From Flavivirga amylovorans (GTDB taxonomy: Bacteria; Bacteroidota; Bacteroidia; Flavobacteriales; Flavobacteriaceae): a stretch of 64,000 nucleotides of DNA. Position 1 is the stretch's first letter. Each line of letters begins with the position of its first letter. Positions 1-64,000 of the stretch are shown here, one piece after another. Made by a program: the position numbers and the translations under genes. Under the pieces are notes generated by a model, which was given only the letters and a program-made list of their open reading frames with translations, ran no database searches and had not been told where the DNA came from. The stretch is from positions 558,001 through 622,000 of the forward strand of contig NZ_JAUOEM010000001.1 in assembly GCF_030540875.1 (NCBI RefSeq). Reading direction: 5' to 3'.

Positions 1-879
1 TTTCAAGATTTATACTGGAAAAAAGTCGATAAAGGGGCTTTGCCAACACAAGAATTTTTAGATGTTTGGTGGAATCGTACTACAGATATTATAGATCAAT
101 ATGAACCAGACCTATTATGGTTTGATTTTGGTTTAGACAAACCTGGTTTTACGCCAGTACACAAAAAAATCCTAGCCTATTATTATAATAAAGGAGAAGA
201 ACTAGGTAAAGAAGTAGTATTTCAAGATAAAAACATGAAAGGCAATTCCTTTCCAGAAGATTTGATTGTGTTGGATTTAGAAAGAGGGAGAATGGATAAG
301 ATTAATAAAATGCCATGGCAAACAGATACCTCTATTGGTAAAAAGTCTTGGGGATATATTAGAAATGAAGACTATAAAGAATCGGGATATTTAATTGATG
401 AATTAATAGATATAGTAAGTAAAAATGGATGTTTGTTGCTAAATATTGGCCCTAAGGCAGATGGTACTATTCCAACTGAAGCAATCTCAATTTTAGAGGA
501 CATTGGGGCTTGGTTACATAAAAATGGAGAAGCCATTTATGGAACAAGACCATGGAAAATATTTGGTGAAGGGCCAACAGAAGTAAGTGCAGGGAATCAT
601 TCAGAGCATAACAACAAAGCTTTTGGATCTAAAGATATTCGTTTTACCACAAAAGGAGATAATTTATATGCTATAGCTATGGATTGGTCTAAAGATGGTA
701 GTTATTTAATCAGATCTTTAGCAAATGAAAACCCATACGAATCAAAAGCTATCACTTCTGTTGATTTTTTAAGTGGGGAAAACCCCATTCAATGGGAGCA
801 AACAAAAGAAGGATTAAAAATCAATATAGAAGGTGAGCAGCCTGGAGATGTTGCGTTTGCCTTCAAAATAAATTTTTAG
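1..879 (+). CDS. GH29 alpha-L-fucosidase, C-terminal part (5' end outside window)
   Basis: The reading frame is open from base 1, so this is the 3' part of a longer gene; the first in-frame start-like codon (TTG at 40) is internal. GH29 enzymes remove alpha-L-fucose by a retaining mechanism. The segment DLLWFDFG holds the expected nucleophile Asp (codon 124-126). Downstream, SKNGCLLLNIGPKADGTIP and the following GAWLHKNGEAIYGTRPW stretch are typical of the end of the GH29 barrel. The remaining C-terminal residues look like the usual beta-sandwich. It lies 48 bases before the GH2 gene on the same strand and probably shares an operon with it. The family is clear; substrate linkage cannot be read from sequence, and some GH29 members act on other deoxy sugars. 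Confidence 0.9.
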   Translation, partial: FQDLYWKKVDKGALPTQEFLDVWWNRTTDIIDQYEPDLLWFDFGLDKPGFTPVHKKILAYYYNKGEELGKEVVFQDKNMKGNSFPEDLIVLDLERGRMDKINKMPWQTDTSIGKKSWGYIRNEDYKESGYLIDELIDIVSKNGCLLLNIGPKADGTIPTEAISILEDIGAWLHKNGEAIYGTRPWKIFGEGPTEVSAGNHSEHNNKAFGSKDIRFTTKGDNLYAIAMDWSKDGSYLIRSLANENPYESKAITSVDFLSGENPIQWEQTKEGLKINIEGEQPGDVAFAFKINF

Positions 880-927
880 AGTTAATCAAAGCATATTGGA
901 ATAATTAGAACGTACAAATTCAAACCA

Positions 928-3900
928 ATGAAAATTAATATTTACCAATTATCAATGTTTCAAAAAATTATAGCCATCACACTTATATTAGTGTGCACTT
1001 CATGTCAACCTCAAAAAGAAACAGCAACAGTATCAAATAAGTCAGGAAGACAGAGTTTTGATACAGATTGGAAATTCATTCAAGAGGATGTTCCAGGAGC
1101 AGAACAAGTGAGTTTTGATGATAATTCATGGCGTACATTAGATGTGCCTCACGATTGGAGTATAGAAGGCGAATATGATGAAAACAACCCAATGGGAGAC
1201 CGATGTGGGTATTTGCCAGCTGGTTTTGGTTGGTATAGAAAAACAATAACTGTTCCCAATGAGTGGAAAGGTAAATATGTAGAAATAGCTTTCGATGGTG
1301 TATACATGAACAGTACCGTTTGGGCCAATGGTAAAAAGTTGGGAGATAGACCTTATGGTTGGGTGTCTTTTGCGTATGATATTAGTGATGAGGTTGAAAA
1401 ATCTAATGAAATAACCTTTGCCGTTAGGGTAGATAATGATAAGCAACCATCGGCAAGATGGTATAGTGGTAGTGGTATATATGCCCATACTTGGATAGAC
1501 GTAAAAGATAAAATTCATATTGCAAGAGATGGTGTGTTTGTAAGAACAAAAGGAGAGGAAGTTACTGTAGATACAGAACTTGCAAATACTACTAGTGCTT
1601 CAGGTGAATTTACACTAAAAACATCAATTATTGATGCTAACGGAAAAGCAGTGGCGTCAAAAGAAAGTCCAGTTAAGGGAGGCGCTAATGCAGTTTCAAA
1701 AGCAACAGCAACCTTACGTATTGAAACCCCAAACTTATGGTCTGTAGAAAGTCCTTATTTATATACTCTAGTAAGTGAAATACATAAAGGAGACGCTGTT
1801 TTAGATAAAAAAGAAACCCGATTTGGTGTTCGTGATATTGAGTGGATTCCAGAAACAGGTATGTGGATTAATGGTAAGAATGTAAAACTGCATGGCGTAT
1901 GTAATCATCAAGATGCAGGAGCTTTGGGTGCTGCCGTACCTGATAAAGTTTTACGTTTTCGTATTCAGCAATTAAAGGATATGGGTGTGAATGCAATTCG
2001 TACGGCTCATAATCCGCAAACACCTATTTTTTATGATTTATGTGATGAAATGGGCATGATGGTTATGGATGAGATTTTTGATGGATGGATGAAAAAAGCC
2101 GATGAGGATTATGGCGCACATTCTTTTGAAGAATGGTGGGAAAGAGACCTTACCGATTGGATGAAAAGAGATAGAAACCATCCATCGGTTGTTGTATACA
2201 GTCTTGGTAACGAAACACATGGTGAAGTGGCAAAAGATTTGGTAAAACGCTCTCATGAATTGGACCCAACAAGACCAGTTACTTCTGGGCACTCCGGTTC
2301 AGAGCATATGGATATTTATGGTGTTAATGGGGCTAGTGAAAGTGTTGGATTTTTTGATACACTCGAAAAAGACAGGGTATTTATAGGTACGGAAAATACA
2401 CATTCTTTTCAGGTAAGAGGGTATTACAGAACAAAATCTTGGTTTAGAAATGGCTACCCTAGTAAGAAGAAAAAGCCGCATGCTTTACCAGATATCACAG
2501 AAGAAGAAGTGTTTGCTCACGATTGGATTGTTCACAAAGATAGAGGAAACAACAAGCAAGTTTTTAATTCTAGTTACGATAATGCTATGATACGTCTGTG
2601 TGCAAGACGAAACATTCAGCAAATTAGGGATATCCCAAATCACGCGGGATCCTTTAGATGGACAGGTTACGATTATATTGGTGAAGCTGGTTTTGTACAT
2701 GGTGCGTGGCCGTTTAAAGCCTTTATGGGTGGTGCTATAGATTTGGCAAATTTTGAAAAGGATGTCTATTATTTATATCAAAGTCAATGGACAACCAAAC
2801 CAATGGTACACATATTGCCACATTGGACGCACCCTAAACTTTCTCTTGATACTGAAATTCCAGTTTGGGTTTATTCTAATTGTGATACTGTAGAATTATT
2901 TCTTAATGGTAAATCCTTGGGTAAAGTAGAGCCAGGTGTAGCGTGGGATAAGATGCAGTGCCAATGGATGGTAAAATGGCAACCAGGTGAATTAAAAGCT
3001 ATAGGTTACAAAAACGGAAAGCAAGTAGCAGAGGAGCTGATTAAAACAGCTAATGCACCATCTAAAATAGAATTGTCTGTAGATGGAGAACCATTAAAAT
3101 CATCAGGAAAAGATATTGTTCAAGTACGCGTTACAACAACAGATGCTCAAGGAGAAATGTATCCATATGGAGAAAATAGAACTTATTTCCATGTATTCGG
3201 CCCAGCGAAGATTCGTGCCTTAGGTAATGGTAGTCCCATTGATGTTGAAAAACATTTTGAAGCCAAAGACCGTATAGCATTTTATGGATTAACAAGAGCT
3301 TATATAGAGTCGTACAGGGATAATGAGGCTCCTATTACCTTGTTAGCGTCTTCAATTTTAGGAGAGAAAAAACAAATTACTTCAAATAAAGTGAGTATTG
3401 ATGCGAAATTGCTTGCTTTGCGAGGAGCATTACAACCTAAAGACATCAAAATATATTATACTACAGATGGTACGGCACCAACTCAGCAATCTGAAGTATA
3501 CACGCAGGCATTTGAAGTGCCATTGGAAACTACAGTAAAAACTTTGGTTGTTGTTGATGGTAAGCCTTTACAACATTTAGAAGAACGTTTTGGAGCAAAC
3601 GAAGGCTTTGTTTGGAATGATACGAGTAAAAACTTTGAACTTGTTGGAGAACAAGCTGAAACTGCAAAATTTAAAAATGCTACAGTTTTAAGTGAAGGTA
3701 ATGGTTTTAACGGTAAGGGTTATGTTAAATTAAATGATAAACCAGGAGCCTTTATAGAATGGTATCAAGAAAATGATGGGGAAGAAGGAGAGGCAGATTT
3801 GTACATTCGTTATTCAGGTAAGTGTTCTAAGAAAAAAGGTATGCTTTTAAAAGTTACTGTGAATAATAAAGTAGTAGAAGAGAAGCTGTTTTTAAAGAGT

Positions 3901-4029
3901 ATACAAAGTCCTGGAGTAGACTGGAAAAAGACAAGTGTAAAAATAAAGATAGATAGGGGTGCAAATTACATTAAACTAGAAACTGTAGATGATTGCGGAC
4001 CTATTATCGATGAAATTTTAGTAGATTAA
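928..4029 (+). CDS. GH2 beta-galactosidase-like lipoprotein with C-terminal carbohydrate-binding modules
   Basis: A 1033-residue exo-glycosidase that probably acts at the outer membrane or in the periplasm. The N-terminus carries a lipoprotein signal ending LVCTSC; Met at 955 is an alternative start. Domains in order: jelly-roll sugar-binding domain (about 45-200), immunoglobulin-like domain (about 205-305), TIM barrel (about 307-620), DUF4982-like and further Ig-like domains (about 640-810), a chitobiase/HEX C-terminal-like segment (YYTTDGTAPT, about 825-877), and a CBM6/35-like jelly roll (about 910-1033). Expected catalytic residues are visible: acid/base Glu429 in SLGNETHGE and nucleophile Glu489 in FIGTENTHS. 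This nucleophile context is typical of Bacteroidota GH2 beta-galactosidases, but beta-glucuronidase and other GH2 specificities cannot be excluded. It is followed after 12 bases by the CBM9-like lipoprotein. Confidence 0.88.
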   Translation: MKINIYQLSMFQKIIAITLILVCTSCQPQKETATVSNKSGRQSFDTDWKFIQEDVPGAEQVSFDDNSWRTLDVPHDWSIEGEYDENNPMGDRCGYLPAGFGWYRKTITVPNEWKGKYVEIAFDGVYMNSTVWANGKKLGDRPYGWVSFAYDISDEVEKSNEITFAVRVDNDKQPSARWYSGSGIYAHTWIDVKDKIHIARDGVFVRTKGEEVTVDTELANTTSASGEFTLKTSIIDANGKAVASKESPVKGGANAVSKATATLRIETPNLWSVESPYLYTLVSEIHKGDAVLDKKETRFGVRDIEWIPETGMWINGKNVKLHGVCNHQDAGALGAAVPDKVLRFRIQQLKDMGVNAIRTAHNPQTPIFYDLCDEMGMMVMDEIFDGWMKKADEDYGAHSFEEWWERDLTDWMKRDRNHPSVVVYSLGNETHGEVAKDLVKRSHELDPTRPVTSGHSGSEHMDIYGVNGASESVGFFDTLEKDRVFIGTENTHSFQVRGYYRTKSWFRNGYPSKKKKPHALPDITEEEVFAHDWIVHKDRGNNKQVFNSSYDNAMIRLCARRNIQQIRDIPNHAGSFRWTGYDYIGEAGFVHGAWPFKAFMGGAIDLANFEKDVYYLYQSQWTTKPMVHILPHWTHPKLSLDTEIPVWVYSNCDTVELFLNGKSLGKVEPGVAWDKMQCQWMVKWQPGELKAIGYKNGKQVAEELIKTANAPSKIELSVDGEPLKSSGKDIVQVRVTTTDAQGEMYPYGENRTYFHVFGPAKIRALGNGSPIDVEKHFEAKDRIAFYGLTRAYIESYRDNEAPITLLASSILGEKKQITSNKVSIDAKLLALRGALQPKDIKIYYTTDGTAPTQQSEVYTQAFEVPLETTVKTLVVVDGKPLQHLEERFGANEGFVWNDTSKNFELVGEQAETAKFKNATVLSEGNGFNGKGYVKLNDKPGAFIEWYQENDGEEGEADLYIRYSGKCSKKKGMLLKVTVNNKVVEEKLFLKSIQSPGVDWKKTSVKIKIDRGANYIKLETVDDCGPIIDEILVD

Positions 4030-4041
4030 AACATTGAAAAT

Positions 4042-4812
4042 ATGAATACATGGTATTTGATTATTGTAGGCTTGTTATTGGTTAATTGTGCTGGAGCTCA
4101 AAAGGCGGATAAAAAAATGGTTTTAGGAGAACAACCTGTTTTTAAAGTATCCAGAGCTAATGAAGCTATAGTTGTAGATGGTAAAATGGATGAATCTATT
4201 TGGGATAAAACAGAAGCCAGAACTTTTGATTATACTTACAACAACACAAAACCTACGGACAAGCAGAAGTCAACCTTTAGAATGCTTTGGGATGAAAAGA
4301 ACTTGTATCTATTTTATGAGTTTGAAGATAAGTTTTTAAATGCTAGGGAAACCAAGCGAGATGGGAAACCATTTTTTGATGACTGTGCCGAAATATTCAT
4401 AATCCCCGTTCCCGATAGTTTAGATACGCATTTTGGTTTTGAAGTTAATATGTACCAAGCTTCAAACGATATTATATTCTTTAACAACTATTATAAAGGG
4501 AAAGACTATGGGCTCAAAACCTTTAATCCAGAGTTTAAAACAGCAGTAACCTATAACGGTACTATCAATGATGATTCCGATATAGATAAGGGTTGGACTA
4601 TGGAGATGGAAATACCAATAGCCGTATTTGGATTTTTAGGCGGTATAGTTCCTGTTGAAAAAGGTAATACATGGGCGTTTTTAGCCATTAGACAAGATAG
4701 AAATGAGAAAAAAGGAGACCGTAGAATTACATCTACGCTGTTCCCCATTTATGATATTGAAAAGGATGTACATCAGCCTAATAGATTTGGTTTGATGGAA
4801 TTTGTAGATTAG
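4042..4812 (+). CDS. CBM9-like carbohydrate-binding lipoprotein
   Basis: A 256-residue protein with a lipoprotein signal (LLLVNCAG), then a single family-9-like carbohydrate-binding domain that starts with VDGKMDESIWDK, the usual opening of this fold, and ends in NRFGLMEFVD. Such proteins accompany glycosidases in PULs and probably hold substrate at the cell surface. I see no catalytic motif. It sits 12 bases after the GH2 gene, in one operon with it and the GH29 gene. Its last 282 bases recur at 6083-6364 as a mosaic fragment (see that entry). The fold is well supported; the ligand is unknown. Confidence 0.8.
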   Translation: MNTWYLIIVGLLLVNCAGAQKADKKMVLGEQPVFKVSRANEAIVVDGKMDESIWDKTEARTFDYTYNNTKPTDKQKSTFRMLWDEKNLYLFYEFEDKFLNARETKRDGKPFFDDCAEIFIIPVPDSLDTHFGFEVNMYQASNDIIFFNNYYKGKDYGLKTFNPEFKTAVTYNGTINDDSDIDKGWTMEMEIPIAVFGFLGGIVPVEKGNTWAFLAIRQDRNEKKGDRRITSTLFPIYDIEKDVHQPNRFGLMEFVD

Positions 4813-5013
4813 CTCATTTTATCAAGCTTTTTTAAGATATTGAAGCTTTCAGGTGGCTTTTTACTTTAATTGAAACTGAGATGGGAACGATTAGCCTCAA
4901 GTTTACTATGGGATATTTTGTTCTTACTTAGAAATACTAAAAACTTATAATATTTCAGTTTATTTACATAAATTCTCTTTTCTTGTGTTATTAACTTTAA
5001 ATGAATAATAAAG

Positions 5014-5832
5014 ATGAACCTACTCAAAACACTATTATTTATAGGAACTACCACTTTAGGTTGTTTGAATTTTTATGCTCAGAAAATTACGTATGAGTTT
5101 GAATCTGATAACGAAGGGTGGAAAGTCTCAAGGACCAAAGCCATAATTACTGCATCAAAAGGTAATTTGAATATTATTCCAGATGGAGTTAAGCCAATTG
5201 TAGAAATTGAAGGACCTACTGCCATTGACGCAACGATTTTTAAGTTTGTAATGATTTATCTGTCTAGCAATAATTCTGGTGTAACTACGGCAAGAATTAG
5301 AATAGAAGATACAAATGCTTCCAATTTTGTTAGTATAGCTGATAATAACACTTTTACTATAGTGGGTAATGATAATTGGACTGGAAGGTTAAAACCGAAA
5401 TTTCTTTTTAAGAAGGAAGGGGCAAATTATTTAGATCCCAAAGGGTTTAAGATTGATAGAATTATCTTTTCTGCAACGCCTCTGGTTTCAGACAGCAATT
5501 GGAGAGCTAATATTGTAAAAAACAAAAACAAAGTAAAACCAAACGCAGAAAAATTAAAATTAGCCGAGAAAAACAAGATTAAGTCACAAAAGAAAAAGAC
5601 TACCAAAAAGTCAACAAAAAAAGAACGTACCATTTTCGATAAATATGATACACAAATTATTGGTGGTGATGGAAAAATATTTTTAAACAATGTTCCTATG
5701 AAAACAGAAGTTGAAGTGTTTAGTAGTAATGGAATGCAAATGGAAGGAGTGTCAAATTTAATTCCAGGAAATTATAAAGTTGTGCTAAGAAATAAAGGTG
5801 CAGAATTAACTAAGGAAGTTACTGTTAAATAG
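5014..5832 (+). CDS. Secreted T9SS cargo protein with jelly-roll-like domain and Lys-rich linker
   Basis: A 272-residue protein with an N-terminal signal peptide ending near FYAQ. The first ~165 residues (opening KITYEFESDNEGWKV) look like a beta-sandwich module related to that in the 8180-8986 protein; both contain a MKF/FKF...RI pattern and end in a (D)RIIFS/DQIIFS strand. Next comes an extremely Lys-rich linker (about 168-205), then a short C-terminal beta domain ending NYKVVLRNKGAELTKEVTVK that resembles a type A T9SS sorting signal. I do not recognise a catalytic site. It is probably a secreted glycan-binding protein; the Lys-rich linker would suit contact with a sulfated, anionic glycan, which is inference. 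Confidence 0.6.
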   Translation: MNLLKTLLFIGTTTLGCLNFYAQKITYEFESDNEGWKVSRTKAIITASKGNLNIIPDGVKPIVEIEGPTAIDATIFKFVMIYLSSNNSGVTTARIRIEDTNASNFVSIADNNTFTIVGNDNWTGRLKPKFLFKKEGANYLDPKGFKIDRIIFSATPLVSDSNWRANIVKNKNKVKPNAEKLKLAEKNKIKSQKKKTTKKSTKKERTIFDKYDTQIIGGDGKIFLNNVPMKTEVEVFSSNGMQMEGVSNLIPGNYKVVLRNKGAELTKEVTVK

Positions 5833-5968
5833 CTGTGAAAATTGGTAATTCGATAAAATAGCTTATGAATAGATAAGGTCGTCAATTACTTAAATTTTCA
5901 AAACGTCTTAATCTCAATATGAATTCAACTATAATGAGAAAGAACGTTTCGCATGGCTGTATATTGAT

Positions 5969-6085
5969 TGTTATTACTTGTATTGAAATCATTTAGACTT
6001 TTTGGATTAGAAGTTTTCAGCTATGTTGAAGACTTTTTTGAGTTTCATAGCAGAACTACGGAAGGAAAAAAAGACAAAAACAGAG
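5969..6085 (+). repeat. MITE-like element, copy A (truncated)
   Basis: A degenerate copy of the element seen complete at 40264-40421 (there in the opposite orientation). It starts with a 19-base end near 5985 that differs by one base from GAACTCATTTAGACTTTTT, and runs to CAGAG at 6085, where it is fused to the CBM9-like gene fragment. Twelve bases present in copy C are missing just after the end sequence. The ~16 bases before the end (TGTTATTACTTGTATT) are shared with copy C at 7779 but not with the 40-kb copy. Confidence 0.6.
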
Positions 6086-6364
6086 TTTAAAACAGCAGTA
6101 ACCTATAACGGTACTATCAATGATGATTCCGATATAGATAAGGGTTGGACTATGGAGATGGAAATACCAATAGCCGTATTTGGATTTTTAGGCGGTATAG
6201 TTCCTATAGAAAAAGTTAATACATGGGCGTTTTTAGCCATCCGTCAAGACAGAAACGAGACAGAAGGTGAACGAAGAATTACATCTACACTATTTCCCAT
6301 TTATGATATAGAAAAAGATGTACATCAACCCAACAGATTTGGACTCATGGAATTTGTGGATTGA
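6023..6364 (+). pseudogene. Mosaic fragment of CBM9-like gene fused to a MITE-like element
   Basis: The frame encodes 113 residues, but only those from 6083 on are CBM9-like; the first ~20 codons read through the inserted repeat element and there is no signal peptide. Bases 6083-6364 align without gaps to 4531-4812. The first ~122 bases are identical, while the last ~160 are clearly diverged, often at third codon positions. That pattern fits a once complete second CBM9-like gene in front of the sulfatase, truncated by the element and then partly overwritten by gene conversion from 4042-4812. The junction with the element lies at a short shared GAG, followed by similar AAAACAGC bases. It is unlikely to make a functional protein. 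Confidence 0.75.
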
Positions 6365-6412
6365 TATTAATAAAATAATCAAGAATTAATTATTTGAAAA
6401 ATACGCTTTATA

Positions 6413-7774
6413 ATGAAACTCTTTTTAAAAATTAACTTCCTATTGGTTTTAGTATGTTTTTTATGCGTTACCTCCTGTAAGAAGAAAGCTGAATCACTTG
6501 CTGAAAGTGAATTAAAACACAAGAAAAAAGCTACCAAACCAAACATCGTAATCTTCTTTGTGGACGATTTAGGTTGGGCAGATATAGGATATCGTAATAA
6601 AATGTATCATACGCCGAATGTAGATGCCTTATGTAAAGAAGGTTTGGAATTTACGAAGGCATATATCCCAACACCTACATGTAGCCCTAGTAGAAGCTCG
6701 CTTTTAACGGGAAAAGAATCTGTGCGTATGGGGTTTGTAAGGCATATACCAAACAACGATCACAAGGGCGAGTTCCATTATTGGCCAAAAGACCCTGCAC
6801 AAATGCCATCACGCAACTATTTGCCTTTAAGTGAAATTACTTATGCAGAGCGATTACATGATTATGGCTATTATAATTTCTTTTTAGGTAAATGGCATTT
6901 AGGACACGAGGAAAAGTATTATCCTGAAAATCAAGGTTTTGATGAGGTGTTTGGCTCAACGGAAGCATTTAAGCACAGTTTTAAACCCTATTATCACGAT
7001 AAAAAAATTAAAGAGGGAGCGTACAAAACCGATGTTTTGACTAATGAAGCCGTAAGGCAAATTATAGCATACGATAAAGACAAACCATTTTCAATGTCCT
7101 TATGGTATTACAATGTTCATGCGCCTTTACAGGGCAGGAAAGATTGGGTAGAGTTCTATAATAATAAAGGGATTACCGGAGATTTGGCGGAATATGGTGC
7201 CATGGTTAGTACTATGGATGAATCTATTGGTAAAGTAAGAAAAGCAATTAAAGACAAAGGTATTGCCAATAATACTATAATTGTATTCTTATCAGATCAA
7301 GGAGGAAGGTTTAAAAATGCACATTTAAGAGGTGGTAAAATGGGAGGAGATGCTTTGGCAGAAGGTGGAGCAAGAGTTCCTTTTATTATTCATTATCCTG
7401 GTGTAACAAAACCTGGCAGTAAATGTGAAACAAGAGTACAGTCTATAGATTTATATCCAACAATAATGGAAATTGCATCAGGTGAAGCTTGTAATGAGCC
7501 TCAAATACAAGGGAAAACATTGTTGCCTGCATTAAATGGTGAAATTCTACCATCACGAAAACTATATTCCTATAGAAGTTATGAAGATCAAAATTCTGCA
7601 ATTATTGATGGTGATTGGAAATTGATTAAATATCGTAGTGGTAAATGTCAGTTATACAATTTGAAAGACAATGAAGAAGAACAAAATGATTTGTTTTCAA
7701 TAGAACCTGAAAAAGCTGAAAAACTTAAAGCTTCACTTTTAAAATGGGAAAAAGAGGCTGTGCCAACTTTTTAA
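6413..7774 (+). CDS. S1 family (formylglycine-dependent) sulfatase, lipoprotein
   Basis: A 453-residue sulfatase with lipoprotein signal (LCVTSC, lipid on Cys22). Metal-binding Asp51-Asp52 lie in FFVDDLGWADIGY. The modification motif C-x-P-x-R is present as CSPSR with Cys90, to be converted to formylglycine by an FGE or anSME enzyme encoded elsewhere. GKWHLG and SDQGG segments are also in place. It hydrolyses sulfate esters, here presumably on galactan or fucose residues; the S1 subfamily cannot be assigned safely by eye. The length is normal. It follows the CBM9-like fragment, which suggests it once had its own CBM9-like partner. Confidence 0.92.
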   Translation: MKLFLKINFLLVLVCFLCVTSCKKKAESLAESELKHKKKATKPNIVIFFVDDLGWADIGYRNKMYHTPNVDALCKEGLEFTKAYIPTPTCSPSRSSLLTGKESVRMGFVRHIPNNDHKGEFHYWPKDPAQMPSRNYLPLSEITYAERLHDYGYYNFFLGKWHLGHEEKYYPENQGFDEVFGSTEAFKHSFKPYYHDKKIKEGAYKTDVLTNEAVRQIIAYDKDKPFSMSLWYYNVHAPLQGRKDWVEFYNNKGITGDLAEYGAMVSTMDESIGKVRKAIKDKGIANNTIIVFLSDQGGRFKNAHLRGGKMGGDALAEGGARVPFIIHYPGVTKPGSKCETRVQSIDLYPTIMEIASGEACNEPQIQGKTLLPALNGEILPSRKLYSYRSYEDQNSAIIDGDWKLIKYRSGKCQLYNLKDNEEEQNDLFSIEPEKAEKLKASLLKWEKEAVPTF

Positions 7775-7778
7775 AATT

Positions 7779-7872
7779 TGTTATTACTTGTATTGAACTC
7801 ATTTAGACTTTTTGGATTTAAGCGAAAATTAGAAGTTTTCAGCTCTATTGAAGGCTTTTTTGAGTTGCATAG
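7779..7872 (+). repeat. MITE-like element, copy C (partial)
   Basis: Directly after the sulfatase stop. Carries the intact 19-base end GAACTCATTTAGACTTTTT (7795-7813) and then matches the reverse complement of 40421-40264 until about 7872. There the match stops and transposase-like coding sequence begins. The flank TGTTATTACTTGTATT is shared with copy A. Confidence 0.65.
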
Positions 7873-8024
7873 AATTAATCGATCAACTTACGACATATTA
7901 CAGATTCTTGTAATATCTCTACTGGACAAAACTCCTCTAGATGAGCTGTTTAAAAATACAGATTAATGCCAATGAACCAGAATATAAACAACTGGCTATC
8001 AATTTGTTTTCTGTATTTAATTAA
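7866..8024 (+). pseudogene. C-terminal remnant of an IS4-type transposase
   Basis: Translation gives RSTYDILQILVISLLDKTP followed by LDELFKN, which resembles the conserved C-terminus of Bacteroidota IS4-family (DDE) transposases. The frame stops at 7966, but a +1 shift restores a tail reading EPEYKQLAINLFSVF and ending at 8024. Everything upstream in the transposase is gone; the sequence before it is element end (copy C). I read this as an internally deleted, frameshifted insertion sequence. Family assignment is by remembered pattern only. Confidence 0.6.
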
Positions 8025-8179
8025 TGACGTCTAGAAATAAATAAAAGATTAGTTTACTTTGTTGGTAATTAATTTAGTGTCTTTAAATTCAGGAATACTT
8101 GTTATTTATTCTCAAATACTATTAATTTAATTTAATTTGACATCTTTGAGTAACTATAAATTCATTTAAAACGACTATT

Positions 8180-8986
8180 ATGAAAAAACTATTACTTAAA
8201 TTTTCTATCTTAACTATTATTGCTGCAGGCTTAATTTCTAGTGCCAATGCGCAGCAAGTAACTTTTGACTTTAACAACAGTCTTGACGATTTTGTAAGTG
8301 TAACTACTAGCCCAGATCCTTCACCTGCTGATTGTGATTTAACTGTAGGGCCAGCAGCAGTTACTATGTCATGGGATAATGGTGTGGCTACTACACAGCC
8401 AAGAATGAATTACACAGGTACTGTAGGATCAGGATCAGGACAAACTGTTGATCCAACAACAATGAAATTTATGAGAATTGTACTTAACAATACCTCAACT
8501 TTGACTAGAGTTAGGTTAAAAGTAACAGATGCAGGAGCAAATAATAATAACATTAATGCACATACCATTAGTGTTAATGATACTCCTGGAGTATTTACTG
8601 CGTACGACTTTGACTTAACTTCTGAAGCTGCTTGGACAAGCGCTACTTCTTTTGGTATTCAGTTTAGAGTTATTGATCCGGCTCCGCTTAGTCAAACTTC
8701 AAACATAGCTATTGATCAAATCATATTTTCAAGTTCTCTTTTGAGTGCTGAGGATAATAGATTGCAAGGTGTTAATATTTTTGCTACGGGTGATCGACTT
8801 ACTGTAATTAGCCCAGTTGAACAAACTGAAGTAAACTTATATAATTTATTGGGTTCTAGAGTGAAATCTATATCTAAAACAAATAAAAGATTAGAAATTC
8901 CCGTGAGTGATTTGGCAGCAGGTGTTTATGTTGTGAAACTTAAATCAAAAGAAAAAACCTTTACACAAAAAGTTGTAATTCAATAA
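8180..8986 (+). CDS. Secreted T9SS cargo protein with beta-sandwich domain
   Basis: A 268-residue protein with a clear signal peptide ending SANAQ. Residues ~25-190 form a beta-rich domain (opening QVTFDFNNSLDDF) similar in layout to the 5014-5832 protein. The C-terminal ~75 residues, with VNLYNLLGSRVKS, LAAGVYVVKL and the end TFTQKVVIQ, are a typical type A T9SS sorting domain. It is probably released or anchored at the surface as a glycan-binding protein. No catalytic motif is seen. It has its own upstream region and is closed by a strong terminator at 9008-9050. Confidence 0.7.
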   Translation: MKKLLLKFSILTIIAAGLISSANAQQVTFDFNNSLDDFVSVTTSPDPSPADCDLTVGPAAVTMSWDNGVATTQPRMNYTGTVGSGSGQTVDPTTMKFMRIVLNNTSTLTRVRLKVTDAGANNNNINAHTISVNDTPGVFTAYDFDLTSEAAWTSATSFGIQFRVIDPAPLSQTSNIAIDQIIFSSSLLSAEDNRLQGVNIFATGDRLTVISPVEQTEVNLYNLLGSRVKSISKTNKRLEIPVSDLAAGVYVVKLKSKEKTFTQKVVIQ

Positions 8987-9007
8987 TTATCTAACACTTT
9001 TTTGTTT

Positions 9008-9050
9008 AAAAAGCCTTTTAAAGAAACAATTTATCTTTAAAAGGCTTTTT
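9008..9050 (+). terminator. Rho-independent terminator after the 8180-8986 gene
   Basis: A perfect 17-base inverted repeat: AAAAAGCCTTTTAAAGA (9008-9024) and its complement (9034-9050), 9-base loop, ending in a T run. It starts 21 bases after the stop codon. Confidence 0.85.
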
Positions 9051-9167
9051 AATAATTTAATTATCGTTTTCAATCATCATAAAAGAGATTTTATATTTTA
9101 TTTTGAAGTTTTACAATATAAAAAAGGCAAAAAACTAAATAATGCTTAATTACACCTGTAAGAAAAG

Positions 9168-10703
9168 ATGAAAAGTATTTTGAAAAAAAAAGTAGTAATG
9201 AGTACAGTGTTTATATTTATGACCATAAATACTTTTGCTCAAATAGATAATGAGGCAAATTTTTATACGCCAATAGCTAATGCAAATTATAACAGAGACT
9301 TAGTTGCAGACTATGGTGCAGATAACAATTTTGCAACAGACGATAGTACTGTTCTGCAATCTGCAATAGATGATATTAATGCCAATGGAGGTGGTATATT
9401 GACTATTCCAGCAGGGAACTATTCTATTTCCGAAATAAATTTAAAATCCAATGTGCATTTAGATATGGATGATGATGCGGTTATTCGTCCTTCATTAAGA
9501 TCTAATCAAAGTAATTACGCAATCTTTAATTTGGGTGATATTACAGCTCCAATACAAAATATATCTATTACAAGTTCTAGCGGTAATAGATTTCGAGTAG
9601 ACTTAACACAAAACAACAATCCTAATGTCATCGTGGTTAAGTGCAGAAAAGTAACTAATTTTTTGATATCAAGTTTTAATGTAGATGATAGTCTTACTAA
9701 ATTTTCGGCTGTAACGTTCGGTGGGGATTTTTTCAGTAGCGTTTACACATATCCAGAAAATGGTATTGTAAAAGATATAGATATTCAAAATGCACAATAT
9801 GGCTATGGAGTTGTACAGACACAATCAGCAGAAAACGTACTTTTTAAAAATTTATCTGCTACAGGTGGAGCAACATTGCGTTTTGAGACTGGAGCCACAG
9901 GTTTAAATGATTTACAGGGAGATAATTTGCCTCCTGGAGAAACAAAAGTTGGTGGATTGGATAATATGGTAGGACGAAATATTTCCTGTACTAATGGAAA
10001 TTCTGCTGTTATGCTTTCACCCCATGCAGTACATAATGGTAGCGTAGATGTAGAGGGGGTTACTTCTGTAAGTTCTGGTTTTGCTGTTAGAGTAGAAGGT
10101 GGGTTTATTGCTAGCAAATATGACCAAACGATTAATTTAACCGATGGTACTTTTGATTATGTTCGTATAAAGGATGTTACTGCAACTTATGGTAATACAG
10201 CAGAGTTAAAATCTAAGCACTTTAAATTTTATCCGCCAGAAATTTCAAATCCAACAACTATAAGTAGCTATGATCCTAAAGTTTATATTGGGCCATCTAT
10301 AGCAGGTCTTGTTGTAGAAGGAAATTATCTTTGTAACGGAAATACACAAACTGTTTTTATAGAAGCACCTATTGTAGCGAATGGTTTTATTTACCAACCT
10401 ACAGCTATTGTTCCATCAGAAAACGAAACAATTAGTTGTGGATCATTAACTATTGGTGAAAACGAATTGAAAACCGCTTTTGAACTTTTTCCTAATCCAA
10501 CTTCAACTTATGTAAATATGCGTTCATCTGTTAATGGACATGTATCCATTCTTGATGCTAGAGGTGCGCTTTTGAAAACGGTATCAGCTATTAAAAAATC
10601 AAAAGCCGAAAAATTAGATTTATCGGGATTAAGTTCAGGACTTTATTTTCTTCAATTAAAGTCTGAAAACGAGATTCATGTAAAGAAATTTATTATCAAA
10701 TAA
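9168..10703 (+). CDS. GH82 iota-carrageenase-like right-handed beta-helix protein, T9SS-secreted
   Basis: A 511-residue secreted protein (signal ends NTFAQ). It opens with a pectate-lyase-3-like segment (DYGADNNFATDDSTVLQSAI), continues as a right-handed beta-helix, and ends in a type A T9SS domain (FPNPTSTYVNM). The core matches GH82 iota-carrageenases as I remember them: Gln217 (GYGVVQT), Glu240 (TLRFETG) and His286 (MLSPHAVHNG) correspond to Gln222, Glu245 and His281 of the Alteromonas enzyme, with the same 23-residue Gln-Glu spacing. The residue matching the catalytic Asp247 is Gly242, so activity or mechanism may differ. It is cotranscribed (15-base gap) with a sulfatase. A generic beta-helix hydrolase or lyase remains an alternative. 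Confidence 0.72.
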   Translation: MKSILKKKVVMSTVFIFMTINTFAQIDNEANFYTPIANANYNRDLVADYGADNNFATDDSTVLQSAIDDINANGGGILTIPAGNYSISEINLKSNVHLDMDDDAVIRPSLRSNQSNYAIFNLGDITAPIQNISITSSSGNRFRVDLTQNNNPNVIVVKCRKVTNFLISSFNVDDSLTKFSAVTFGGDFFSSVYTYPENGIVKDIDIQNAQYGYGVVQTQSAENVLFKNLSATGGATLRFETGATGLNDLQGDNLPPGETKVGGLDNMVGRNISCTNGNSAVMLSPHAVHNGSVDVEGVTSVSSGFAVRVEGGFIASKYDQTINLTDGTFDYVRIKDVTATYGNTAELKSKHFKFYPPEISNPTTISSYDPKVYIGPSIAGLVVEGNYLCNGNTQTVFIEAPIVANGFIYQPTAIVPSENETISCGSLTIGENELKTAFELFPNPTSTYVNMRSSVNGHVSILDARGALLKTVSAIKKSKAEKLDLSGLSSGLYFLQLKSENEIHVKKFIIK

Positions 10704-10718
10704 TATCAAATACTAAGT

Positions 10719-12194
10719 ATGAAACTTATCAAGACTTTCTCATTAATACTTGTTCTAATGTTATGTGTAGGATGTAATAATTTAACAGATAACCAAGATA
10801 AAGGACATGCTGAAAATGTGATTTCCAATTCTCCAAACATCATTTTATTTGTTTCAGATGATCATGGTACAGATGCATTAGGTAGTTATGGTAACCCGAT
10901 TATAAAAACGCCCAATCTTGATAAGTTAGCATCAGAAGGCGTACGATTTACTAATGCCTATTGTACTAGTGCAAGTTGTGCGGCCAGTAGATCAGTTATT
11001 TTATCAGGTCAGTTTGGGCATGCTACAGGGTCTTACGGACACGTGCATGACTACCATCATTTTAGTACGTTTGATGGTGTTCAATCGCTTTCTAACAGAT
11101 TATCAGATGCAGGATATTTAACCGCAAGAATAGGAAAATATCACGTCGCACCAGAGGCGGTGTATTTATTTGATGAAGTTTTAGAGGCTGATCCAAGAAA
11201 TACGGTGGAAATGGCAAATGCTAGTAAAAACGTAATAAACGCTAATAAACCATTTTTCTTATATTTTTGTACCGATGATCCACATAGAGGGCATCCTTTT
11301 AATCCAGATCCATGGGATGCACCTAACACATTTGGTAACAAAGAAGGAGGATATGCTGGTGTAGAGCAGATTGTTTACGACCCGAAAGACGTTTTAGTTC
11401 CAGATTTTTTACCTGATACTAAAGAAAGTAGAGAAGAAATTGCGCAATATTACCAAAGTGTTTCTAGAATAGACCAAGGATTTGGTAAGTTGATGGAGCA
11501 TTTAAAAGATGCCGGAAAATTAGATACTACCATTGTATTCTATATTTCTGATAATGGTATGGCATTCCCTGGCGCAAAAACTACGGTCTACGAGCCTGGA
11601 ATTAAGTTACCATGTATCATAAAAGATCCTACTAAGCCCAAAGGAGGCATAGTTAATGATGCCAGAATTTCATGGGTAGACTTAACACCAACAATTTTAG
11701 ATATGGCCAATGTTAGCTTTAATGCCGATGAGTTTCATGGCAAATCTTTTAAGGATATCATTTACGAAGAAAAGGTAGAAGGTTGGGATAAAATTTATGC
11801 ATCACATACGTTTCATGAAATCACCATGTATTATCCTATGCGTGTTGTTATTGACGGTGATTATAAGTTGATTTGGAATATCGCCTATCGTTTGGATTAT
11901 CCGTTTGCATCAGATTTATGGGCAGCTTCAACATGGCAAGCCATATATAGAAATGACGAAGAGTATTTTGGAAAGCGTACTGTTAAGGATTATATGTTCA
12001 GACCAGAGTTTGAACTTTTTAATCTAACAAAAGACCCGAGCGAATCCATCAATTTAGCTGAGAATGATACTTACAGAGAAACTTTGGAATCTATGAAAGC
12101 TAAAATGAAAGACTTTCAACTTAAAACGAAAGATCCTTGGTTAATTATGTGGGATCATGACAGTTCGTTGCAAGGTACTGGTGTTAATCTGTAG
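10719..12194 (+). CDS. S1 family sulfatase, lipoprotein
   Basis: A 491-residue sulfatase with a lipoprotein signal (LMLCVGC, Cys19). Metal-binding Asp47-Asp48 are in LFVSDDHGTDALG. The modification site is the C-x-A-x-R form, CAASR with Cys87, recognised by formylglycine-generating systems. SDNGMAFPGAK supplies the later metal/active-site Asp-Asn. The overall pattern resembles the N-sulfoglucosamine sulfohydrolase-like branch (often S1_8), but the substrate here is more likely a galactan sulfate given the adjacent GH82-like gene; that is inference. It is distinct in sequence from the 6413-7774 sulfatase, so the two probably remove sulfates at different positions. Confidence 0.9.
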   Translation: MKLIKTFSLILVLMLCVGCNNLTDNQDKGHAENVISNSPNIILFVSDDHGTDALGSYGNPIIKTPNLDKLASEGVRFTNAYCTSASCAASRSVILSGQFGHATGSYGHVHDYHHFSTFDGVQSLSNRLSDAGYLTARIGKYHVAPEAVYLFDEVLEADPRNTVEMANASKNVINANKPFFLYFCTDDPHRGHPFNPDPWDAPNTFGNKEGGYAGVEQIVYDPKDVLVPDFLPDTKESREEIAQYYQSVSRIDQGFGKLMEHLKDAGKLDTTIVFYISDNGMAFPGAKTTVYEPGIKLPCIIKDPTKPKGGIVNDARISWVDLTPTILDMANVSFNADEFHGKSFKDIIYEEKVEGWDKIYASHTFHEITMYYPMRVVIDGDYKLIWNIAYRLDYPFASDLWAASTWQAIYRNDEEYFGKRTVKDYMFRPEFELFNLTKDPSESINLAENDTYRETLESMKAKMKDFQLKTKDPWLIMWDHDSSLQGTGVNL

Positions 12195-12299
12195 ACAATT
12201 TAGATTTAATGGATGTCACAAAAAGTAAAATATTATGGTTTTACAGTTTTAACCATTCTTATTTTTTGCTTGTATTAATCTAAGTTTATTTGCCTAAAA

Positions 12300-12725
12300 C
12301 CTTATGGTAAGCAGGTCAATCTAATATGGTTGGAGCAGGGAATTATGATGAGTTGGATGTTGAAATAAAACAACGTATTTAAAAAATATCTAAAAAAGTA
12401 TCTTTAAGCTATAATGGCGAAATTTCAAAACCACTTGTCTTATTACAACAATACGCTTGGTAAGACATACAATTTTAAAAACGATTTGGTTTAGAACTCT
12501 TGTTGGGGATTACACTTTCTAAAGCCTATCCTCATCAAGAGTTTTTGTTTATAAAAAGGGCACATGGAGCACACCCTTATTCGGTGCATGGAATCCAAAA
12601 TGGTATAAAAGCAAAGCACTACTTGCTGAAAAACCGAGTATAAACAACAACTAAAATTATACGATTTACATATTTCAGATATTAATCAAAATTTAGAGTA
12701 TCTAAAAAAGCATCTCATTATAGTA
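12300..12725 (+). pseudogene. Decayed SASA-type carbohydrate esterase
   Basis: No long frame, but conceptual translation with frame changes gives consecutive pieces of a SASA (sialate O-acetylesterase-like) hydrolase. AGQSNMVGAGNYDEL (from 12311) contains the catalytic GQSNM motif. Then come LSYNGEISKPLVLLQQYAW; FGLELLLGITLSKAYPHQEF with LFIKRAHG; WSTPLFGAWNPKWYKSKALL; and DINQNLEYLKKHL. At least three frameshifts or stops interrupt it and the C-terminal half is missing. It probably once removed acetyl or similar esters from the PUL substrate. The flanks (12195-12300 and 12725-13001) show nothing further I can identify. Confidence 0.75.
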
Positions 12726-13001
12726 ATAGCCCTCTTTTTAACTTTGAAAGGTATTAAAATAGGAGGCATAACAGACTTAAATTTCTAATTCACAACAAGT
12801 ATCTTTAGTACGAGTTAAATAAAGGTTTTGTTAAAAAAATGTCATCTTAACAATAAGATGAACAATTTATACCCATAATATGAATTTTATATCTATACAA
12901 AGTATGAATGAATTAAAGTAGTTTTGTTTGAAAAGTATTGATATGAAAGGAAAATTTAACAACGAAAACTATTATTTAAAATAAGTTTTAAATTAATTAT
13001 T

Positions 13002-15989
13002 ATGATAAAGAAGAAAAAAACAAGACAATTATTAGTTCTTTTTGGGCTTTTATTTTGTCTGGCCTCGAATGCTCAATCAGAACTCTATATTGCTACCAAT
13101 GGTAATGATAGCAATGATGGATCTATTGATAACCCATTAGCTACTTTAATAGGAGCTAGGGATAAAGCGCGAACTACTGGAGCAAAAACTATATTTATTA
13201 GAGAGGGACATTATAATTTTGATACAACTTGTGAGTTGGGTTCCGAAGATTCTGGAGTTACATTTAGTGGTTATCAAGATGAAAAAGTAATTCTTGATGG
13301 TAGTGGGTTTATAGATTCTGAGCAATTTGAGATTGTGTCACAGAGTAATTTAGTAGCTAAATTACACAGTAATGCTGTGGGTAAAGTCTATTCTCAAATT
13401 ATAACAAACTCTGCATTGAAAACATTTTTAGAGAAACCTACAGCCCAAATCTCTATGAATGATAAAATGATGACTGTAGCAAGATTTCCCAATAATGGCT
13501 ATGGTCATATAGTAAATAGTACAGTGACTGGAGCAGATAATCTTAGAGAAACAGGTACAGATACAGACCCTAAAGGAGCCACATTTGAAATAAGAGAACC
13601 TATTGATGCTTCAAAATGGAATGCAGAACTATCCAGATTAAAAAAAGCATGGGTTAAAGGGTATTTTTCTGCTGAGTTTTTTAAAGAAGATATTCCCGTT
13701 AATTCAGTGAGTTCTAGTGGGCAAATAACACTTACTAATGGAACGTGGTATGATATAAAATTGGGAAGTCATCCAAATCGATTATTCGCATACCATTTGT
13801 TATGTGAATTAGATGAGCCAGGAGAGTGGTACTATGATAATTCAGATTCTCGTTTATACATTTGGCCAACTATACCTATAACAGATAATACATCTATTGG
13901 TACTTGGGCAGGACCACAATGTTTTGAAATAAATGATGGACAAGACATTCAAATCAAAAAAATGACGATTCAAAATGTTGGATCTGGTAGTAATGGACAA
14001 GGCGCTATAAATGTTATAGGGGCGAGTAGAAATATTTTGATAGCAGGAATAACATTTAGGTTTATAGCATCACCACTTACCTCTGTAAATCTATGGGATG
14101 ATGTTAAAAATAGTAAGGTGTTAAGTTGCGATTTTTATGATGTATCAAACAATAGTAGATTATATGGAGGAGGAATAACATCTACATCTGTTACATACGG
14201 AAATAATGTTATGGAAAACTGTCATTTTACTCAAGTATACTCTAAAGATTTTTATGGTAAAGCATGTGGTATAAGGGGCGCAGGTAATATTTTTAGAAAT
14301 AATTTAATTCATAATATGAATGGTCAGCCTTTAACTTTTAATGGTGTAGACCATGTCATAGAACTTAACGAAGCATTTAATACAAACATTGAAGAAGGTG
14401 ATGGCGGTATGTTTTATTCAGGAGGAGACTTATCGTCTTTTGGTAATACGCTAAAGCATAACTTTTTTCATCATAATATGACTGTACCTCAATTATTAGG
14501 TAAGGGAGCTATTCATTTAGACGATATTGATGCTGGTGATAATGTTTATGAAAACATTTTCTACAAAGCAGGCTGGGCTGGTGTTAAAATGAATAAAGCT
14601 GGGGGGCATTCTATTCAAAGAAATGTTTTTATTGAGAATTATAACTCAATAAGAAATAATAATAATAACGTAGTAGCTGAATATGACAGAACCGTAGATC
14701 TTTTAGTTAGTGATCCAAATAGTACAACTAAAAACAATTATATAGGGAGAATGCTACAAAGAATTGGTGTGTCTGGTTGGCAAACAGGAATAACAAAAGA
14801 TAACTGGCCAGAACGTGTCGAACAATTTTGGTATGATAGATATCCTAGAATGCAAACATTATATGAAGGTTTAAATAACAATGATGTTTTGGGAGCACAT
14901 GGAAACGATTACACTGATAATATGTTTCTCGGATCTATTTTTAGAGATTACCTTCCTAGCAATCCTGATTTTGCAATAATCTCAGGAACACAAGCGGTGA
15001 CTTTAGATCTTTTTACAAACCCAAGCACATTAAATTTTAAATTTAATGAACCAAGACCTGGATATGCTCCAAATATTCCATTTGAGAATGTAGCACTGTA
15101 TTTAGATGAATATAGATGTGCTGTACCAGATAAAAATAAATATCGTCAAGAAATTAAGCAGCGTTTTGATGGTCTTGCATGTTTTGATAATAGTGCTGTT
15201 TATGACTTTGATACTATTACAGAAAGATTATATTACAACTCGGGCGAAGAGATTTTTAAATCAATTCCTTGTACTAATACTATTGTAGAAACAGGAGATG
15301 ATAGTTATATAATAAAAGCCACAGGTGAAAGCTGTCCAGATAAGGATAATGGTAAAGTAAAAATTACGGCCAAGAATAATGGGACTTATGTAGCAAATTT
15401 AAATGGAGGAGCAGACATTAACTTTGTTAGTGAATGGGTTATAGAAGATTTAATACCAGGTACCTACGATTTATGTATTACAAATACGGCTAATAGCATT
15501 ACCCAATGTTTTAGTTTTGAAATAGAAGAAGGAACTGGAATAACAGGTAAAACCACTCAAGGTTCAGGTAAAGTTGCTGTAGAAATTACTGAAGGTACTG
15601 CGCCTTTTAATGTATTTGTAAATGGAGAGATGGTATTACAAACCTCTTTACAATCATTTTCAGTAAAAGCAAACAATGGTGATGTTGTAGAAGTGAAATC
15701 TAGTATAGTCTGTGAAGGAAGCCTAAATAAAACCATGGATGGTATTGCAAAAGTTTCGCCAAATCCAACAGAAGGTGCTTTTGAAATAGAATTGTCTATG
15801 GCATTAAATGATGATGTGAAAGTTGAGATCTATAATGTTTATTCGCAATTAGTATCATCTAAATTGTATCCTGTTAGTAATGGAAAAATCCAAATAAATA
15901 TTAATGAAAAGCCAGCAGGGATTTATTTTTCTGTATTGCATGTAGGGAATAATAATAAACCAAAGGTTTTTAAAATAATAAAGAAATAA
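13002..15989 (+). CDS. GH141-like right-handed beta-helix glycosidase, T9SS-secreted
   Basis: A 995-residue secreted enzyme candidate (signal ends ASNAQ). It opens with LYIATNGNDSNDGSIDNPLA, the standard start of large beta-helix hydrolases, and has the ELDEPGEWYYDNSDSRLYIW segment characteristic of GH141-like proteins. Asp467 (EEGDGGMFYS) and Asp508 (HLDDIDAG) are 41 residues apart, the spacing I recall for the proposed catalytic pair of the GH141 fucosidase/xylanase BT1002. After the helix come two small beta domains (about 760-900) and a type A T9SS domain (VSPNPTEGAFEIEL). The stop overlaps the next gene's start. Family membership is by pattern; GH110-like or unclassified beta-helix enzymes are alternatives. 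Confidence 0.65.
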   Translation: MIKKKKTRQLLVLFGLLFCLASNAQSELYIATNGNDSNDGSIDNPLATLIGARDKARTTGAKTIFIREGHYNFDTTCELGSEDSGVTFSGYQDEKVILDGSGFIDSEQFEIVSQSNLVAKLHSNAVGKVYSQIITNSALKTFLEKPTAQISMNDKMMTVARFPNNGYGHIVNSTVTGADNLRETGTDTDPKGATFEIREPIDASKWNAELSRLKKAWVKGYFSAEFFKEDIPVNSVSSSGQITLTNGTWYDIKLGSHPNRLFAYHLLCELDEPGEWYYDNSDSRLYIWPTIPITDNTSIGTWAGPQCFEINDGQDIQIKKMTIQNVGSGSNGQGAINVIGASRNILIAGITFRFIASPLTSVNLWDDVKNSKVLSCDFYDVSNNSRLYGGGITSTSVTYGNNVMENCHFTQVYSKDFYGKACGIRGAGNIFRNNLIHNMNGQPLTFNGVDHVIELNEAFNTNIEEGDGGMFYSGGDLSSFGNTLKHNFFHHNMTVPQLLGKGAIHLDDIDAGDNVYENIFYKAGWAGVKMNKAGGHSIQRNVFIENYNSIRNNNNNVVAEYDRTVDLLVSDPNSTTKNNYIGRMLQRIGVSGWQTGITKDNWPERVEQFWYDRYPRMQTLYEGLNNNDVLGAHGNDYTDNMFLGSIFRDYLPSNPDFAIISGTQAVTLDLFTNPSTLNFKFNEPRPGYAPNIPFENVALYLDEYRCAVPDKNKYRQEIKQRFDGLACFDNSAVYDFDTITERLYYNSGEEIFKSIPCTNTIVETGDDSYIIKATGESCPDKDNGKVKITAKNNGTYVANLNGGADINFVSEWVIEDLIPGTYDLCITNTANSITQCFSFEIEEGTGITGKTTQGSGKVAVEITEGTAPFNVFVNGEMVLQTSLQSFSVKANNGDVVEVKSSIVCEGSLNKTMDGIAKVSPNPTEGAFEIELSMALNDDVKVEIYNVYSQLVSSKLYPVSNGKIQININEKPAGIYFSVLHVGNNNKPKVFKIIKK

Positions 15990-16705
15990 TGAAAAAATAT
16001 ATAATACTTACGTTATTCGGATTAGTTTTAATGTCATGTAGCAGTGGAGGCGGTGATGAAGTAGGTCCAGACCCAGACCCAGATCCAGGCCCAGTAAACG
16101 AAGCACCGTCTGTTCCAGGTTTAACAGAACCAACAGATAACCAAATATGTATAGATAACAATCTTACATTCACTTGGGGAACCTCTACAGATCCAGAAAG
16201 TGATGCTGTAAAGTATACTATGGAGATATCAAAGAATATGGAGTTTACTCAGATTACACATAGCTTTCCTAATCTTACAAGTAATACAAAAACGGTTTTG
16301 TTAGAAAAAGATTTGGTATACTATTGGAGGGTTAAAGCAGTAGACAGTAAGAATGCTTCCAGCAATTTTTCATCTATATTTCAATTCTATACAGAAGGAT
16401 TTGGAGAAGACAATCATATACCATTTGCACCATCATTATTAACCCCAGATTTAAATGAGACCATTTCTGTAACGTCAGTATTTCTATCATGGGGAGCAAC
16501 AGATGTGGATGGTGATGCATTAACATTCGATATTTATTTAGATACCAATAACCCACCAACGACTATTGTAGAGAATGACCATACAGATAAAGAATATACA
16601 GCATCGTCTTTAATGGCATCTACTACATATTATTGGAAAATTGTAGCTAAAGATGGTAATGGTGCGTCTTCAGTAGGGCAAGTGTGGAGCTTTTCAACAC
16701 AGTAA
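15989..16705 (+). CDS. Surface lipoprotein with two fibronectin-III-like domains
   Basis: A 238-residue lipoprotein: signal ending LVLMSC, then SSGGGDE and a DP repeat linker (DPDPDPDPGP), then two FN3-like domains (about 45-135 and 145-238), each with a YYWRVKAVD or YYWKIVAKDGNGAS strand. The start ATG shares its A with the TAA stop of the GH141-like gene, so the two are translationally coupled. The same FN3-type repeats recur in the two lipoproteins at 20925-24774. The likely role is glycan binding or spacing at the surface. A terminator follows at 16745. Confidence 0.75.
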   Translation: MKKYIILTLFGLVLMSCSSGGGDEVGPDPDPDPGPVNEAPSVPGLTEPTDNQICIDNNLTFTWGTSTDPESDAVKYTMEISKNMEFTQITHSFPNLTSNTKTVLLEKDLVYYWRVKAVDSKNASSNFSSIFQFYTEGFGEDNHIPFAPSLLTPDLNETISVTSVFLSWGATDVDGDALTFDIYLDTNNPPTTIVENDHTDKEYTASSLMASTTYYWKIVAKDGNGASSVGQVWSFSTQ

Positions 16706-16744
16706 AATAGATAGTATTATCTCATAAAAAGGATATAATGTCAT

Positions 16745-16779
16745 AAACGCATAATTGTAAATCGATTATGCGTTTTTTA
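16745..16779 (+). terminator. Rho-independent terminator
   Basis: An 11-base perfect stem AAACGCATAAT (16745-16755) / ATTATGCGTTT (16765-16775), 9-base loop, followed by Ts; 39 bases after the lipoprotein stop. Confidence 0.8.
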
Positions 16780-17217
16780 TTTAATATTTAAACCTTCGTT
16801 TTTGTTTTATATCATTTCTGCATTTAAATTACTGTAAAAGAAAATGAGGATTTTTTTCTTTATACAAAATAGAAAGATAAATCATGGCCTTAGTTACGGT
16901 TGTTGAAGTAGAAAGGAAAAAAGAGCGTTTTATTACGGTCATTTGGATGTAGAAATGGTATTAGAACAATTTATAGTAATAATAAGAACTTTATATGCTA
17001 TATAGCATGTATGTGAAATATGTAATTTAGAAAAATATAATTATGTAAGTGGCACTAATAAAATTAGTTATAGTTTTTATAATAGCTAGGTGTTTATTAG
17101 AGATGCATTAGAAAGGCTTTCGTTTACTAGATACCACTTATTGAATTTTTCATATAAAGAAAGCTTTTTCATGCTGATTTTATAGATGAATAAATTGAAT
17201 TCTAAAAATTGAATACT
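16780..17217. other. Intergenic region before the second GH141-like gene
   Basis: About 440 AT-rich bases between a terminator and the next gene. Short open stretches exist (for example around 16884-17010), but I cannot match them to any protein family and they are broken by stops. It presumably contains the promoter for the 17218 gene; I could not find a convincing -33/-7 pair. Confidence 0.5.
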
Positions 17218-20200
17218 ATGAAGAAAAAATACTTTTGTTTAATATGTTTTGTGCTTTCTTTATTGTTGACAATACAAGTTACAGCCCAAAACGAATTATT
17301 TATTGCTGAAAATGGTAGTGATACAAATACAGGTACTATAAATGATCCATTAGCAACATTAATAGGTGCTAGGGATAAAGCAAGAGCAACTGGAGCACAA
17401 CAAATTTGGATTAGAGGAGGGCGTTACTCTTATGATACAACATGTTCTTTAGATTCTCAAGATGATGGCCTTGTGATTAGTGGATATCAAAATGAAACAG
17501 TAATTTTTGATGGGAGTAGATTTATTAATGCACAAAACTTTACAGTTGTAACTGAGCAAACACAACTAGATAAGTTAAATCCAATTGCTAAGGGTAAAGT
17601 ACAATCGGTTCAAATTACAGATCCAAATATAATAGCATTATTAACTGAATCTACTGCACAAATATCTATTAATGATGAAATGAAAACATTAGCACGTTTT
17701 CCTAATGTGGGCTTTTCACACGTCAATAATAGTACAATCAATACTAGTGGAGAAGTAAATAATACTATGGGAACATATAATGCCCCAGTAGGACCTTCAT
17801 TTAGAATGGTTGAAAGTATAGACGCTGATAAATGGAATACAGAAATTACAAGAACTAAGCGTGTTGGTACCAGAGGTTATGTGTCCGCAGTATGGCTAAA
17901 GGAAGATAACAGGATACATTCAGTTAGTGGATCTGGAGATGTGCGTTTGGTTGATGGTACTAGGTACGGTTTAGGAAATGGTGGAAGCAGTAGGCCTAGA
18001 CGATTTTTAGTTTATAATATCTTATACGAACTAGATCAACCAGGTGAATGGTATTTTGATGTCCAAACCTCTAGCCTTTATGTTTGGTTTGATAACCCCG
18101 TCGATCAAGATAAGACTATAGGGGTTTGGGCAGGGCCACAATTATTTGAAATTAATAATGCCGATGGGATAACCATACAAAAAATGACCATTCAAAATGT
18201 CGGTAAAGGAAATAACGGTAAAGGCGCTATTAATGTTATTGGAGTAAGTAATAATATTTTAGTAGCAGGTGTGCGTTTTAGATTTATTGCTGCACCATTA
18301 ACAGCATTAAATTTTTGGCATGATGTAACAAATAGTTCAGCTGTAAGCTGTGATTTTTATGATATCCCGAATTGTACGAGACTTTATGGAGGGGAAATGA
18401 CTTCAACCTCAATAAGTTATGGGAACAACAAAATTGAAAATTGTCATTTTACTCAAGTGTTTTCAAAAGATTTTTATGGTAAAGCCTGTGGAATCAATGG
18501 TGCAGGTAACATCTTTAGAAATAATTTAATTCATAATATGAATGGTCAACCTTTAACACATAAAGGAGTAGATCATCTTTTAGAAAGAAACGAAGTCTTT
18601 AATGTAGGTATAGAGGAAGGCGATGGAGGTGCATTCTATACAGGAAATGCTATATGGTCTCACGGAAATACAATTAAACACAATTTTGTACACCATATTA
18701 TGAGCGTGCCAGCACTAATTGGGCGTGCTGCATTTTTTTCGGATGATATAGACGGAGGAGAGTTTGTTACTGAGAACGTACTGTATAAAGGAGGTTGGGA
18801 GTCTATTAAAATGAATAAAGGAGCTGGACACAACATAACAAAAAACGTCTTGTTAGATTGTCATACAGCAATACGAAACGGTGATGATAGTGGTAATAAT
18901 TACCAAACAGCTATGAATTACATTACAAATAATAATACCAATTCAAATGATAAAAATAATTATGTAGGACGCATGTTAAAAGCCATCGGGATTCCAAATT
19001 GGCAATCTGGATTAACAACGGCTAATTGGAGCGATAGGATAGAACCTTTTTGGACGAACAGATACTCATTACTACAGCCTGTTGTAGATCAGTATAATGC
19101 TAATAATAAATTTGGCGCTTATGAGTGTAGTTTTGATAGTAATTTGTTCTGGAGTAACAATACAAATACACGAGGCGGAAGTGCTGTAGTTACAAATAGT
19201 AGGGATATAGATTTAAGTTTGTTTGAACAACCGGACAATCTTAACTTCAAGTTTAAAGAACCCAGGCCAACTTATGCGCCAAATATTCCTTTTAATAACA
19301 TTGGACTTTATCAAGATACCTACCGCTGTGCAATACCAGATAAAAATGTTTACAGGCGAAATATGAAACTTCGTTTTGAAGGTCAAGCGAGTCATACAAA
19401 TGATAGTTACAGCTATGCAAACATTAATACCAGGCTCTATTATAATTCGGGAGAAATGGTTTACGAAACCATACCTTGTGCAGATGTTTTACCTGAAATA
19501 GCAGAAGCAAATGAGTATAAGTTTGATCTAGGTACAGGAAATTCAAAAGTTTTTAATGATTATATAAGAGTTTCTAATACAACAAAGGGTATTAATTTTG
19601 GTTGGACAGATACATCAAATTTAGAATCTAGAGATAGAGGTGTTACTAGTGGAGTAAACGATTTGAACAGGGATTTTGTAATGTCAGATCAAACTAGAGT
19701 ATTTGAAGCTCGTGTACTTAATGGTAATTGGAAAGTTTTAATCACTTTTGGAGATAGAGACGAAGCGCATGACAATATGCAAGTAAAAGCAGAAGGGCAA
19801 ATTATCTTTAATGATGTAGATTCTCAACCAGCAGCTTTTTTCAATCAGATAGCAGATTTAGATGTTTTAGACGGAAAACTTACTTTAGAGTTTTCAGACC
19901 AAGGCGGAAGTGACCCCAACTGGCAAGCTACAAGAATATGGTTGCGACGTAACGGACCAGCATTATCGGTTGATAATGTGGTGTTAGATAATCAAGTTCA
20001 AATATATCCAAACCCAACAAGAGGCATTTTAAATATTAGTTACCATAAATCTATAGAAAAAGCTTCAGTGGAAATTTTTGATAATCTAGGAAGAAGTATC
20101 TCTAAAAGTAGTATTCACAATGGTAGTACAATTAATGTAAATTCATTCTCAACAGGATTATACCATCTAAAAATTAAAATAGGTGATCGTATTTTTAATA

Positions 20201-20220
20201 AGCGATTTGTAAAGGAATAG
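17218..20220 (+). CDS. GH141-like right-handed beta-helix glycosidase with malectin-like module, T9SS-secreted
   Basis: A paralog of the 13002-15989 protein; ATG at 17218 gives a proper signal peptide (start MKKKYFCLICFVLS), so I prefer it to the TTG at 17209. The beta-helix part aligns along its length, including ELDQPGEWYFDVQTSSLYVW and the Asp pair Asp469 (EEGDGGAFYT) and Asp510 (FSDDIDGG), again 41 apart. The C-terminal part differs: instead of the small beta domains there is a galactose-binding-like/malectin-like module (about 755-915, opening YKFDLGTGNSKV), followed by a type A T9SS domain (IYPNPTRGILNISY). Duplication followed by module swapping suggests related but different substrates or binding. 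Confidence 0.65.
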   Translation: MKKKYFCLICFVLSLLLTIQVTAQNELFIAENGSDTNTGTINDPLATLIGARDKARATGAQQIWIRGGRYSYDTTCSLDSQDDGLVISGYQNETVIFDGSRFINAQNFTVVTEQTQLDKLNPIAKGKVQSVQITDPNIIALLTESTAQISINDEMKTLARFPNVGFSHVNNSTINTSGEVNNTMGTYNAPVGPSFRMVESIDADKWNTEITRTKRVGTRGYVSAVWLKEDNRIHSVSGSGDVRLVDGTRYGLGNGGSSRPRRFLVYNILYELDQPGEWYFDVQTSSLYVWFDNPVDQDKTIGVWAGPQLFEINNADGITIQKMTIQNVGKGNNGKGAINVIGVSNNILVAGVRFRFIAAPLTALNFWHDVTNSSAVSCDFYDIPNCTRLYGGEMTSTSISYGNNKIENCHFTQVFSKDFYGKACGINGAGNIFRNNLIHNMNGQPLTHKGVDHLLERNEVFNVGIEEGDGGAFYTGNAIWSHGNTIKHNFVHHIMSVPALIGRAAFFSDDIDGGEFVTENVLYKGGWESIKMNKGAGHNITKNVLLDCHTAIRNGDDSGNNYQTAMNYITNNNTNSNDKNNYVGRMLKAIGIPNWQSGLTTANWSDRIEPFWTNRYSLLQPVVDQYNANNKFGAYECSFDSNLFWSNNTNTRGGSAVVTNSRDIDLSLFEQPDNLNFKFKEPRPTYAPNIPFNNIGLYQDTYRCAIPDKNVYRRNMKLRFEGQASHTNDSYSYANINTRLYYNSGEMVYETIPCADVLPEIAEANEYKFDLGTGNSKVFNDYIRVSNTTKGINFGWTDTSNLESRDRGVTSGVNDLNRDFVMSDQTRVFEARVLNGNWKVLITFGDRDEAHDNMQVKAEGQIIFNDVDSQPAAFFNQIADLDVLDGKLTLEFSDQGGSDPNWQATRIWLRRNGPALSVDNVVLDNQVQIYPNPTRGILNISYHKSIEKASVEIFDNLGRSISKSSIHNGSTINVNSFSTGLYHLKIKIGDRIFNKRFVKE

Positions 20221-20924
20221 ATATAATATTTTTGCCTGTTTGAGATTGACTAAATATTAATGTTTATGGAAGGTTATTATGAAATTAAAATATTTGAAAA
20301 TAAAACATTTAGAATATGGATTTCTAATTGTATTAAGCCCAAAGTAATAAAATAAAAGAAAAATATTTTTCTAAAAAACACTATAAGTTGTTTTTAGGAG
20401 AACTTAAAAGAGAAGTCTAAAGTCGTTTGAAGGTGATTTATTACATAAGTGTCAATTTATTTCAAAATGAACATTTTATAGCTCTATTATGAACACTTTG
20501 AATGCTAGGGAATAGAATCGATTTTAAGAACTTTACTGTATGTAAATATGATTTTTATAAACAAAGCTTAATAAGTACAACATTTAAAACCAATAAAACT
20601 AAAACCAATAAAACTAAAACTAAAATAAATGAAACAAACTAACTAAACAACTCAACTTTTTAAAATAAGATTATAAACTAACTAAACTATCTCTTTTACA
20701 GAAAATTCTCAAATATAACATTTTATAGATACTACTTTATATTTTTTTGTTGAGGGGCTTTTTAATCACATAATCTTTTTAGGAATCAAGCAAAAATTGC
20801 TTTTCTATATTAATAATTCAACAGGTAAATTATATCATAAATAAGATTAACAAATTTAAGTTTTTCTTAGACCTGTAATTGACTAATACACACATATTAA
20901 TTTAATAACTAAACGAAAATAACT
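20221..20924. other. Long leader region of the SusCD operon
   Basis: About 700 AT-rich bases without a gene. It contains an imperfect hairpin at 20371-20397 (CTAAAAAACA and its near-complement), a possible terminator for the previous gene; a 15-base tandem repeat at 20586-20629; and an inverted repeat AAGCAA/TTGCTT at 20788-20802. As the only long gap before a seven-gene operon, it should hold the promoter and the binding site of the hybrid two-component regulator, but I cannot point to either with confidence. Confidence 0.5.
20586..20629 (+). repeat. Short tandem repeat
   Basis: Two exact copies of AAAACCAATAAAACT (20586-20600 and 20601-20615) followed by a partial, diverging third. It lies in the leader of the uptake operon. 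No function can be assigned. Confidence 0.7.
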
Positions 20925-22841
20925 ATGAAATGCGTAAAAAATCTTTTTCTCACAAGTGTGTTGGCATTGTGTTTTTTTGTGACATCTTGCGGAGATGATG
21001 ATGAACAAAATGGTATTGTTATTCCAGATATCCAAGTGTCTATAGCATCACCGTCGGATGCGTCAGAATCTATAGGTTTTAATCCTACCTTTACTTGGAC
21101 AGCATCAGGTGATAATCCAGAAACTTTTAAATACGATTTTTATATTGGAACAGATAAAGATAAACTAGGGTTAAGAGCAGAAAACATTAATAAGTTAGAG
21201 TATAAGATAACTAATAATACGGTTATGAAAGGTGGTATTACGTATTATTGGAAAGTTGTAGCTAAAGATGGGATATATGATAACGAGAGTGACATTTGGA
21301 GTTTCACTACAGCTCCATCATTGTCTGAGCCTGTTTTAATTGGTCCACAAGGTTTTGGTAGAGATGCTCTTAATTTCCAGTGGGAACCTTTAGATGCAGC
21401 ATTAGGAGAAACGTTAACTTACAATGTGTACCTCGGTAGTGAAAACCCGCCAACTGAATTAATTGGAACGGTGGAAGATACAGGCACTTTTGCTTATGAT
21501 GGTTCAGCGTTAACAGAGTTTGATACTTATTATTGGAGCGTAGAAGTTTCTGATTCAGAAAGTATGTCTACAAGTGAGGTTGGAACCTTTCAAAAATTAC
21601 TTGAAGGATATCCGGATTTGCCTTCAATTGTTGCACCTCTTGATAGACAACTTGTTTTTGCTAGAGATGGCGATGTATTACTAGATTGGACAGACTCTAC
21701 AGACCCAGAAGGTGATACCGTAATATATGATTTATATCTTGATACGGTAAACCCACCAATTTCTATAGCGTCTAGTTTTTCTGGAGATTCTCAATTTAAT
21801 CCAACATCAACATTAGTAGAAAACACAAAATATTTTTGGTATGTCAAAGCTAAAGATGCATCAGGTAACTCTTATGATACAGAAATATACAGTTTTGATT
21901 ATTTAGGATCTACAGGGCCAGCAGCACCTACGCTTGAAGAAGCAGTAGTCGATGGTACATTATCTTTAGATGAAGCCATTGTTTGGGGAGCTACATTAGG
22001 AGCAAATTCTCATGATGTATATATAGGTACGTCAAATCCACCTACTACTTTAGTTGCTAGTGATGTTGCTGGAGATGAATATATTGTTAAAAACAAGGAT
22101 ATTCCTGGTAATATAAACGATGTTAGAACATACTATGCTAGAGTTGTTGCTAAAAATGTGGATGGACAAACAGAATCTCCAATTATATCTTTTACGCCTC
22201 AAATGACAGGTGTTTACACAGATGTAAGAGGAGCAGAATCACTTGACTATCCATGGGTGCGTTTAGGTTCTCAGGTAGTGATGACGCATAATTTAAGAAC
22301 AAAGAAGTTGACCAATGGTGATGACTTAGTAAAGGTTGTACAGCCTACAAGTGGAGATTATCCAATAACAGCTTCTACTACAACACTCTATTATGATGAG
22401 CATCCAGTAGATAGCGGTCCTATCTCTGGGTTTCCTACGTTTATGTCTCCATGGAGTGATGGTGCAAACGGTCGTGTTTACTCTAGTTTAGTGCCTCGGG
22501 AACCATTAATAGCACCACTAGGTTGGCATGTTATGAATGATGATGATGTCGCATCCTTACAGAGTGATTTCCCTGATGCATCAGATTTGCTGGATGAATG
22601 GTATGGAGGTACAGATCCTTATGGTGCTAATTTTGTTATAGCTGGTTACCGCTATAATAATTTTAATGCAGGCAGACCTTTGGGGTTCCGTTATGGTGTT
22701 GAAACTGGTAGAACGAGTTTTTGGACTAACGGGGCTGGATCTAATAATGCTTTGGAAATGTATCCGGCAGGTAACTATAGGTACTTTGCACAAGGTAATC
22801 CGCATCTAAGAATGTTTGGTATCAGGTTGGTAAAAGATTAA
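20925..22841 (+). CDS. Surface lipoprotein with FN3-like repeats and C-terminal FISUMP domain
   Basis: A 638-residue lipoprotein (signal ending FFVTSC, then GDDDEQ; the acidic run after the lipidated Cys fits a Bacteroidota surface-export signal). It has four FN3-like domains (about 35-425), each with a YYW/YFWYVKAKD strand. The C-terminal FISUMP-type domain (Fibrobacter major paralogous domain; about 430-638) contains NLRTKKLTNGD, GRVYS, PLGWHVMNDDDV and MFGIRLVKD. As the first gene of the uptake operon it occupies the position of a surface glycan-binding protein. Paralog of the next gene (28-base gap). Binding function is inferred from context. Confidence 0.75.
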   Translation: MKCVKNLFLTSVLALCFFVTSCGDDDEQNGIVIPDIQVSIASPSDASESIGFNPTFTWTASGDNPETFKYDFYIGTDKDKLGLRAENINKLEYKITNNTVMKGGITYYWKVVAKDGIYDNESDIWSFTTAPSLSEPVLIGPQGFGRDALNFQWEPLDAALGETLTYNVYLGSENPPTELIGTVEDTGTFAYDGSALTEFDTYYWSVEVSDSESMSTSEVGTFQKLLEGYPDLPSIVAPLDRQLVFARDGDVLLDWTDSTDPEGDTVIYDLYLDTVNPPISIASSFSGDSQFNPTSTLVENTKYFWYVKAKDASGNSYDTEIYSFDYLGSTGPAAPTLEEAVVDGTLSLDEAIVWGATLGANSHDVYIGTSNPPTTLVASDVAGDEYIVKNKDIPGNINDVRTYYARVVAKNVDGQTESPIISFTPQMTGVYTDVRGAESLDYPWVRLGSQVVMTHNLRTKKLTNGDDLVKVVQPTSGDYPITASTTTLYYDEHPVDSGPISGFPTFMSPWSDGANGRVYSSLVPREPLIAPLGWHVMNDDDVASLQSDFPDASDLLDEWYGGTDPYGANFVIAGYRYNNFNAGRPLGFRYGVETGRTSFWTNGAGSNNALEMYPAGNYRYFAQGNPHLRMFGIRLVKD

Positions 22842-22869
22842 ACTCAAAGAAGAATACAAAATAAATATT

Positions 22870-24774
22870 ATGATGAAATACATAAATAAGATTTTTTTAA
22901 TAGTTATTGTCATGGTTTTTATACCATTAATATCCTGTGAAGATGATGACGAGGCTTTTGTTGAAAAAAAACCAATTATAACATTGGTGTCTCCTGAGGA
23001 TAAATTAGGAAATGTAGATATAGCACCAATGTTTGAGTGGGAAGCCTCAGACCCTAATGAAAGACCTTTGAAATTTGATTTTTTATTAGGTATAGATAGT
23101 ACAAAACTATTTATTCAGGCAGAAAATTTAAAAGAAAATTCTTATACATTAACAGATTATAAGCTTCGTAAAGATGTTACATATTATTGGAGTGTTATAG
23201 CAAAAAATGGTATTGAAAAACAAGAAGCACCTATTAGGAGTTTTACGTCTATTCCAGCACCAGGTGCACCAGTATTAACTGGACCAGGGGCTGATATTTT
23301 TATACGCGATGTTTTAACTTTTGAATGGGAACCAGTGGCAGCAGGTGAGGGAGAAAGCATTAGCTATAATGTATTCTTAGGGAAAAGTAATCCACCTACA
23401 GATGCTATTGGTGTTGTTAATGATGGTAGTACATCTTTTGCATTTGATGCATCAACACTAGACGTTGGATCAGTGTACTATTGGAAAGTAGATGCAACAG
23501 ATTTAATTAATAATTCTTCAAGTGAAATTCGTTCATTTAAAAAACTTGCTTCTGGAGCACCAGATGAACCTTTAATAGTATCTCCAATAGAAGGTTCAGG
23601 TGTAATGGCTGGTACTACATTAGATTGGACCGATGTTACTGACCCAGAAGGAGATGCTGTAAGTTATGATGTATACTTGGATAAATTAAACGAACCTGTT
23701 ACATTGGTAACAACTGTTACAACTAGTGAATATACACCTGTTGGATTAGATGTTAACTCTGCCTATTATTGGTATGTTGTAGCTAAAGATCCATCAGATA
23801 ATTCTACACCATCTCAAATTTCAGGTTTTGCAAATATAGGAGGTAGCCCAGGTTTTCCTCAAATAAATCCTTTTGCAGTCTCAGGTGTTTTATCGTTAGA
23901 TGAGATATTAACTTGGCAAGCAGCAGCAGGAGCTACGTCATATGATGTATATGTGGATACAGTTAATCCCCCTTTAAACTTAGTAGCTAGTGATATTACT
24001 GAAACGGAGTATTTAATTAAAAATACTGAAATACCAAGTGACTTAACAGATGTTAAAACATATTATGCACTTGTAGTGGCGAAAGATGGCGTTGGTGGTG
24101 TAACTAATTCATTTCCTGTAGAATTTACACCGCAAATGACAGGTGTTTATACAGATACTAGATCTGAAGAAGTTCTTGATTATAACTGGGTGAGAATAGG
24201 GACACAAATTTGGATGTCTCAAAATCTACGAACAAAGAAGTTTACTGATGGTGAAAATTTAGTAAAAGTTGTACAACCTACAAGTGGAGATTATCCTATA
24301 ACCGCTTCCTCAACAGAGTCATTCTATGATGATCACCCTGCAACTCAAGGTGTAATTTCTGGTTTTCCAACATTTATGCCGCCTTGGAGTGATGGAGACA
24401 ATGGGCGTGTTTATTCGCACAATGTAAGATCGTCACCTCTTATAGCACCTAGTGGTTGGCATGTTTTAAATGATGATGACATTTCTACTATAATGGCCTA
24501 TGTACCACAAGCCAATGATTTATTAGCAGATTTTCATGGTGGTACAGACCTATATGGAGCTAATTTGATAATAGCAGGCTATCGTTATAATAATTTTAAT
24601 GCAGGAAGGCCTTTTGGTTTCCGCTATGGTGTTGAAGCTGGTAGAGCTTCATATTGGATTGACAATACTGGTGCAAATAATGTGTTAGAGTTGTATCCAG
24701 CAGGTAATTATAGGCTGTTTAATCAGAGTAGCCCACATAATAGAATGTTTGGTATCCGTTTGGTTAAAGACTAG
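22870..24774 (+). CDS. Surface lipoprotein with FN3-like repeats and C-terminal FISUMP domain (paralog)
   Basis: 634 residues, same architecture as 20925-22841: lipoprotein signal ending PLISC followed by EDDDE, four FN3-like domains, and a C-terminal FISUMP-type domain with NLRTKKFTDGEN, GRVYSHN, PSGWHVLNDDDI and MFGIRLVKD. The C-terminal domains of the two proteins are much closer to each other than their FN3 parts, so the tip domain is under stronger constraint. It lies 59 bases upstream of the SusC gene. It probably presents glycan to the SusCD transporter together with its paralog. Confidence 0.75.
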   Translation: MMKYINKIFLIVIVMVFIPLISCEDDDEAFVEKKPIITLVSPEDKLGNVDIAPMFEWEASDPNERPLKFDFLLGIDSTKLFIQAENLKENSYTLTDYKLRKDVTYYWSVIAKNGIEKQEAPIRSFTSIPAPGAPVLTGPGADIFIRDVLTFEWEPVAAGEGESISYNVFLGKSNPPTDAIGVVNDGSTSFAFDASTLDVGSVYYWKVDATDLINNSSSEIRSFKKLASGAPDEPLIVSPIEGSGVMAGTTLDWTDVTDPEGDAVSYDVYLDKLNEPVTLVTTVTTSEYTPVGLDVNSAYYWYVVAKDPSDNSTPSQISGFANIGGSPGFPQINPFAVSGVLSLDEILTWQAAAGATSYDVYVDTVNPPLNLVASDITETEYLIKNTEIPSDLTDVKTYYALVVAKDGVGGVTNSFPVEFTPQMTGVYTDTRSEEVLDYNWVRIGTQIWMSQNLRTKKFTDGENLVKVVQPTSGDYPITASSTESFYDDHPATQGVISGFPTFMPPWSDGDNGRVYSHNVRSSPLIAPSGWHVLNDDDISTIMAYVPQANDLLADFHGGTDLYGANLIIAGYRYNNFNAGRPFGFRYGVEAGRASYWIDNTGANNVLELYPAGNYRLFNQSSPHNRMFGIRLVKD

Positions 24775-24833
24775 TATTTACACGTAATAATATAATGAGT
24801 AATTAAAAAACTAATTAATTAATATAAAAACAT

Positions 24834-27800
24834 ATGAAATATAGATTAGTATTTTTCTTAAGTAGCTTTATGTTTCTAGGGCAAATAATATTGGCACAGA
24901 ATATTAAAGTTTCAGGAAAAATAATAGACGAAGCAGGTCTCCCTTTAGTAGGAACAACTATAATTACTGCAAATACAGGAAATGGAATAAAAGGAGCGGT
25001 AGCAGATTTTGATGGCTACTATACAATAACAGTAGATACTAAAGGTAAATTGATTTTTTCCTATATAGGATACATTACTCAAGAGATTGATGTTAATGGT
25101 AGAACCGAAATTAATGTTTCGTTATTACCAGACACAGAATCATTAGATGAGGTAGTTGTCGTAGGATACAATAAAATTAAAAAAGCAAATGTAGTTGGTT
25201 CTGTTGCTAGTGTTAAGGGTGAAGCAATTCGAGAAACAGGGCTTACCAATGTATCTCAAGCTATTCAAGATAGGTTACCAGGAGTTTATACAGAAATTCC
25301 ATCAGGGCAACCTGGAGTTGATGATGCAAATATTACTATTAGAGGTGTTTCAAGCTATAGCGATGTAGAAGGTGCTAATGCGCCACTAATTTTGATAGAT
25401 GGCGTTGAAGCTACTGGAGGGTTTTCTCAAATAGATCCTAGTGAAATTGCACAAATTAGTGTATTAAAAGATGCTGCATCTGCCGCCGTATATGGCGTTC
25501 GTGGTGCTAATGGTGTTATTATTATAACAACTAGAAGGGGGCGAATAGGTAAGCCAAGAATATCAACAGGTTTTAATATAACTGCTAAAACTATTTCTGA
25601 TGTTCCACAAAAATTAGGTTCTTATGAGACTTTAATGCTAGGTCAAGAAGCTATTAAAAATGACGGTGCTTATAGTAGTTTAAGACCTCAACGCTTTATA
25701 GATAATTTTTTAGATCCTAATAGAGATCAAATAAAATATCCTGATATAGATTGGTATGATGCCTTAATTAGAGATATTGGTTGGGAGTATAATGCAAGAG
25801 TAAATGTTTCTGGAGGTACAAAATTTGTAAAATACTTTAGTTCAATTAGTTTTATACATCTGGGAGATATATTAAAAACTGAAGATTTTAATGGGTATTA
25901 TGATCCTGAGTTTAATTATGATAAAGTAAATTTCAGAACAAATTTAGATTTTGACCTAAGTAAATCTACGAAATTGGCGATAAATATTTCTGGACGTTCA
26001 GATCTTGTTAAAACACCAGATACAAACTTAGCTAGTGACGATTTTGCCAATATTTTTAGGTTTATAAACATTGCTACACCTTATCTTTTTCCGTTATATT
26101 ACCCAAAAGATTTTGTAGAAGCAAATCCAGACCCTAACTCACCATATCCATCAGACCGTCGTTTGGCAGATGCAAGTGCAGAAAATCCTTTTATGGCAAA
26201 CCCATATAGTACGCTTAATTATTCTGGAATGAGAAAAACAAGGACAGATGTTGTTGATTTTCAAGTCGGGTTAACTCAAAATTTAGATGCTATTACAAAA
26301 GGCCTTAGTGTATCTACTAGATTTAATTATAGTACAACATATAAGTATAGAAAAGAAGAAAGGTATAGACCACACTTATGGTTTTATGATGCACTTGCAG
26401 AAGAATGGAGACCTCAATCTGGACAAAATTATAACACTCTTAATCCTGATTTTAGAAGTACTGGAGGTGAAGATTTTAGATCTATAGCAAGAAACACATA
26501 TTATGAATTTAAAATAAACTATGATCGTAAATTTGGAGAGCATAATGTTGCAGCATTAGGTGTTTTTAATAGATATGAATATGAAAGGTCTATTGCAGGT
26601 ATTCCCGATAAAGGAGAAGAATGGGCAGGTTTGCTTAATTATGATTATAAAGAAAAGTACCTTCTTAGTTTAACTGCAGGTTATAATGGTACAGCTAAGT
26701 TTGCAAGAGGGAAATCATTTGGGTTTTTTCCAGGCTTTTCATTAGGTTGGGATTTGGCTAAAGAAAAAATAATCAAAGATAACCTACCATGGTTAGATGT
26801 TTTTAAAGCCAGATTCTCCTACGGAGAAACTGGTACTACCAAGGGTATTAATGTTGATGACTTTTTATACTTAAGTGGTTGGAATCAGACGTCTATAAAC
26901 TTCGGCTATAATAGGTTTGGTTTACCAATACGAAACGAAGTAGAAAGATGGGCAGAGGTAAAGCTTGGTAATCCAAATGCCACATGGAATACTGTTATTA
27001 AACGTAATTTAGGTTTTGATGCACAATTATTTAAAAGAGAACTTAGCCTAGGGCTTGATTTTTATAATGAATACCGTTCAGGTATATTGATAAAGCTACC
27101 AGTAATTTCGCTTTATCACCCAAGTATAGGAAATAGACCCGATGGGAAGGTTGAAGTACCAAGCTTAAATTTAGGAGAAACTAAAAACCATGGTATTGAG
27201 ATTTCAGCTAATTATCAGCATGTTACTCCTTCTGGTTTACAATACTCTTTTGGGGGATTTGCTACTATTCCAGATAGTCGTATTGTTATAGCAGAAGATA
27301 GAGCCTTAACTCCAGATTATAGGAGACAGCAAGGAAAACCTATAGGCTGGTTGGCAGGTCTGTATAGTAATGGGTATATAAATAACTTTGAAGAAGCTAT
27401 AAATAGCCCACAGTTTGGATCTGTAAGGCAACCTGGGCGCTACTCATATGCAGATTTTAATGGTGATGGTATTATTGACCGGAATAATGATAATGTAGCA
27501 ATAGAAGGAACAAGTCAACCACTAATAACCTATGCTTTTAATGCAGGTATTAAATACAAAGGGTTTGACTTTAGTGTGAGGTTCTTTGGTAAAGACGGGG
27601 TATCGTATTTGTCAAACAATATATTTCCTACATTTAATGGCTCTCTGTTAGAAGCTAAAACTATTCATTTAGATAGATGGTCGCCAGAAAATCAAAATGC
27701 AGCGTTTCCTGCTTTTGGTCATGTATCTTCTAATCAAGACTATGCTACTCCAAGTAATAAGAGAGTGGTAGACGGATCTTATTTAAAACTTCAAAATGTA

Positions 27801-27998
27801 AGGTTAGCTTATAATTTGCAATCAGAGTTTTTAAAGAAGGCATTTAAAATAACAAAAATGAATTTTAATCTAACGGGTCAAAATTTATATACATGGTCTA
27901 ATGTGCCATTTGGTGAACCAGAAGGTGGTAACGGAAGTTCTCAAGGGCAATACCCTATTGTTAAGCGTTTTGTTTTTGGTGTTAATATTGATTTTTAA
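24834..27998 (+). CDS. SusC-like TonB-dependent outer-membrane transporter
   Basis: A 1054-residue protein with a signal peptide (ends IILAQ). An N-terminal carboxypeptidase-regulatory-like domain (about 24-105, VSGKIIDEAGLPLVGTT) leads to the SusC hallmark LDEVVVVGYN. The plug domain (about 115-235) contains LPGVYTEI, PLILIDGVEA and YGVRGANGVIIITTRRG. The rest is the beta-barrel. It imports oligosaccharides across the outer membrane using TonB energy, capped by the SusD protein encoded 11 bases downstream. The length is normal and I see no disruption. Confidence 0.95.
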   Translation: MKYRLVFFLSSFMFLGQIILAQNIKVSGKIIDEAGLPLVGTTIITANTGNGIKGAVADFDGYYTITVDTKGKLIFSYIGYITQEIDVNGRTEINVSLLPDTESLDEVVVVGYNKIKKANVVGSVASVKGEAIRETGLTNVSQAIQDRLPGVYTEIPSGQPGVDDANITIRGVSSYSDVEGANAPLILIDGVEATGGFSQIDPSEIAQISVLKDAASAAVYGVRGANGVIIITTRRGRIGKPRISTGFNITAKTISDVPQKLGSYETLMLGQEAIKNDGAYSSLRPQRFIDNFLDPNRDQIKYPDIDWYDALIRDIGWEYNARVNVSGGTKFVKYFSSISFIHLGDILKTEDFNGYYDPEFNYDKVNFRTNLDFDLSKSTKLAINISGRSDLVKTPDTNLASDDFANIFRFINIATPYLFPLYYPKDFVEANPDPNSPYPSDRRLADASAENPFMANPYSTLNYSGMRKTRTDVVDFQVGLTQNLDAITKGLSVSTRFNYSTTYKYRKEERYRPHLWFYDALAEEWRPQSGQNYNTLNPDFRSTGGEDFRSIARNTYYEFKINYDRKFGEHNVAALGVFNRYEYERSIAGIPDKGEEWAGLLNYDYKEKYLLSLTAGYNGTAKFARGKSFGFFPGFSLGWDLAKEKIIKDNLPWLDVFKARFSYGETGTTKGINVDDFLYLSGWNQTSINFGYNRFGLPIRNEVERWAEVKLGNPNATWNTVIKRNLGFDAQLFKRELSLGLDFYNEYRSGILIKLPVISLYHPSIGNRPDGKVEVPSLNLGETKNHGIEISANYQHVTPSGLQYSFGGFATIPDSRIVIAEDRALTPDYRRQQGKPIGWLAGLYSNGYINNFEEAINSPQFGSVRQPGRYSYADFNGDGIIDRNNDNVAIEGTSQPLITYAFNAGIKYKGFDFSVRFFGKDGVSYLSNNIFPTFNGSLLEAKTIHLDRWSPENQNAAFPAFGHVSSNQDYATPSNKRVVDGSYLKLQNVRLAYNLQSEFLKKAFKITKMNFNLTGQNLYTWSNVPFGEPEGGNGSSQGQYPIVKRFVFGVNIDF

Positions 27999-28009
27999 TA
28001 GTATAAGTT

Positions 28010-29803
28010 ATGATAAATAAAAAAAATATAGTTCTAGTTTTATTTTCTGTTTTTGCATTAACGGCTTGTGAAGATTATTTAGATATTGAAAATACAGGTA
28101 GTCAGTTAGCTACAGAAGATGAGGTATGGCAGTCCCGATCAGCAATTAACTCAATTCCCTTGAGGTTTTATGATACCATGGAGTGGATGGCAGAGATACG
28201 ATTAGACTCTAGAGGAGGTCTTAAAAGACAAGAACAAGAAACAGGAAAGAACTATGGTAATATTGAAGTATTTTCTGGTGATTGTATTTTTTTAAGACCC
28301 CGTGCAGTTCATGATTTAATATATAAAGGTGATTATGTTCAAGCACAGAATCAAATTTTTGCAAACCCAGATATTAATTGGGTGTGGTATAATAGTTGGG
28401 AGTGTGTATTCTTGGCAAACCAAATTTTAGATAGAATAGATGGTGTAACAACAGATATTATGCCACAACGAGAAATAGATCAAATAAAAGGAGAAGCTTA
28501 TTTGTTCAGAGCCTTTGCATACCATGAGCTACATAAGCGATGGGGAACAATGCCTTACTTTAAATTTAGAATATTTCCAGGTTCAGATTTAAATTTACCA
28601 AGACCCACAAACAAAGAATTAATCGCGGATATTGTTGCAGATCTAGATCAAGCTATTGCCATATTACCTGAGGTAAGTTATCTTAATGATGCTGAAAACA
28701 TGGGCCGTATGGGAAAAGCGGCAGCTATGGCCTTAAAATCTAGAGCATTAACAATTGCAGCAAGCCCAAACTCTACTTTAAATAATCAAAAAGATACAGA
28801 ACTATGGGAACAGGCTGCTGCTGCTGCTTGGGATGTTATTCAGCTATCTCAAACATCAGATAAAGTAGGATTGTATGAAGGTGATTATAATGAGATTTTT
28901 AGTACATTACCTGGGACTATAGAAGGTTTATGGCCAAGGTTTGATGCTAAGAAGACACCAAATATATATCAATTGACTTGGCAGTGGCAAAATGTTTACT
29001 CAGGTGCTACAGGGTTATCACCTTCGCAAGAGGTAATCGATAGATTTGAGACCGCTGATGGTTGGCCAATAAATCATCCAAATTCTAATTACGAAGAACA
29101 AAATCCATACATCAATAGAGATCCTCGTTTTTATAAGGATGTATTGTATCATGGTGCGCCATGGATAAAAAGAGCAGAAGGCGATTTAATTGATATGAGA
29201 ACAGATCCTACTACAGGGGAAGATAGATCGAAACCGCCAACCTTTGGAAACTCTACGACAGGCTATTTGGCAAGAAAACATATTCCAGAAAGGTTTAATA
29301 GAATTCAATATCCAAATAGAACAGAATATACTAATGCGCCTTACATAAGAATGGCAGAAATGTACTTAAATTATGCTGAAGCAGTTAATGAAGCTTACGG
29401 AAACCCTAGTGCTACAGCACCAGGAGCTAGTTTAACAGCTGTTGAAGCATTAAATACCATTCGTAATAGAGTAGGACATGTTAATGTAAGACCTGAGTTT
29501 ACTGCAGATGCAGATGCTTTCCGTGATGTTGTAAGAAATGAATTTAGAGTAGAATTGTGTTTTGAATACCATTCATGGTTTGATATATTACGTTGGAGAA
29601 CTGCCAAAGAAGAAATACATCAAAACAACAAGCATGGTGTTTTTATTATAGAAGATGCGTCTCAACCAACAGGCGTTCGTTATGAACGTTTTGAATTTGA
29701 ACAAAACAGAATATTTCAAGACAGACATTACAGGTATCCGATAAGACAACCTGATTTAGAGATTTTTGAAATACCTCAATTGACACAAAATCCTGGTTGG
29801 TAG
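28010..29803 (+). CDS. SusD-like glycan-binding lipoprotein
   Basis: A 597-residue lipoprotein (signal ending FALTAC, then EDYLDIENTG). It has typical SusD/RagB features: helical TPR-like N-terminal half with GEAYLFRAFAYHELHKRWG, and a C-terminal part with RMAEMYLNYAEAVNEAYG, ALNTIRNRVG, RNEFRVELCFEYHSWFDILRW and the end YPIRQPDLE...NPGW. It forms the lid of the SusC transporter encoded just upstream. Ligand identity cannot be deduced. Confidence 0.95.
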   Translation: MINKKNIVLVLFSVFALTACEDYLDIENTGSQLATEDEVWQSRSAINSIPLRFYDTMEWMAEIRLDSRGGLKRQEQETGKNYGNIEVFSGDCIFLRPRAVHDLIYKGDYVQAQNQIFANPDINWVWYNSWECVFLANQILDRIDGVTTDIMPQREIDQIKGEAYLFRAFAYHELHKRWGTMPYFKFRIFPGSDLNLPRPTNKELIADIVADLDQAIAILPEVSYLNDAENMGRMGKAAAMALKSRALTIAASPNSTLNNQKDTELWEQAAAAAWDVIQLSQTSDKVGLYEGDYNEIFSTLPGTIEGLWPRFDAKKTPNIYQLTWQWQNVYSGATGLSPSQEVIDRFETADGWPINHPNSNYEEQNPYINRDPRFYKDVLYHGAPWIKRAEGDLIDMRTDPTTGEDRSKPPTFGNSTTGYLARKHIPERFNRIQYPNRTEYTNAPYIRMAEMYLNYAEAVNEAYGNPSATAPGASLTAVEALNTIRNRVGHVNVRPEFTADADAFRDVVRNEFRVELCFEYHSWFDILRWRTAKEEIHQNNKHGVFIIEDASQPTGVRYERFEFEQNRIFQDRHYRYPIRQPDLEIFEIPQLTQNPGW

Positions 29804-29833
29804 TTTTACAATAACAAATAATGATTTTTTAAC

Positions 29834-32800
29834 ATGATAAAAACAAAAAAAATATATTTAATGGTCGTAGGCATTGTTCTTCTTTTGCCATTAACTATTA
29901 AGGCTCAAAATATAGATGATACTACAGTTGAAGAAGATGCTGTTTTAGTGAATATATCTGCTACTGTAACTAATCAATCAGGAGAAACATTACATGATGT
30001 TATTGTTATAGCTTCTAAATCTAAAGAAAGGAGTTTAACTAACATAAACGGACTATTTAATATAACAACTCAGGAAGATGATATTTTAATAATATCGCGT
30101 TTAGGTTACAGCAAAAAGAATGTATACGTTATAGAAGGTGCCATAGAGTCTGAAACCATTGTGCTAAAACAATGGGGAGTCATAGATGCAGAAGAAGAAG
30201 TATATGTTGCTAATAGCAAGATGCCTTTTAATCGCATTACTGGCTCTGTAGAACGAATTTCAGGAGAGGAGTTAAATGATTTTCCAACACATTTAGTCAC
30301 AGAAGCCTTGGCTGGAAGATTATCTGGGGTGCGTTCAACCTATGGTCAAACGTCTCCAACCTCAGAGTCTTTTGGAATAAATATACGTAATCAAGGGTCT
30401 GGTCAACTTATGGTTGATGGTATTCCTACAGCAACTTTGGTTCTAACACCGGCAGAAGTTGGTGAAGTAATTGTAGCCAAAGATTACGGATCTACATTTA
30501 TGTATGGTACTTTGGGAGCACCTGGTTCAATGATTGTAAACACAAAGAAAGGGCTTGCAGGTGATAAATCTATTAGATTAAGAAGTAGAACAGGTGTAAG
30601 AACACCTACATTTTTACCTAATACTATGGATGCAGCCGAATATGCAAGAAACTTTAATATTGCTTTAGCCAATGATGGGCTATCACCTGCTTATACGCAA
30701 GCTGATATTGATGCCTACCAACAAGGTACAAATCCAGTTAGAAACCCTAATAATAATTATTATAATGATTTGGTAAATGGGGTATCAACTTATACGCATG
30801 TTACGGGTGATTTTTCTGGAGGAAATGAAGGTGTTCAATACTTTTCACATTTAGGGGTTTATAATTCTAATGGTATTGAAAGTGTGGGAGATGGTAGGAA
30901 ACTAACCAGACTTAGGCTTAATAATAATGTACAAATTAAATTTGGAGAAGGTGGTACAGTTGATGTAGGTATAGGGGGGAGTTTCAATAAAAGAAATGAA
31001 CCGCAAATCTCATCAGATGCAGCATTTAGTACCATGTATAATTACCCTGCAAATGCATTGCCTTATAAAATAAACGATACTATTTTTGCCAGATCACGTT
31101 TATTTGGAACCAATTTACTAGAGGATATAGCACATACAACTACTATAGAAGATACTAGGAGAGATGCTTTTGCTAGATTAGGTTTAAATCTGGATTTAGA
31201 TGGGATCGCAAAAGGTTTAACATTAAAAGGCCAAGTGGGGCTATATACACTAAATGTTTTAACAACTGTCCTTGAACCTACAGTAACTACAGCAGAGCCT
31301 GTATTTACATTAAACCCAGATGGCTCTTATTCCAATAGTTTTACAAGGGTTAGGGCTGGTTTACCTGATTTTAATGATGAAAAACTAGGTGATCGTGTAG
31401 ATAGAAGTCAATTTGTTTTAGCAAACTTACATTATGATAGAGCCTTTAGTGATAATCATAAATTAATTGCAGATTTTATTTATTCAAATCAAAAGATAAC
31501 AGGGAGTAACTTAGTTCAGAATACAATTTTTAGAAGTTTAGGACTTAAGTTAAACCATATGATGTATAACAAGTATGTGCTTGAATTAAAATTAATTAAT
31601 GCCCCTGTTCGCCAGTTATCACAGGATGAAAGAGAAAGAATTAATTATGATGTAGGTGCTGCTTGGTTGTTACATGAAGAATCTTTTTTTAAAAATCTAC
31701 CGTGGGTTGATTTCTTAAAATTTAGAGCTAATTATGGGGTACAATCAAGACCTGTAAGCCAGTTTTTTTTAGAAGAAGATTTATATGATGGTGGTGGTGC
31801 TGGATCTTTTGGAATTCAAAATAGAACATCTGGATCTGGAGGGTTAACAAGAGTATTTACGGCGTCAAACTTAGTAGCACCAAAGCAAGATTATTTAAGT
31901 ATAGGATTAGACTTTCAAGTATTAAATTCCAAAATTAATGGGCAGTTAAATTATTTTAATATAAGAAATTATGATCAAGTAATAGATCCTAATAATATAT
32001 ACTCATTATTACCATCAGGTTTTAGACCTTTAGAAAATTATGGAGATTCAAGGTTTAGAGGTGTGGATGCTAATGTTAATTATACACATAAAAACAAAGA
32101 TTTTACATATAAATTAGGAGTAAACGCTATGTATGGTGTAGGTTATGTAACGTTAGATAATACTTTAACATATCCATCAGGTGAGCAACAGCGTAATATT
32201 GCAGGGAATCAAGGAAGCCGTATATTAGGTCTAGAAGCAGATGGTATTTTTCAAAATGAAACAGAAATAGCTAATGCAGCGCCTCAGTTATTTGGTGAAG
32301 TAAAACCAGGAGATATTAGATATAAAGATTTTAACAATGACGGTGTTATTGATGAAAAAGATATTCATGAAATAGGAAGATCACCAAGATTTTCAGTTGG
32401 GCTTAATTTTATGGCTATATACAAGAACTGGAGTTTTAGTGTTCATGGTGATGGGCAATTAGGAGGTAAGTATATTGAAAGCTTAAACTGGAACAGAGGC
32501 ATCAACGACTATACAAATGAATTGGCTAATAGTTGGCCCGTTAGCAATAGTCTACCAAGATTAACAACATTAACTAATACTAACAATTATAGAACTTCAT
32601 CATTTTGGATGAAAAGTGCAAGCTACTTTAATGTAAGAAGTATTATGTTGTCTTATGATTTGCCACAAATACTCCTAAAAGATTTAGGAATCAATGAATT
32701 TAGGTTTATAGGATCTGTAAGAAATCCATTTATTATTTCTTCTAGTTCAGATAGGTTTTTACCCAATAGAGATAAAGGGTATACAGAATCGCCAGTTTTA

Positions 32801-32836
32801 AGAGCTTTTGAATTAGGTTTACAAGTTGAATTTTAA
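29834..32836 (+). CDS. Second SusC-like TonB-dependent transporter
   Basis: A 1000-residue protein with signal peptide (ends TIKAQ), a divergent carboxypeptidase-regulatory-like domain (about 38-110, ending in SRLGYSKKNVYV), a plug (about 130-245: EALAGRLSGVRST, INIRNQGSGQLMVDGIPTA, MYGTLGAPGSMIVNTKKG) and a barrel. It is clearly diverged from the first SusC: the usual DEVVVVGY motif is replaced by a short acidic EEEVYVANSK stretch. Its stop overlaps the next gene's ATG by one base. It probably imports a different oligosaccharide or works with the second SusD on another substrate fraction. Confidence 0.92.
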   Translation: MIKTKKIYLMVVGIVLLLPLTIKAQNIDDTTVEEDAVLVNISATVTNQSGETLHDVIVIASKSKERSLTNINGLFNITTQEDDILIISRLGYSKKNVYVIEGAIESETIVLKQWGVIDAEEEVYVANSKMPFNRITGSVERISGEELNDFPTHLVTEALAGRLSGVRSTYGQTSPTSESFGINIRNQGSGQLMVDGIPTATLVLTPAEVGEVIVAKDYGSTFMYGTLGAPGSMIVNTKKGLAGDKSIRLRSRTGVRTPTFLPNTMDAAEYARNFNIALANDGLSPAYTQADIDAYQQGTNPVRNPNNNYYNDLVNGVSTYTHVTGDFSGGNEGVQYFSHLGVYNSNGIESVGDGRKLTRLRLNNNVQIKFGEGGTVDVGIGGSFNKRNEPQISSDAAFSTMYNYPANALPYKINDTIFARSRLFGTNLLEDIAHTTTIEDTRRDAFARLGLNLDLDGIAKGLTLKGQVGLYTLNVLTTVLEPTVTTAEPVFTLNPDGSYSNSFTRVRAGLPDFNDEKLGDRVDRSQFVLANLHYDRAFSDNHKLIADFIYSNQKITGSNLVQNTIFRSLGLKLNHMMYNKYVLELKLINAPVRQLSQDERERINYDVGAAWLLHEESFFKNLPWVDFLKFRANYGVQSRPVSQFFLEEDLYDGGGAGSFGIQNRTSGSGGLTRVFTASNLVAPKQDYLSIGLDFQVLNSKINGQLNYFNIRNYDQVIDPNNIYSLLPSGFRPLENYGDSRFRGVDANVNYTHKNKDFTYKLGVNAMYGVGYVTLDNTLTYPSGEQQRNIAGNQGSRILGLEADGIFQNETEIANAAPQLFGEVKPGDIRYKDFNNDGVIDEKDIHEIGRSPRFSVGLNFMAIYKNWSFSVHGDGQLGGKYIESLNWNRGINDYTNELANSWPVSNSLPRLTTLTNTNNYRTSSFWMKSASYFNVRSIMLSYDLPQILLKDLGINEFRFIGSVRNPFIISSSSDRFLPNRDKGYTESPVLRAFELGLQVEF

Positions 32837-34545
32837 TGATTAAATTTAAGAAAATGAAAAAACATATAATACTTTTACTAGTAATGATCTCAATTGTAGG
32901 AGTGTCTTGTTCAGGAGAATTTGATGAAGTAGTACCTAGTGCAGACCGTCCTGCAGATCAGGTTTTTAATGACATAGGGCTTGCAAGATCATTTTTAAGT
33001 CCAGCTTATAGCGGTGTTGTTAGAACACCTCAACTTATCTTAGAATATAATACTAGTAACGCTGTTAGTATTGATGGAGCCCAAAGAACCGCTGTTTCTG
33101 GACCAACAGCAGAATCATCACCAGTTAATGGACGATGGGGTGCAGCTATAACTAATATTTTTAGAATTAATGAATTTTTTGAACGGGCCTTAGGCATACA
33201 ATTTGATGCCCTTAATGAAGATTTTGGTAACGCTCTTAAAAATAGATTAATAGGAGAAGCTTTTGGCTTGAGAGCTTATTACAAGTGGGTGTTGCTTAAA
33301 AATTATGCAGGTCCTTCGTCAGTAGATGGTTCCATGTTGGGTATTCCTATTATAGATGACTTATTAACAACCGAGGACGTTAATAATGTAGCAAGAAGTT
33401 CTTACCTAGAAAGTTATAACAGTATAAAAAAAGATTTAGATAGTGCGTACGCACGTATAGATGTATTGCGTTACGAAGGGAACGATGATATTACGGGTGT
33501 ACAGAATACAAGTAGAATATCAAGAGAAATGATTTGGGCCTTAAGAACTAGGCTAGATCTTTTTTCTGCAAGTCCTGCTTATGGTATAATTACATGGGAG
33601 CAAGCTGCCCAAACTGCTTACGAGGCTATTGGAGTTATTGATGGTGGTGCTTTAAAAACGTTGCAGGATTATGGAGATTTCAATAACACCGATAACCCCG
33701 ACCATTTATGGAGAAGGGCATTTAGTGAAGATTCTGACCTGGAAAGACAACATTATCCTCCGTCAATGTTTGGTACAGGAGAGGCTAACCCTAGCCAAAA
33801 CTTGATAGATGCTTTTCCAGATAGCAATGGGTATCCAATCAATCATCCAAATTCTATTTACAATGGACTTAACCCTTACCAAAACAGAGATGCTAGATTT
33901 GAGAATTTTGTTTTTTATAATGGAGAAAATGATTTTAGAAATGTAACTATAGAAACTTTTAATGGCGGTAGTGATGCCGTTGGTGGTGTACGCATAAGAG
34001 GAACCCGAACTGGTTATTATTTAAAGAAATTTTTAAGTTCCAACGTTAGTCTAGATCCAGATTCTCCAGGAGCTAATAAAGATTTTAAGGTGTTTGCACT
34101 ATTTACTAGAGCAGGTTTGTATTTAGATTTTGCAGAAGCAGCCGTTGAAGCCTATGGGATTAATGGTAGTGATGGTTCAATGACTTTTACAGCTAAAGAT
34201 GCACTTGCTATAGTAAGAGATAGGAATATTAGTAACGATTTATATTTGGATATTGCTGATGATTTCTTAAATTCATATAGAGATTTAATTAGAAACGAAA
34301 GGCGTATTGAATTTGCTTTTGAAGGCGAATATTTTTATGATATAAGACGCTGGATGTTACCATTGGGAGAATTAACTGTTCCAGTTAGAGGAATGGATAT
34401 TGTAAAAGAAACTGATGGGTCTTTTTCTTACTCAGAAAAAACAATAGAAGCAAGAAACTTTACAGATCGTATGTACTATAATCCTTTGCCTAGGACTGAG
34501 GTGCTAAAATCTAATGCGCTTATTCAAAATGCAGGATGGGAATAA
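32836..34545 (+). CDS. Second SusD-like glycan-binding lipoprotein
   Basis: A 569-residue lipoprotein; ATG at 32854 gives a shorter, classical signal (starting MKKHIILLLV, ending VGVSC) and is an equally likely start. Conserved SusD features: IGEAFGLRAYYKWVLLKNYAG, LDFAEAAVEAYG, RNERRIEFAFEGEYFYDIRRW, YYNPLPRTEV and the final IQNAGWE. It pairs with the SusC at 29834-32836 (coupled stop/start). It is only distantly similar to the first SusD, matching the divergence of the two SusCs. Confidence 0.93.
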   Translation: MIKFKKMKKHIILLLVMISIVGVSCSGEFDEVVPSADRPADQVFNDIGLARSFLSPAYSGVVRTPQLILEYNTSNAVSIDGAQRTAVSGPTAESSPVNGRWGAAITNIFRINEFFERALGIQFDALNEDFGNALKNRLIGEAFGLRAYYKWVLLKNYAGPSSVDGSMLGIPIIDDLLTTEDVNNVARSSYLESYNSIKKDLDSAYARIDVLRYEGNDDITGVQNTSRISREMIWALRTRLDLFSASPAYGIITWEQAAQTAYEAIGVIDGGALKTLQDYGDFNNTDNPDHLWRRAFSEDSDLERQHYPPSMFGTGEANPSQNLIDAFPDSNGYPINHPNSIYNGLNPYQNRDARFENFVFYNGENDFRNVTIETFNGGSDAVGGVRIRGTRTGYYLKKFLSSNVSLDPDSPGANKDFKVFALFTRAGLYLDFAEAAVEAYGINGSDGSMTFTAKDALAIVRDRNISNDLYLDIADDFLNSYRDLIRNERRIEFAFEGEYFYDIRRWMLPLGELTVPVRGMDIVKETDGSFSYSEKTIEARNFTDRMYYNPLPRTEVLKSNALIQNAGWE

Positions 34546-34563
34546 AATAGAACTAATATTAAA

Positions 34564-35511
34564 ATGAAAAAAAATATGAAATATAAAAATTGTATGCTAG
34601 TTATATTGCTATTTACGGTAATAGCAGTATCCTGTGAGTCTTATGAAGATTATTTAGTTAATTCTGTTGGATATAAAACAGTTTATTTTCCAAATAAGGA
34701 ATATATTCAAGAAACAGGTCGTTCTATGATATCAGGAGAGGGGCTTGAGATTAATATTGGAGCTTATCTAGGTGGGGTAAAGGAAAATAATAATGATGAA
34801 GAAGTTACTTTTGAAATAGATCAAACGCTGTTAGATGGAACACCTTATACACTATTGCCCAGCGATCACTATACTTTAAGTAGTGATGATAAAATAATTA
34901 TTCCTAAAGGAAAATATTTAGGGCTTCTAAACATTAAATTTGATTCATTGAGAGTTGCTAATGATGATTTATTTCAAGATTTAAATTATGCAATACCACT
35001 TAGAATGGTTGCAACATCAGTAGATTCTATCTTAGAAGGTAATGGAGATATTATTGTTCCTATAAAGCTAATAAATACTTATGAAGGTAATTTTTATCAA
35101 TCAGGTAGTTTAAAAGAGTTTTTTACAGTTAGTAAAGTCCTTGATACGGCTTATGTATATGGCGATAGAGAAGACGGAACTAATGATCCTGTTATACGTA
35201 AACTATCTTCTATTATGATGGATACAGTTAAAATTAATGGTGTTGCCAATCGAACAGGAGACGACTATTCTATGAAACTTAAAGTAAATCCAGAAGATAA
35301 CTCTGTAACTATTATATCAGATCCAGATTCCGTTATAGAAGTAGAAGAAAATGGATTTAGTTTATGGAATCCAGTAAATAGAAAATTTACTTTAAAGTAT
35401 AAATATACTATCGGGGACAAAGATTTTGAAGTAGAAGAGGTTTTAACATTTCGTAATAGGATACGTGACGGAATTAATGAATGGCGCTGGGAAGGGTTTC
35501 CTGGGAATTAG
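34564..35511 (+). CDS. DUF1735/BT_3987-type surface lipoprotein (SusE position)
   Basis: A 315-residue lipoprotein (signal ending VIAVSC, then ESYEDY). The first half has the DUF1735-like pattern (KTVYFPNKEY, EINIGAYLGGVKENN, HYTLSSDDKIIIPKGKYLG, YAIPLRMV). The second half is a beta domain ending WRWEGFPGN, similar to DUF4361-type regions. Proteins of this kind commonly follow SusD and bind glycan at the surface. It is the last gene of the operon; a hairpin follows at 35572. Confidence 0.78.
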   Translation: MKKNMKYKNCMLVILLFTVIAVSCESYEDYLVNSVGYKTVYFPNKEYIQETGRSMISGEGLEINIGAYLGGVKENNNDEEVTFEIDQTLLDGTPYTLLPSDHYTLSSDDKIIIPKGKYLGLLNIKFDSLRVANDDLFQDLNYAIPLRMVATSVDSILEGNGDIIVPIKLINTYEGNFYQSGSLKEFFTVSKVLDTAYVYGDREDGTNDPVIRKLSSIMMDTVKINGVANRTGDDYSMKLKVNPEDNSVTIISDPDSVIEVEENGFSLWNPVNRKFTLKYKYTIGDKDFEVEEVLTFRNRIRDGINEWRWEGFPGN

Positions 35512-35571
35512 CTTTATAGAAAGGAAAAATAATCGTTTGAGTTAGTTTAGTTTAATAATGTTTTTTAAAAG

Positions 35572-35602
35572 AAAATGCTGCCTTTTTAAAGGTGGCATTT
35601 TT
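35572..35602 (+). terminator. Terminator of the SusCD operon
   Basis: Hairpin AAAATGCTGCCTTT / AAAGGTGGCATTTT with two G-T wobble pairs and a 2-base loop, followed by Ts. It lies 60 bases after the last gene of the operon and can also slow transcription arriving from the opposite side. Confidence 0.75.
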
Positions 35603-35853
35603 ATATATATGAAGTTTTCTAGAGGTTTGCTTTTACAAATATTAACAGATATGGTATTAATTGAATATATATGTGTATAAAAAGGGAGAGTACATATTGA
35701 ATTTATAATACTTTAATAGTTTCCTAATTGATAATGTGCGCTACATATAAATATTGGATTGATTTTATTTATATCAAACTAAAAAATAACTACTTGTTCG
35801 ACAGAGAAAGAACGACGAGAAATCTTAAATCGAGAACATATTATTATAGTATT
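35603..35853. other. Convergent intergenic region
   Basis: About 250 AT-rich bases between the operon terminator and the 3' end of the reverse-strand regulator. I see no gene or recognisable element. Confidence 0.5.
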
Positions 35854-38800
35854 CTAAGAATTATTTTCATCAACTTTTAAGGTGTCCCCATATTTTTTAG
35901 CAAACTCTGTGGGAGACATATCATAAACTTGCTTAAAGCATTTACTAAAATACTTAGGATCATTAAACCCTGTTTTGATGCAAATTTCAGAAATTAATAA
36001 ACCAGAATTTTGTTTAATTATTTGTGAAGCTCGTTTCAACCTATAATCTCGTATAAACTCATTAGATGATTTTCCTGTTAACTGCTTAAGTTTTCTGTAA
36101 AGCCCAGAATGACTCATATTCATTTCTTTTTTAAACATTTTTGCTGTAAACTCTGAGTTATCAAAGTTTTTATCTAAAACATCATATGCCTTTCGTATAA
36201 ATAAGTTGTCAATAGAATCAATACTATCATTCTTTGGAATGAAGTTAATTTTGGTTTTAGACTTTTCAGATATTTTTTTGTTAGTGTCTATAATATTAGT
36301 TATTCTGGATTCTAAAACTTCATATCTAAAAGGTTTTTTAATATAATCTATGGCACCAATACTCAATCCTTTTAGCTTAAATTCATCAGATGTCCAAGCA
36401 CTTAAAAAAAGAAAAGGAATATGACTGGTTTTTTCATTTTGTTTAATGCGCTTGCAAAATTCTATACCATCCATAATAGGCATTAATGTATCACTTAAAA
36501 TTAAATCAGGGACATGCTTTAAAGCTTTTGATAAGCCTTCTTCACCATGAGGTGCTTCTATAATTCTAAATTTTTTAGATAAGGATTGAGCAACATAGGT
36601 TCTAATATCATAATCATCTTCTACCACTAAAACTCTAGGGGTGTCTTTACTATGTGTATTTTTAAATTTAGATGGGTTACCTTCTTCAAGCTGCAAATTT
36701 ATGGGTTTTATAGCAGCTCTTTTCTCTGTATAATTTTTAATATTTTCAGGCTTGTAATATGTCTCTTTAATAGGAATAGTTACCGAAAATGTAGAACCCA
36801 TATCAATTTTACTTTCTACATTAATATTACCTTGGTGTAGTTTAACCAATCTGTTTACATAATCTAGACCAATACCAGCACCATTAGGGTTTAAGGACTT
36901 AGCAGATTTTACTTGATAAAAACCTTCAAATATTTTCAATAACTTATCTTCTGCAATACCAATACCATTATCTTTTACACTAATTATAACATAATCTTCA
37001 GATTCATCTGAATAATTTAAATGAATAGAAATGATACCTCTTTTAAGGGTGAATTTAAATGCATTTGAGAGTAAATTATATATTATTTTTTCAATTTTAC
37101 CTTCATCTATAAACCCTTCAATAACGTCTTCCTCTTTAATAAATTTGAAGGTTATTTCATTTTGAATTGCAAATTCATGAAATGCATTAGTAGTATTCTC
37201 AATGCACTTAACAATATCTTGATTAGAAACTTGTAAACTTAATGTGTCTCCTTCAAGTTTACTTATATCCAAAATCTGATCTACTAACCTTAATAGCCTA
37301 AAAACATTTTTATTGATTAATTGCAGTAGTTGAAAATTATGTCCTTCTTTATTTTTTTTACTTTTTATTAACTGAGAAACTGGCTCAGAAATAAGCGTTA
37401 ACGGCGTACGTAATTCATGAGATATGTATGTGAAAAAGCGAAAACGCATTTGATTAAAATCTTCTTCGTTTTTTAATCTTAAACGCTGTGATTCGTTTTC
37501 GTTTTTTTGTTTCGTACTAATTATTGTGTATTTTTTATAGTAATAAAATAGAATAAGACATAACACTAACATTAAGGCCTTAAACCACCAAGTAGCATAA
37601 AATGGAGGTAATATATGTATTTTCAAAGATTTCTCATATCCATTGGATTCACTATTAATTACTTTTATTTTGAAAACATAGTCTCCATGATTTAAGTTAG
37701 TAAATCCAATAGAGCGAGCAGTTCCAAGGTTAACCCATTCATCCATATAATTTTCAAGAATGTATTCACAAGTATTTACACCTTGATTATTAAAATTTAA
37801 GGCAGTAAAGTCAATAGAAAAATCATTTTGATTAGCTTTAAGTAATAAATGGTCTGTTTTTGAAATACTTTGTTTTAAAGGAGATCCTTTAGTGTTAATA
37901 CTTACATGCTTATTGTCTATTTTTAAAGAAGAAAAGACTAGTGTTGGATTTTTTTTACTTTTTGTTATACTGTCTGGATGAAAAATAACCAACCCTTTAG
38001 AGCTTCCAAAACCTAAACAATCGTCTGGTAATAGCACTGAAGCTTTTGGCTGAAACTGCTTAGAACTTAGTTGGTGTAAATCAGAAAAATTTGTATAAGT
38101 TTGATTTTTTCTATCAAATTTAACTATACCATTGTAGGTACTAATCCAAAATGTATTATTTTCTCGGGGAATGATACTTGATACAAAATTGCTAGGCAAG
38201 CCATCTTCTTCAGTAAAAAAATTAAATTCTTGATTACTTAAGTCTAAGTATCCCATACCTCTGCCTTGGGAGCAAAACCAAATAAAATCATCATTTTTAT
38301 CTAAATAAATTTCACTTAGCGGAACAGATATTAACTTATCTGAATAATAATCTTTAAATGTTTTACTTTCGGTATTAAATATGGAAATACCACCTACTGT
38401 AGCAAGAACAAGGATATTATTTTTTGTAACTTTAATATCTCTTACGTCTAAATTTCCAAATTTTTTAAAATTATTGTCTGCCGAGTTATAGAGATTAAGA
38501 CCTGCTTGTGTTCCTATCCATAAGTTGTTGGAATTATCTTGGGCAAAACAATATACCTTATCTTCACTTAAACTGTTGTTATCACTTAAGTTATGCTTGT
38601 AAGTAGTAAAATCTTTCTTATTTGAGTTTAAAAGATTTATACCGCCAGAGTAGGTGCCAAACCACATATTTCCTTTATAATCTTCAAATATAGAGGTGAC
38701 TGTATTAAAACTTAATGATGTAGGATTTTCTGGCTGATATGAATAGGATGTATATTGTTGGTTATTAGGGTTATAAACGCTTACGCCTCCCCAAGTTCCA

Positions 38801-39945
38801 AACCATAAATTATCTTTACTGTCAATAAAAACACTACGAATACGGCTTTCAATAATACTATTGTTATCATGAATTTGGTGCCTTATTAATTTGAATAAGC
38901 TATTTTTTGAAGCATTAAAACATACACCTTCAGCATAGGTACCTACCCATAAAATACCTTCTCTATCTTCATATACTGAATAAACAGAATTTGTAGATAA
39001 ACTTTGCGAATGATTAGAATTATGAGTGTAATTGGTAAACGTGTTGTTTTTTTGGTCTAATTTACTAACACCACCACCATTAGTTGCAATCCATAAATAG
39101 TCTTCTGAAGTTTGAAAAATATCAAATATTTCGTTATGAGGAAGCGAGCTGTTTTTTGTGTTGTAATTCAGGAATTTTTTATGCCCTTTAGACAGAAAAG
39201 AAATTCCACCTTGCAATGTACCAATCCAAAGATCTCCATTTTTATTTATAGAAAGTGCTTTAATTGTATTGTCTGCAATAGAGTTTTTATCTTCATCATT
39301 GTGGAAGTAACTTATAAATTGTTTGTTCTTTTTATTAAATCTATTTAAGCCATTATAAGTGCCAACCCATAAATAGTTCCCGTCATTAGCTATAGATAAA
39401 ACATGGGTGTTTGATAAAGAGTTGGTGCGATCAGAATTAGATGTGTAACGTTCAAGAACACCGTTTTCCAAACTATATAAAATTAAGCCCTCAGAAGTTC
39501 CTAGCCATGTAAGCGTATCGTTTTCTCTTTCTATACTATTAACTCTAATTGGGGTTTTTAAATTCTCAAATAAGTCATATTTTTTTACTGTTTCTGTTAT
39601 TGGGTTGTATAATTTAAGTCCATTGTTGGTTCCAATCCATATCATGTTATTGGTGTCTTCATAAAGTGCTATTACCTTTTTTCCTCTTAAAAAGTCAGTA
39701 TGAGGTTCATTAAGGTCTATAATGTCAATATCATAACTGTTGTACCTGTTTAAGCCATTATCTGTACCGAACCAAAGATAACCAGTATGGTCTTTTAAAA
39801 TAGTATTTACTGTATTTTGAGACAGGCCATTAGAGGTATTAATTATAGAGAAATCTGCAGAAGACTGGTCTTCAATATATTGTGCATTTAATAAAGAAAT
39901 ATTTAAAAGTATAGTAAGAAAGTAAAGAATAGTTCTATAAGTCAT
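35854..39945 (-). CDS. Hybrid two-component system regulator (HTCS)
   Basis: 1363 residues. Order: signal peptide (ends LLNAQ); periplasmic sensor of Reg_prop beta-propeller repeats (about 30-660; at least twelve visible, such as YLWFGTDNGLNRY and MWFGTYSGGINLL); Y_Y_Y domain (about 700-775); one membrane helix (about 782-805); HisKA with His843 in YISHELRTPLTLI; HATPase (DNGIGIAEDKL, GAGIGLDYV); receiver domain (about 1103-1215, Asp1152 in LILSDTLMP); AraC-type DNA-binding domain (about 1245-1358). Such proteins bind an oligosaccharide of the target glycan in the periplasm and activate the PUL directly. All key residues are present. Orientation opposite to the operon it likely controls is common. 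Confidence 0.96.
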   Translation of the reverse strand: MTYRTILYFLTILLNISLLNAQYIEDQSSADFSIINTSNGLSQNTVNTILKDHTGYLWFGTDNGLNRYNSYDIDIIDLNEPHTDFLRGKKVIALYEDTNNMIWIGTNNGLKLYNPITETVKKYDLFENLKTPIRVNSIERENDTLTWLGTSEGLILYSLENGVLERYTSNSDRTNSLSNTHVLSIANDGNYLWVGTYNGLNRFNKKNKQFISYFHNDEDKNSIADNTIKALSINKNGDLWIGTLQGGISFLSKGHKKFLNYNTKNSSLPHNEIFDIFQTSEDYLWIATNGGGVSKLDQKNNTFTNYTHNSNHSQSLSTNSVYSVYEDREGILWVGTYAEGVCFNASKNSLFKLIRHQIHDNNSIIESRIRSVFIDSKDNLWFGTWGGVSVYNPNNQQYTSYSYQPENPTSLSFNTVTSIFEDYKGNMWFGTYSGGINLLNSNKKDFTTYKHNLSDNNSLSEDKVYCFAQDNSNNLWIGTQAGLNLYNSADNNFKKFGNLDVRDIKVTKNNILVLATVGGISIFNTESKTFKDYYSDKLISVPLSEIYLDKNDDFIWFCSQGRGMGYLDLSNQEFNFFTEEDGLPSNFVSSIIPRENNTFWISTYNGIVKFDRKNQTYTNFSDLHQLSSKQFQPKASVLLPDDCLGFGSSKGLVIFHPDSITKSKKNPTLVFSSLKIDNKHVSINTKGSPLKQSISKTDHLLLKANQNDFSIDFTALNFNNQGVNTCEYILENYMDEWVNLGTARSIGFTNLNHGDYVFKIKVINSESNGYEKSLKIHILPPFYATWWFKALMLVLCLILFYYYKKYTIISTKQKNENESQRLRLKNEEDFNQMRFRFFTYISHELRTPLTLISEPVSQLIKSKKNKEGHNFQLLQLINKNVFRLLRLVDQILDISKLEGDTLSLQVSNQDIVKCIENTTNAFHEFAIQNEITFKFIKEEDVIEGFIDEGKIEKIIYNLLSNAFKFTLKRGIISIHLNYSDESEDYVIISVKDNGIGIAEDKLLKIFEGFYQVKSAKSLNPNGAGIGLDYVNRLVKLHQGNINVESKIDMGSTFSVTIPIKETYYKPENIKNYTEKRAAIKPINLQLEEGNPSKFKNTHSKDTPRVLVVEDDYDIRTYVAQSLSKKFRIIEAPHGEEGLSKALKHVPDLILSDTLMPIMDGIEFCKRIKQNEKTSHIPFLFLSAWTSDEFKLKGLSIGAIDYIKKPFRYEVLESRITNIIDTNKKISEKSKTKINFIPKNDSIDSIDNLFIRKAYDVLDKNFDNSEFTAKMFKKEMNMSHSGLYRKLKQLTGKSSNEFIRDYRLKRASQIIKQNSGLLISEICIKTGFNDPKYFSKCFKQVYDMSPTEFAKKYGDTLKVDENNS

Positions 39946-40263
39946 TTTAAAATGTGAATTTCTACTAATTAATATAATGTTTTGAGACTTGGTTTTTTAT
40001 AACAAAAAAAGTAAAATACAGTTCTCCAAATCGGCACTTTTTGTTTAAAAGCATAACGATTATTAGTTACTTAAAATTTATTTAGGATAAACTTTATGAC
40101 AGCTTACAAGTCTTTTAAAGCTATAATTACACTTGTAAAATTAATAAGACTATAGTGTAATTGGGTGTGTGTATAGTTCATAATGCACCTTTAAACTGTC
40201 TTTTATGTTTAAATTAAGCAGTTTTTAAAATCATTTTTTCTTAATTAACGCTTTTTAATAAAG

Positions 40264-40421
40264 AACTCATTTAGACTTTTTCAATTTGCTAAAAAATGGC
40301 TGTTTTCAGCTCTGTTTTTGTCTTTTTTTCCTTCCGTAGCTCTGCTATACAACTCAAAAAAGTCTTCAACATAGGCAAAAACTTCTAATTTTCGCTTAAA
40401 CCCAAAAAGTCTAAATGAGTT
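40264..40421. mobile_element. Complete MITE-like element with 19-base terminal inverted repeats
   Basis: About 158 bases bounded by GAACTCATTTAGACTTTTT and its exact reverse complement. The interior has no coding capacity. Partial copies occur at 5969-6085 and 7779-7872 in opposite orientation; copy C runs into an IS4-type transposase tail, which suggests this is a non-autonomous derivative of that insertion sequence. I cannot make out a convincing target-site duplication (only AAA on both sides). Confidence 0.7.
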
Positions 40422-40570
40422 CAAAATTAATTTGATTAAATAATTTCAAACCTTATCTAGTTCTAAAATTAAAACCTTCAGAAGAACATTTAAGCCTAAT
40501 ATACTCAAGCTATTAATGTTGTAAAATGATTTTATTGATTTTTTGTTGCTATTGAACAAAAAATCAACCA

Positions 40571-40600
40571 TTTGTAACTCTAAGTAAACCTATAATTTTG
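40571..40600 (+). promoter_or_regulatory. Bacteroidota-type promoter
   Basis: TTTG at 40571-40574, an 18-base spacer and TAATTTTG at 40593-40600 match the -33 TTTG and -7 TAnnTTTG consensus. It lies 78 bases upstream of the 40679 start. Confidence 0.6.
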
Positions 40601-40678
40601 TGTTTATTCGGATATTTAATATCGCAAATTGTTTTTGTAAAATAATAAACTAATATAAACAATAAATTAATTTAAACT

Positions 40679-41665
40679 ATGAAACAAAAAGACTTTAAAA
40701 AAGAGATTACGACATTGTCATTTGCTGTATTACTAAGTATAGCAAACCTGTCATATGCACAACGGGATACAGCTACCGATGTTGTAGAAGTGACAACTCT
40801 AACAGGAAGAGTTTGGATGGATAGAAATTTGGGTGCAACTCAAGCAGCCACATCGTCGTCAGATGCAGATTCCTATGGAGATATATATCAATGGGGAAGA
40901 GGAAAAGATGGCCACGAATCGAGAACGAGTACAACAGCTGCTGGTCCAGTTGCAGCTGGTTCAGAAGGTAGTGACTTTATTACAAGAACATCAAATAATA
41001 GAGATTGGTTAAGTACTCAAGATCACGAACGTTGGCAAGCAAATCATGATACTTATACGCCTTGTCCTGTTGGGTACATGGTTCCCACAGACGCAGAATG
41101 GGAAGCCGAAGTTACTGCATTTATAGGTTCTGATACAAATAATGATAATGACGTTGAACAAGCATTTAACAGTGCGCTAAAAATATCTGCCTCTGGTCAG
41201 AAAAATAGAAGTGGTGTTTTAGGTGGAGTAGGAGTTTATGCAAGGTTTTGGACCAGTAGAGCGTTTTCAACTGGAGAATTAAGTGTTAGTATGTATATAA
41301 GAAATGGTAGTTTGCCTGGCGGCGACCCACAAACTCGTAAGTTGAATGCTGGTAGAAATTTTGGTGCAGCCGTACGTTGTATTAAAGATGCAACATTGTC
41401 ATTAGAAGAAAACGTTTTAAAGGTAGGCTTTAAGATGTATCCTAATCCAATTACCGAGGGGGCAACTTTAGAATTTCTAGCTTCTAATAAAGTAACTGAT
41501 ATTGAGGTGCTTATTTATGACATTACTGGGCGTCTGGTGCATACTCAAAAAGAGGTTGTAAAATCTATGGTTTTACCATCGCACATTACTACAGGTATTT
41601 ATTTAGCAAAATTTGTTCTAAATGAAGGAAAAGCAAACGTAGTTAAAGAACTAATTGTTAGATAG
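40679..41665 (+). CDS. Secreted FISUMP-domain protein with T9SS sorting signal
   Basis: 328 residues: signal peptide (ends LSYAQ), FISUMP-type domain (about 33-240) with GRVWMDRNLGATQAA, GDIYQWGRGKDGHE, PCPVGYMVPTDAEWEAE and a closing AAVRCIKD, then a type A T9SS domain (MYPNPITEGATLEFL to VVKELIVR). The domain is related to the C-terminal domains of the two operon lipoproteins, but here it is released or attached by T9SS instead of lipidated. The function is unknown; binding to glycan or cell surface is plausible. It has its own promoter and a downstream terminator. Confidence 0.75.
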   Translation: MKQKDFKKEITTLSFAVLLSIANLSYAQRDTATDVVEVTTLTGRVWMDRNLGATQAATSSSDADSYGDIYQWGRGKDGHESRTSTTAAGPVAAGSEGSDFITRTSNNRDWLSTQDHERWQANHDTYTPCPVGYMVPTDAEWEAEVTAFIGSDTNNDNDVEQAFNSALKISASGQKNRSGVLGGVGVYARFWTSRAFSTGELSVSMYIRNGSLPGGDPQTRKLNAGRNFGAAVRCIKDATLSLEENVLKVGFKMYPNPITEGATLEFLASNKVTDIEVLIYDITGRLVHTQKEVVKSMVLPSHITTGIYLAKFVLNEGKANVVKELIVR

Positions 41666-41704
41666 TAATTATCTAAATCATAAAATAAAATTATATAGAA
41701 TTTT

Positions 41705-41749
41705 AAAAAGAATTGAATGCTACATTTGTTAGGTATTCAATTCTTTTTT
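41705..41749 (+). terminator. Rho-independent terminator
   Basis: Stem AAAAGAATTGAAT / ATTCAATTCTTTT with a 16-base loop and a T run; 40 bases after the stop of the 40679 gene. Confidence 0.75.
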
Positions 41750-41788
41750 GTTATTCTTGGCTTATGTTTTCATCAATAAAATAATATA

Positions 41789-43153
41789 ATGGCTTTAGTG
41801 AACTTTCTTCCTAATAAAAAAAGCTTTGTATTATTCTTTGTATGTTTTACTTTATTAGTAAACGCGCAAACTATAAAGGGTAATTTCAAAGCTTATGCGA
41901 ATCAAGAATTACGTTTAATTGGTTTTGATAACTTAGAACAAATTGATTTGAGCGTAACAAAAATGGATAGCTTGGGGAATTTTAGGCTTATTCACCCTAG
42001 AGAATATAAAGGTATGGCTATTTTAAAATCTGAAAATAATGCCGCGTTAGTATTTATATTAACTGAACCTGATTTAGAAATTTATGGAGTTGATTTTAAA
42101 GATAGAGACCAACTGAAATTTGTAAATAGTAAAGAAAATAATTGGTTATTAACATATTCAAAAGAACAACTACAACGTGACCAAACATTATCTGCTTTAA
42201 AGTATTTGGTGCCTATTTACAGAGAAAAACCATTATTTATTAAACAAGAAAAAGTTTTTAAAACCTTACTAAAAGAACAAAAAAGAATAAAGAAAGAAGA
42301 AGTTGACTTTTTTAATACTATAAACACAAGTAGTTATTTTCATTGGTTTGCTAATAAACGAAAGTTGATAAACAATATGAAAGCTTTTAGGGATATTACC
42401 GATAAAAAGCTTGATGATTATATTAATGAATTTAGAACCTTAGATTTCGCAGACCCAAAATTTAAAAAAAGCGGTATGCTTAAAAATCTTTTAGAAGCTC
42501 ATTTTTTGATGTTAGAAAATATGAGTCCGTCTCAAGATATTATGTATTCTACAATAAGTATAAGTGCTGAATATATAATTGATAATTTGAGTGAGAATGA
42601 ATTATTGTTAAATGTAGTTGGAGCTTATCTGTTTGATCTTTTTGAACAACGAAGTCTTTTTAAGGCATCAGAATATTTAGCCGTAACCTTATTGTCCAAG
42701 CAAGGTTGTGACTTAGAGAATGAATTAGCAAATAAATTAGAAGCGTATCGAAAATTAAAACCAGGAAATATTGCACCAGATATCCATTTTTTAGATGGTA
42801 CAAAGCTTAGCGATTCAAATAAAAATACACTTTTAGTTTTTGGAGCATCTTGGTGTCCAGAATGTCAAAAAGACTTATCAAAGCTTATTGAAAATGAAAA
42901 GGTTTGGAGTAATAAAAACATAGAAATTAAGTACATTTCTATAGATACAGAAAAAAAAGCCTTTGATGCTTTTTATAAAGATTTACCATGGCAATCTCAC
43001 TGCGATTTAAAAGGATGGGAGGGACGTGCAGTAAAAGACTATCATGTTTTTGCTACGCCTACTTTTTTTCTGTTGGATAAAGACTTAAAAATATTAGTAC
43101 GCCCAAACTCTGTAGCACACATTAAATCTTGGGTAGACTATAAAATGAAATAG
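41789..43153 (+). CDS. Secreted TlpA/thioredoxin-fold protein
   Basis: 454 residues with a signal peptide (ends LLVNAQ), an N-terminal beta-rich region and a helical middle part (about 25-320), and a C-terminal thioredoxin-like domain (about 325-454). The redox motif is Cys356-Pro-Glu-Cys359 in GASWCPECQ, and the cis-Pro is in FATPTFFLLD. Architecture and length fit Bacteroidota TlpA-like disulfide reductases, which act in the periplasm. It follows the FISUMP gene but is separated by a terminator, so its link to the PUL is only positional. The substrate is unknown. Confidence 0.85.
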   Translation: MALVNFLPNKKSFVLFFVCFTLLVNAQTIKGNFKAYANQELRLIGFDNLEQIDLSVTKMDSLGNFRLIHPREYKGMAILKSENNAALVFILTEPDLEIYGVDFKDRDQLKFVNSKENNWLLTYSKEQLQRDQTLSALKYLVPIYREKPLFIKQEKVFKTLLKEQKRIKKEEVDFFNTINTSSYFHWFANKRKLINNMKAFRDITDKKLDDYINEFRTLDFADPKFKKSGMLKNLLEAHFLMLENMSPSQDIMYSTISISAEYIIDNLSENELLLNVVGAYLFDLFEQRSLFKASEYLAVTLLSKQGCDLENELANKLEAYRKLKPGNIAPDIHFLDGTKLSDSNKNTLLVFGASWCPECQKDLSKLIENEKVWSNKNIEIKYISIDTEKKAFDAFYKDLPWQSHCDLKGWEGRAVKDYHVFATPTFFLLDKDLKILVRPNSVAHIKSWVDYKMK

Positions 43154-43469
43154 GTTAATTTAGTAAATTTCTGTTGAGCTAAAAGCCTTATTATCATGAT
43201 AACGTCAAGAATATTGTAATTTGTAAAACAAGCGCTTTCCTAGTAATAGTTAATTTGCTATATAATATTCTTAATATGTCTTCAAACTTGTTGTATTATC
43301 AAACTGAACAATTTAATCACTAATTCATTGCTCCGTAAAGCCTTTGTTTATAGGGTTTCGACGAAATTGAAAGAATAGTGGGAAAGGGTTGTTTTTACTA
43401 AAAAGATTCCTGAGCCCAGTAAAGTCAACATATATTTTAATCTGAACTCGACGTAAATTTTATTAAAAA

Positions 43470-43615
43470 ATCTTATATAATTCAATGAAATACAGTTATT
43501 TGTCAATGTCGATAGCTGCACTATATACGTTCAAGTAAAATATATTTTACTCTCCGTTGCGTTAGGAACAACATGATTTCTTCTTTAAAACCTTTTAAGT
43601 ATTTGATTATCAATT
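43470..43615. repeat. Dispersed repeat, short copy
   Basis: Two conserved blocks, AATGAAATACAGTTATTTGTCA-like at the left and a block ending CCTTTTAAGTATTTGATTATC at the right. They match the outer parts of 56405-56745 with few differences, while the central palindromic core of that copy is replaced here by unrelated sequence. Confidence 0.6.
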
Positions 43616-43885
43616 TATAATATATCGACCTGACGTTATTTTACTAAAAAATGGATAAAGGATACAAAAAAGAGGGGTTTGAAACCTTTAAAATAAAAGA
43701 ATCCGTAGAAACAAGTTTAGAAAATATTGCAAGGGAATTTCTAAATCACATTCAACTTTTATCAGAAATGTTTTTTTTATTTAATTTTTTTGTTAGGTGC
43801 TGTTTTTTAGCGCGATATAAGAGCGGGTTATGTACTTTTAAAGTTTAAGACTTATGCCTTTAAGGGGCTAATTAATTCTGATTAA

Positions 43886-43922
43886 TTTCCGTTTAAAAAC
43901 TGTTGTTTAGACTAAACGGAAA
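43886..43922. promoter_or_regulatory. Inverted repeat upstream of the kinase operon
   Basis: Perfect 10-base arms TTTCCGTTTA (43886-43895) and TAAACGGAAA (43913-43922), 17-base spacer, 42 bases before the AGTGACA motif. It has no T run after it, so an operator is more likely than a terminator; this is inference. Confidence 0.4.
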
Positions 43923-43963
43923 ATTGTGCTAAGTAATATTTACAAAATTTTAACATTTTTTAA

Positions 43964-43994
43964 AGTGACACTTTTGTGTTAACAGTTATATAAC
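43964..43994 (+). promoter_or_regulatory. Shared AGTGACA-type motif upstream of the kinase operon
   Basis: AGTGACACTTTTGTGTTAAC followed by AGTTATATAAC. A similar block precedes the second kinase (59884-59902, reverse strand) and the DUF1036-like gene (60028-60054). A candidate promoter for a shared sigma factor; the 5' leader to the kinase start would be about 240 bases. Confidence 0.4.
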
Positions 43995-44233
43995 CAAAAA
44001 GAGTATTTATTGAGTATGATCTGTATAAGATAATTTTAAAAATAATGATTTGCTTTAATTTATATGAATTTTATATATAAAAGTAAAAAGAAGATAATTA
44101 AAAATGAAATTAAGAAAACTCAATAGATTTATGATTTTTAGTATTGTGGTTATATTAAAAAACATACATATATACACTAATTTTTAAGCTGTATATTCTT
44201 ATTTTTAAGAAATTTAATAAACCTATTAACCTA

Positions 44234-46129
44234 ATGAAGCTAAACCAATACGAATGGAATCCAGAAGAAGACCTTATAGCAGAAGGTGCTTTCGCCGAAG
44301 TATTTAAGGCTAGGGATTCCAATAATGAAAATAGATTTGTAGCCTTAAAAATTTATAAAGAAGGCATTACTAAAGGAACTTCTGGTAATACAATGGGAAG
44401 TAAATATACTTTGGAAAAAGAGTTTAGAAAGATTGATGGACTATCTCATACTAACATAATTAGCTTTTATGGTTTAGATTATATTACATATAAAGATGGT
44501 CTAGGCAGGACTTCTAATTACCCTGTTATCATTATGGAGTATGCCAGTGAAGGAACACTATTGCAATTTTTGCAGTACCAAAAGACTCCTAGTATTATTG
44601 AAGATTTAATGATTCAAATAATTAATGGTGTTGCCTACTTACATAAAGAAGGAACAATACATAGAGATCTTAAACCAGGTAATATATTAGTATCAAGAAA
44701 TAGGAGAGGAGAGCCAGTAGCTAAAATTACAGATTTTGGAATAAGCCGAGATATAGCAGACAAAAATAATATAGAGCAATCAACTACTGAGGGTGTAGGT
44801 ACACCCCACTATATGGCTCCAGAACAGTTTTTTAAGAAAGAATTTGGTGTTAATGGAGAAATTAGTGAACAAACAGATATTTGGGGTCTGGGAGTTATTA
44901 TTTACCGTATGTTAACTGGCGCCCTTCCATTTGGTCATGGAGTAAAAGATTATGAACTAGTAAGAGATTCAATAACTAATGAAGATCCAGACCTTTTTTC
45001 AATTCCAGAGAGATATAAAGAACTAATAAGATGTTGTTTACAAAAAAAGGCTTCAGATAGACCCAATAGTGCATCACTTCTAATAAACAAAATAGGAGTG
45101 TTAGCCACATTAGAAGAAGAAAAAACGATTGATATTGCTAATCTTGAAAATTTTCAAGATAAAAAAACAATGGAAGTACCATCCAAAAATAATCTGAATA
45201 AGGTTAAAAAGAAAAAATTAGCACTTCCAATAACTATCTCAATAATTGTCATATTATTGGTAATTACAGCTTTTTTCTTTTACAATGGTAATAATCACCC
45301 ATCAGAGTTAGCGGTTGTCAAGCTTAATAATAAGTTTGGTTATATAGATAAGGAGGGTAATAAGATCTTTTCATCAAAATATGATGCTGCCTGGGGGTTT
45401 TCTGAAGGTTTAGGACTAGTAAAATCTAAAGGTAAATGGGGTTTTATTGATGCTAATGGCAATGAGATAATAGAGACCAAGTATGATAATGCTCTTCCAT
45501 TTGCTGAAGGACTTGCGCCGGTTAAGACTAAAGATAAATGGGGATTTATTAATAAAGAAGGTAACGCTAAAATTGAAGCACAGTTTGATGAAGCAGGTAC
45601 ATTTGCTGAAGGCTTAGCTCCAGTGAATAAAAATGGAAAATGGGGATATATTAATAAAAAGAATGAAATTATCATTCCTCTCAGCTATAAATATGCTTAT
45701 TCTTTTTCAGAAGGTCTTGCAGTAGTTGGGCAAAATAATAAAGAGGGGTTTGTTGATAAAAATGGTGAAATTGTAATTCCATTTCAATATGACTTGGCTT
45801 TATCTTTTTCAAATGGTTTGGCAGCAGTTAATATAAAAGGTAAATGGGGTTTTATTGATAAAAAAGGAAATATAGTTATTAAGCCTAGTTATGATAACAC
45901 TTGGGGTTTTTCGGAAGGGTTGGCTCCTGTATTATTTGACAATAAATGGGGTTTTATTGATAAAAAAGGAATCTTCATAATTTCCGTTAAATACGAAGGG
46001 GCTTCAGGTTTTTCCAATGGGCTTTCAGCTGTAAGGTTAAATGGAAAGGAAGGTTTTATTAATAAAGATGATAAAATAGTCATCCCTTTCACTTATGATT
46101 ATGCAGACACGTTTACAAAAGTTAATTAA
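44234..46129 (+). CDS. Transmembrane Ser/Thr protein kinase with WG-repeat ectodomain
   Basis: 631 residues. The kinase domain (about 13-290) has a Gly-rich loop in LIAEGAFAEVFKA, ATP-binding Lys39 (VALKIYKEG), catalytic Asp145 in HRDLKPGNIL, metal-binding Asp167 (DFGIS) and GTPHYMAPEQF, so it should be active. A basic linker leads to one membrane helix (about 329-353). Outside are eight tandem ~34-residue WG repeats (KWGFID.NGN...YD.A..FSEGLAPV), the last cut short. The topology matches sensor kinases such as PknB, with WG repeats in place of PASTA. It heads an 11-gene operon; 15 bases separate it from its likely opposing phosphatase. Confidence 0.93.
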   Translation: MKLNQYEWNPEEDLIAEGAFAEVFKARDSNNENRFVALKIYKEGITKGTSGNTMGSKYTLEKEFRKIDGLSHTNIISFYGLDYITYKDGLGRTSNYPVIIMEYASEGTLLQFLQYQKTPSIIEDLMIQIINGVAYLHKEGTIHRDLKPGNILVSRNRRGEPVAKITDFGISRDIADKNNIEQSTTEGVGTPHYMAPEQFFKKEFGVNGEISEQTDIWGLGVIIYRMLTGALPFGHGVKDYELVRDSITNEDPDLFSIPERYKELIRCCLQKKASDRPNSASLLINKIGVLATLEEEKTIDIANLENFQDKKTMEVPSKNNLNKVKKKKLALPITISIIVILLVITAFFFYNGNNHPSELAVVKLNNKFGYIDKEGNKIFSSKYDAAWGFSEGLGLVKSKGKWGFIDANGNEIIETKYDNALPFAEGLAPVKTKDKWGFINKEGNAKIEAQFDEAGTFAEGLAPVNKNGKWGYINKKNEIIIPLSYKYAYSFSEGLAVVGQNNKEGFVDKNGEIVIPFQYDLALSFSNGLAAVNIKGKWGFIDKKGNIVIKPSYDNTWGFSEGLAPVLFDNKWGFIDKKGIFIISVKYEGASGFSNGLSAVRLNGKEGFINKDDKIVIPFTYDYADTFTKVN

Positions 46130-46144
46130 TAAAAGTGTTTCATA

Positions 46145-46930
46145 ATGAATGAAATAATAAAAAAAACAGAAGGTAACATGGAAAAATACAGTAAACATAT
46201 TTATTTACCTGTAAGTCTGAATGAATTAGGTCAACGTGCTAATAATGAAGATTCTATTTACCCGGAAATTGCAACATTAAATGATAGGTTGTTTATAGTT
46301 TGTGACGGTGTTGGGGGACATAGTAAAGGAGAAGTAGCATCGGCATTGGTTTGCGAAAACTTTGCTCAATTCATCAAACAAAACAATCAAGATGCTATTT
46401 CAAAGAACTTCTTTGAATCTGGGCTTAGGTATGTAGAAACTAAAATGGAAGACTATGTGAATAATGATTCAGGGTGTTCCAAAATGGCCACCACACTAAC
46501 GCTTCTATATTTTTCAGAAGATTATAAATTGGCGTATTTAATATGGGTAGGAGACAGCCGAATTTACCATATTAGAGATGGAAAAGTCCTTTTTCAAACT
46601 AAAGATCATTCAGAAGTACAAAGCTTAATTGATATGGGCGAGATTACAGAGCAAGAAGCTTTAAATCATCCTAGAAGAAATGTTATAACAAGAGCAATAT
46701 CAGGTTCATCAAACCCAACCAGAATTGATTATAAACAAATAGATGAGATACACTCAAATGACTTTTTTCTACTCTGTACAGATGGTATACTAGAAAACTT
46801 AAATGAAGATAAAATTGAAAAATGTTTTAATGTTGAATCCGACCCTCAGGAAATAAAAGAAAAAATAATAGCACATTCTTACAAAAACACAAGAGATAAT
46901 TACTCTATGTATTTAATAAAAACCAAATAA
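46145..46930 (+). CDS. PP2C-family protein Ser/Thr phosphatase
   Basis: 261 residues, cytoplasmic (no signal or membrane segment). Metal-site motifs of the PPM/PP2C family are present: RANNEDSIYPE, VCDGVGGHSKGEVAS, LIWVGDSRIYHIRDG, TKDHSEVQ and LCTDGILENLNED. It removes phosphate from Thr/Ser and is expected to reverse the kinase encoded directly upstream. Met at 46178 (MEKYSKHIYLPV) is an alternative start, with a better purine-rich sequence before it. Kinase, PP2C and FHA proteins in one operon form the usual bacterial phospho-Thr signalling set. Confidence 0.93.
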   Translation: MNEIIKKTEGNMEKYSKHIYLPVSLNELGQRANNEDSIYPEIATLNDRLFIVCDGVGGHSKGEVASALVCENFAQFIKQNNQDAISKNFFESGLRYVETKMEDYVNNDSGCSKMATTLTLLYFSEDYKLAYLIWVGDSRIYHIRDGKVLFQTKDHSEVQSLIDMGEITEQEALNHPRRNVITRAISGSSNPTRIDYKQIDEIHSNDFFLLCTDGILENLNEDKIEKCFNVESDPQEIKEKIIAHSYKNTRDNYSMYLIKTK

Positions 46931-46964
46931 CACAAATATTAATTTTAATCCAAAAACTAAAAAC

Positions 46965-47849
46965 ATGAAAATTTATTTTTTACCCTTTTTGCTTTTCTCA
47001 ACTTTGGTATTCTCTCAACAAACCAGTTTAGGATTGCAGTCTATACAAGCTAGCAATCAAGATGATTATCTAGAAGCAGAAATGCTTTTTCAAAAACTCA
47101 AAGAAATTACAGTTGGAACTAATCGATTTGTTGTTTTAGATCGAGAAACCCTTGGAATAGCTTTGAGCGAGCAGGAAATACAAAAACAAATTACTTCTAT
47201 TAACGCTCAAATTATAGCAGCTCAAGGCAAAATTGAAGGAGCTGGAGATATTATGGGAGGTAAACTTATAAAAGTACAATATAAGGATGGAGGTCTTTTA
47301 AATAAAGTGGGAGGTCTTGGCGGAAAGAAAAAAAATACTGTAAACGATGTTGCCTCAAAATTATACTTTAGAGCTATATTTTCCTTCTCGTTGTATGTAA
47401 TCAGTACAGAAACATCTGAAACTTTGCATTCCAAAACATTTAATGTAGGTATACTAGATAAAAACCCTGGAGGTGCTTCAAAACAAGAAGCTTTTCAAGC
47501 CGCTTTAAAAACACTAGAAAGTAAAATTAAGAAAGAGTTTATTAATGAATATTTTCCCGAAGAAATAGCAATATTACGAGTAGAAAAAGAAGTTAAAGGT
47601 GAAGCAGAAACTATACTTATAAATACAGGTAAATCAAGCGGTACAAAAAAGAATGATAGATTCGAAATATTTCAGATCTCAGTCGAAAATTTAGGAGGAG
47701 AGGAATTGCGTAGGGAAAAAAAAATTGCTGAGGTTAAGGTGACTGCAGTTGAAGGGAAAGCACTTTCTTTAGCTAAAGTATCAAGTGGAGGAGGAGAACT
47801 ATTAAAATCAATTAATGATGGTGAAAAACTAATCTGTAAACTCAAATAA
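46965..47849 (+). CDS. Secreted CsgG-like envelope protein
   Basis: 294 residues with a signal peptide (ends STLVFSQ). The first half has a pattern seen in CsgG and related curli/FlgT-type periplasmic domains: FQKLKEITVGTNRFVVLDRETLGIALSEQEIQ, then a glycine-rich stretch and a beta region. The last ~90 residues (ILRVEKEVKGEAETILINTG, GTKKNDRFEIFQIS) resemble the C-terminal beta-barrel part of FlgT-like proteins. No lipidation Cys. Probably a periplasmic or outer-membrane assembly factor of the module; homology is weak and judged by eye. It is 1 base from the next gene. Confidence 0.5.
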   Translation: MKIYFLPFLLFSTLVFSQQTSLGLQSIQASNQDDYLEAEMLFQKLKEITVGTNRFVVLDRETLGIALSEQEIQKQITSINAQIIAAQGKIEGAGDIMGGKLIKVQYKDGGLLNKVGGLGGKKKNTVNDVASKLYFRAIFSFSLYVISTETSETLHSKTFNVGILDKNPGGASKQEAFQAALKTLESKIKKEFINEYFPEEIAILRVEKEVKGEAETILINTGKSSGTKKNDRFEIFQISVENLGGEELRREKKIAEVKVTAVEGKALSLAKVSSGGGELLKSINDGEKLICKLK

Positions 47850-47850
47850 T

Positions 47851-48312
47851 ATGAAAACTCTAGTGAAAATTTTATTTATATTTTTTGTATTAGTACTTAT
47901 AGCTTGTGGTGGTTCTAAACATGCCGAATTTACATCTGCAAAAGTTAAATATGTTTCAAATAATGATTTTGAAACATTAAGATTAAGTAGCATTGAGGTA
48001 GGTTCCAATAAGGAAGAAGCTATTTATAATGCCCAAAAACTGGCATTTCAAAACCTGTTTTTTAGAGGTATACCTAATTCCCCATATAAAAAGCCTTTAA
48101 TAAGCCTTAATGAGGCAGAGGCTTATAAAAAACATAAAAAGTACCTAAATGATTTTTACAATGGCAGAATGCAAACGTTTATTACCAATTCAACCGACTT
48201 CATAAATAAAAAGGGTGCTGGAGTTACGGCAACTGTTAATTTAATCATTAATATGCGAGCTTTAAGAAAAGATCTTCAAAATAATAACTTAATGCAAAAA
48301 TTTGGAATATGA
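47851..48312 (+). CDS. Small lipoprotein, LPP20/FlgT-like
   Basis: A 153-residue lipoprotein (signal ending VLIAC, then GGSKHAEF). The pattern GSNKEEAIYNAQKLAFQNLFFRGIP resembles the alanine-rich helix of LPP20/FlgT-N domains, in which repeated Ala mark a conserved start. The C-terminus overlaps the next gene's start by 4 bases (ATGA), showing translational coupling. Together with its neighbours it suggests a small envelope complex. Family assignment is tentative. Confidence 0.5.
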   Translation: MKTLVKILFIFFVLVLIACGGSKHAEFTSAKVKYVSNNDFETLRLSSIEVGSNKEEAIYNAQKLAFQNLFFRGIPNSPYKKPLISLNEAEAYKKHKKYLNDFYNGRMQTFITNSTDFINKKGAGVTATVNLIINMRALRKDLQNNNLMQKFGI

Positions 48313-49238
48313 AACAGCTAAGAAACTTATTAAGAATAGCAATTGTAACGTTACTTTTATTTCCTTTTGGAATCAATAGTTCTTATGCTCAGTGTGATGA
48401 GGATTTAAACGTTATTCAGCCCAGTATAATGGTATTGCCTAGAACAAAAGCGGGTGAAGACTTAAGGACGATTATAGATGAAAGACCCGAAATTCGTATA
48501 GGTATCTCTAAATTAACAGAATATCTAAATGAAAACCATGATTATCAAACTTATGATTTTGAAACTAAGTTAAAAGCGCTGATAAGGGATGGGGTAATTA
48601 CTGATAGTCAAACCAAAAACGACGTAAAAGATGCGGTATTAAAGAATATACCAGCTGATATTGTCATGGAGATAGATCTTATGTATGTAGAGGCTGATTA
48701 TGGTAACTTAGTTCGTATTGTTCTTGAAGCCAATGTAACTGCAACTGGGAAAAATATGGGCAGTAGTATTTGTGAGTCTAGAATTATGCGTATTACAGAT
48801 ATAGGGATGCTTACTGACCTTGCATTAAAGGGTAATACAAAAGCCAGTATTCCATGTGCTGATGAGTTTTTAAATAATATGTATAATGATTGGGCTAAAA
48901 TTGCTACTGGAGGTCAATCTTTAAAAATAGATTTTGGCATTGAAAATAATTCTGAAAAGGACATGAATTATATAGTTCCGTCTAAAAAGGATAGACTTAA
49001 ATACGTTATTGAAGATTGGCTAAAAGAAAATGCTCTTAGAGATGGTTACAAAATAACGATTTCTACTGAAAATAAATTGATTGTTGAAGATTTTCGGTTT
49101 TCAAAATGTGATCCTAAAACGGGAAAAAGACAATCTACAACAGATATTGAGCGCAAGCTAGACAGATTTTTCATTCAGCTAGATTTACCTGCTAAATTAA
49201 TAAATAGTACGGGATCAATTTTTGTTAAAATTTTATAA
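48309..49238 (+). CDS. Secreted protein, DUF6175-like
   Basis: 309 residues with signal peptide (ends SSYAQ). The start of the mature part, VIQPSIMVLPRTKAGEDLRT with RIGISKLTEYL after it, and the phrase ADIVMEIDLMYV match what I remember of Bacteroidota DUF6175 proteins, a family of unknown function whose fold resembles other CsgG/TolB-N-like alpha/beta periplasmic domains. It ends with a polar ~100-residue region (VPSKKDRLKYVIEDWLKENA). No enzyme motif. Coupled to 47851-48312 by overlap. Confidence 0.5.
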   Translation: MKQLRNLLRIAIVTLLLFPFGINSSYAQCDEDLNVIQPSIMVLPRTKAGEDLRTIIDERPEIRIGISKLTEYLNENHDYQTYDFETKLKALIRDGVITDSQTKNDVKDAVLKNIPADIVMEIDLMYVEADYGNLVRIVLEANVTATGKNMGSSICESRIMRITDIGMLTDLALKGNTKASIPCADEFLNNMYNDWAKIATGGQSLKIDFGIENNSEKDMNYIVPSKKDRLKYVIEDWLKENALRDGYKITISTENKLIVEDFRFSKCDPKTGKRQSTTDIERKLDRFFIQLDLPAKLINSTGSIFVKIL

Positions 49239-49248
49239 AATATACATC

Positions 49249-50208
49249 ATGAAAAACATATTTATTTTACTAATGTTTATTGGGGTTTCCCTAAAATGTT
49301 TGTCTCAAGAAAACAATATAAATCTATCGGTTATTTTGACAAATACTGGAATGGAAGAGTTGAGTCTAACCCAAAAAGAAAAAATTCAAAGGAAATTGTA
49401 TACTATGGTTACTAATCATGGTATTGCAGGAGATAGTTATTTTGTTCTTTTTCCTAAATATGAGATTTACAACGAAACCCTAGTAGAAGGATTACAAAAC
49501 CTTACTGTTTTAGATATTGAATTTAGTATGTTCATAAAAGAAATACAAACAGGTAGGATATATGGTTCCTTAACTCAAAAAATTCAAGCCCAGGGAACAA
49601 CTAAACGTCGAGCAATAGACAAAAGTATTTCTAAAATAAAAACAAGTGGTAATGAAATTGAATCTTTTTTGGCTAAAACAAAGACAGAAATTATGGATTA
49701 CTATACATCAAATTGTAATCAAATTAACTCGGAAGCAAATAGCTTAATGCAACAAAAAAGATTTAGAGAGGCAATTGCACTTTTATATGCAGTACCTAAA
49801 AGTACTGGAAGCGGTTGTTATAATAAAATACAGAGTAAACTTAATGAAGCTTATTTGGGGTATATGAATGCCACATGTGAAGAAAATATAATAAGGGCCA
49901 AAAATGCTATAAAGAACAATAATAATCATAGTGCTTTGGAAGTTTTAGAAGAAATTGACCCAGAATCTAATTGTTATAAGGAGGCTCAGCAATTAAGCTT
50001 GGAAATAAATGGAGATCTTAATAAAAAAACCTCTGTAAAAAAGACTGAAATAGCAGTTACAGGTGGTATTGAAACTACAACTTCCACTAAAAAGACTGAT
50101 AAGAGCGGAAAAACTATTTCATTAGTACGAAAATCAAAAAAAGTTGAAGCTATAGCAAAAGTCCAGTACAGAAGTAGGCACGAAAAGTTTATTACAGATA
50201 ACAATTAA
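49249..50208 (+). CDS. Secreted protein of unknown function, possible TPR-like helices
   Basis: ATG at 49249 gives a proper signal peptide (starting MKNIFILLMFIGVS, ending CLSQ), so I reject the upstream in-frame start at 49222. Mature protein: N-terminal alpha/beta part (LSVILTNTGMEELS, YEIYNETLVEGLQN, FIKEIQTGRIYGS) similar in style to CsgG/LPP20-like domains; a middle helical part with repeats of the form EANSLMQQKRFREAIALLYA and AKNAIKNNNNHSALEVLEEI, suggestive of TPR-like pairs; and a Lys/Thr-rich C-terminus. I do not recognise the family. It is the third or fourth envelope protein of this operon and probably a component of the same assembly. Confidence 0.5.
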   Translation: MKNIFILLMFIGVSLKCLSQENNINLSVILTNTGMEELSLTQKEKIQRKLYTMVTNHGIAGDSYFVLFPKYEIYNETLVEGLQNLTVLDIEFSMFIKEIQTGRIYGSLTQKIQAQGTTKRRAIDKSISKIKTSGNEIESFLAKTKTEIMDYYTSNCNQINSEANSLMQQKRFREAIALLYAVPKSTGSGCYNKIQSKLNEAYLGYMNATCEENIIRAKNAIKNNNNHSALEVLEEIDPESNCYKEAQQLSLEINGDLNKKTSVKKTEIAVTGGIETTTSTKKTDKSGKTISLVRKSKKVEAIAKVQYRSRHEKFITDNN

Positions 50209-50299
50209 ATCTTTATATAATGATAGGCATGTTACTTTTTATAAATATAGAAAGTGCTATCTCAACGTACAAGTAATTAACAATTTTAAATAAGTAAAA

Positions 50300-51133
50300 A
50301 TGAAATATAGTTTTTTAAATTTTTTCATAATGTTAATCACATTTAATTGTTTAGGTCAACAAATAGGAAATATTAATATAGAAGATTTAATAGGTAAGTA
50401 TAGTATAAGTTTAAATGAAGTTGAAGGTCTAAATGATTGTGGACATATACTTGATGGTCCCTTGTATGTTATGAAGACGTTTGAGAATAAATCGTTGGAT
50501 GCGGCTTTGCCTTTTGCTAATCTTAATACAAATGAAATAGGAAAAGAAATATATGAGAAAATTATTGAGTCTAATAAAGTATTGGATAATCATTGGGCAG
50601 AAAGCGATATAAATAATGTAATTAAGAGGCTAACAGCACAAATGGAACCACGCGATAAAAAAGTATTTAAACTAAATATTATTGATTCTGAAATAATTAA
50701 TGCTTTCACTACTTATGGAGGATTTATATATATAACAACAGGTTTAATAGAATTTGTTGAAAGCTATGATGAATTGGCATTTATAATTGGTCATGAGATT
50801 GGTCACGAAATCAATTTGCATACACAAAGAAAGATAACAAAATTAATGATACCTTCTAACGTATTAAGTCAAATGAATCTAGATACTCTTAAAAATGTCG
50901 TTGTTAGTCTCAATACAAAGTTCTCAGCTCCTTTTGATCAGATAGATGAATATGAGGCCGATAAGTATGGTGTTATGCTTGCTTATAAAGCAGGGTTTGA
51001 CTCTACTCGTTTTGCAGATTTTTTTAAAAAAATGGAGAAATACGATGACAAAAGTATTTTAAAAAAAATATCATCTACACATCCGTTTGCCGAGCATAGA
51101 AAGAATTGCATCAATAAATATATAGCTGAATAA
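50300..51133 (+). CDS. Secreted M48-family zinc metallopeptidase
   Basis: 277 residues, signal peptide (ends NCLGQ). HEIGH zinc motif with His165, Glu166 and His169 inside FIIGHEIGHEINLHTQRK; the downstream Glu of EYEADKYGVML (about 217-219) is the third ligand and ADKYG is typical of M48. The end SSTHPFAEHRKNCI is also conserved in the family. Periplasmic M48 enzymes (BepA/LoiP-like) handle outer-membrane protein quality control. It lies 91 bases after the previous gene and 2 bases before the FHA-ABC gene. Catalytic residues are intact. Confidence 0.9.
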   Translation: MKYSFLNFFIMLITFNCLGQQIGNINIEDLIGKYSISLNEVEGLNDCGHILDGPLYVMKTFENKSLDAALPFANLNTNEIGKEIYEKIIESNKVLDNHWAESDINNVIKRLTAQMEPRDKKVFKLNIIDSEIINAFTTYGGFIYITTGLIEFVESYDELAFIIGHEIGHEINLHTQRKITKLMIPSNVLSQMNLDTLKNVVVSLNTKFSAPFDQIDEYEADKYGVMLAYKAGFDSTRFADFFKKMEKYDDKSILKKISSTHPFAEHRKNCINKYIAE

Positions 51134-51135
51134 TT

Positions 51136-53502
51136 ATGGAGGCGTTTTTCCTAATTCATAACGGTAAGAAAATTAAATTATATCCAGAAAAGGAATATAC
51201 GATTGGTCGTAAAGGTCATGATGCAATTGTTGAAATCGATGATTCTTCTGTTTCAAGAAAGCATGGTGTTATTGAATTTGATGGCATCAAAACTTATATT
51301 AAAGACACAGAGAGTTTAAATGGTATATATATAAATGGTGAAAAGATCGTTCCTAATGTGTTAATAGAAATAAGTGAAAATGATAAAATAAACATAGGTT
51401 CTAAAAGCCTAATGATTGCTCTAGGTGGAAATAAAGCCTTAGAACAACCTCCAAAAGTTCATAATCAAATACCAGAAAATGAAATTTCAAAACTTAAAGA
51501 AAAAATAAAAAAAAATAAAGTTCTTAGCATTGGTAGATTGGTAAGTAATGATATTGTGATTGATGACCCTACTGTTTCAAGACAGCATGCCAAATTAAGC
51601 TATGAGAACAATCAATATTTCATTGAAGATTTAAGCTCTAAAAATAAAACGTACCTTAATGGTAATGAAATTAAAAATAAGACAAAGTTTGGAGATAATG
51701 ATGTCATTACTATTTCATTCTATTCTATAAACCTTATAGAGGGACTTAAAGATCTAAAAAAAGAAAAGCATTCAATTTCTGCACTGTCAATAGAAAAAGT
51801 ATATTCGAATGGAAAAGTAGGTTTACAACCTTTATCAATTAACATTAAAAAATCCTCTTTTATTGCCCTTATGGGACCTTCGGGTTGCGGAAAAAGTACA
51901 CTACTTAAATGTCTAAACGGAGAAAACCCAGCAAGTGCAGGAGAAGTTTTTATTCATGGATTATCATTAAATAAGAATTTTAATTTAATAAAAAAGAAGA
52001 TTGGTTATGTACCTCAGGATGATATAATTCATAAAGAGCTTACGGTTTATAAAACTTTATATTACGCTGCAAAGCTTAGGTTGCCTGATGATACTACAGA
52101 TGATGAAATAAACAAAAGAATAACTAAAGTAATAAAGAACCTTAACCTTGAGCAGGATGAGAAAAAGAATATTAGAGATATAAAGGTAGACGATTTATCT
52201 GGTGGACAAAGGAAGCGAATTTCTATTGCAGTTGAACTTTTAACAGAACCAACCATTCTTTTTCTTGATGAACCTACTTCTCCTCTAGACCCAGAAACAA
52301 TAGAAGGTTTCTTAAAAAGTTTAAAATCATTAACAAAAGAGGGTACAACCATTATTATGGTTACTCATAAACCAGAAGATTTAAACTATGTTGATGAGGT
52401 TGTTTTTCTTGGTGTTCAAGGGCATTTAACATATAAAGGAGCAGCTGGACGTCTAGTCTCTAATTTTAATGTAAATAATATTGTAGAAGTATATAGTAAA
52501 ATGAGCAACCCTTTAGATGTAGTTCGTTTCTATAAAAAGCCAATAAAAAATTTAGAGCAAACTTCAATTGCTCCGCCAGAAATTAAAAAAGATAAAGCTG
52601 ATTCTTTTTTTATACAATTATATTGGATGTGTATTAGATATTTTAGAATAAAATTAAATGATAAACAAAACCTTATTCTATTATTGGCTCAACCTTTAAT
52701 TATTGCAGGTTTAGTTTGTTTAGTATTTAATCAGTTTAGAATTGGTGTGTTGTTTTTAATGACCATATCTGCCATTTGGTTTGGTGTAAGTAATGCAGCA
52801 AAAGAAATTGTTGGAGAAATAAATGTTTACAAAAGAGAGCGGATGTTTAATCTTAAAATTAACGCTTACATTATTTCAAAATGTTTAGTTTTATCTGTAA
52901 TCGCACTAATACAGACGTTAGTGTTTGTAAGTATAATCTATTATAATTTTCAAGCAAACCCTGTTGCAGAATTTGAGGATATTTTTCTTAAACCTTATAT
53001 ATCAAACGTACTTTTTATGTTTTATATATCATTTTCTGCTACGCTAATAGGGTTGTTTTTATCTGCTTATTTTTCTTCAACAGAAAAAGTAATGACAGTA
53101 GTACCAATTACTTTGATGCCACAAATAATGCTTGCAGGAGTCATGACTAAAATTGATAATGTTCTTGTAGAGATTTTGAGTTTTACAACTTTAGGAAGGT
53201 GGGGAACTGAAGGTTTTGCCAGGATTCAAGATAAAGCTTTTGAAACTGATGAAGCTAGTGGTAGCATATTAGTTCCTGTTAATCAGGTTGTAAGTGATAA
53301 TCAAATAATCGATGGTTGTAATTGTACTTCCGTAAACGCATTAACCAGCCTTGATTTGTATAATGAAAAGTTAATAGATGACGGAAAATTAATAGGCTCT
53401 ATATTTAATAGTTTTCAAGCTAACTTACTAGTAATTGCATGCATTAGTATTCTGGCATATGTTTTAATATATTATTCTTTAAAGAGAAAAGATAGTTTAT
53501 AA
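51136..53502 (+). CDS. Double-FHA domain ABC transporter (ATPase and permease fused)
   Basis: 788 residues. Two forkhead-associated phospho-Thr-binding domains come first: FHA1 (about 1-95; YTIGRKGHD, VSRKHGVI, SLNGIYINGEK) and FHA2 (about 125-205; LSIGRLVSNDI, VSRQHAKLSYEN, SKNKTYLNGNEI). Next is an ABCG-type ATPase (about 220-440) with Walker A GPSGCGKS (247-254), signature LSGGQ (354-358), Walker B ILFLDEPTS and H-loop MVTHK. The last ~300 residues are an ABC2-type membrane domain with about six helices. Such fusions exist in other phyla, where FHA binding to a phosphorylated kinase may gate transport. Here the kinase and phosphatase are in the same operon. The transported substrate is unknown. 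Confidence 0.93.
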   Translation: MEAFFLIHNGKKIKLYPEKEYTIGRKGHDAIVEIDDSSVSRKHGVIEFDGIKTYIKDTESLNGIYINGEKIVPNVLIEISENDKINIGSKSLMIALGGNKALEQPPKVHNQIPENEISKLKEKIKKNKVLSIGRLVSNDIVIDDPTVSRQHAKLSYENNQYFIEDLSSKNKTYLNGNEIKNKTKFGDNDVITISFYSINLIEGLKDLKKEKHSISALSIEKVYSNGKVGLQPLSINIKKSSFIALMGPSGCGKSTLLKCLNGENPASAGEVFIHGLSLNKNFNLIKKKIGYVPQDDIIHKELTVYKTLYYAAKLRLPDDTTDDEINKRITKVIKNLNLEQDEKKNIRDIKVDDLSGGQRKRISIAVELLTEPTILFLDEPTSPLDPETIEGFLKSLKSLTKEGTTIIMVTHKPEDLNYVDEVVFLGVQGHLTYKGAAGRLVSNFNVNNIVEVYSKMSNPLDVVRFYKKPIKNLEQTSIAPPEIKKDKADSFFIQLYWMCIRYFRIKLNDKQNLILLLAQPLIIAGLVCLVFNQFRIGVLFLMTISAIWFGVSNAAKEIVGEINVYKRERMFNLKINAYIISKCLVLSVIALIQTLVFVSIIYYNFQANPVAEFEDIFLKPYISNVLFMFYISFSATLIGLFLSAYFSSTEKVMTVVPITLMPQIMLAGVMTKIDNVLVEILSFTTLGRWGTEGFARIQDKAFETDEASGSILVPVNQVVSDNQIIDGCNCTSVNALTSLDLYNEKLIDDGKLIGSIFNSFQANLLVIACISILAYVLIYYSLKRKDSL

Positions 53503-53514
53503 CAGTTGTTAATC

Positions 53515-54387
53515 ATGAAAAAATTAGTTACATATTTGATTATCATTATAGCGCTATCATCTTGCGGGAAAAAGCCAGATTTTGTTGCAATAGAGAATGT
53601 TGAGGTAGAAAGTATTAAAGATTCTGTTATTAACGTTAAAATGAATTATGTTGTTTTTAATTCAAACGCTGTAAAATCTAAATTAGAACAAGCTAATTTG
53701 AAGATTTACTTTCAGGATAAAGTAGTAGGAAAAGGATATTTAAATCAGACCGTTTTACTTTCACCTAAAGACACTATTTCTGTCCCTATAAAGTTTGAAC
53801 TCAATTTAAAGCAACTTAGCAAATTTTATCCCATTCTGCTAGAATCTGATTCTTCTGAGTTTTATATGGAAAGTAATAGTAAGATTAAGGTCATGTTAAA
53901 AACGTTTTCTGTTAAAGGAAAAGAAACCATTTTTTTGGATACAAAAAACATCATTAAATCAGAACTAAATAATAGGTTCAACAATTCTGAAAATTTTAAA
54001 GTTAAAGGTGTAAGTGTTGATAAAATACCAACATTAAATGAATCGAGTTTTAACATTAATGTTCAGGCTAATAACAATTTGCCTTTTGATTATAAAGTAG
54101 AGCGGCTGGAGCTCACGTTTTATAATGCCTCTTCTCAAGTTGCTAAATGGCAATTACAACAATCATTTTTGCAAAAAGCTCATAAGACTACCTCAATACC
54201 TATTACAATTACTGTAAATAATCTCAACTTATTGAAAAATGCAGATATGTCATGGTTTGTAAAGAAAGAGATAGAGTTTGATATAAAGGGTAAAGCTGTT
54301 ATCATAGTTAATGGATATGAATTTAATATACCCGTTGAAGATAAAATCAAATTCAAATTAAAAATATTAACTGGAATTTTTGAATGA
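53515..54387 (+). CDS. Lipoprotein with two LEA14/WHy-like domains
   Basis: ATG at 53515 gives a lipoprotein signal (start MKKLVTYLIIII, ending LSSC), preferable to the TTG at 53506. 290 residues; two similar beta-sandwich units can be seen (about 20-135 and 150-285), each with a pattern like VEVESIKDSVINVKMNYVVF/VSVDKIPTLNESSFNINVQA and asparagine-rich turns, as in LEA14/WHy water-stress domains. Likely located in the periplasm or at a membrane surface. It overlaps the sigma-factor start by 4 bases. Function unknown; the two-domain reading is by eye. Confidence 0.5.
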   Translation: MKKLVTYLIIIIALSSCGKKPDFVAIENVEVESIKDSVINVKMNYVVFNSNAVKSKLEQANLKIYFQDKVVGKGYLNQTVLLSPKDTISVPIKFELNLKQLSKFYPILLESDSSEFYMESNSKIKVMLKTFSVKGKETIFLDTKNIIKSELNNRFNNSENFKVKGVSVDKIPTLNESSFNINVQANNNLPFDYKVERLELTFYNASSQVAKWQLQQSFLQKAHKTTSIPITITVNNLNLLKNADMSWFVKKEIEFDIKGKAVIIVNGYEFNIPVEDKIKFKLKILTGIFE

Positions 54388-54941
54388 AGGACAAAGAAAT
54401 TATTGAAAGATTAAAAAATGGTGATGAAAGTGGGTTAAAACATTTATACCGCCATCAAAAAATGATAAAATCTTGGATAAATAAAAATAATGGTAATGGA
54501 GAGGATGCCGAAGATCTTTTTCAAAATGCAATACTTGTTTTCTACAAAAAAGTAATGTCAGGAGATTATGAGTATAAATCAAAGATTAGTACATATTTAT
54601 TTTCAATATGTCAAAGACAATGGTTAAATGAATTAAACCGCAGAAAGAGTAAAGAGCAAACCACTGAAGATTTTATGAAATTTGATAAAGGAGTATATGA
54701 GAAACCCATGGAAGATGGCTCAAATGAGAAGCTTATAGGATACATTACAGAGCAATTAAATAAGTTAGGCGAGCCTTGTAAATCTTTATTAGAAGCTTCA
54801 ATTTATCTGCAAGTGAGTATGAAAGATATAGCGTCAAAATACAACTATAAAAATGCTCATTCTGCAAGACAGCAAAAATTGAGATGCCTCCAGCGTTTAA
54901 GAGGAGGTATGAATAATGGTATTATCCAACAGTTAAGATAA
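54384..54941 (+). CDS. ECF-type RNA polymerase sigma factor
   Basis: 185 residues. Region 2 is visible as EDAEDLFQNAILVFYKKV with ISTYLFSICQRQWLNELNRR; region 4 is more diverged, with CKSLLEASIYLQVSMKDIAS and YKNAHSARQQKLRCLQRLR matching a helix-turn-helix. The length and two-region layout fit ECF sigma factors. The start overlaps the preceding stop (ATGA), and 3 bases separate it from a membrane protein in the anti-sigma position. It may direct transcription of this operon and of the neighbouring kinase gene via the AGTGACA-type motif; that is inference. Confidence 0.85.
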   Translation: MKDKEIIERLKNGDESGLKHLYRHQKMIKSWINKNNGNGEDAEDLFQNAILVFYKKVMSGDYEYKSKISTYLFSICQRQWLNELNRRKSKEQTTEDFMKFDKGVYEKPMEDGSNEKLIGYITEQLNKLGEPCKSLLEASIYLQVSMKDIASKYNYKNAHSARQQKLRCLQRLRGGMNNGIIQQLR

Positions 54942-54944
54942 GTT

Positions 54945-56069
54945 ATGGAGGAAGAATTGAAAAATATAGATTTGATAGATAAGTATCTTAATCAAAATCT
55001 TGATGCAGAAGAATTAGAGTTTTTTAACACTCAAGTATTAAAAGACCCAAATTTTATAAAAGAGGTAGAACTGTATAGAATGATTTATGCTGGCATAGAA
55101 AGAAAAGGCGAGGATTCTTTAAAAGAAAGGCTAAATACATATTATGAAGAATATAAAAATGAAAATCTACCCAAAACAGATAAAGGCAAAGTAATTAAAT
55201 TATTTGTAAAACTTAGTATTGCTGCTTCCGTTTTTTTAGGTGCTTACATTCTATTTAATAATGATAATCAAGGATTAGATCCAGTTAAGAATGGCCCTAA
55301 TATAGTAGGCACTGACACAACAGGTATACAAAAATCTAAAGATTCTATTATAAAGAAAAGTAATGAGGTATTGGTAGAAGAGAATAATACTGAGAAGGAA
55401 ATCATAGAAAAACGAGATCAAGGTAAAAATTTACTTTATGAAGATAATTCGCAATTATCAATTGGTGGCATACAGAAATTAAATAAAGACAAGATTAGGA
55501 GAATTATATACCCACAACAGTTACAATATAGTTTTGATGGTAAAACACTAGCACTGTTTGGTGATCCTTTATTGCCTGCTTTACAGTTACAAGTTTTAAA
55601 AACATCTACTGGAACTTATGTGTTAAAATATAAAAACAACTATTATAAAATTAATCAGAATAATTCAAAAAATAACCTGGTTAAAGTTTCGCAAAGTTAC
55701 AGTATAAAGAAAAAGATAGATGAACAAATTAATGTTAATGTCAGGAGTATTATTGAAACCTCAAACCCCTTAACAAACCTGGAAGTACTTATTAATGATG
55801 ATAATTCATCTCCTAATTATAAATTTATTAAAGAAGATAGTCGACTTGTTCTATCCGGGAATTTAGATTATTCTAAAGCCTATGTATTTTCACTAGAGCA
55901 AGAAAATGAAATCACCTATTTTTTAAAAATAGAAAATAATCTGTACGAACTAAATTCTAATAATCAAGCATCAACTCAACTAACAAAAATGGATATTTTA
56001 AAAAATAATAAAACTCGAATTTTTAGAGAAAGAGATTCTTTTATAAAAAATGTATACTTAGCTAATTAA
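54945..56069 (+). CDS. Single-pass membrane protein in anti-sigma position
   Basis: 374 residues: acidic cytoplasmic N-terminal part (1-80) with IDKYLNQNLDAEELEFFNTQV, a pattern found at the start of Bacteroidota anti-sigma factors; one membrane helix (about 83-103, LFVKLSIAASVFLGAYILFN); then a ~270-residue periplasmic region rich in Asn, Lys and Glu, with beta-type repeats (YSFDGKTLALFG, GTYVLKYKNNYYKI, ITYFLKIENNLYEL). Directly after the sigma gene, it probably binds and controls it. No zinc-binding His-x3-Cys-x2-Cys motif is seen. The last gene of the operon. Confidence 0.65.
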   Translation: MEEELKNIDLIDKYLNQNLDAEELEFFNTQVLKDPNFIKEVELYRMIYAGIERKGEDSLKERLNTYYEEYKNENLPKTDKGKVIKLFVKLSIAASVFLGAYILFNNDNQGLDPVKNGPNIVGTDTTGIQKSKDSIIKKSNEVLVEENNTEKEIIEKRDQGKNLLYEDNSQLSIGGIQKLNKDKIRRIIYPQQLQYSFDGKTLALFGDPLLPALQLQVLKTSTGTYVLKYKNNYYKINQNNSKNNLVKVSQSYSIKKKIDEQINVNVRSIIETSNPLTNLEVLINDDNSSPNYKFIKEDSRLVLSGNLDYSKAYVFSLEQENEITYFLKIENNLYELNSNNQASTQLTKMDILKNNKTRIFRERDSFIKNVYLAN

Positions 56070-56125
56070 AAACTATTCTTTAACAATACCTAAGTGTTCT
56101 ATTACCAATAAAATAAACAAAAACA

Positions 56126-56349
56126 TGAGTATTACTAATTATTTTTTAGAAAAAGGAGCTACATTATAAGTATACAGTATACATTAGAGGGGGAAATAGG
56201 TATTGGAGGTTTTGTCATAACTTATAAAGGCATTTATAAAAGGAAAGTAGATATTAAAGAACGGTTTAATAATATAAAGACTACCGTTTCTATACCTGTT
56301 GACATTAAAGAACTTTTTATAGAGGGAAATAGGTCTTATAAGTTGAAAT
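56126..56349 (+). pseudogene. N-terminal remnant of a third Ser/Thr kinase
   Basis: Translation gives MSITNYFLEKGATL, a stop/frameshift, then YTLEGEIGIGGFVITYKGI and KVDIKERFNN. This is the opening of a different Bacteroidota kinase class (usually L.KGT.L..RY.IE..LG.GGFGITY...VAIKEFF), with the Gly-rich loop and the Lys strand recognisable. A stop follows at 56349 and nothing of the catalytic loop remains. It shows that another kinase was once encoded at the end of this operon. Confidence 0.65.
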
Positions 56350-56404
56350 GATTTCTCCAATTGTTGTAGAAGTATTAAATTAACCTGAGTTTCTATGTTA
56401 AAAA

Positions 56405-56745
56405 CATCTTGTGTAATCCAATGAAATACAGCTATTTGTCATGACGGAGTGAAGCATGAGCCCTTCGACTGCGCTCCTTTAGGATAAACTTTCGAGACAT
56501 CTCATCATAATGAGATTCCCTGCCTGCCAATGTCATTAAGTTAAAGGAATTTATTTTATTTTGTCACGTTGAGCGCAGTCGAAACGCTATTGAAAGCAAG
56601 TAGTTTAAATGTCTTCGACTGCGCTCAGACTGACACCACAGTCTTAACTTAATGACATTGGCCGGCAGGCTCCTCGTTCCTCGTTGGAATGACGTGATTT
56701 CTTTTTTAAAACCTTTTAAGTGTTTGATTATCTATATAACTAACG
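56405..56745. repeat. Palindromic dispersed repeat between convergent genes
   Basis: Outer blocks match 43470-43615. The core is a nested inverted repeat: GCCTGCC plus AATGTCATTAAGTTAA (56522-56544) against its complement at 56644-56670 (a four-base insertion in one arm), and inside it TGAGCGCAGTCGAA (56570-56583) against TTCGACTGCGCTCA (56613-56626), with a third CTTCGACTGCGCTC at 56463. Repeats with GAGCGCAGTCGAA are frequent between genes in flavobacterial genomes as I remember them. Its GC content is higher than that of its surroundings. It may act as a two-way terminator. Confidence 0.7.
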
Positions 56746-56926
56746 TTAAATTAAATTGTTATAATGCAAAACAGTACTATGTAGTTTGAAATAATTATAA
56801 AACACTATTTGTGGTTATTTAATTGTAAATCAAATGGATATATTATTCATAATGACGTGTCAGTAGTTATAATAAAATCCCATAAAGGAGTTTTTAAGAA
56901 GTAAGTAATTTACTTTATAAATAATT

Positions 56927-59740
56927 TTATCTGGTTTGCGTTCCAGTTACCCTAAAATTATCAAAAGATACAATAGTATTAGGTTTTTCAGAATATGTAA
57001 CAACAACTCCTGCCCAACTACCTTCAATAGGTGATATTCTAAAATTATAAATAACCAATTGATTATTTAGATAGCATGATATGTAGTTACCTTCTTTAAC
57101 AACTTTTAAGGTATTGTTGGTTTTTTTTGGGGAGACGTTTATCCTTTTTAACTCTTTCCACTTTTTGTCTTTAAACAAATGTAATTCAACATAGTTGTTT
57201 GCAATATTAAATACATGACCATTTGTACCATCATAATCAAAGTACAACCCAGTATGTGTTTGAGATTCACTAATAATAATATCAGTTTCAACGGTGTATT
57301 TATAAGTGTCTATCTCAAAATCATCACCCTTCCAATAACTATAATTGTCATTAATAACTTTAAGTTGTAAACTTTCAAAAATATATTTCCACGTACGGTT
57401 ATCACTACTAGACTCTTTAAATCTGGATGTAGATGTCTCATCCGAAAAATCATCATAATACTCGAAATCCTTAATTATATGTTTTGCTCCTTTATTAACT
57501 AAAAGATTTTTGATTTTTTCATTATTTAAATTTTTAGCATAGTACAACATACTATTTCCACCCTTAACAGTATCATTAATAAAATTTACAGCTTCAGTAT
57601 TTAAAATACGCTCTAAAATATTGAGATCTTTAGTATCAATAGCTTCTTTTAGTGATAAATAGCCGTCTTCATCTTTGCCTTCCCAACCAGCGTCAATTAA
57701 CTTTGTAGCAATTTTCTCTTGATTTGAAGCATTTTCATCTGAATACTTGGAAAGTATATCAGACATAATATTAGGATAAGAATTAAAATCAAAAGTACCA
57801 ATGGCATCCATAGTTTTATCGAGTAGGGCATAGTCTATGTTTTCAATTGCTTGTTCGATATTGTAGCCATTTTTTGATTTTGAAAAGTTGTACGAAAAAC
57901 GACCTCCCAAAACCAAAAAAATAAACAAAAAACCTGAAATGTAATATTTTTTTAGTGCAGCGTTTTTTAAAGCATCATAAGTAATTATTGAAAACCCTAG
58001 AATTATTGATAATAACCAAACATAGTAGCCTGATTTTAGCTTATTTATGTGTAAAGTTCCGCTTATGTCTAGAGCATTATGTAACCAACTAGAATAACCA
58101 TTGCCAGAACTAAGAAACATCCACCATGATGATGCTATGAAAATGCTACAAATAAAAAGAATTATTACAAATTTCAAGAAATCTTTATGCTTTTTAAATA
58201 AAAACAAAAAAATTGCCATTGTAAAAAAAACATTTGGTATTAAGGTAAGAAACCTACCATCACTAAATTTAATTAAGTGTATGGTATCAAAACCATTATA
58301 ATCATTATAAATTGTTAATAAAAAAGAAAAGCAAAACAGAATTAAAGCAAAAAGTAAAAAGTATACATTAAGAGGCTTGTTTAGGAAAATGGTTTTTAAA
58401 TTCCTTTTTCGAAGTAGTAGCCAAAAAGGAAAAATGATTTCTACAGACCAAAACAAGATTTTAAAAAAATACCATATAAACCAATCACTGGATTTCTCTG
58501 GAAAAGATTCAATTATTCCTAATGTTAGAAGTATATTACCATACAATAATATACCATAGCATATAACTTTAGCTATGGCATTCTCTTTAGATTTTAATAT
58601 TAAAAAAAACAAAAGCGTTATACAAATAGGATAGAGGGATATTATGAAAAACTCGTAGTTACCAAATCCAACTATAAATGTACCTAAACTTGCCAGTAAA
58701 TTTATAATTCCAAAAACCCATAAGATAATTTTTTCCCATTTGCGGAGTTGGTTTTTATTTTCAGAAGGGTTTTTTTTAAAACTCTTTACGGAATTTTGTT
58801 GCTGATTTAATATTATTGTTTCATCAATAATTTCTTTTTTTTGTGGTTTTACTATTTTAGTTTTTTCATCCAGTTCTTTTATTAATAACAAAAGGTCATC
58901 AACTTTTTTTGGTCTTTTTGCTGCTTCTTTTTGAAAACAAGCTTTAAGCATATCAACATATGAACTAGGTACTTTTGAATAATCTGGAGTATCATTCACA
59001 ATAGCATCTTTTACCAATTCATAATCTTTGCTGTTGTTTCCAAAAGGTAACTTACCTGTTAACATACGGTAAATAATAACTCCAATAGCCCAAATGTCCG
59101 TTCGGTTAGTTATTTCTCCATCTATGCCAAAACGTTTCTTGTAAATTTGCTCAGGAGCCATGTAATGAGGGGTACCAACACCTTCAGTCATGGAATGCTG
59201 TAATAAGTTATCCGAAAATACATCTCGACTTATACCAAAATCTGTAATCTTAGCAATAGGAAAACCTTTCCTGTTCTTAGTGATAAGTATATTACCAGGT
59301 TTTAAATCTCTATGTATTATCCCTTCAGTATGCAAATAACTAACTCCGTTAAGAATATCCTTAATTATTTTATCTAATAGGTTGTTTTCTGGGTGGGTTT
59401 GCATAAAATTTGCTAGTGTACCTTCAGTAGCATATTCCATAATTAATACCGCATGGCTAATTGAGCGCCCCATAACATCTTCATGCTTTAAGTAATCTAA
59501 ACCAAAATAGGTAATGATATTTGAATGTGATAAACCATCTACGTTTTGAAATTCTTTTTCTAAACTATATTTTTTTAATCCTGTGCTAACAGAAGACCCT
59601 TTAGAAACAGCTTCTTTATAAATTTTAAGTGCTACATACCTGTTGTTGGTATTTGTGTCTTTAGCCTTAAAAACTTCAGCAAATGCTCCTTCAGCAATTA
59701 AATCATTATCAGGATTCCATTTATATTGGTTGAGATTCAT
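56927..59740 (-). CDS. Polytopic membrane Ser/Thr kinase with ankyrin-like and lectin-like C-terminal domains
   Basis: 937 residues. The first ~290 are closely related to the kinase at 44234 (both open with N-Q-Y-x-W-N-P and LIAEGAFAEVFKA), with Lys39, Asp145 in HRDLKPGNIL and GTPHYMAPEQIY, so it should be active. Then about nine hydrophobic helices (about 340-613), an ankyrin-like helical region (about 650-755; ATKLIDAGWEGKDEDGYLSL, LLVNKGAKH), and a concanavalin-like/DUF1080-type beta-sandwich (about 760-937; GLYFDYDGTNGHVFNI, ISCYLNNQLVIYN, VSFDNFRVTG). The sensor part thus differs fully from the WG-repeat kinase. It converges on the operon containing the sigma factor. Confidence 0.9.
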   Translation of the reverse strand: MNLNQYKWNPDNDLIAEGAFAEVFKAKDTNTNNRYVALKIYKEAVSKGSSVSTGLKKYSLEKEFQNVDGLSHSNIITYFGLDYLKHEDVMGRSISHAVLIMEYATEGTLANFMQTHPENNLLDKIIKDILNGVSYLHTEGIIHRDLKPGNILITKNRKGFPIAKITDFGISRDVFSDNLLQHSMTEGVGTPHYMAPEQIYKKRFGIDGEITNRTDIWAIGVIIYRMLTGKLPFGNNSKDYELVKDAIVNDTPDYSKVPSSYVDMLKACFQKEAAKRPKKVDDLLLLIKELDEKTKIVKPQKKEIIDETIILNQQQNSVKSFKKNPSENKNQLRKWEKIILWVFGIINLLASLGTFIVGFGNYEFFIISLYPICITLLFFLILKSKENAIAKVICYGILLYGNILLTLGIIESFPEKSSDWFIWYFFKILFWSVEIIFPFWLLLRKRNLKTIFLNKPLNVYFLLFALILFCFSFLLTIYNDYNGFDTIHLIKFSDGRFLTLIPNVFFTMAIFLFLFKKHKDFLKFVIILFICSIFIASSWWMFLSSGNGYSSWLHNALDISGTLHINKLKSGYYVWLLSIILGFSIITYDALKNAALKKYYISGFLFIFLVLGGRFSYNFSKSKNGYNIEQAIENIDYALLDKTMDAIGTFDFNSYPNIMSDILSKYSDENASNQEKIATKLIDAGWEGKDEDGYLSLKEAIDTKDLNILERILNTEAVNFINDTVKGGNSMLYYAKNLNNEKIKNLLVNKGAKHIIKDFEYYDDFSDETSTSRFKESSSDNRTWKYIFESLQLKVINDNYSYWKGDDFEIDTYKYTVETDIIISESQTHTGLYFDYDGTNGHVFNIANNYVELHLFKDKKWKELKRINVSPKKTNNTLKVVKEGNYISCYLNNQLVIYNFRISPIEGSWAGVVVTYSEKPNTIVSFDNFRVTGTQTR

Positions 59741-59883
59741 TTAAAATTACTTTTGGTTAGTTGAGTAAATATAGTTTACACTGTTATTAAAACAAAAAAG
59801 GATGTTACTTATAATAACTTTTTTTTTTGAGTAATCTGACTCATTTTATTGCTTCATTATTAAGTGTTTAATAGTTAATAGCA

Positions 59884-59902
59884 AAATTTAAAAAATGTCA
59901 CT
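59884..59902 (-). promoter_or_regulatory. Shared AGTGACA-type motif, kinase 2
   Basis: On the reverse strand AGTGACATTTTTTAAATTT, then TGCTATTAACTA. About 155 bases before the kinase start; same layout as at 43964 and 60028. Confidence 0.4.
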
Positions 59903-60027
59903 CTTCTAGTTATCATCTAAATTAATTTATAACCACTTAAGGGGATTTGTTTTTTAGTATATAATGTAGAATTGAATAATTTTTTACCAAAAATTAAACG
60001 ATTTTTTTAAAATTACTTAAATCGGGA

Positions 60028-60054
60028 AGTGACATTTTCAAATTAGCAGTATAA
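60028..60054 (+). promoter_or_regulatory. Shared AGTGACA-type motif, DUF1036-like gene
   Basis: AGTGACATTTTCAAATTAGC followed by AGTATAAACC; 53 bases upstream of the start codon, a normal promoter distance. Confidence 0.45.
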
Positions 60055-60086
60055 ACCAATATAAATAACTATTAAAACCGCATAAA

Positions 60087-60920
60087 ATGAAGTCACTAAA
60101 AATTAATAATCCTGCCCTCAATAATGCATTTTTTTTAAATGTATTAACCATAAGATTAATTACAGCTTTTTTCTTTACAATTATATTTTCTATTGGAGTC
60201 CATGCACAAGATGTGTTCGAAATAAAATTTACAGCTGGTTATACTCAATACAGAGGCGCTCTGGTAATTTATAATAGTGGGTCTGGAAAAATGAGAGTTA
60301 GATATTATAGTAATGGTAAAACCAAAATGGTTGAACAAACAATGAAAATTGAGAATACTCAATATGGTATGAGACTTACAGGATATAATCCTGTTTACCC
60401 CAATACGTCTATTAAACACCCTTCGTATAATGCAGATAATTTTTATATATCGGTTAATGAAAATGGTAAATATAGTATAACCAATATAGATGATGGTGGA
60501 ACTCCAGCTAAGACTACTATACGGTTAATAAAGGGGAAATATTCTATTGATAAATTTCTGGGTGATTTTAACTGGGAACTTAATTCTACTAGCACTTCTA
60601 AACAAATTTATTTTAAGAATACTTGTAGTTCTGATATAAAATTAGCAGTTAGATATCGTTATAATGATGAGAGTTGGACAACGAAATACTGGTACAATAT
60701 TGATGGTAATGAAAGAACATACTTATCTTCAAATGGAAATAGACTAACTACCAATAACAGCATAGTTTATATTTATGCTAAAATTCCTGGTGAGAATTAT
60801 GAATGGTCTGGTGAAAAATCTAGATATATAAATGGTGAATATTACGATATGATGGAATATGAAATGAATATAGACTCCGATGGAGATTATTATATTTCTT
60901 TAAATTGCTTAAATCGTTAA
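60087..60920 (+). CDS. Secreted protein with C-terminal DUF1036-like domain
   Basis: 277 residues with a long N-region and signal peptide (ends IGVHAQ; Met at 60087 is the only good start). The first ~130 mature residues form a beta-rich domain (VFEIKFTAGYTQYRGALVIY, GSGKMRVRYYSNGKTKMVEQ). The C-terminal half, KQIYFKNTCSSDIKLAVRYR with SWTTKYWYNIDGNE following, resembles DUF1036, a small domain of unknown function with conserved N-C and W residues found near signalling and stress genes. It is divergently transcribed from kinase 2 and shares its motif, so it is probably part of the same response. Function unknown. Confidence 0.6.
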   Translation: MKSLKINNPALNNAFFLNVLTIRLITAFFFTIIFSIGVHAQDVFEIKFTAGYTQYRGALVIYNSGSGKMRVRYYSNGKTKMVEQTMKIENTQYGMRLTGYNPVYPNTSIKHPSYNADNFYISVNENGKYSITNIDDGGTPAKTTIRLIKGKYSIDKFLGDFNWELNSTSTSKQIYFKNTCSSDIKLAVRYRYNDESWTTKYWYNIDGNERTYLSSNGNRLTTNNSIVYIYAKIPGENYEWSGEKSRYINGEYYDMMEYEMNIDSDGDYYISLNCLNR

Positions 60921-61211
60921 AAGAAGATAAATATGATGACTGTCCAAATTACCTTTTTATTGCTAATAGGTAAATAGAATTTAATCTATGATTATATAAA
61001 AACACTATGGGTATATTTAAATTTTTTATGTAAATGCCTTATTCGTATGAATAATTATGGATTTTAATAATTTTTCATAAATATTTAGGTATATAAACTT
61101 TCTTAAAATATGAAATACTTATAAAATCATAAAAAAGAATCCAATAAAAATTCGTTGTGAAATTATCACGACATGAAAACGTGTTATCACTTGATAATAG
61201 CAATGATATAA

Positions 61212-61510
61212 GTGAACATCCTAAATATTACACTTTTAAAAAATTTGGGTGCAAGAGATTTTACCCAAATGAAAAAGAAATTTTCTGAAAATGTAGTTTG
61301 GCGACTTTTCAATCCGATGATTCCTAATATTGTTGGTAACTATTTCGGAGTTGATGGAGTTTTAAAGTTATTTAGAACATTTGATATTATAATACGGGAT
61401 CCCTTGAATATACTCCCATGAAAATAATTGCTGTTGGAAAAGAATTGATAATAATGCATGTTAAAAACCGAATGAGTGCGTACACAAATCTTGTAAAAAT
61501 AAATACTTTT
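61212..61510 (+). pseudogene. Broken NTF2/SnoaL-like gene
   Basis: The frame from 61212 gives MKKKFSENVVWRLFNPMIPN and GNYFGVDGVLKLFRT, typical of the first half of NTF2-like (SnoaL) proteins. Around 61400 the frame changes to EYTPMKIIAVGKELIIMHVK, the matching next strand, and then degenerates. A frameshift and loss of the C-terminus make it a pseudogene. It is a paralog by fold of the intact 62157-62504 gene. The gap 60921-61211 shows nothing else. Confidence 0.6.
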
Positions 61511-61624
61511 CAGACCTCTTGTTATTAATTTCATTTTCTATTAAAAGAACAGAAATAGTTGATGGTCGAAATATTCGACATCCAATACCTAATCTTCTTT
61601 CATGACGTTACATTTAGTTTTTGG

Positions 61625-62074
61625 TTAGCAATAGTTTTTAGCATCAAAATTTCTAACAGAAGTGATAATCTCTTTAAGAAAGGTATCTTTATCTGTCATT
61701 ATCCTGTGAATTACTGCGTTCATTTTGTCAGAATCTTGGTTTGAAACTTGTAAGGTATTATCAAAATTAAAGCCAAAAACGAGCATTTCCAGTACAATAG
61801 GAATTAATCCAATACCTTTTTCTGTAAGGGTATAGACTTTCTTTGTTTTTTGGAGTTCATATTTTTTGCTAATTAAAAAATCATTAGATTCCAGCATTTT
61901 TAATCTATCTGATAAAATATTAGTAGCAATACCTTCACCGCTTTCTAGGAATTCATTATAGAAACGCAAACCTCTAAAAACAATATCTCTTATTATTAAT
62001 AGTGTCCATTTGTCACCAAGTATATCTAAAGCCCTACTTATAGGGCATTCAGACCTTTTATTATTTTTTTTCAT
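61625..62074 (-). CDS. HxlR-family transcriptional regulator
   Basis: ATG at 62074 (MKKNNKRSECP) is preferred over the TTG at 62077; 149 residues. Winged-helix HxlR signature: CPISRALDILGDKWTLLIIR, then LRFYNEF, GIATNILSDRLKMLE and KVYTLTEKG. The Cys near the N-terminus is the conserved redox/electrophile-sensing position in several HxlR proteins (YodB, HypR). It is divergent from the NTF2-like gene; two inverted repeats in between (62080-62132) are its likely operators. The C-terminal ~50 residues are longer than in minimal members. Confidence 0.92.
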   Translation of the reverse strand: MKKNNKRSECPISRALDILGDKWTLLIIRDIVFRGLRFYNEFLESGEGIATNILSDRLKMLESNDFLISKKYELQKTKKVYTLTEKGIGLIPIVLEMLVFGFNFDNTLQVSNQDSDKMNAVIHRIMTDKDTFLKEIITSVRNFDAKNYC

Positions 62075-62079
62075 CAAAT

Positions 62080-62132
62080 ACTTGTTTTTTGCAAGTTATC
62101 ATGTATATTTGCATCACTTGCTTTTTGCAAGT
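62080..62132. promoter_or_regulatory. HxlR operator pair overlapping a promoter
   Basis: Two 17-base inverted repeats: ACTTGTTTTTTGCAAGT (62080-62096) and ACTTGCTTTTTGCAAGT (62116-62132), centres 36 bases apart. Between them TATATTTG (62103-62110) matches the -7 TAnnTTTG element for the rightward NTF2-like gene, with TTG at 62082-62084 in the -33 position. A protein on both sites would block this promoter. Confidence 0.7.
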
Positions 62133-62156
62133 AACAAATATAATTAATTTAAAGTT

Positions 62157-62504
62157 ATGACAAAACCATTGAAAGTAGTAGAAGGCTTTTTTAAAGCGAT
62201 TAACGTCGGCGATTTTAACTTAGCAAAAGAATTTATGACAGACAATCATGAATACCATGGTCCCATGTTCTCAACCACTAACCCACAAGATTATTTTGAA
62301 AAATTAAAGGCCTTCGAAATGGAGTTTGCTGTTGAAACCCAAGATATGTTGGTAACGGATAATAGCGTAACACATGTAGCTGTTTTAAAAGTTATTTCAC
62401 CAATGCAAGTAAGTATACCCACTTGTGAAGTTTTTAAAATTAGACAAGGGAAGATTGCAAAACAATTATTCTATTTTGATACGGCTCTGTTTCCTAAAGG
62501 ATAA
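62157..62504 (+). CDS. NTF2/SnoaL-like small protein
   Basis: 115 residues, cytoplasmic. It shows the short NTF2-like cone pattern: VVEGFFKAINVGDFNLAKEF, MTDNHEYHGPMF, a central strand pair and KIRQGKIAKQLFYFDT at the end. Such proteins are often small-molecule isomerases or binding proteins; no catalytic residues can be assigned. It is controlled by a promoter embedded in HxlR-type operators, so it is probably induced by an electrophile or oxidant. Confidence 0.8.
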   Translation: MTKPLKVVEGFFKAINVGDFNLAKEFMTDNHEYHGPMFSTTNPQDYFEKLKAFEMEFAVETQDMLVTDNSVTHVAVLKVISPMQVSIPTCEVFKIRQGKIAKQLFYFDTALFPKG

Positions 62505-62524
62505 TTAACTTCAAGAATAAAGAA

Positions 62525-62953
62525 TTATATCTTCTTAGAGACTTTTTTATATTCTTTAAGTAAGGCAGTACTCATTTTTTCTTGTAAAGACTTTCCGCCA
62601 TCAACAATCTCTTTGACATGTTTTTTATCTTTTTCAGATACATCTCTGTGTTTAGTACTCCATTGAGCAATTTCTAACATTACTGGCATTAAATCAATCC
62701 CTTTTTTAGTAAGCGTGTACACATTTTTTTGTTTGTGGTGCTCATCTTTGCTCTTGATAATTACACCTAAATCCTCCAGTTTATTCAATCTGTTGGTTAA
62801 TATATTGCTCGCTATTTTTTCATCGGATTCGCGTATTTCATTGAAATAACGTTTCCCATCAAACATAAGGTCTCTAATAATTAATAAAGTCCATTTATCG
62901 CCAAAGACTTCTAAGGCTTGATTTATAGGGCATTGAGATTTACAATCCTTCAT
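62525..62953 (-). CDS. HxlR-family transcriptional regulator (second)
   Basis: 142 residues, ATG at 62953. Signature CPINQALEVFGDKWTLLIIR with RYFNEI, KIASNILTNRLNKLED and NVYTLTKKG; conserved Cys in the KSQCPINQA segment, with a further Cys at residue 4. About half identical by eye to the first HxlR protein, so the two are paralogs. Its 3' end faces the NTF2-like gene (20-base gap); its 5' end is divergent from the SDR gene, with an operator-like repeat between them. Confidence 0.92.
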   Translation of the reverse strand: MKDCKSQCPINQALEVFGDKWTLLIIRDLMFDGKRYFNEIRESDEKIASNILTNRLNKLEDLGVIIKSKDEHHKQKNVYTLTKKGIDLMPVMLEIAQWSTKHRDVSEKDKKHVKEIVDGGKSLQEKMSTALLKEYKKVSKKI

Positions 62954-62971
62954 TTTAGTAATTTTATTTTG

Positions 62972-63032
62972 AAACTAGTTGCATAATACAATTAGTTTTG
63001 TATATATTTGTCTGGTTGTTTTTTGCAACTGG
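62972..63032. promoter_or_regulatory. Operator-like repeat and promoter between HxlR 2 and the SDR gene
   Basis: GGTTGTTTTTTGCAACTGG (63014-63032) has the same core TTG(T/C)TTTTTGCAA as the two sites at 62080-62132. AACTAGTTGC at 62974-62983 is an inverted relative of its right half (GCAACTGGTC). TATATTTG at 63003-63010 fits a -7 element for the SDR gene. Confidence 0.6.
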
Positions 63033-63154
63033 TCAAATATACTACTAAAAATTCAAATGAGTATGAGTAAATTATATATAATAGAACATTATGAGGTGTT
63101 AAATAAGCAGGATTATTTTTTTCGAGAATATATAAATAACTAAAAATATAGAAA

Positions 63155-63937
63155 ATGAAAAGTCAATTATTAGAAAACAAAAATGCTCTTATTTTTGGAG
63201 CCAAAGGAGCCACAGGTATAAAAGTAGCTGAAGCATTAAAAGAAAATGGTGCTAACATATACATGTCAGATATCAATGTTGATGGTATAGAAACGTCAGA
63301 TCTAGGTGATATAAGAAGATTAGATACTTTAAATGTAGACGACGTAAAACAATATTTTAATTGGTTTGAAAAAGAGCACGTTAGCGTAGATATTGTTATT
63401 AATCTTAGTACTTCAGATCCAGCAGATTATAATCATGGCAAACCAGCGATGGATGTTTCTTTAGAACAATTCATGATGCCTCTTAAGAGCACTACAGCTT
63501 CACAGTTTGTAACAGCTAAAGCTTCATATTCAGTAATGTCTAAACAAAAAAGTGGTGTTATTATTTTTATAACGTCCACATTAGCAAAAGTAGGTTCACC
63601 ATGGAGTCCAGCTTTAACCGCTTCGCATGCAGCTACAGAAGGTTTGCTTAAAAGCTTGGCAAACGAATGGGGGCCTGAAGGCATCCGGGTTATAGGTGTG
63701 CGATCTGAGGCTATGCCAGATTCACCAACTATAGATTATACGTTTACGACTATGGGAGCAAATATGAGCATGAATAGAGATGACATGCAAGGGTTTATTG
63801 AACAAAACAAGACCGCATTAAAAAGGCTTCCATCTACCAAAGAAACAGCAAATGTGGTCGTACTGGCCGCTTCAGATTTGGCAGGTTATATGACGGGAAC
63901 CATACTTAACCATTCAGGCGGACACATATTGGAATAA
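63155..63937 (+). CDS. SDR-family protein with altered active site
   Basis: 260 residues with a Rossmann fold: ALIFGAKGATGIKVAEAL (variant GxxxGxG nucleotide loop), MSDINVDG after strand 2, and the classical end LAASDLAGYMTGTILNHSGG. Ser141 is in IFITSTLAK, but where SDRs have Y-x-x-x-K this protein reads ALTASHAATEG: Leu154 replaces the catalytic Tyr and His158 replaces the Lys. It may therefore bind nucleotide without the normal oxidoreductase chemistry. Divergent from the second HxlR gene and presumably controlled by it. The region after 63937 has no further gene within the window. Confidence 0.88.
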   Translation: MKSQLLENKNALIFGAKGATGIKVAEALKENGANIYMSDINVDGIETSDLGDIRRLDTLNVDDVKQYFNWFEKEHVSVDIVINLSTSDPADYNHGKPAMDVSLEQFMMPLKSTTASQFVTAKASYSVMSKQKSGVIIFITSTLAKVGSPWSPALTASHAATEGLLKSLANEWGPEGIRVIGVRSEAMPDSPTIDYTFTTMGANMSMNRDDMQGFIEQNKTALKRLPSTKETANVVVLAASDLAGYMTGTILNHSGGHILE

Positions 63938-64000
63938 GCATACCTCCAGTTTTAAGATAATAACTTGAATGTAGAGGTCTGTGGTTGGTCAGCTTACATT

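Follow-up and report, generated by a model that had tools for sequence, protein, structure and literature searches.

How can the purpose of a Hanks-type kinase be learned in bacteria, where such enzymes often have numerous targets that are difficult to assign? A gene cluster of Flavivirga amylovorans, located in the 64,000-nucleotide stretch of DNA analysed here (the window), raises this question. An earlier note on this DNA had described eleven tightly packed genes, spaced by -4 to 91 bases, with two further genes next door. All 11 plus-strand open reading frames (44234-56069) are indeed present, as are the minus-strand kinase gene and the plus-strand gene that follow (Table 1). With the starts of the ORF caller, the gaps from gene 1 to gene 11 amount to 15, 34, 1, -4, -17, 91, 2, 3, -4 and 3 bases; the value of -17 arises from a TTG start at 49222, and the described range holds because an in-frame ATG at 49249 turns it into +10.

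Table 1. Genes of the cluster and its neighbours (positions in the window).
Feature	Position	Strand	Basis
STPK1: cytosolic Hanks kinase, 1 TM (residues 329-347), C-terminal WG repeats	44234..46129	+	Pkinase, WG_beta_rep; hydropathy
PP2C phosphatase	46145..46930	+	PP2C_2, sole match in genome
Secreted protein, borderline CsgG domain, no lipobox	46965..47849	+	PF03783 24.6 bits, cut-off 20.8
Small lipoprotein, 153 aa, LPP20-like by resemblance only	47851..48312	+	lipobox in sequence; 5-sequence family A6
DUF6175 secreted protein	48309..49238	+	PF19672 127.5 bits
Secreted protein, weakly TPR-like part	49222..50208	+	matches under curated cut-offs; alternative ATG 49249
M48 metalloprotease, HEIGH motif, predicted periplasmic	50300..51133	+	PF01435 90.9 bits; H-E-x-x-H conserved in family A2
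FHA-FHA-ABC-ABC2, ABCG-type half-transporter	51136..53502	+	domain matches; GR and SRxH kept in both FHA
LEA14/LEA_2-like lipoprotein	53506..54387	+	PF03168 39.4 bits; alternative ATG 53515
ECF-type sigma factor	54384..54941	+	TIGR02937 60.3 bits, cut-off 42.9
Putative anti-sigma membrane protein, TM 86-104	54945..56069	+	hydropathy TM; partners sigma in sister clusters
STPK2: Hanks kinase, multi-TM part, C-terminal domain	56927..59740	-	full-length relative of sister-cluster kinases
Secreted protein, weak DUF1036 resemblance; candidate neighbour only	60087..60920	+	PF06282 17.4 bits, cut-off 23

Matches over curated cut-offs to Pkinase and WG (eight stretches), PP2C_2, M48, FHA (two stretches) together with ABC_tran and ABC2_membrane, LEA_2, Sigma70_r2/sigma70-ECF and DUF6175 bear out the WG kinase, PP2C phosphatase, M48 protease, double-FHA ABC transporter and LEA14-like lipoprotein that had been named. 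STPK1 stays under the cut-off of the PASTA-type PknB model NF033483 (145.8 bits, cut-off 450) and has WG repeats instead, and the phosphatase stays under that of the Stp1/IreP model NF033484 (186.3 bits, cut-off 230), its PP2C domain itself being over the cut-off. The cluster is made of two conserved blocks joined to each other. Block 1 comprises M48, the double-FHA ABCG half-transporter, the LEA14-like lipoprotein, the ECF sigma factor, the putative anti-sigma protein, the Ser/Thr kinase and PP2C, and block 2 the WG repeats and the quartet of CsgG-like, LPP20-like, DUF6175 and TPR proteins. Promoter and terminator scans returned nothing above shuffles. A mobile island was also considered and gave no clear signal: a search of the window found no tRNA, and the GC content of the cluster (29.9%) is near that of its flanks (32.8% upstream, 29.4% downstream).

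In a search with Pfam models, both over-cut-off kinases of the window's genome, its single PP2C_2 match and its two FHA matches all fell at this locus. The genome thus appears to possess a single closed set, with two proteins as writers, one as eraser and one as reader, so that the purpose of the kinases becomes directly testable. STPK2, which had been listed as a second kinase next door, is part of the system because its full-length relatives sit inside sister clusters (39% identity in alignments of 975 columns with the cluster kinase of G515 and of 980 columns with that of L107); its kinase domain is 59% identical to that of STPK1. Muricauda okinawensis carries two copies of the cluster, and its two over-cut-off kinases, two PP2Cs and two FHA pairs are divided equally between them. 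Of the 71 FHA domains in 16 genomes that have an FHA-bearing member, 67 share a contig with a cluster and sit no more than ~20 kb from its transporter; four of these genomes account for 10 of 10, the other 12 for 57 of 61. Kinases are less confined than FHA domains, as two of four in G233 and most of those in G418 and G419 are encoded away from the cluster, and G018 has a further locus elsewhere that comprises one kinase gene, one PP2C gene and two FHA genes. The genome-wide counts of kinases, PP2Cs and FHA domains leave out G511, G528, G427, G515, G499 and G663.

The transporter fuses two FHA domains and an ABCG-type half-transporter in one chain. This kinase and double-FHA ABCG exporter core is of the Rv1747/PknF kind, the closest known system. 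Two reports describe Rv1747 of Mycobacterium tuberculosis as an FHA-FHA-ABC half-transporter of the G subfamily, whose locus also encodes a Ser/Thr kinase acting on it, and suggest a link to envelope glycolipids (PMC3908365, PMC5549992). One reported phospho-partner of an FHA domain of Rv1747 acts negatively (PMC5549992), and phospho-threonine reading therefore does not imply activation of the exporter. The two systems share the FHA-FHA-ABCG half-transporter and the kinase at the same locus. However, Rv1747/PknF is a two-gene operon, whereas the window adds PP2C, M48, the LEA14-like lipoprotein, the sigma/anti-sigma genes and an envelope cassette, and the existence of a sister variant in which neither kinase nor PP2C nor FHA was detected sets the system further apart. 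Moreover, Rv1747 has phospho-acceptor threonines, which are located in its FHA-FHA linker; the window's linker contains no Thr (0 to 5 among the relatives listed).

To what extent do the additional genes belong to this core? M48 is found at most two genes away from the transporter in 20 of 27 Bacteroidota-clade loci and in 0 of the 45 loci that belong to neither the Bacteroidota nor the Ignavibacteria list; for LEA14, the figures are 17 of 27 and 2 of 45. Both lists were drawn by hand from the tree, with addition of L036 and L051, which are absent from the tree rows; L050 from Bernardetiaceae (Bacteroidota) fell among the 45. In total, 77 of 80 loci were counted, L056, L060 and L064 being without a transporter gene model. 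The grouping of M48, FHA-ABC and LEA14 is found repeatedly in both Bacteroidota and Ignavibacteriota and is thus beyond chance. Six loci among the relatives encode FHA-TM-M48 fusions, which tie the protease to phospho-Thr reading. The M48 domain resembles BepA and LoiP in its predicted periplasmic location and by partial NCBIfam matches (73 and 40.9 bits), but stays far under the respective cut-offs of 570 and 365, and the fusions set it apart as well. The LEA14-like lipoprotein gave a profile match to 1xo8 (E 0.0016), the plant LEA14 protein At1g01470. One relative carries MlaE and MlaD genes inside its cluster.

A more trivial explanation would be an accessory exporter of the ordinary sort whose neighbours are unrelated to it, brought together by operon drift and shared inheritance. 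It draws on the rarity of the cluster in its family and on the 11-gene order, which was found in no other locus examined, so that of the gene order whose conservation the earlier note wished to see checked, only sub-blocks are conserved. However, M48, LEA14, kinase, PP2C and FHA recur in different orders across classes and phyla, which together with the FHA-M48 fusions and the genome-wide confinement makes drift improbable. As for the statement that no named system has this gene set, it holds only in part, given the likeness of the core to Rv1747/PknF. A literature search aimed at the gene set returned no paper on the subject; its coverage was limited, and absence from print is not implied.

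Relatives of the cluster provide a natural control. In a sister clade of 13 clusters, all of which keep M48, transporter and LEA14, the nine FHA-bearing clusters have both STPK and PP2C (9/9), whereas in the four FHA-less clusters neither was detected (4/4). Gene labels derive from profiles that were started from window proteins and then iterated on the relatives' loci, and 'not detected' may therefore mean a missed homologue. On the tree, this joint absence traces to a single event and therefore counts once; the nine FHA-bearing clusters are also akin, L025 and L026 being nearly identical and L026 and L105 residing in one genome. Kinase states were taken from gene neighbourhoods for 19 of 21 tree rows, the exceptions being L052 and L039. 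L036 and L059, which duplicate the records of L017 and L021/L022, entered neither the tree nor the motif counts, and G606, taken as the genome of L029, was counted once. The FHA-less clusters also hold the quartet and a kinase-free WG protein, to which the last 291 residues of STPK1 align without gaps at 50% identity. The joint absence of FHA, kinase and PP2C in these relatives suggests that the exporter is under signal control, and supports the kinase/phosphatase/FHA-transporter unit of the earlier note, jointly present or absent in the nearest clusters and confined to the locus in its own genome. In L015, the WG gene is present and overlapped by an antisense ORF.

Alternatively, the kinases may mainly control expression via a phosphorylated sigma or anti-sigma factor, leaving the FHA transporter as one of several outputs. 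The proposed sigma/anti-sigma pair is supported as a sigma factor and a putative anti-sigma protein (no Pfam match at E<=0.1) that recur together in sister clusters: both follow LEA14 in 7 of 9 FHA-bearing sister-clade clusters, and in L040, and in 0 of 4 FHA-less ones, which fits control of expression. However, no sigma pair was detected in G499 and G663, which keep kinase, PP2C and FHA transporter, the pair occurs in just 4 of 27 Bacteroidota-clade loci, and FHA is carried by the transporter and not by the sigma pair. We therefore consider this alternative unlikely, albeit the least unlikely of those discussed here.

Kinase, PP2C and FHA also serve as writer, eraser and reader in the PpkA-PppA-Fha pathway, which controls the export machine of type VI secretion. 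That the locus represents the regulatory arm of such a system might be argued from the co-occurrence of these three proteins, from the presence, upstream in L028, of a TssR-like VWA protein (64.7 bits for TssR_VWA, cut-off 25.7) and from a TssO match, below cut-off, in an FHA protein of L047. Yet the FHA partner is an ABC exporter, and VipB/TssC (PF05943) was matched in 0 of 10 genomes, those of the window and of L028 included, by a model whose sole match in 14 control genomes was E. coli and which may not reach Bacteroidota-type sheaths; we regard this possibility as extremely improbable. Scarcely more probable is a role of the cluster in defence against phages or mobile elements, as an island whose kinases would act as in PD-T4-6 or MADS. 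Both kinases match the PADLOC mad6 and PD-T4-6 models, PP2C matches PDC-M21C (35.3 bits), and the cluster is rare and patchy (9 of 397 family genomes, its own included), but the kinase matches listed extend over the kinase domain and the residues directly following it, STPK1 scores 95.3 bits where the curated MAD6 cut-off is 460, and the mad3/mad8 matches of the transporter fall in its ATPase. Among the ten proteins scanned (TPR, LEA14 and anti-sigma proteins left out), the CsgG-like, 153-aa, DUF6175, M48 and DUF1036-like proteins had no PADLOC match.

The CsgG-like, LPP20-like, DUF6175 and TPR genes form a separate cassette, which can stand without kinase or transporter, as the quartet is found whole in one and partial in another of six other DUF6175 genomes. 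The CsgG, LPP20 and FlgT features ascribed to it survive in part: the CsgG domain is borderline (Table 1), FlgT_C was not reached (13.8 bits, cut-off 27), and the 153-aa lipoprotein, without a Pfam match at E<=0.1, is called LPP20-like by resemblance only. Likeness to curli (type VIII) secretion is limited to this one borderline protein, which differs from lipidated CsgG by lacking a lipobox and retrieved no CsgG chain from the PDB sequences at E<=1; the scanned cluster proteins gave no over-cut-off match to another curli family, and sequence profiles of the CsgG-like and DUF6175 proteins retrieved nothing useful among PDB chains. The gene at 60087 is present as had been noted, but its DUF1036 match is under the cut-off; the protein scored 13.7 bits for CsgF (cut-off 25.8) and had no other match among 91 sources searched.

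Taken together, gene content, synteny, one-locus confinement, joint absence in the sister clade and the FHA-TM-M48 fusions lead us to propose that the locus probably encodes a self-contained phospho-threonine circuit gating an ABCG-type envelope exporter, a circuit whose topology, direction and sign we infer. STPK1, with its WG domain across the membrane, and the multi-TM STPK2 with its C-terminal domain would act as receptors sensing the envelope or the outside and would phosphorylate a threonine, either their own or a partner's. Binding of this phospho-Thr by the N-terminal FHA pair may recruit, cluster or switch the transporter at the kinase, and PP2C would reset the signal. At the periplasmic side of the exporter, the LEA14-like lipoprotein could be a substrate carrier and the M48 protease a processing or quality-control enzyme, while the sigma/anti-sigma pair may adjust expression. 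The WG and CsgG-like/LPP20-like/DUF6175/TPR cassette, common to the kinase-free variant, would be an outer-envelope output block. Such a circuit would extend the Rv1747/PknF idea to Gram-negative envelopes, and its periplasmic partners M48 and LEA14 suggest how an exporter of this type couples to the outer envelope.

More tentatively, autophosphorylated kinases might dock the exporter via a juxtamembrane Thr read by FHA, linking sensing to ABCG export without transcription in a one-locus, one-purpose system. It is likewise conceivable, though doubtful, that the phosphorylation-free sister version arose by a joint drop of kinase domain, phosphatase and FHA, with retention of the exporter, the protease, the LEA14 lipoprotein and the WG sensor. 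If true, a gated and an ungated form of one machine would be ready for comparison. Candidate T-[IVM]-x-[ILV] motifs occur in STPK1 (TIDI, TMEV) and STPK2 (TIIL). Among 33 Bacteroidota/Ignavibacteriota-type kinases, FHA-ligand-like Thr beside the kinase domain was not enriched for two of three patterns, with 16 observed versus 17.5 expected from shuffles for T..[ILVF] and 6 versus 4.5 for T[IVLM].[ILVF] (S..[ILVF] control, 17 versus 20.5). For acidic-plus-T..[ILV], 12 were observed versus 8.1 expected (32 of 500 shuffles as high), and the 28 sites (11.7 expected) were reached by no shuffle. All 55 kinases gave 32 versus 32.8, 12 versus 8.8 and 13 versus 11.8 for the three Thr patterns, respectively. 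We keep the juxtamembrane motif as a lead only: in the window's own group, where it was first noticed, T[IVM]x[ILV], which several kinases may share by descent, occurs in 5 of 7 kinases (0.43 expected). In a hold-out of three kinases, with G663 and L026 excluded as close duplicates of G499 and L025, respectively, the looser T..[ILV] was not unusual (2 of 3, 1.69 expected), whereas T[IVM]x[ILV] was present in two of the three, with 0.26 expected and 1.9% of shuffles as high.

All genes that an earlier note had claimed for the cluster are present, with matching strands and coordinates and short intergenic gaps. Its domain assignments held up for the kinase, WG repeats, PP2C, M48, double FHA with ABC and ABC2, LEA_2, ECF sigma factor and DUF6175, were borderline for CsgG and fell below the cut-offs for FlgT and DUF1036; catalytic motifs of the kinase, M48 and ABC proteins are visible in the translations. 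In the 4.86-Mb genome, whose 1.28-Mb contig carries the window at 558001-622000, the only Pkinase matches over cut-off are STPK1, which bears WG repeats, and STPK2 (a third match reaches 21.1 bits, below the cut-off), and the single PP2C_2 match and both FHA matches lie within the cluster locus; M48 genes number four genome-wide.

Positions of the cluster kinases and of neighbouring or related features (G, fetched genome; L, fetched locus)
Record	Position	Strand	Feature
Window	35854-39945	-	Hybrid two-component sensor: Reg_prop propeller, histidine kinase, receiver, AraC domain
Window	40679-41665		Fib_succ_major-like protein (32 bits, cut-off 33.9), T9SS sorting tail; just upstream of cluster
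Window	44234-46129	+	STPK1
Window	56927-59740	-	STPK2
L025 (Muricauda sp. CP2A)	1153-2199		MobA/VirD2-type relaxase gene, adjoins cluster
L028	4274-9130		TssR-like VWA protein, ABC ATPase, FtsX-like permease; directly upstream of M48/FHA-ABC/LEA14 block
L106 (G018, second locus)	6982-10871		Two FHA genes, kinase, PP2C; apart from FHA-less transporter cluster

Within the same family, two of 120 and then nine of 397 genomes (overlapping draws) had relatives of the transporter, as did five of 296 genomes of the phylum, the window's own being included each time; from a public collection, the best 80 of at least 570 confirmed loci were taken. Neighbour labels rest on profiles seeded with the window proteins. 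Two conserved blocks emerged. In the eight nearest FHA-bearing clusters, namely L025, L026 and L027 (Muricauda/Allomuricauda), L105 (M. okinawensis copy 2), G427, G515, G499 and G663, the order is M48, FHA-FHA-ABCG, LEA14, followed by sigma and anti-sigma genes except in G499 and G663; kinase and PP2C lie past this block or next to it. In four FHA-less clusters (G018, G511, G528 and L029, taken as G606), M48, an ABCG gene without FHA and LEA14 precede a WG protein and a quartet of CsgG-like, LPP20-like, DUF6175 and TPR genes. The window cluster holds the genes of both arrangements; with the seeded-profile labels, none of the eight other FHA-bearing clusters showed the quartet. A cassette in G207 without kinase or transporter joins a 404-aa gene (no Pfam match), a lipoprotein, DUF6175 and TPR, and part of such a cassette occurs in G227; in the remaining four DUF6175 genomes fetched, just the DUF6175-like gene was labelled, once with a lipoprotein-like stretch.

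Among the 13 rows formed by the window and its nearest clusters, STPK and PP2C are both present in all nine FHA-bearing clusters, and by the seeded-profile labels neither was detected in any of the four FHA-less ones. The latter form one clade (100/100) nested within the 13 rows (100/99), the outgroups carry FHA, and reconstruction yields one change each for FHA and kinase (one FHA change also in the 80-row tree), so that the pattern amounts to one joint loss and counts as a single event; just one pair was available to the independent-pairs test. Grouping the window with the FHA-less rows as a single clade was not rejected (p 0.315), nor is it established thereby. The WG protein of the FHA-less clusters matches the WG region of STPK1 along its whole length (145/291 identical, no gaps), thus the same WG part occurs with and without a kinase domain.

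The same genes were counted across the genomes of relatives. All kinases over cut-off (two), PP2C (two) and FHA domains (four) of M. okinawensis fall within its two clusters; G415 (L025) has the cluster kinase and a partial kinase match (38.8 bits) elsewhere, and a genome-wide profile search of the L029 genome returned neither FHA nor PP2C_2 and no Pkinase match above the cut-off. G018 carries a kinase, a PP2C and two FHA genes at the second locus listed in the table. Of 61 FHA domains counted in 12 further genomes, 57 share a contig with the cluster and are no more than ~20 kb from the transporter; the remaining ones are in G419, G423, G424 and G426, with an adjoining kinase in G419 and G426. 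Kinases are less confined than FHA, lying outside the cluster in G233 (2/4), G418 (2/3 over cut-off) and G419 (4/5).

Judged by sequence, STPK2 belongs to the cluster system, since it aligns over its full length with the in-cluster kinases of G515 and L107, at 39% identity across 975 and 980 columns, and shares 59% identity with STPK1 in the kinase domain. In our interpretation, STPK2 came first among the cluster kinases, and STPK1 arose as a copy that became joined to a WG protein. A free WG protein is encoded in the L105 cluster and also in that of G515, for which identity is 42% across 270 columns, and the parts C-terminal to the kinase domain are swapped among relatives (WG, Sel1, MORN, beta-helix, multi-TM).

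The simplest circuit explaining the joint presence, we propose, is one in which a receptor kinase would generate phospho-Thr, FHA would read it and thereby address the ABCG exporter, and PP2C would reset the signal. The GR and SRxH motifs of FHA domains bind phosphate; as both are kept in both FHA domains of the window transporter, phospho-binding is likely. The circuit would work in the same way as Rv1747/PknF, a two-gene operon in which, according to PMC3908365, PknF has a positive effect and phosphorylates Rv1747, which bears two FHA domains. PMC5549992 reports that Rv2623 in its phosphorylated form binds to FHA domain 1 of Rv1747 and restrains growth, and suggests glycolipid export. Accordingly, FHA binding is here taken as neither activating nor inhibiting. 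Unlike Rv1747, the window transporter has no threonine in its FHA-FHA linker and is surrounded by different partner genes.

These partners were counted around the transporter in three lists, in which contig ends lower the numbers: 27 Bacteroidota-clade loci (including two Alteromonas and two Verrucomicrobiota records grouping there), five of an Ignavibacteria list and 45 others (including one Bacteroidota record, L050). M48 lies within two genes in 20/27, 2/5 and 0/45 loci, respectively (within six in 4/5 of the Ignavibacteria list), and LEA14 within two genes in 17/27, 4/5 and 2/45; within six genes, a kinase is found in 17/27, 4/5 and 19/45 and PP2C in 15/27, 4/5 and 3/45. In six relatives (L033, L034, L035, L046, L047 and L049), FHA and M48 are fused with a transmembrane segment between them, PP2C of many relatives extends into a transmembrane segment and in one into LysM, and one cluster includes MlaE and MlaD genes. 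Together, we take these associations and fusions as pointing to a probable role in outer-envelope lipid or lipoprotein handling.

Fib_succ_major matches also occur inside the kinase/FHA clusters L049 (over cut-off) and L017 (below it). VipB/TssC had no match in the genome of L028, and the relaxase gene beside the L025 cluster hints at mobility. Related kinase/PP2C/FHA-ABC clusters occur in Alteromonas (Gammaproteobacteria; L032 and L037); their transporter groups with those of Bacteroidota in the tree, which suggests transfer. L032 also encodes a fusion of FHA with an M4-type (thermolysin-like) protease, and L037 an ExbB/MotA-like gene in the cluster. Idiomarina/Aliidiomarina clusters (L080, L095) comprise two kinases, two PP2C, FHA, FHA-ABC and a short LEA14-like protein; in L080, the one of the two scanned, beta-helix repeats accompany the kinases.
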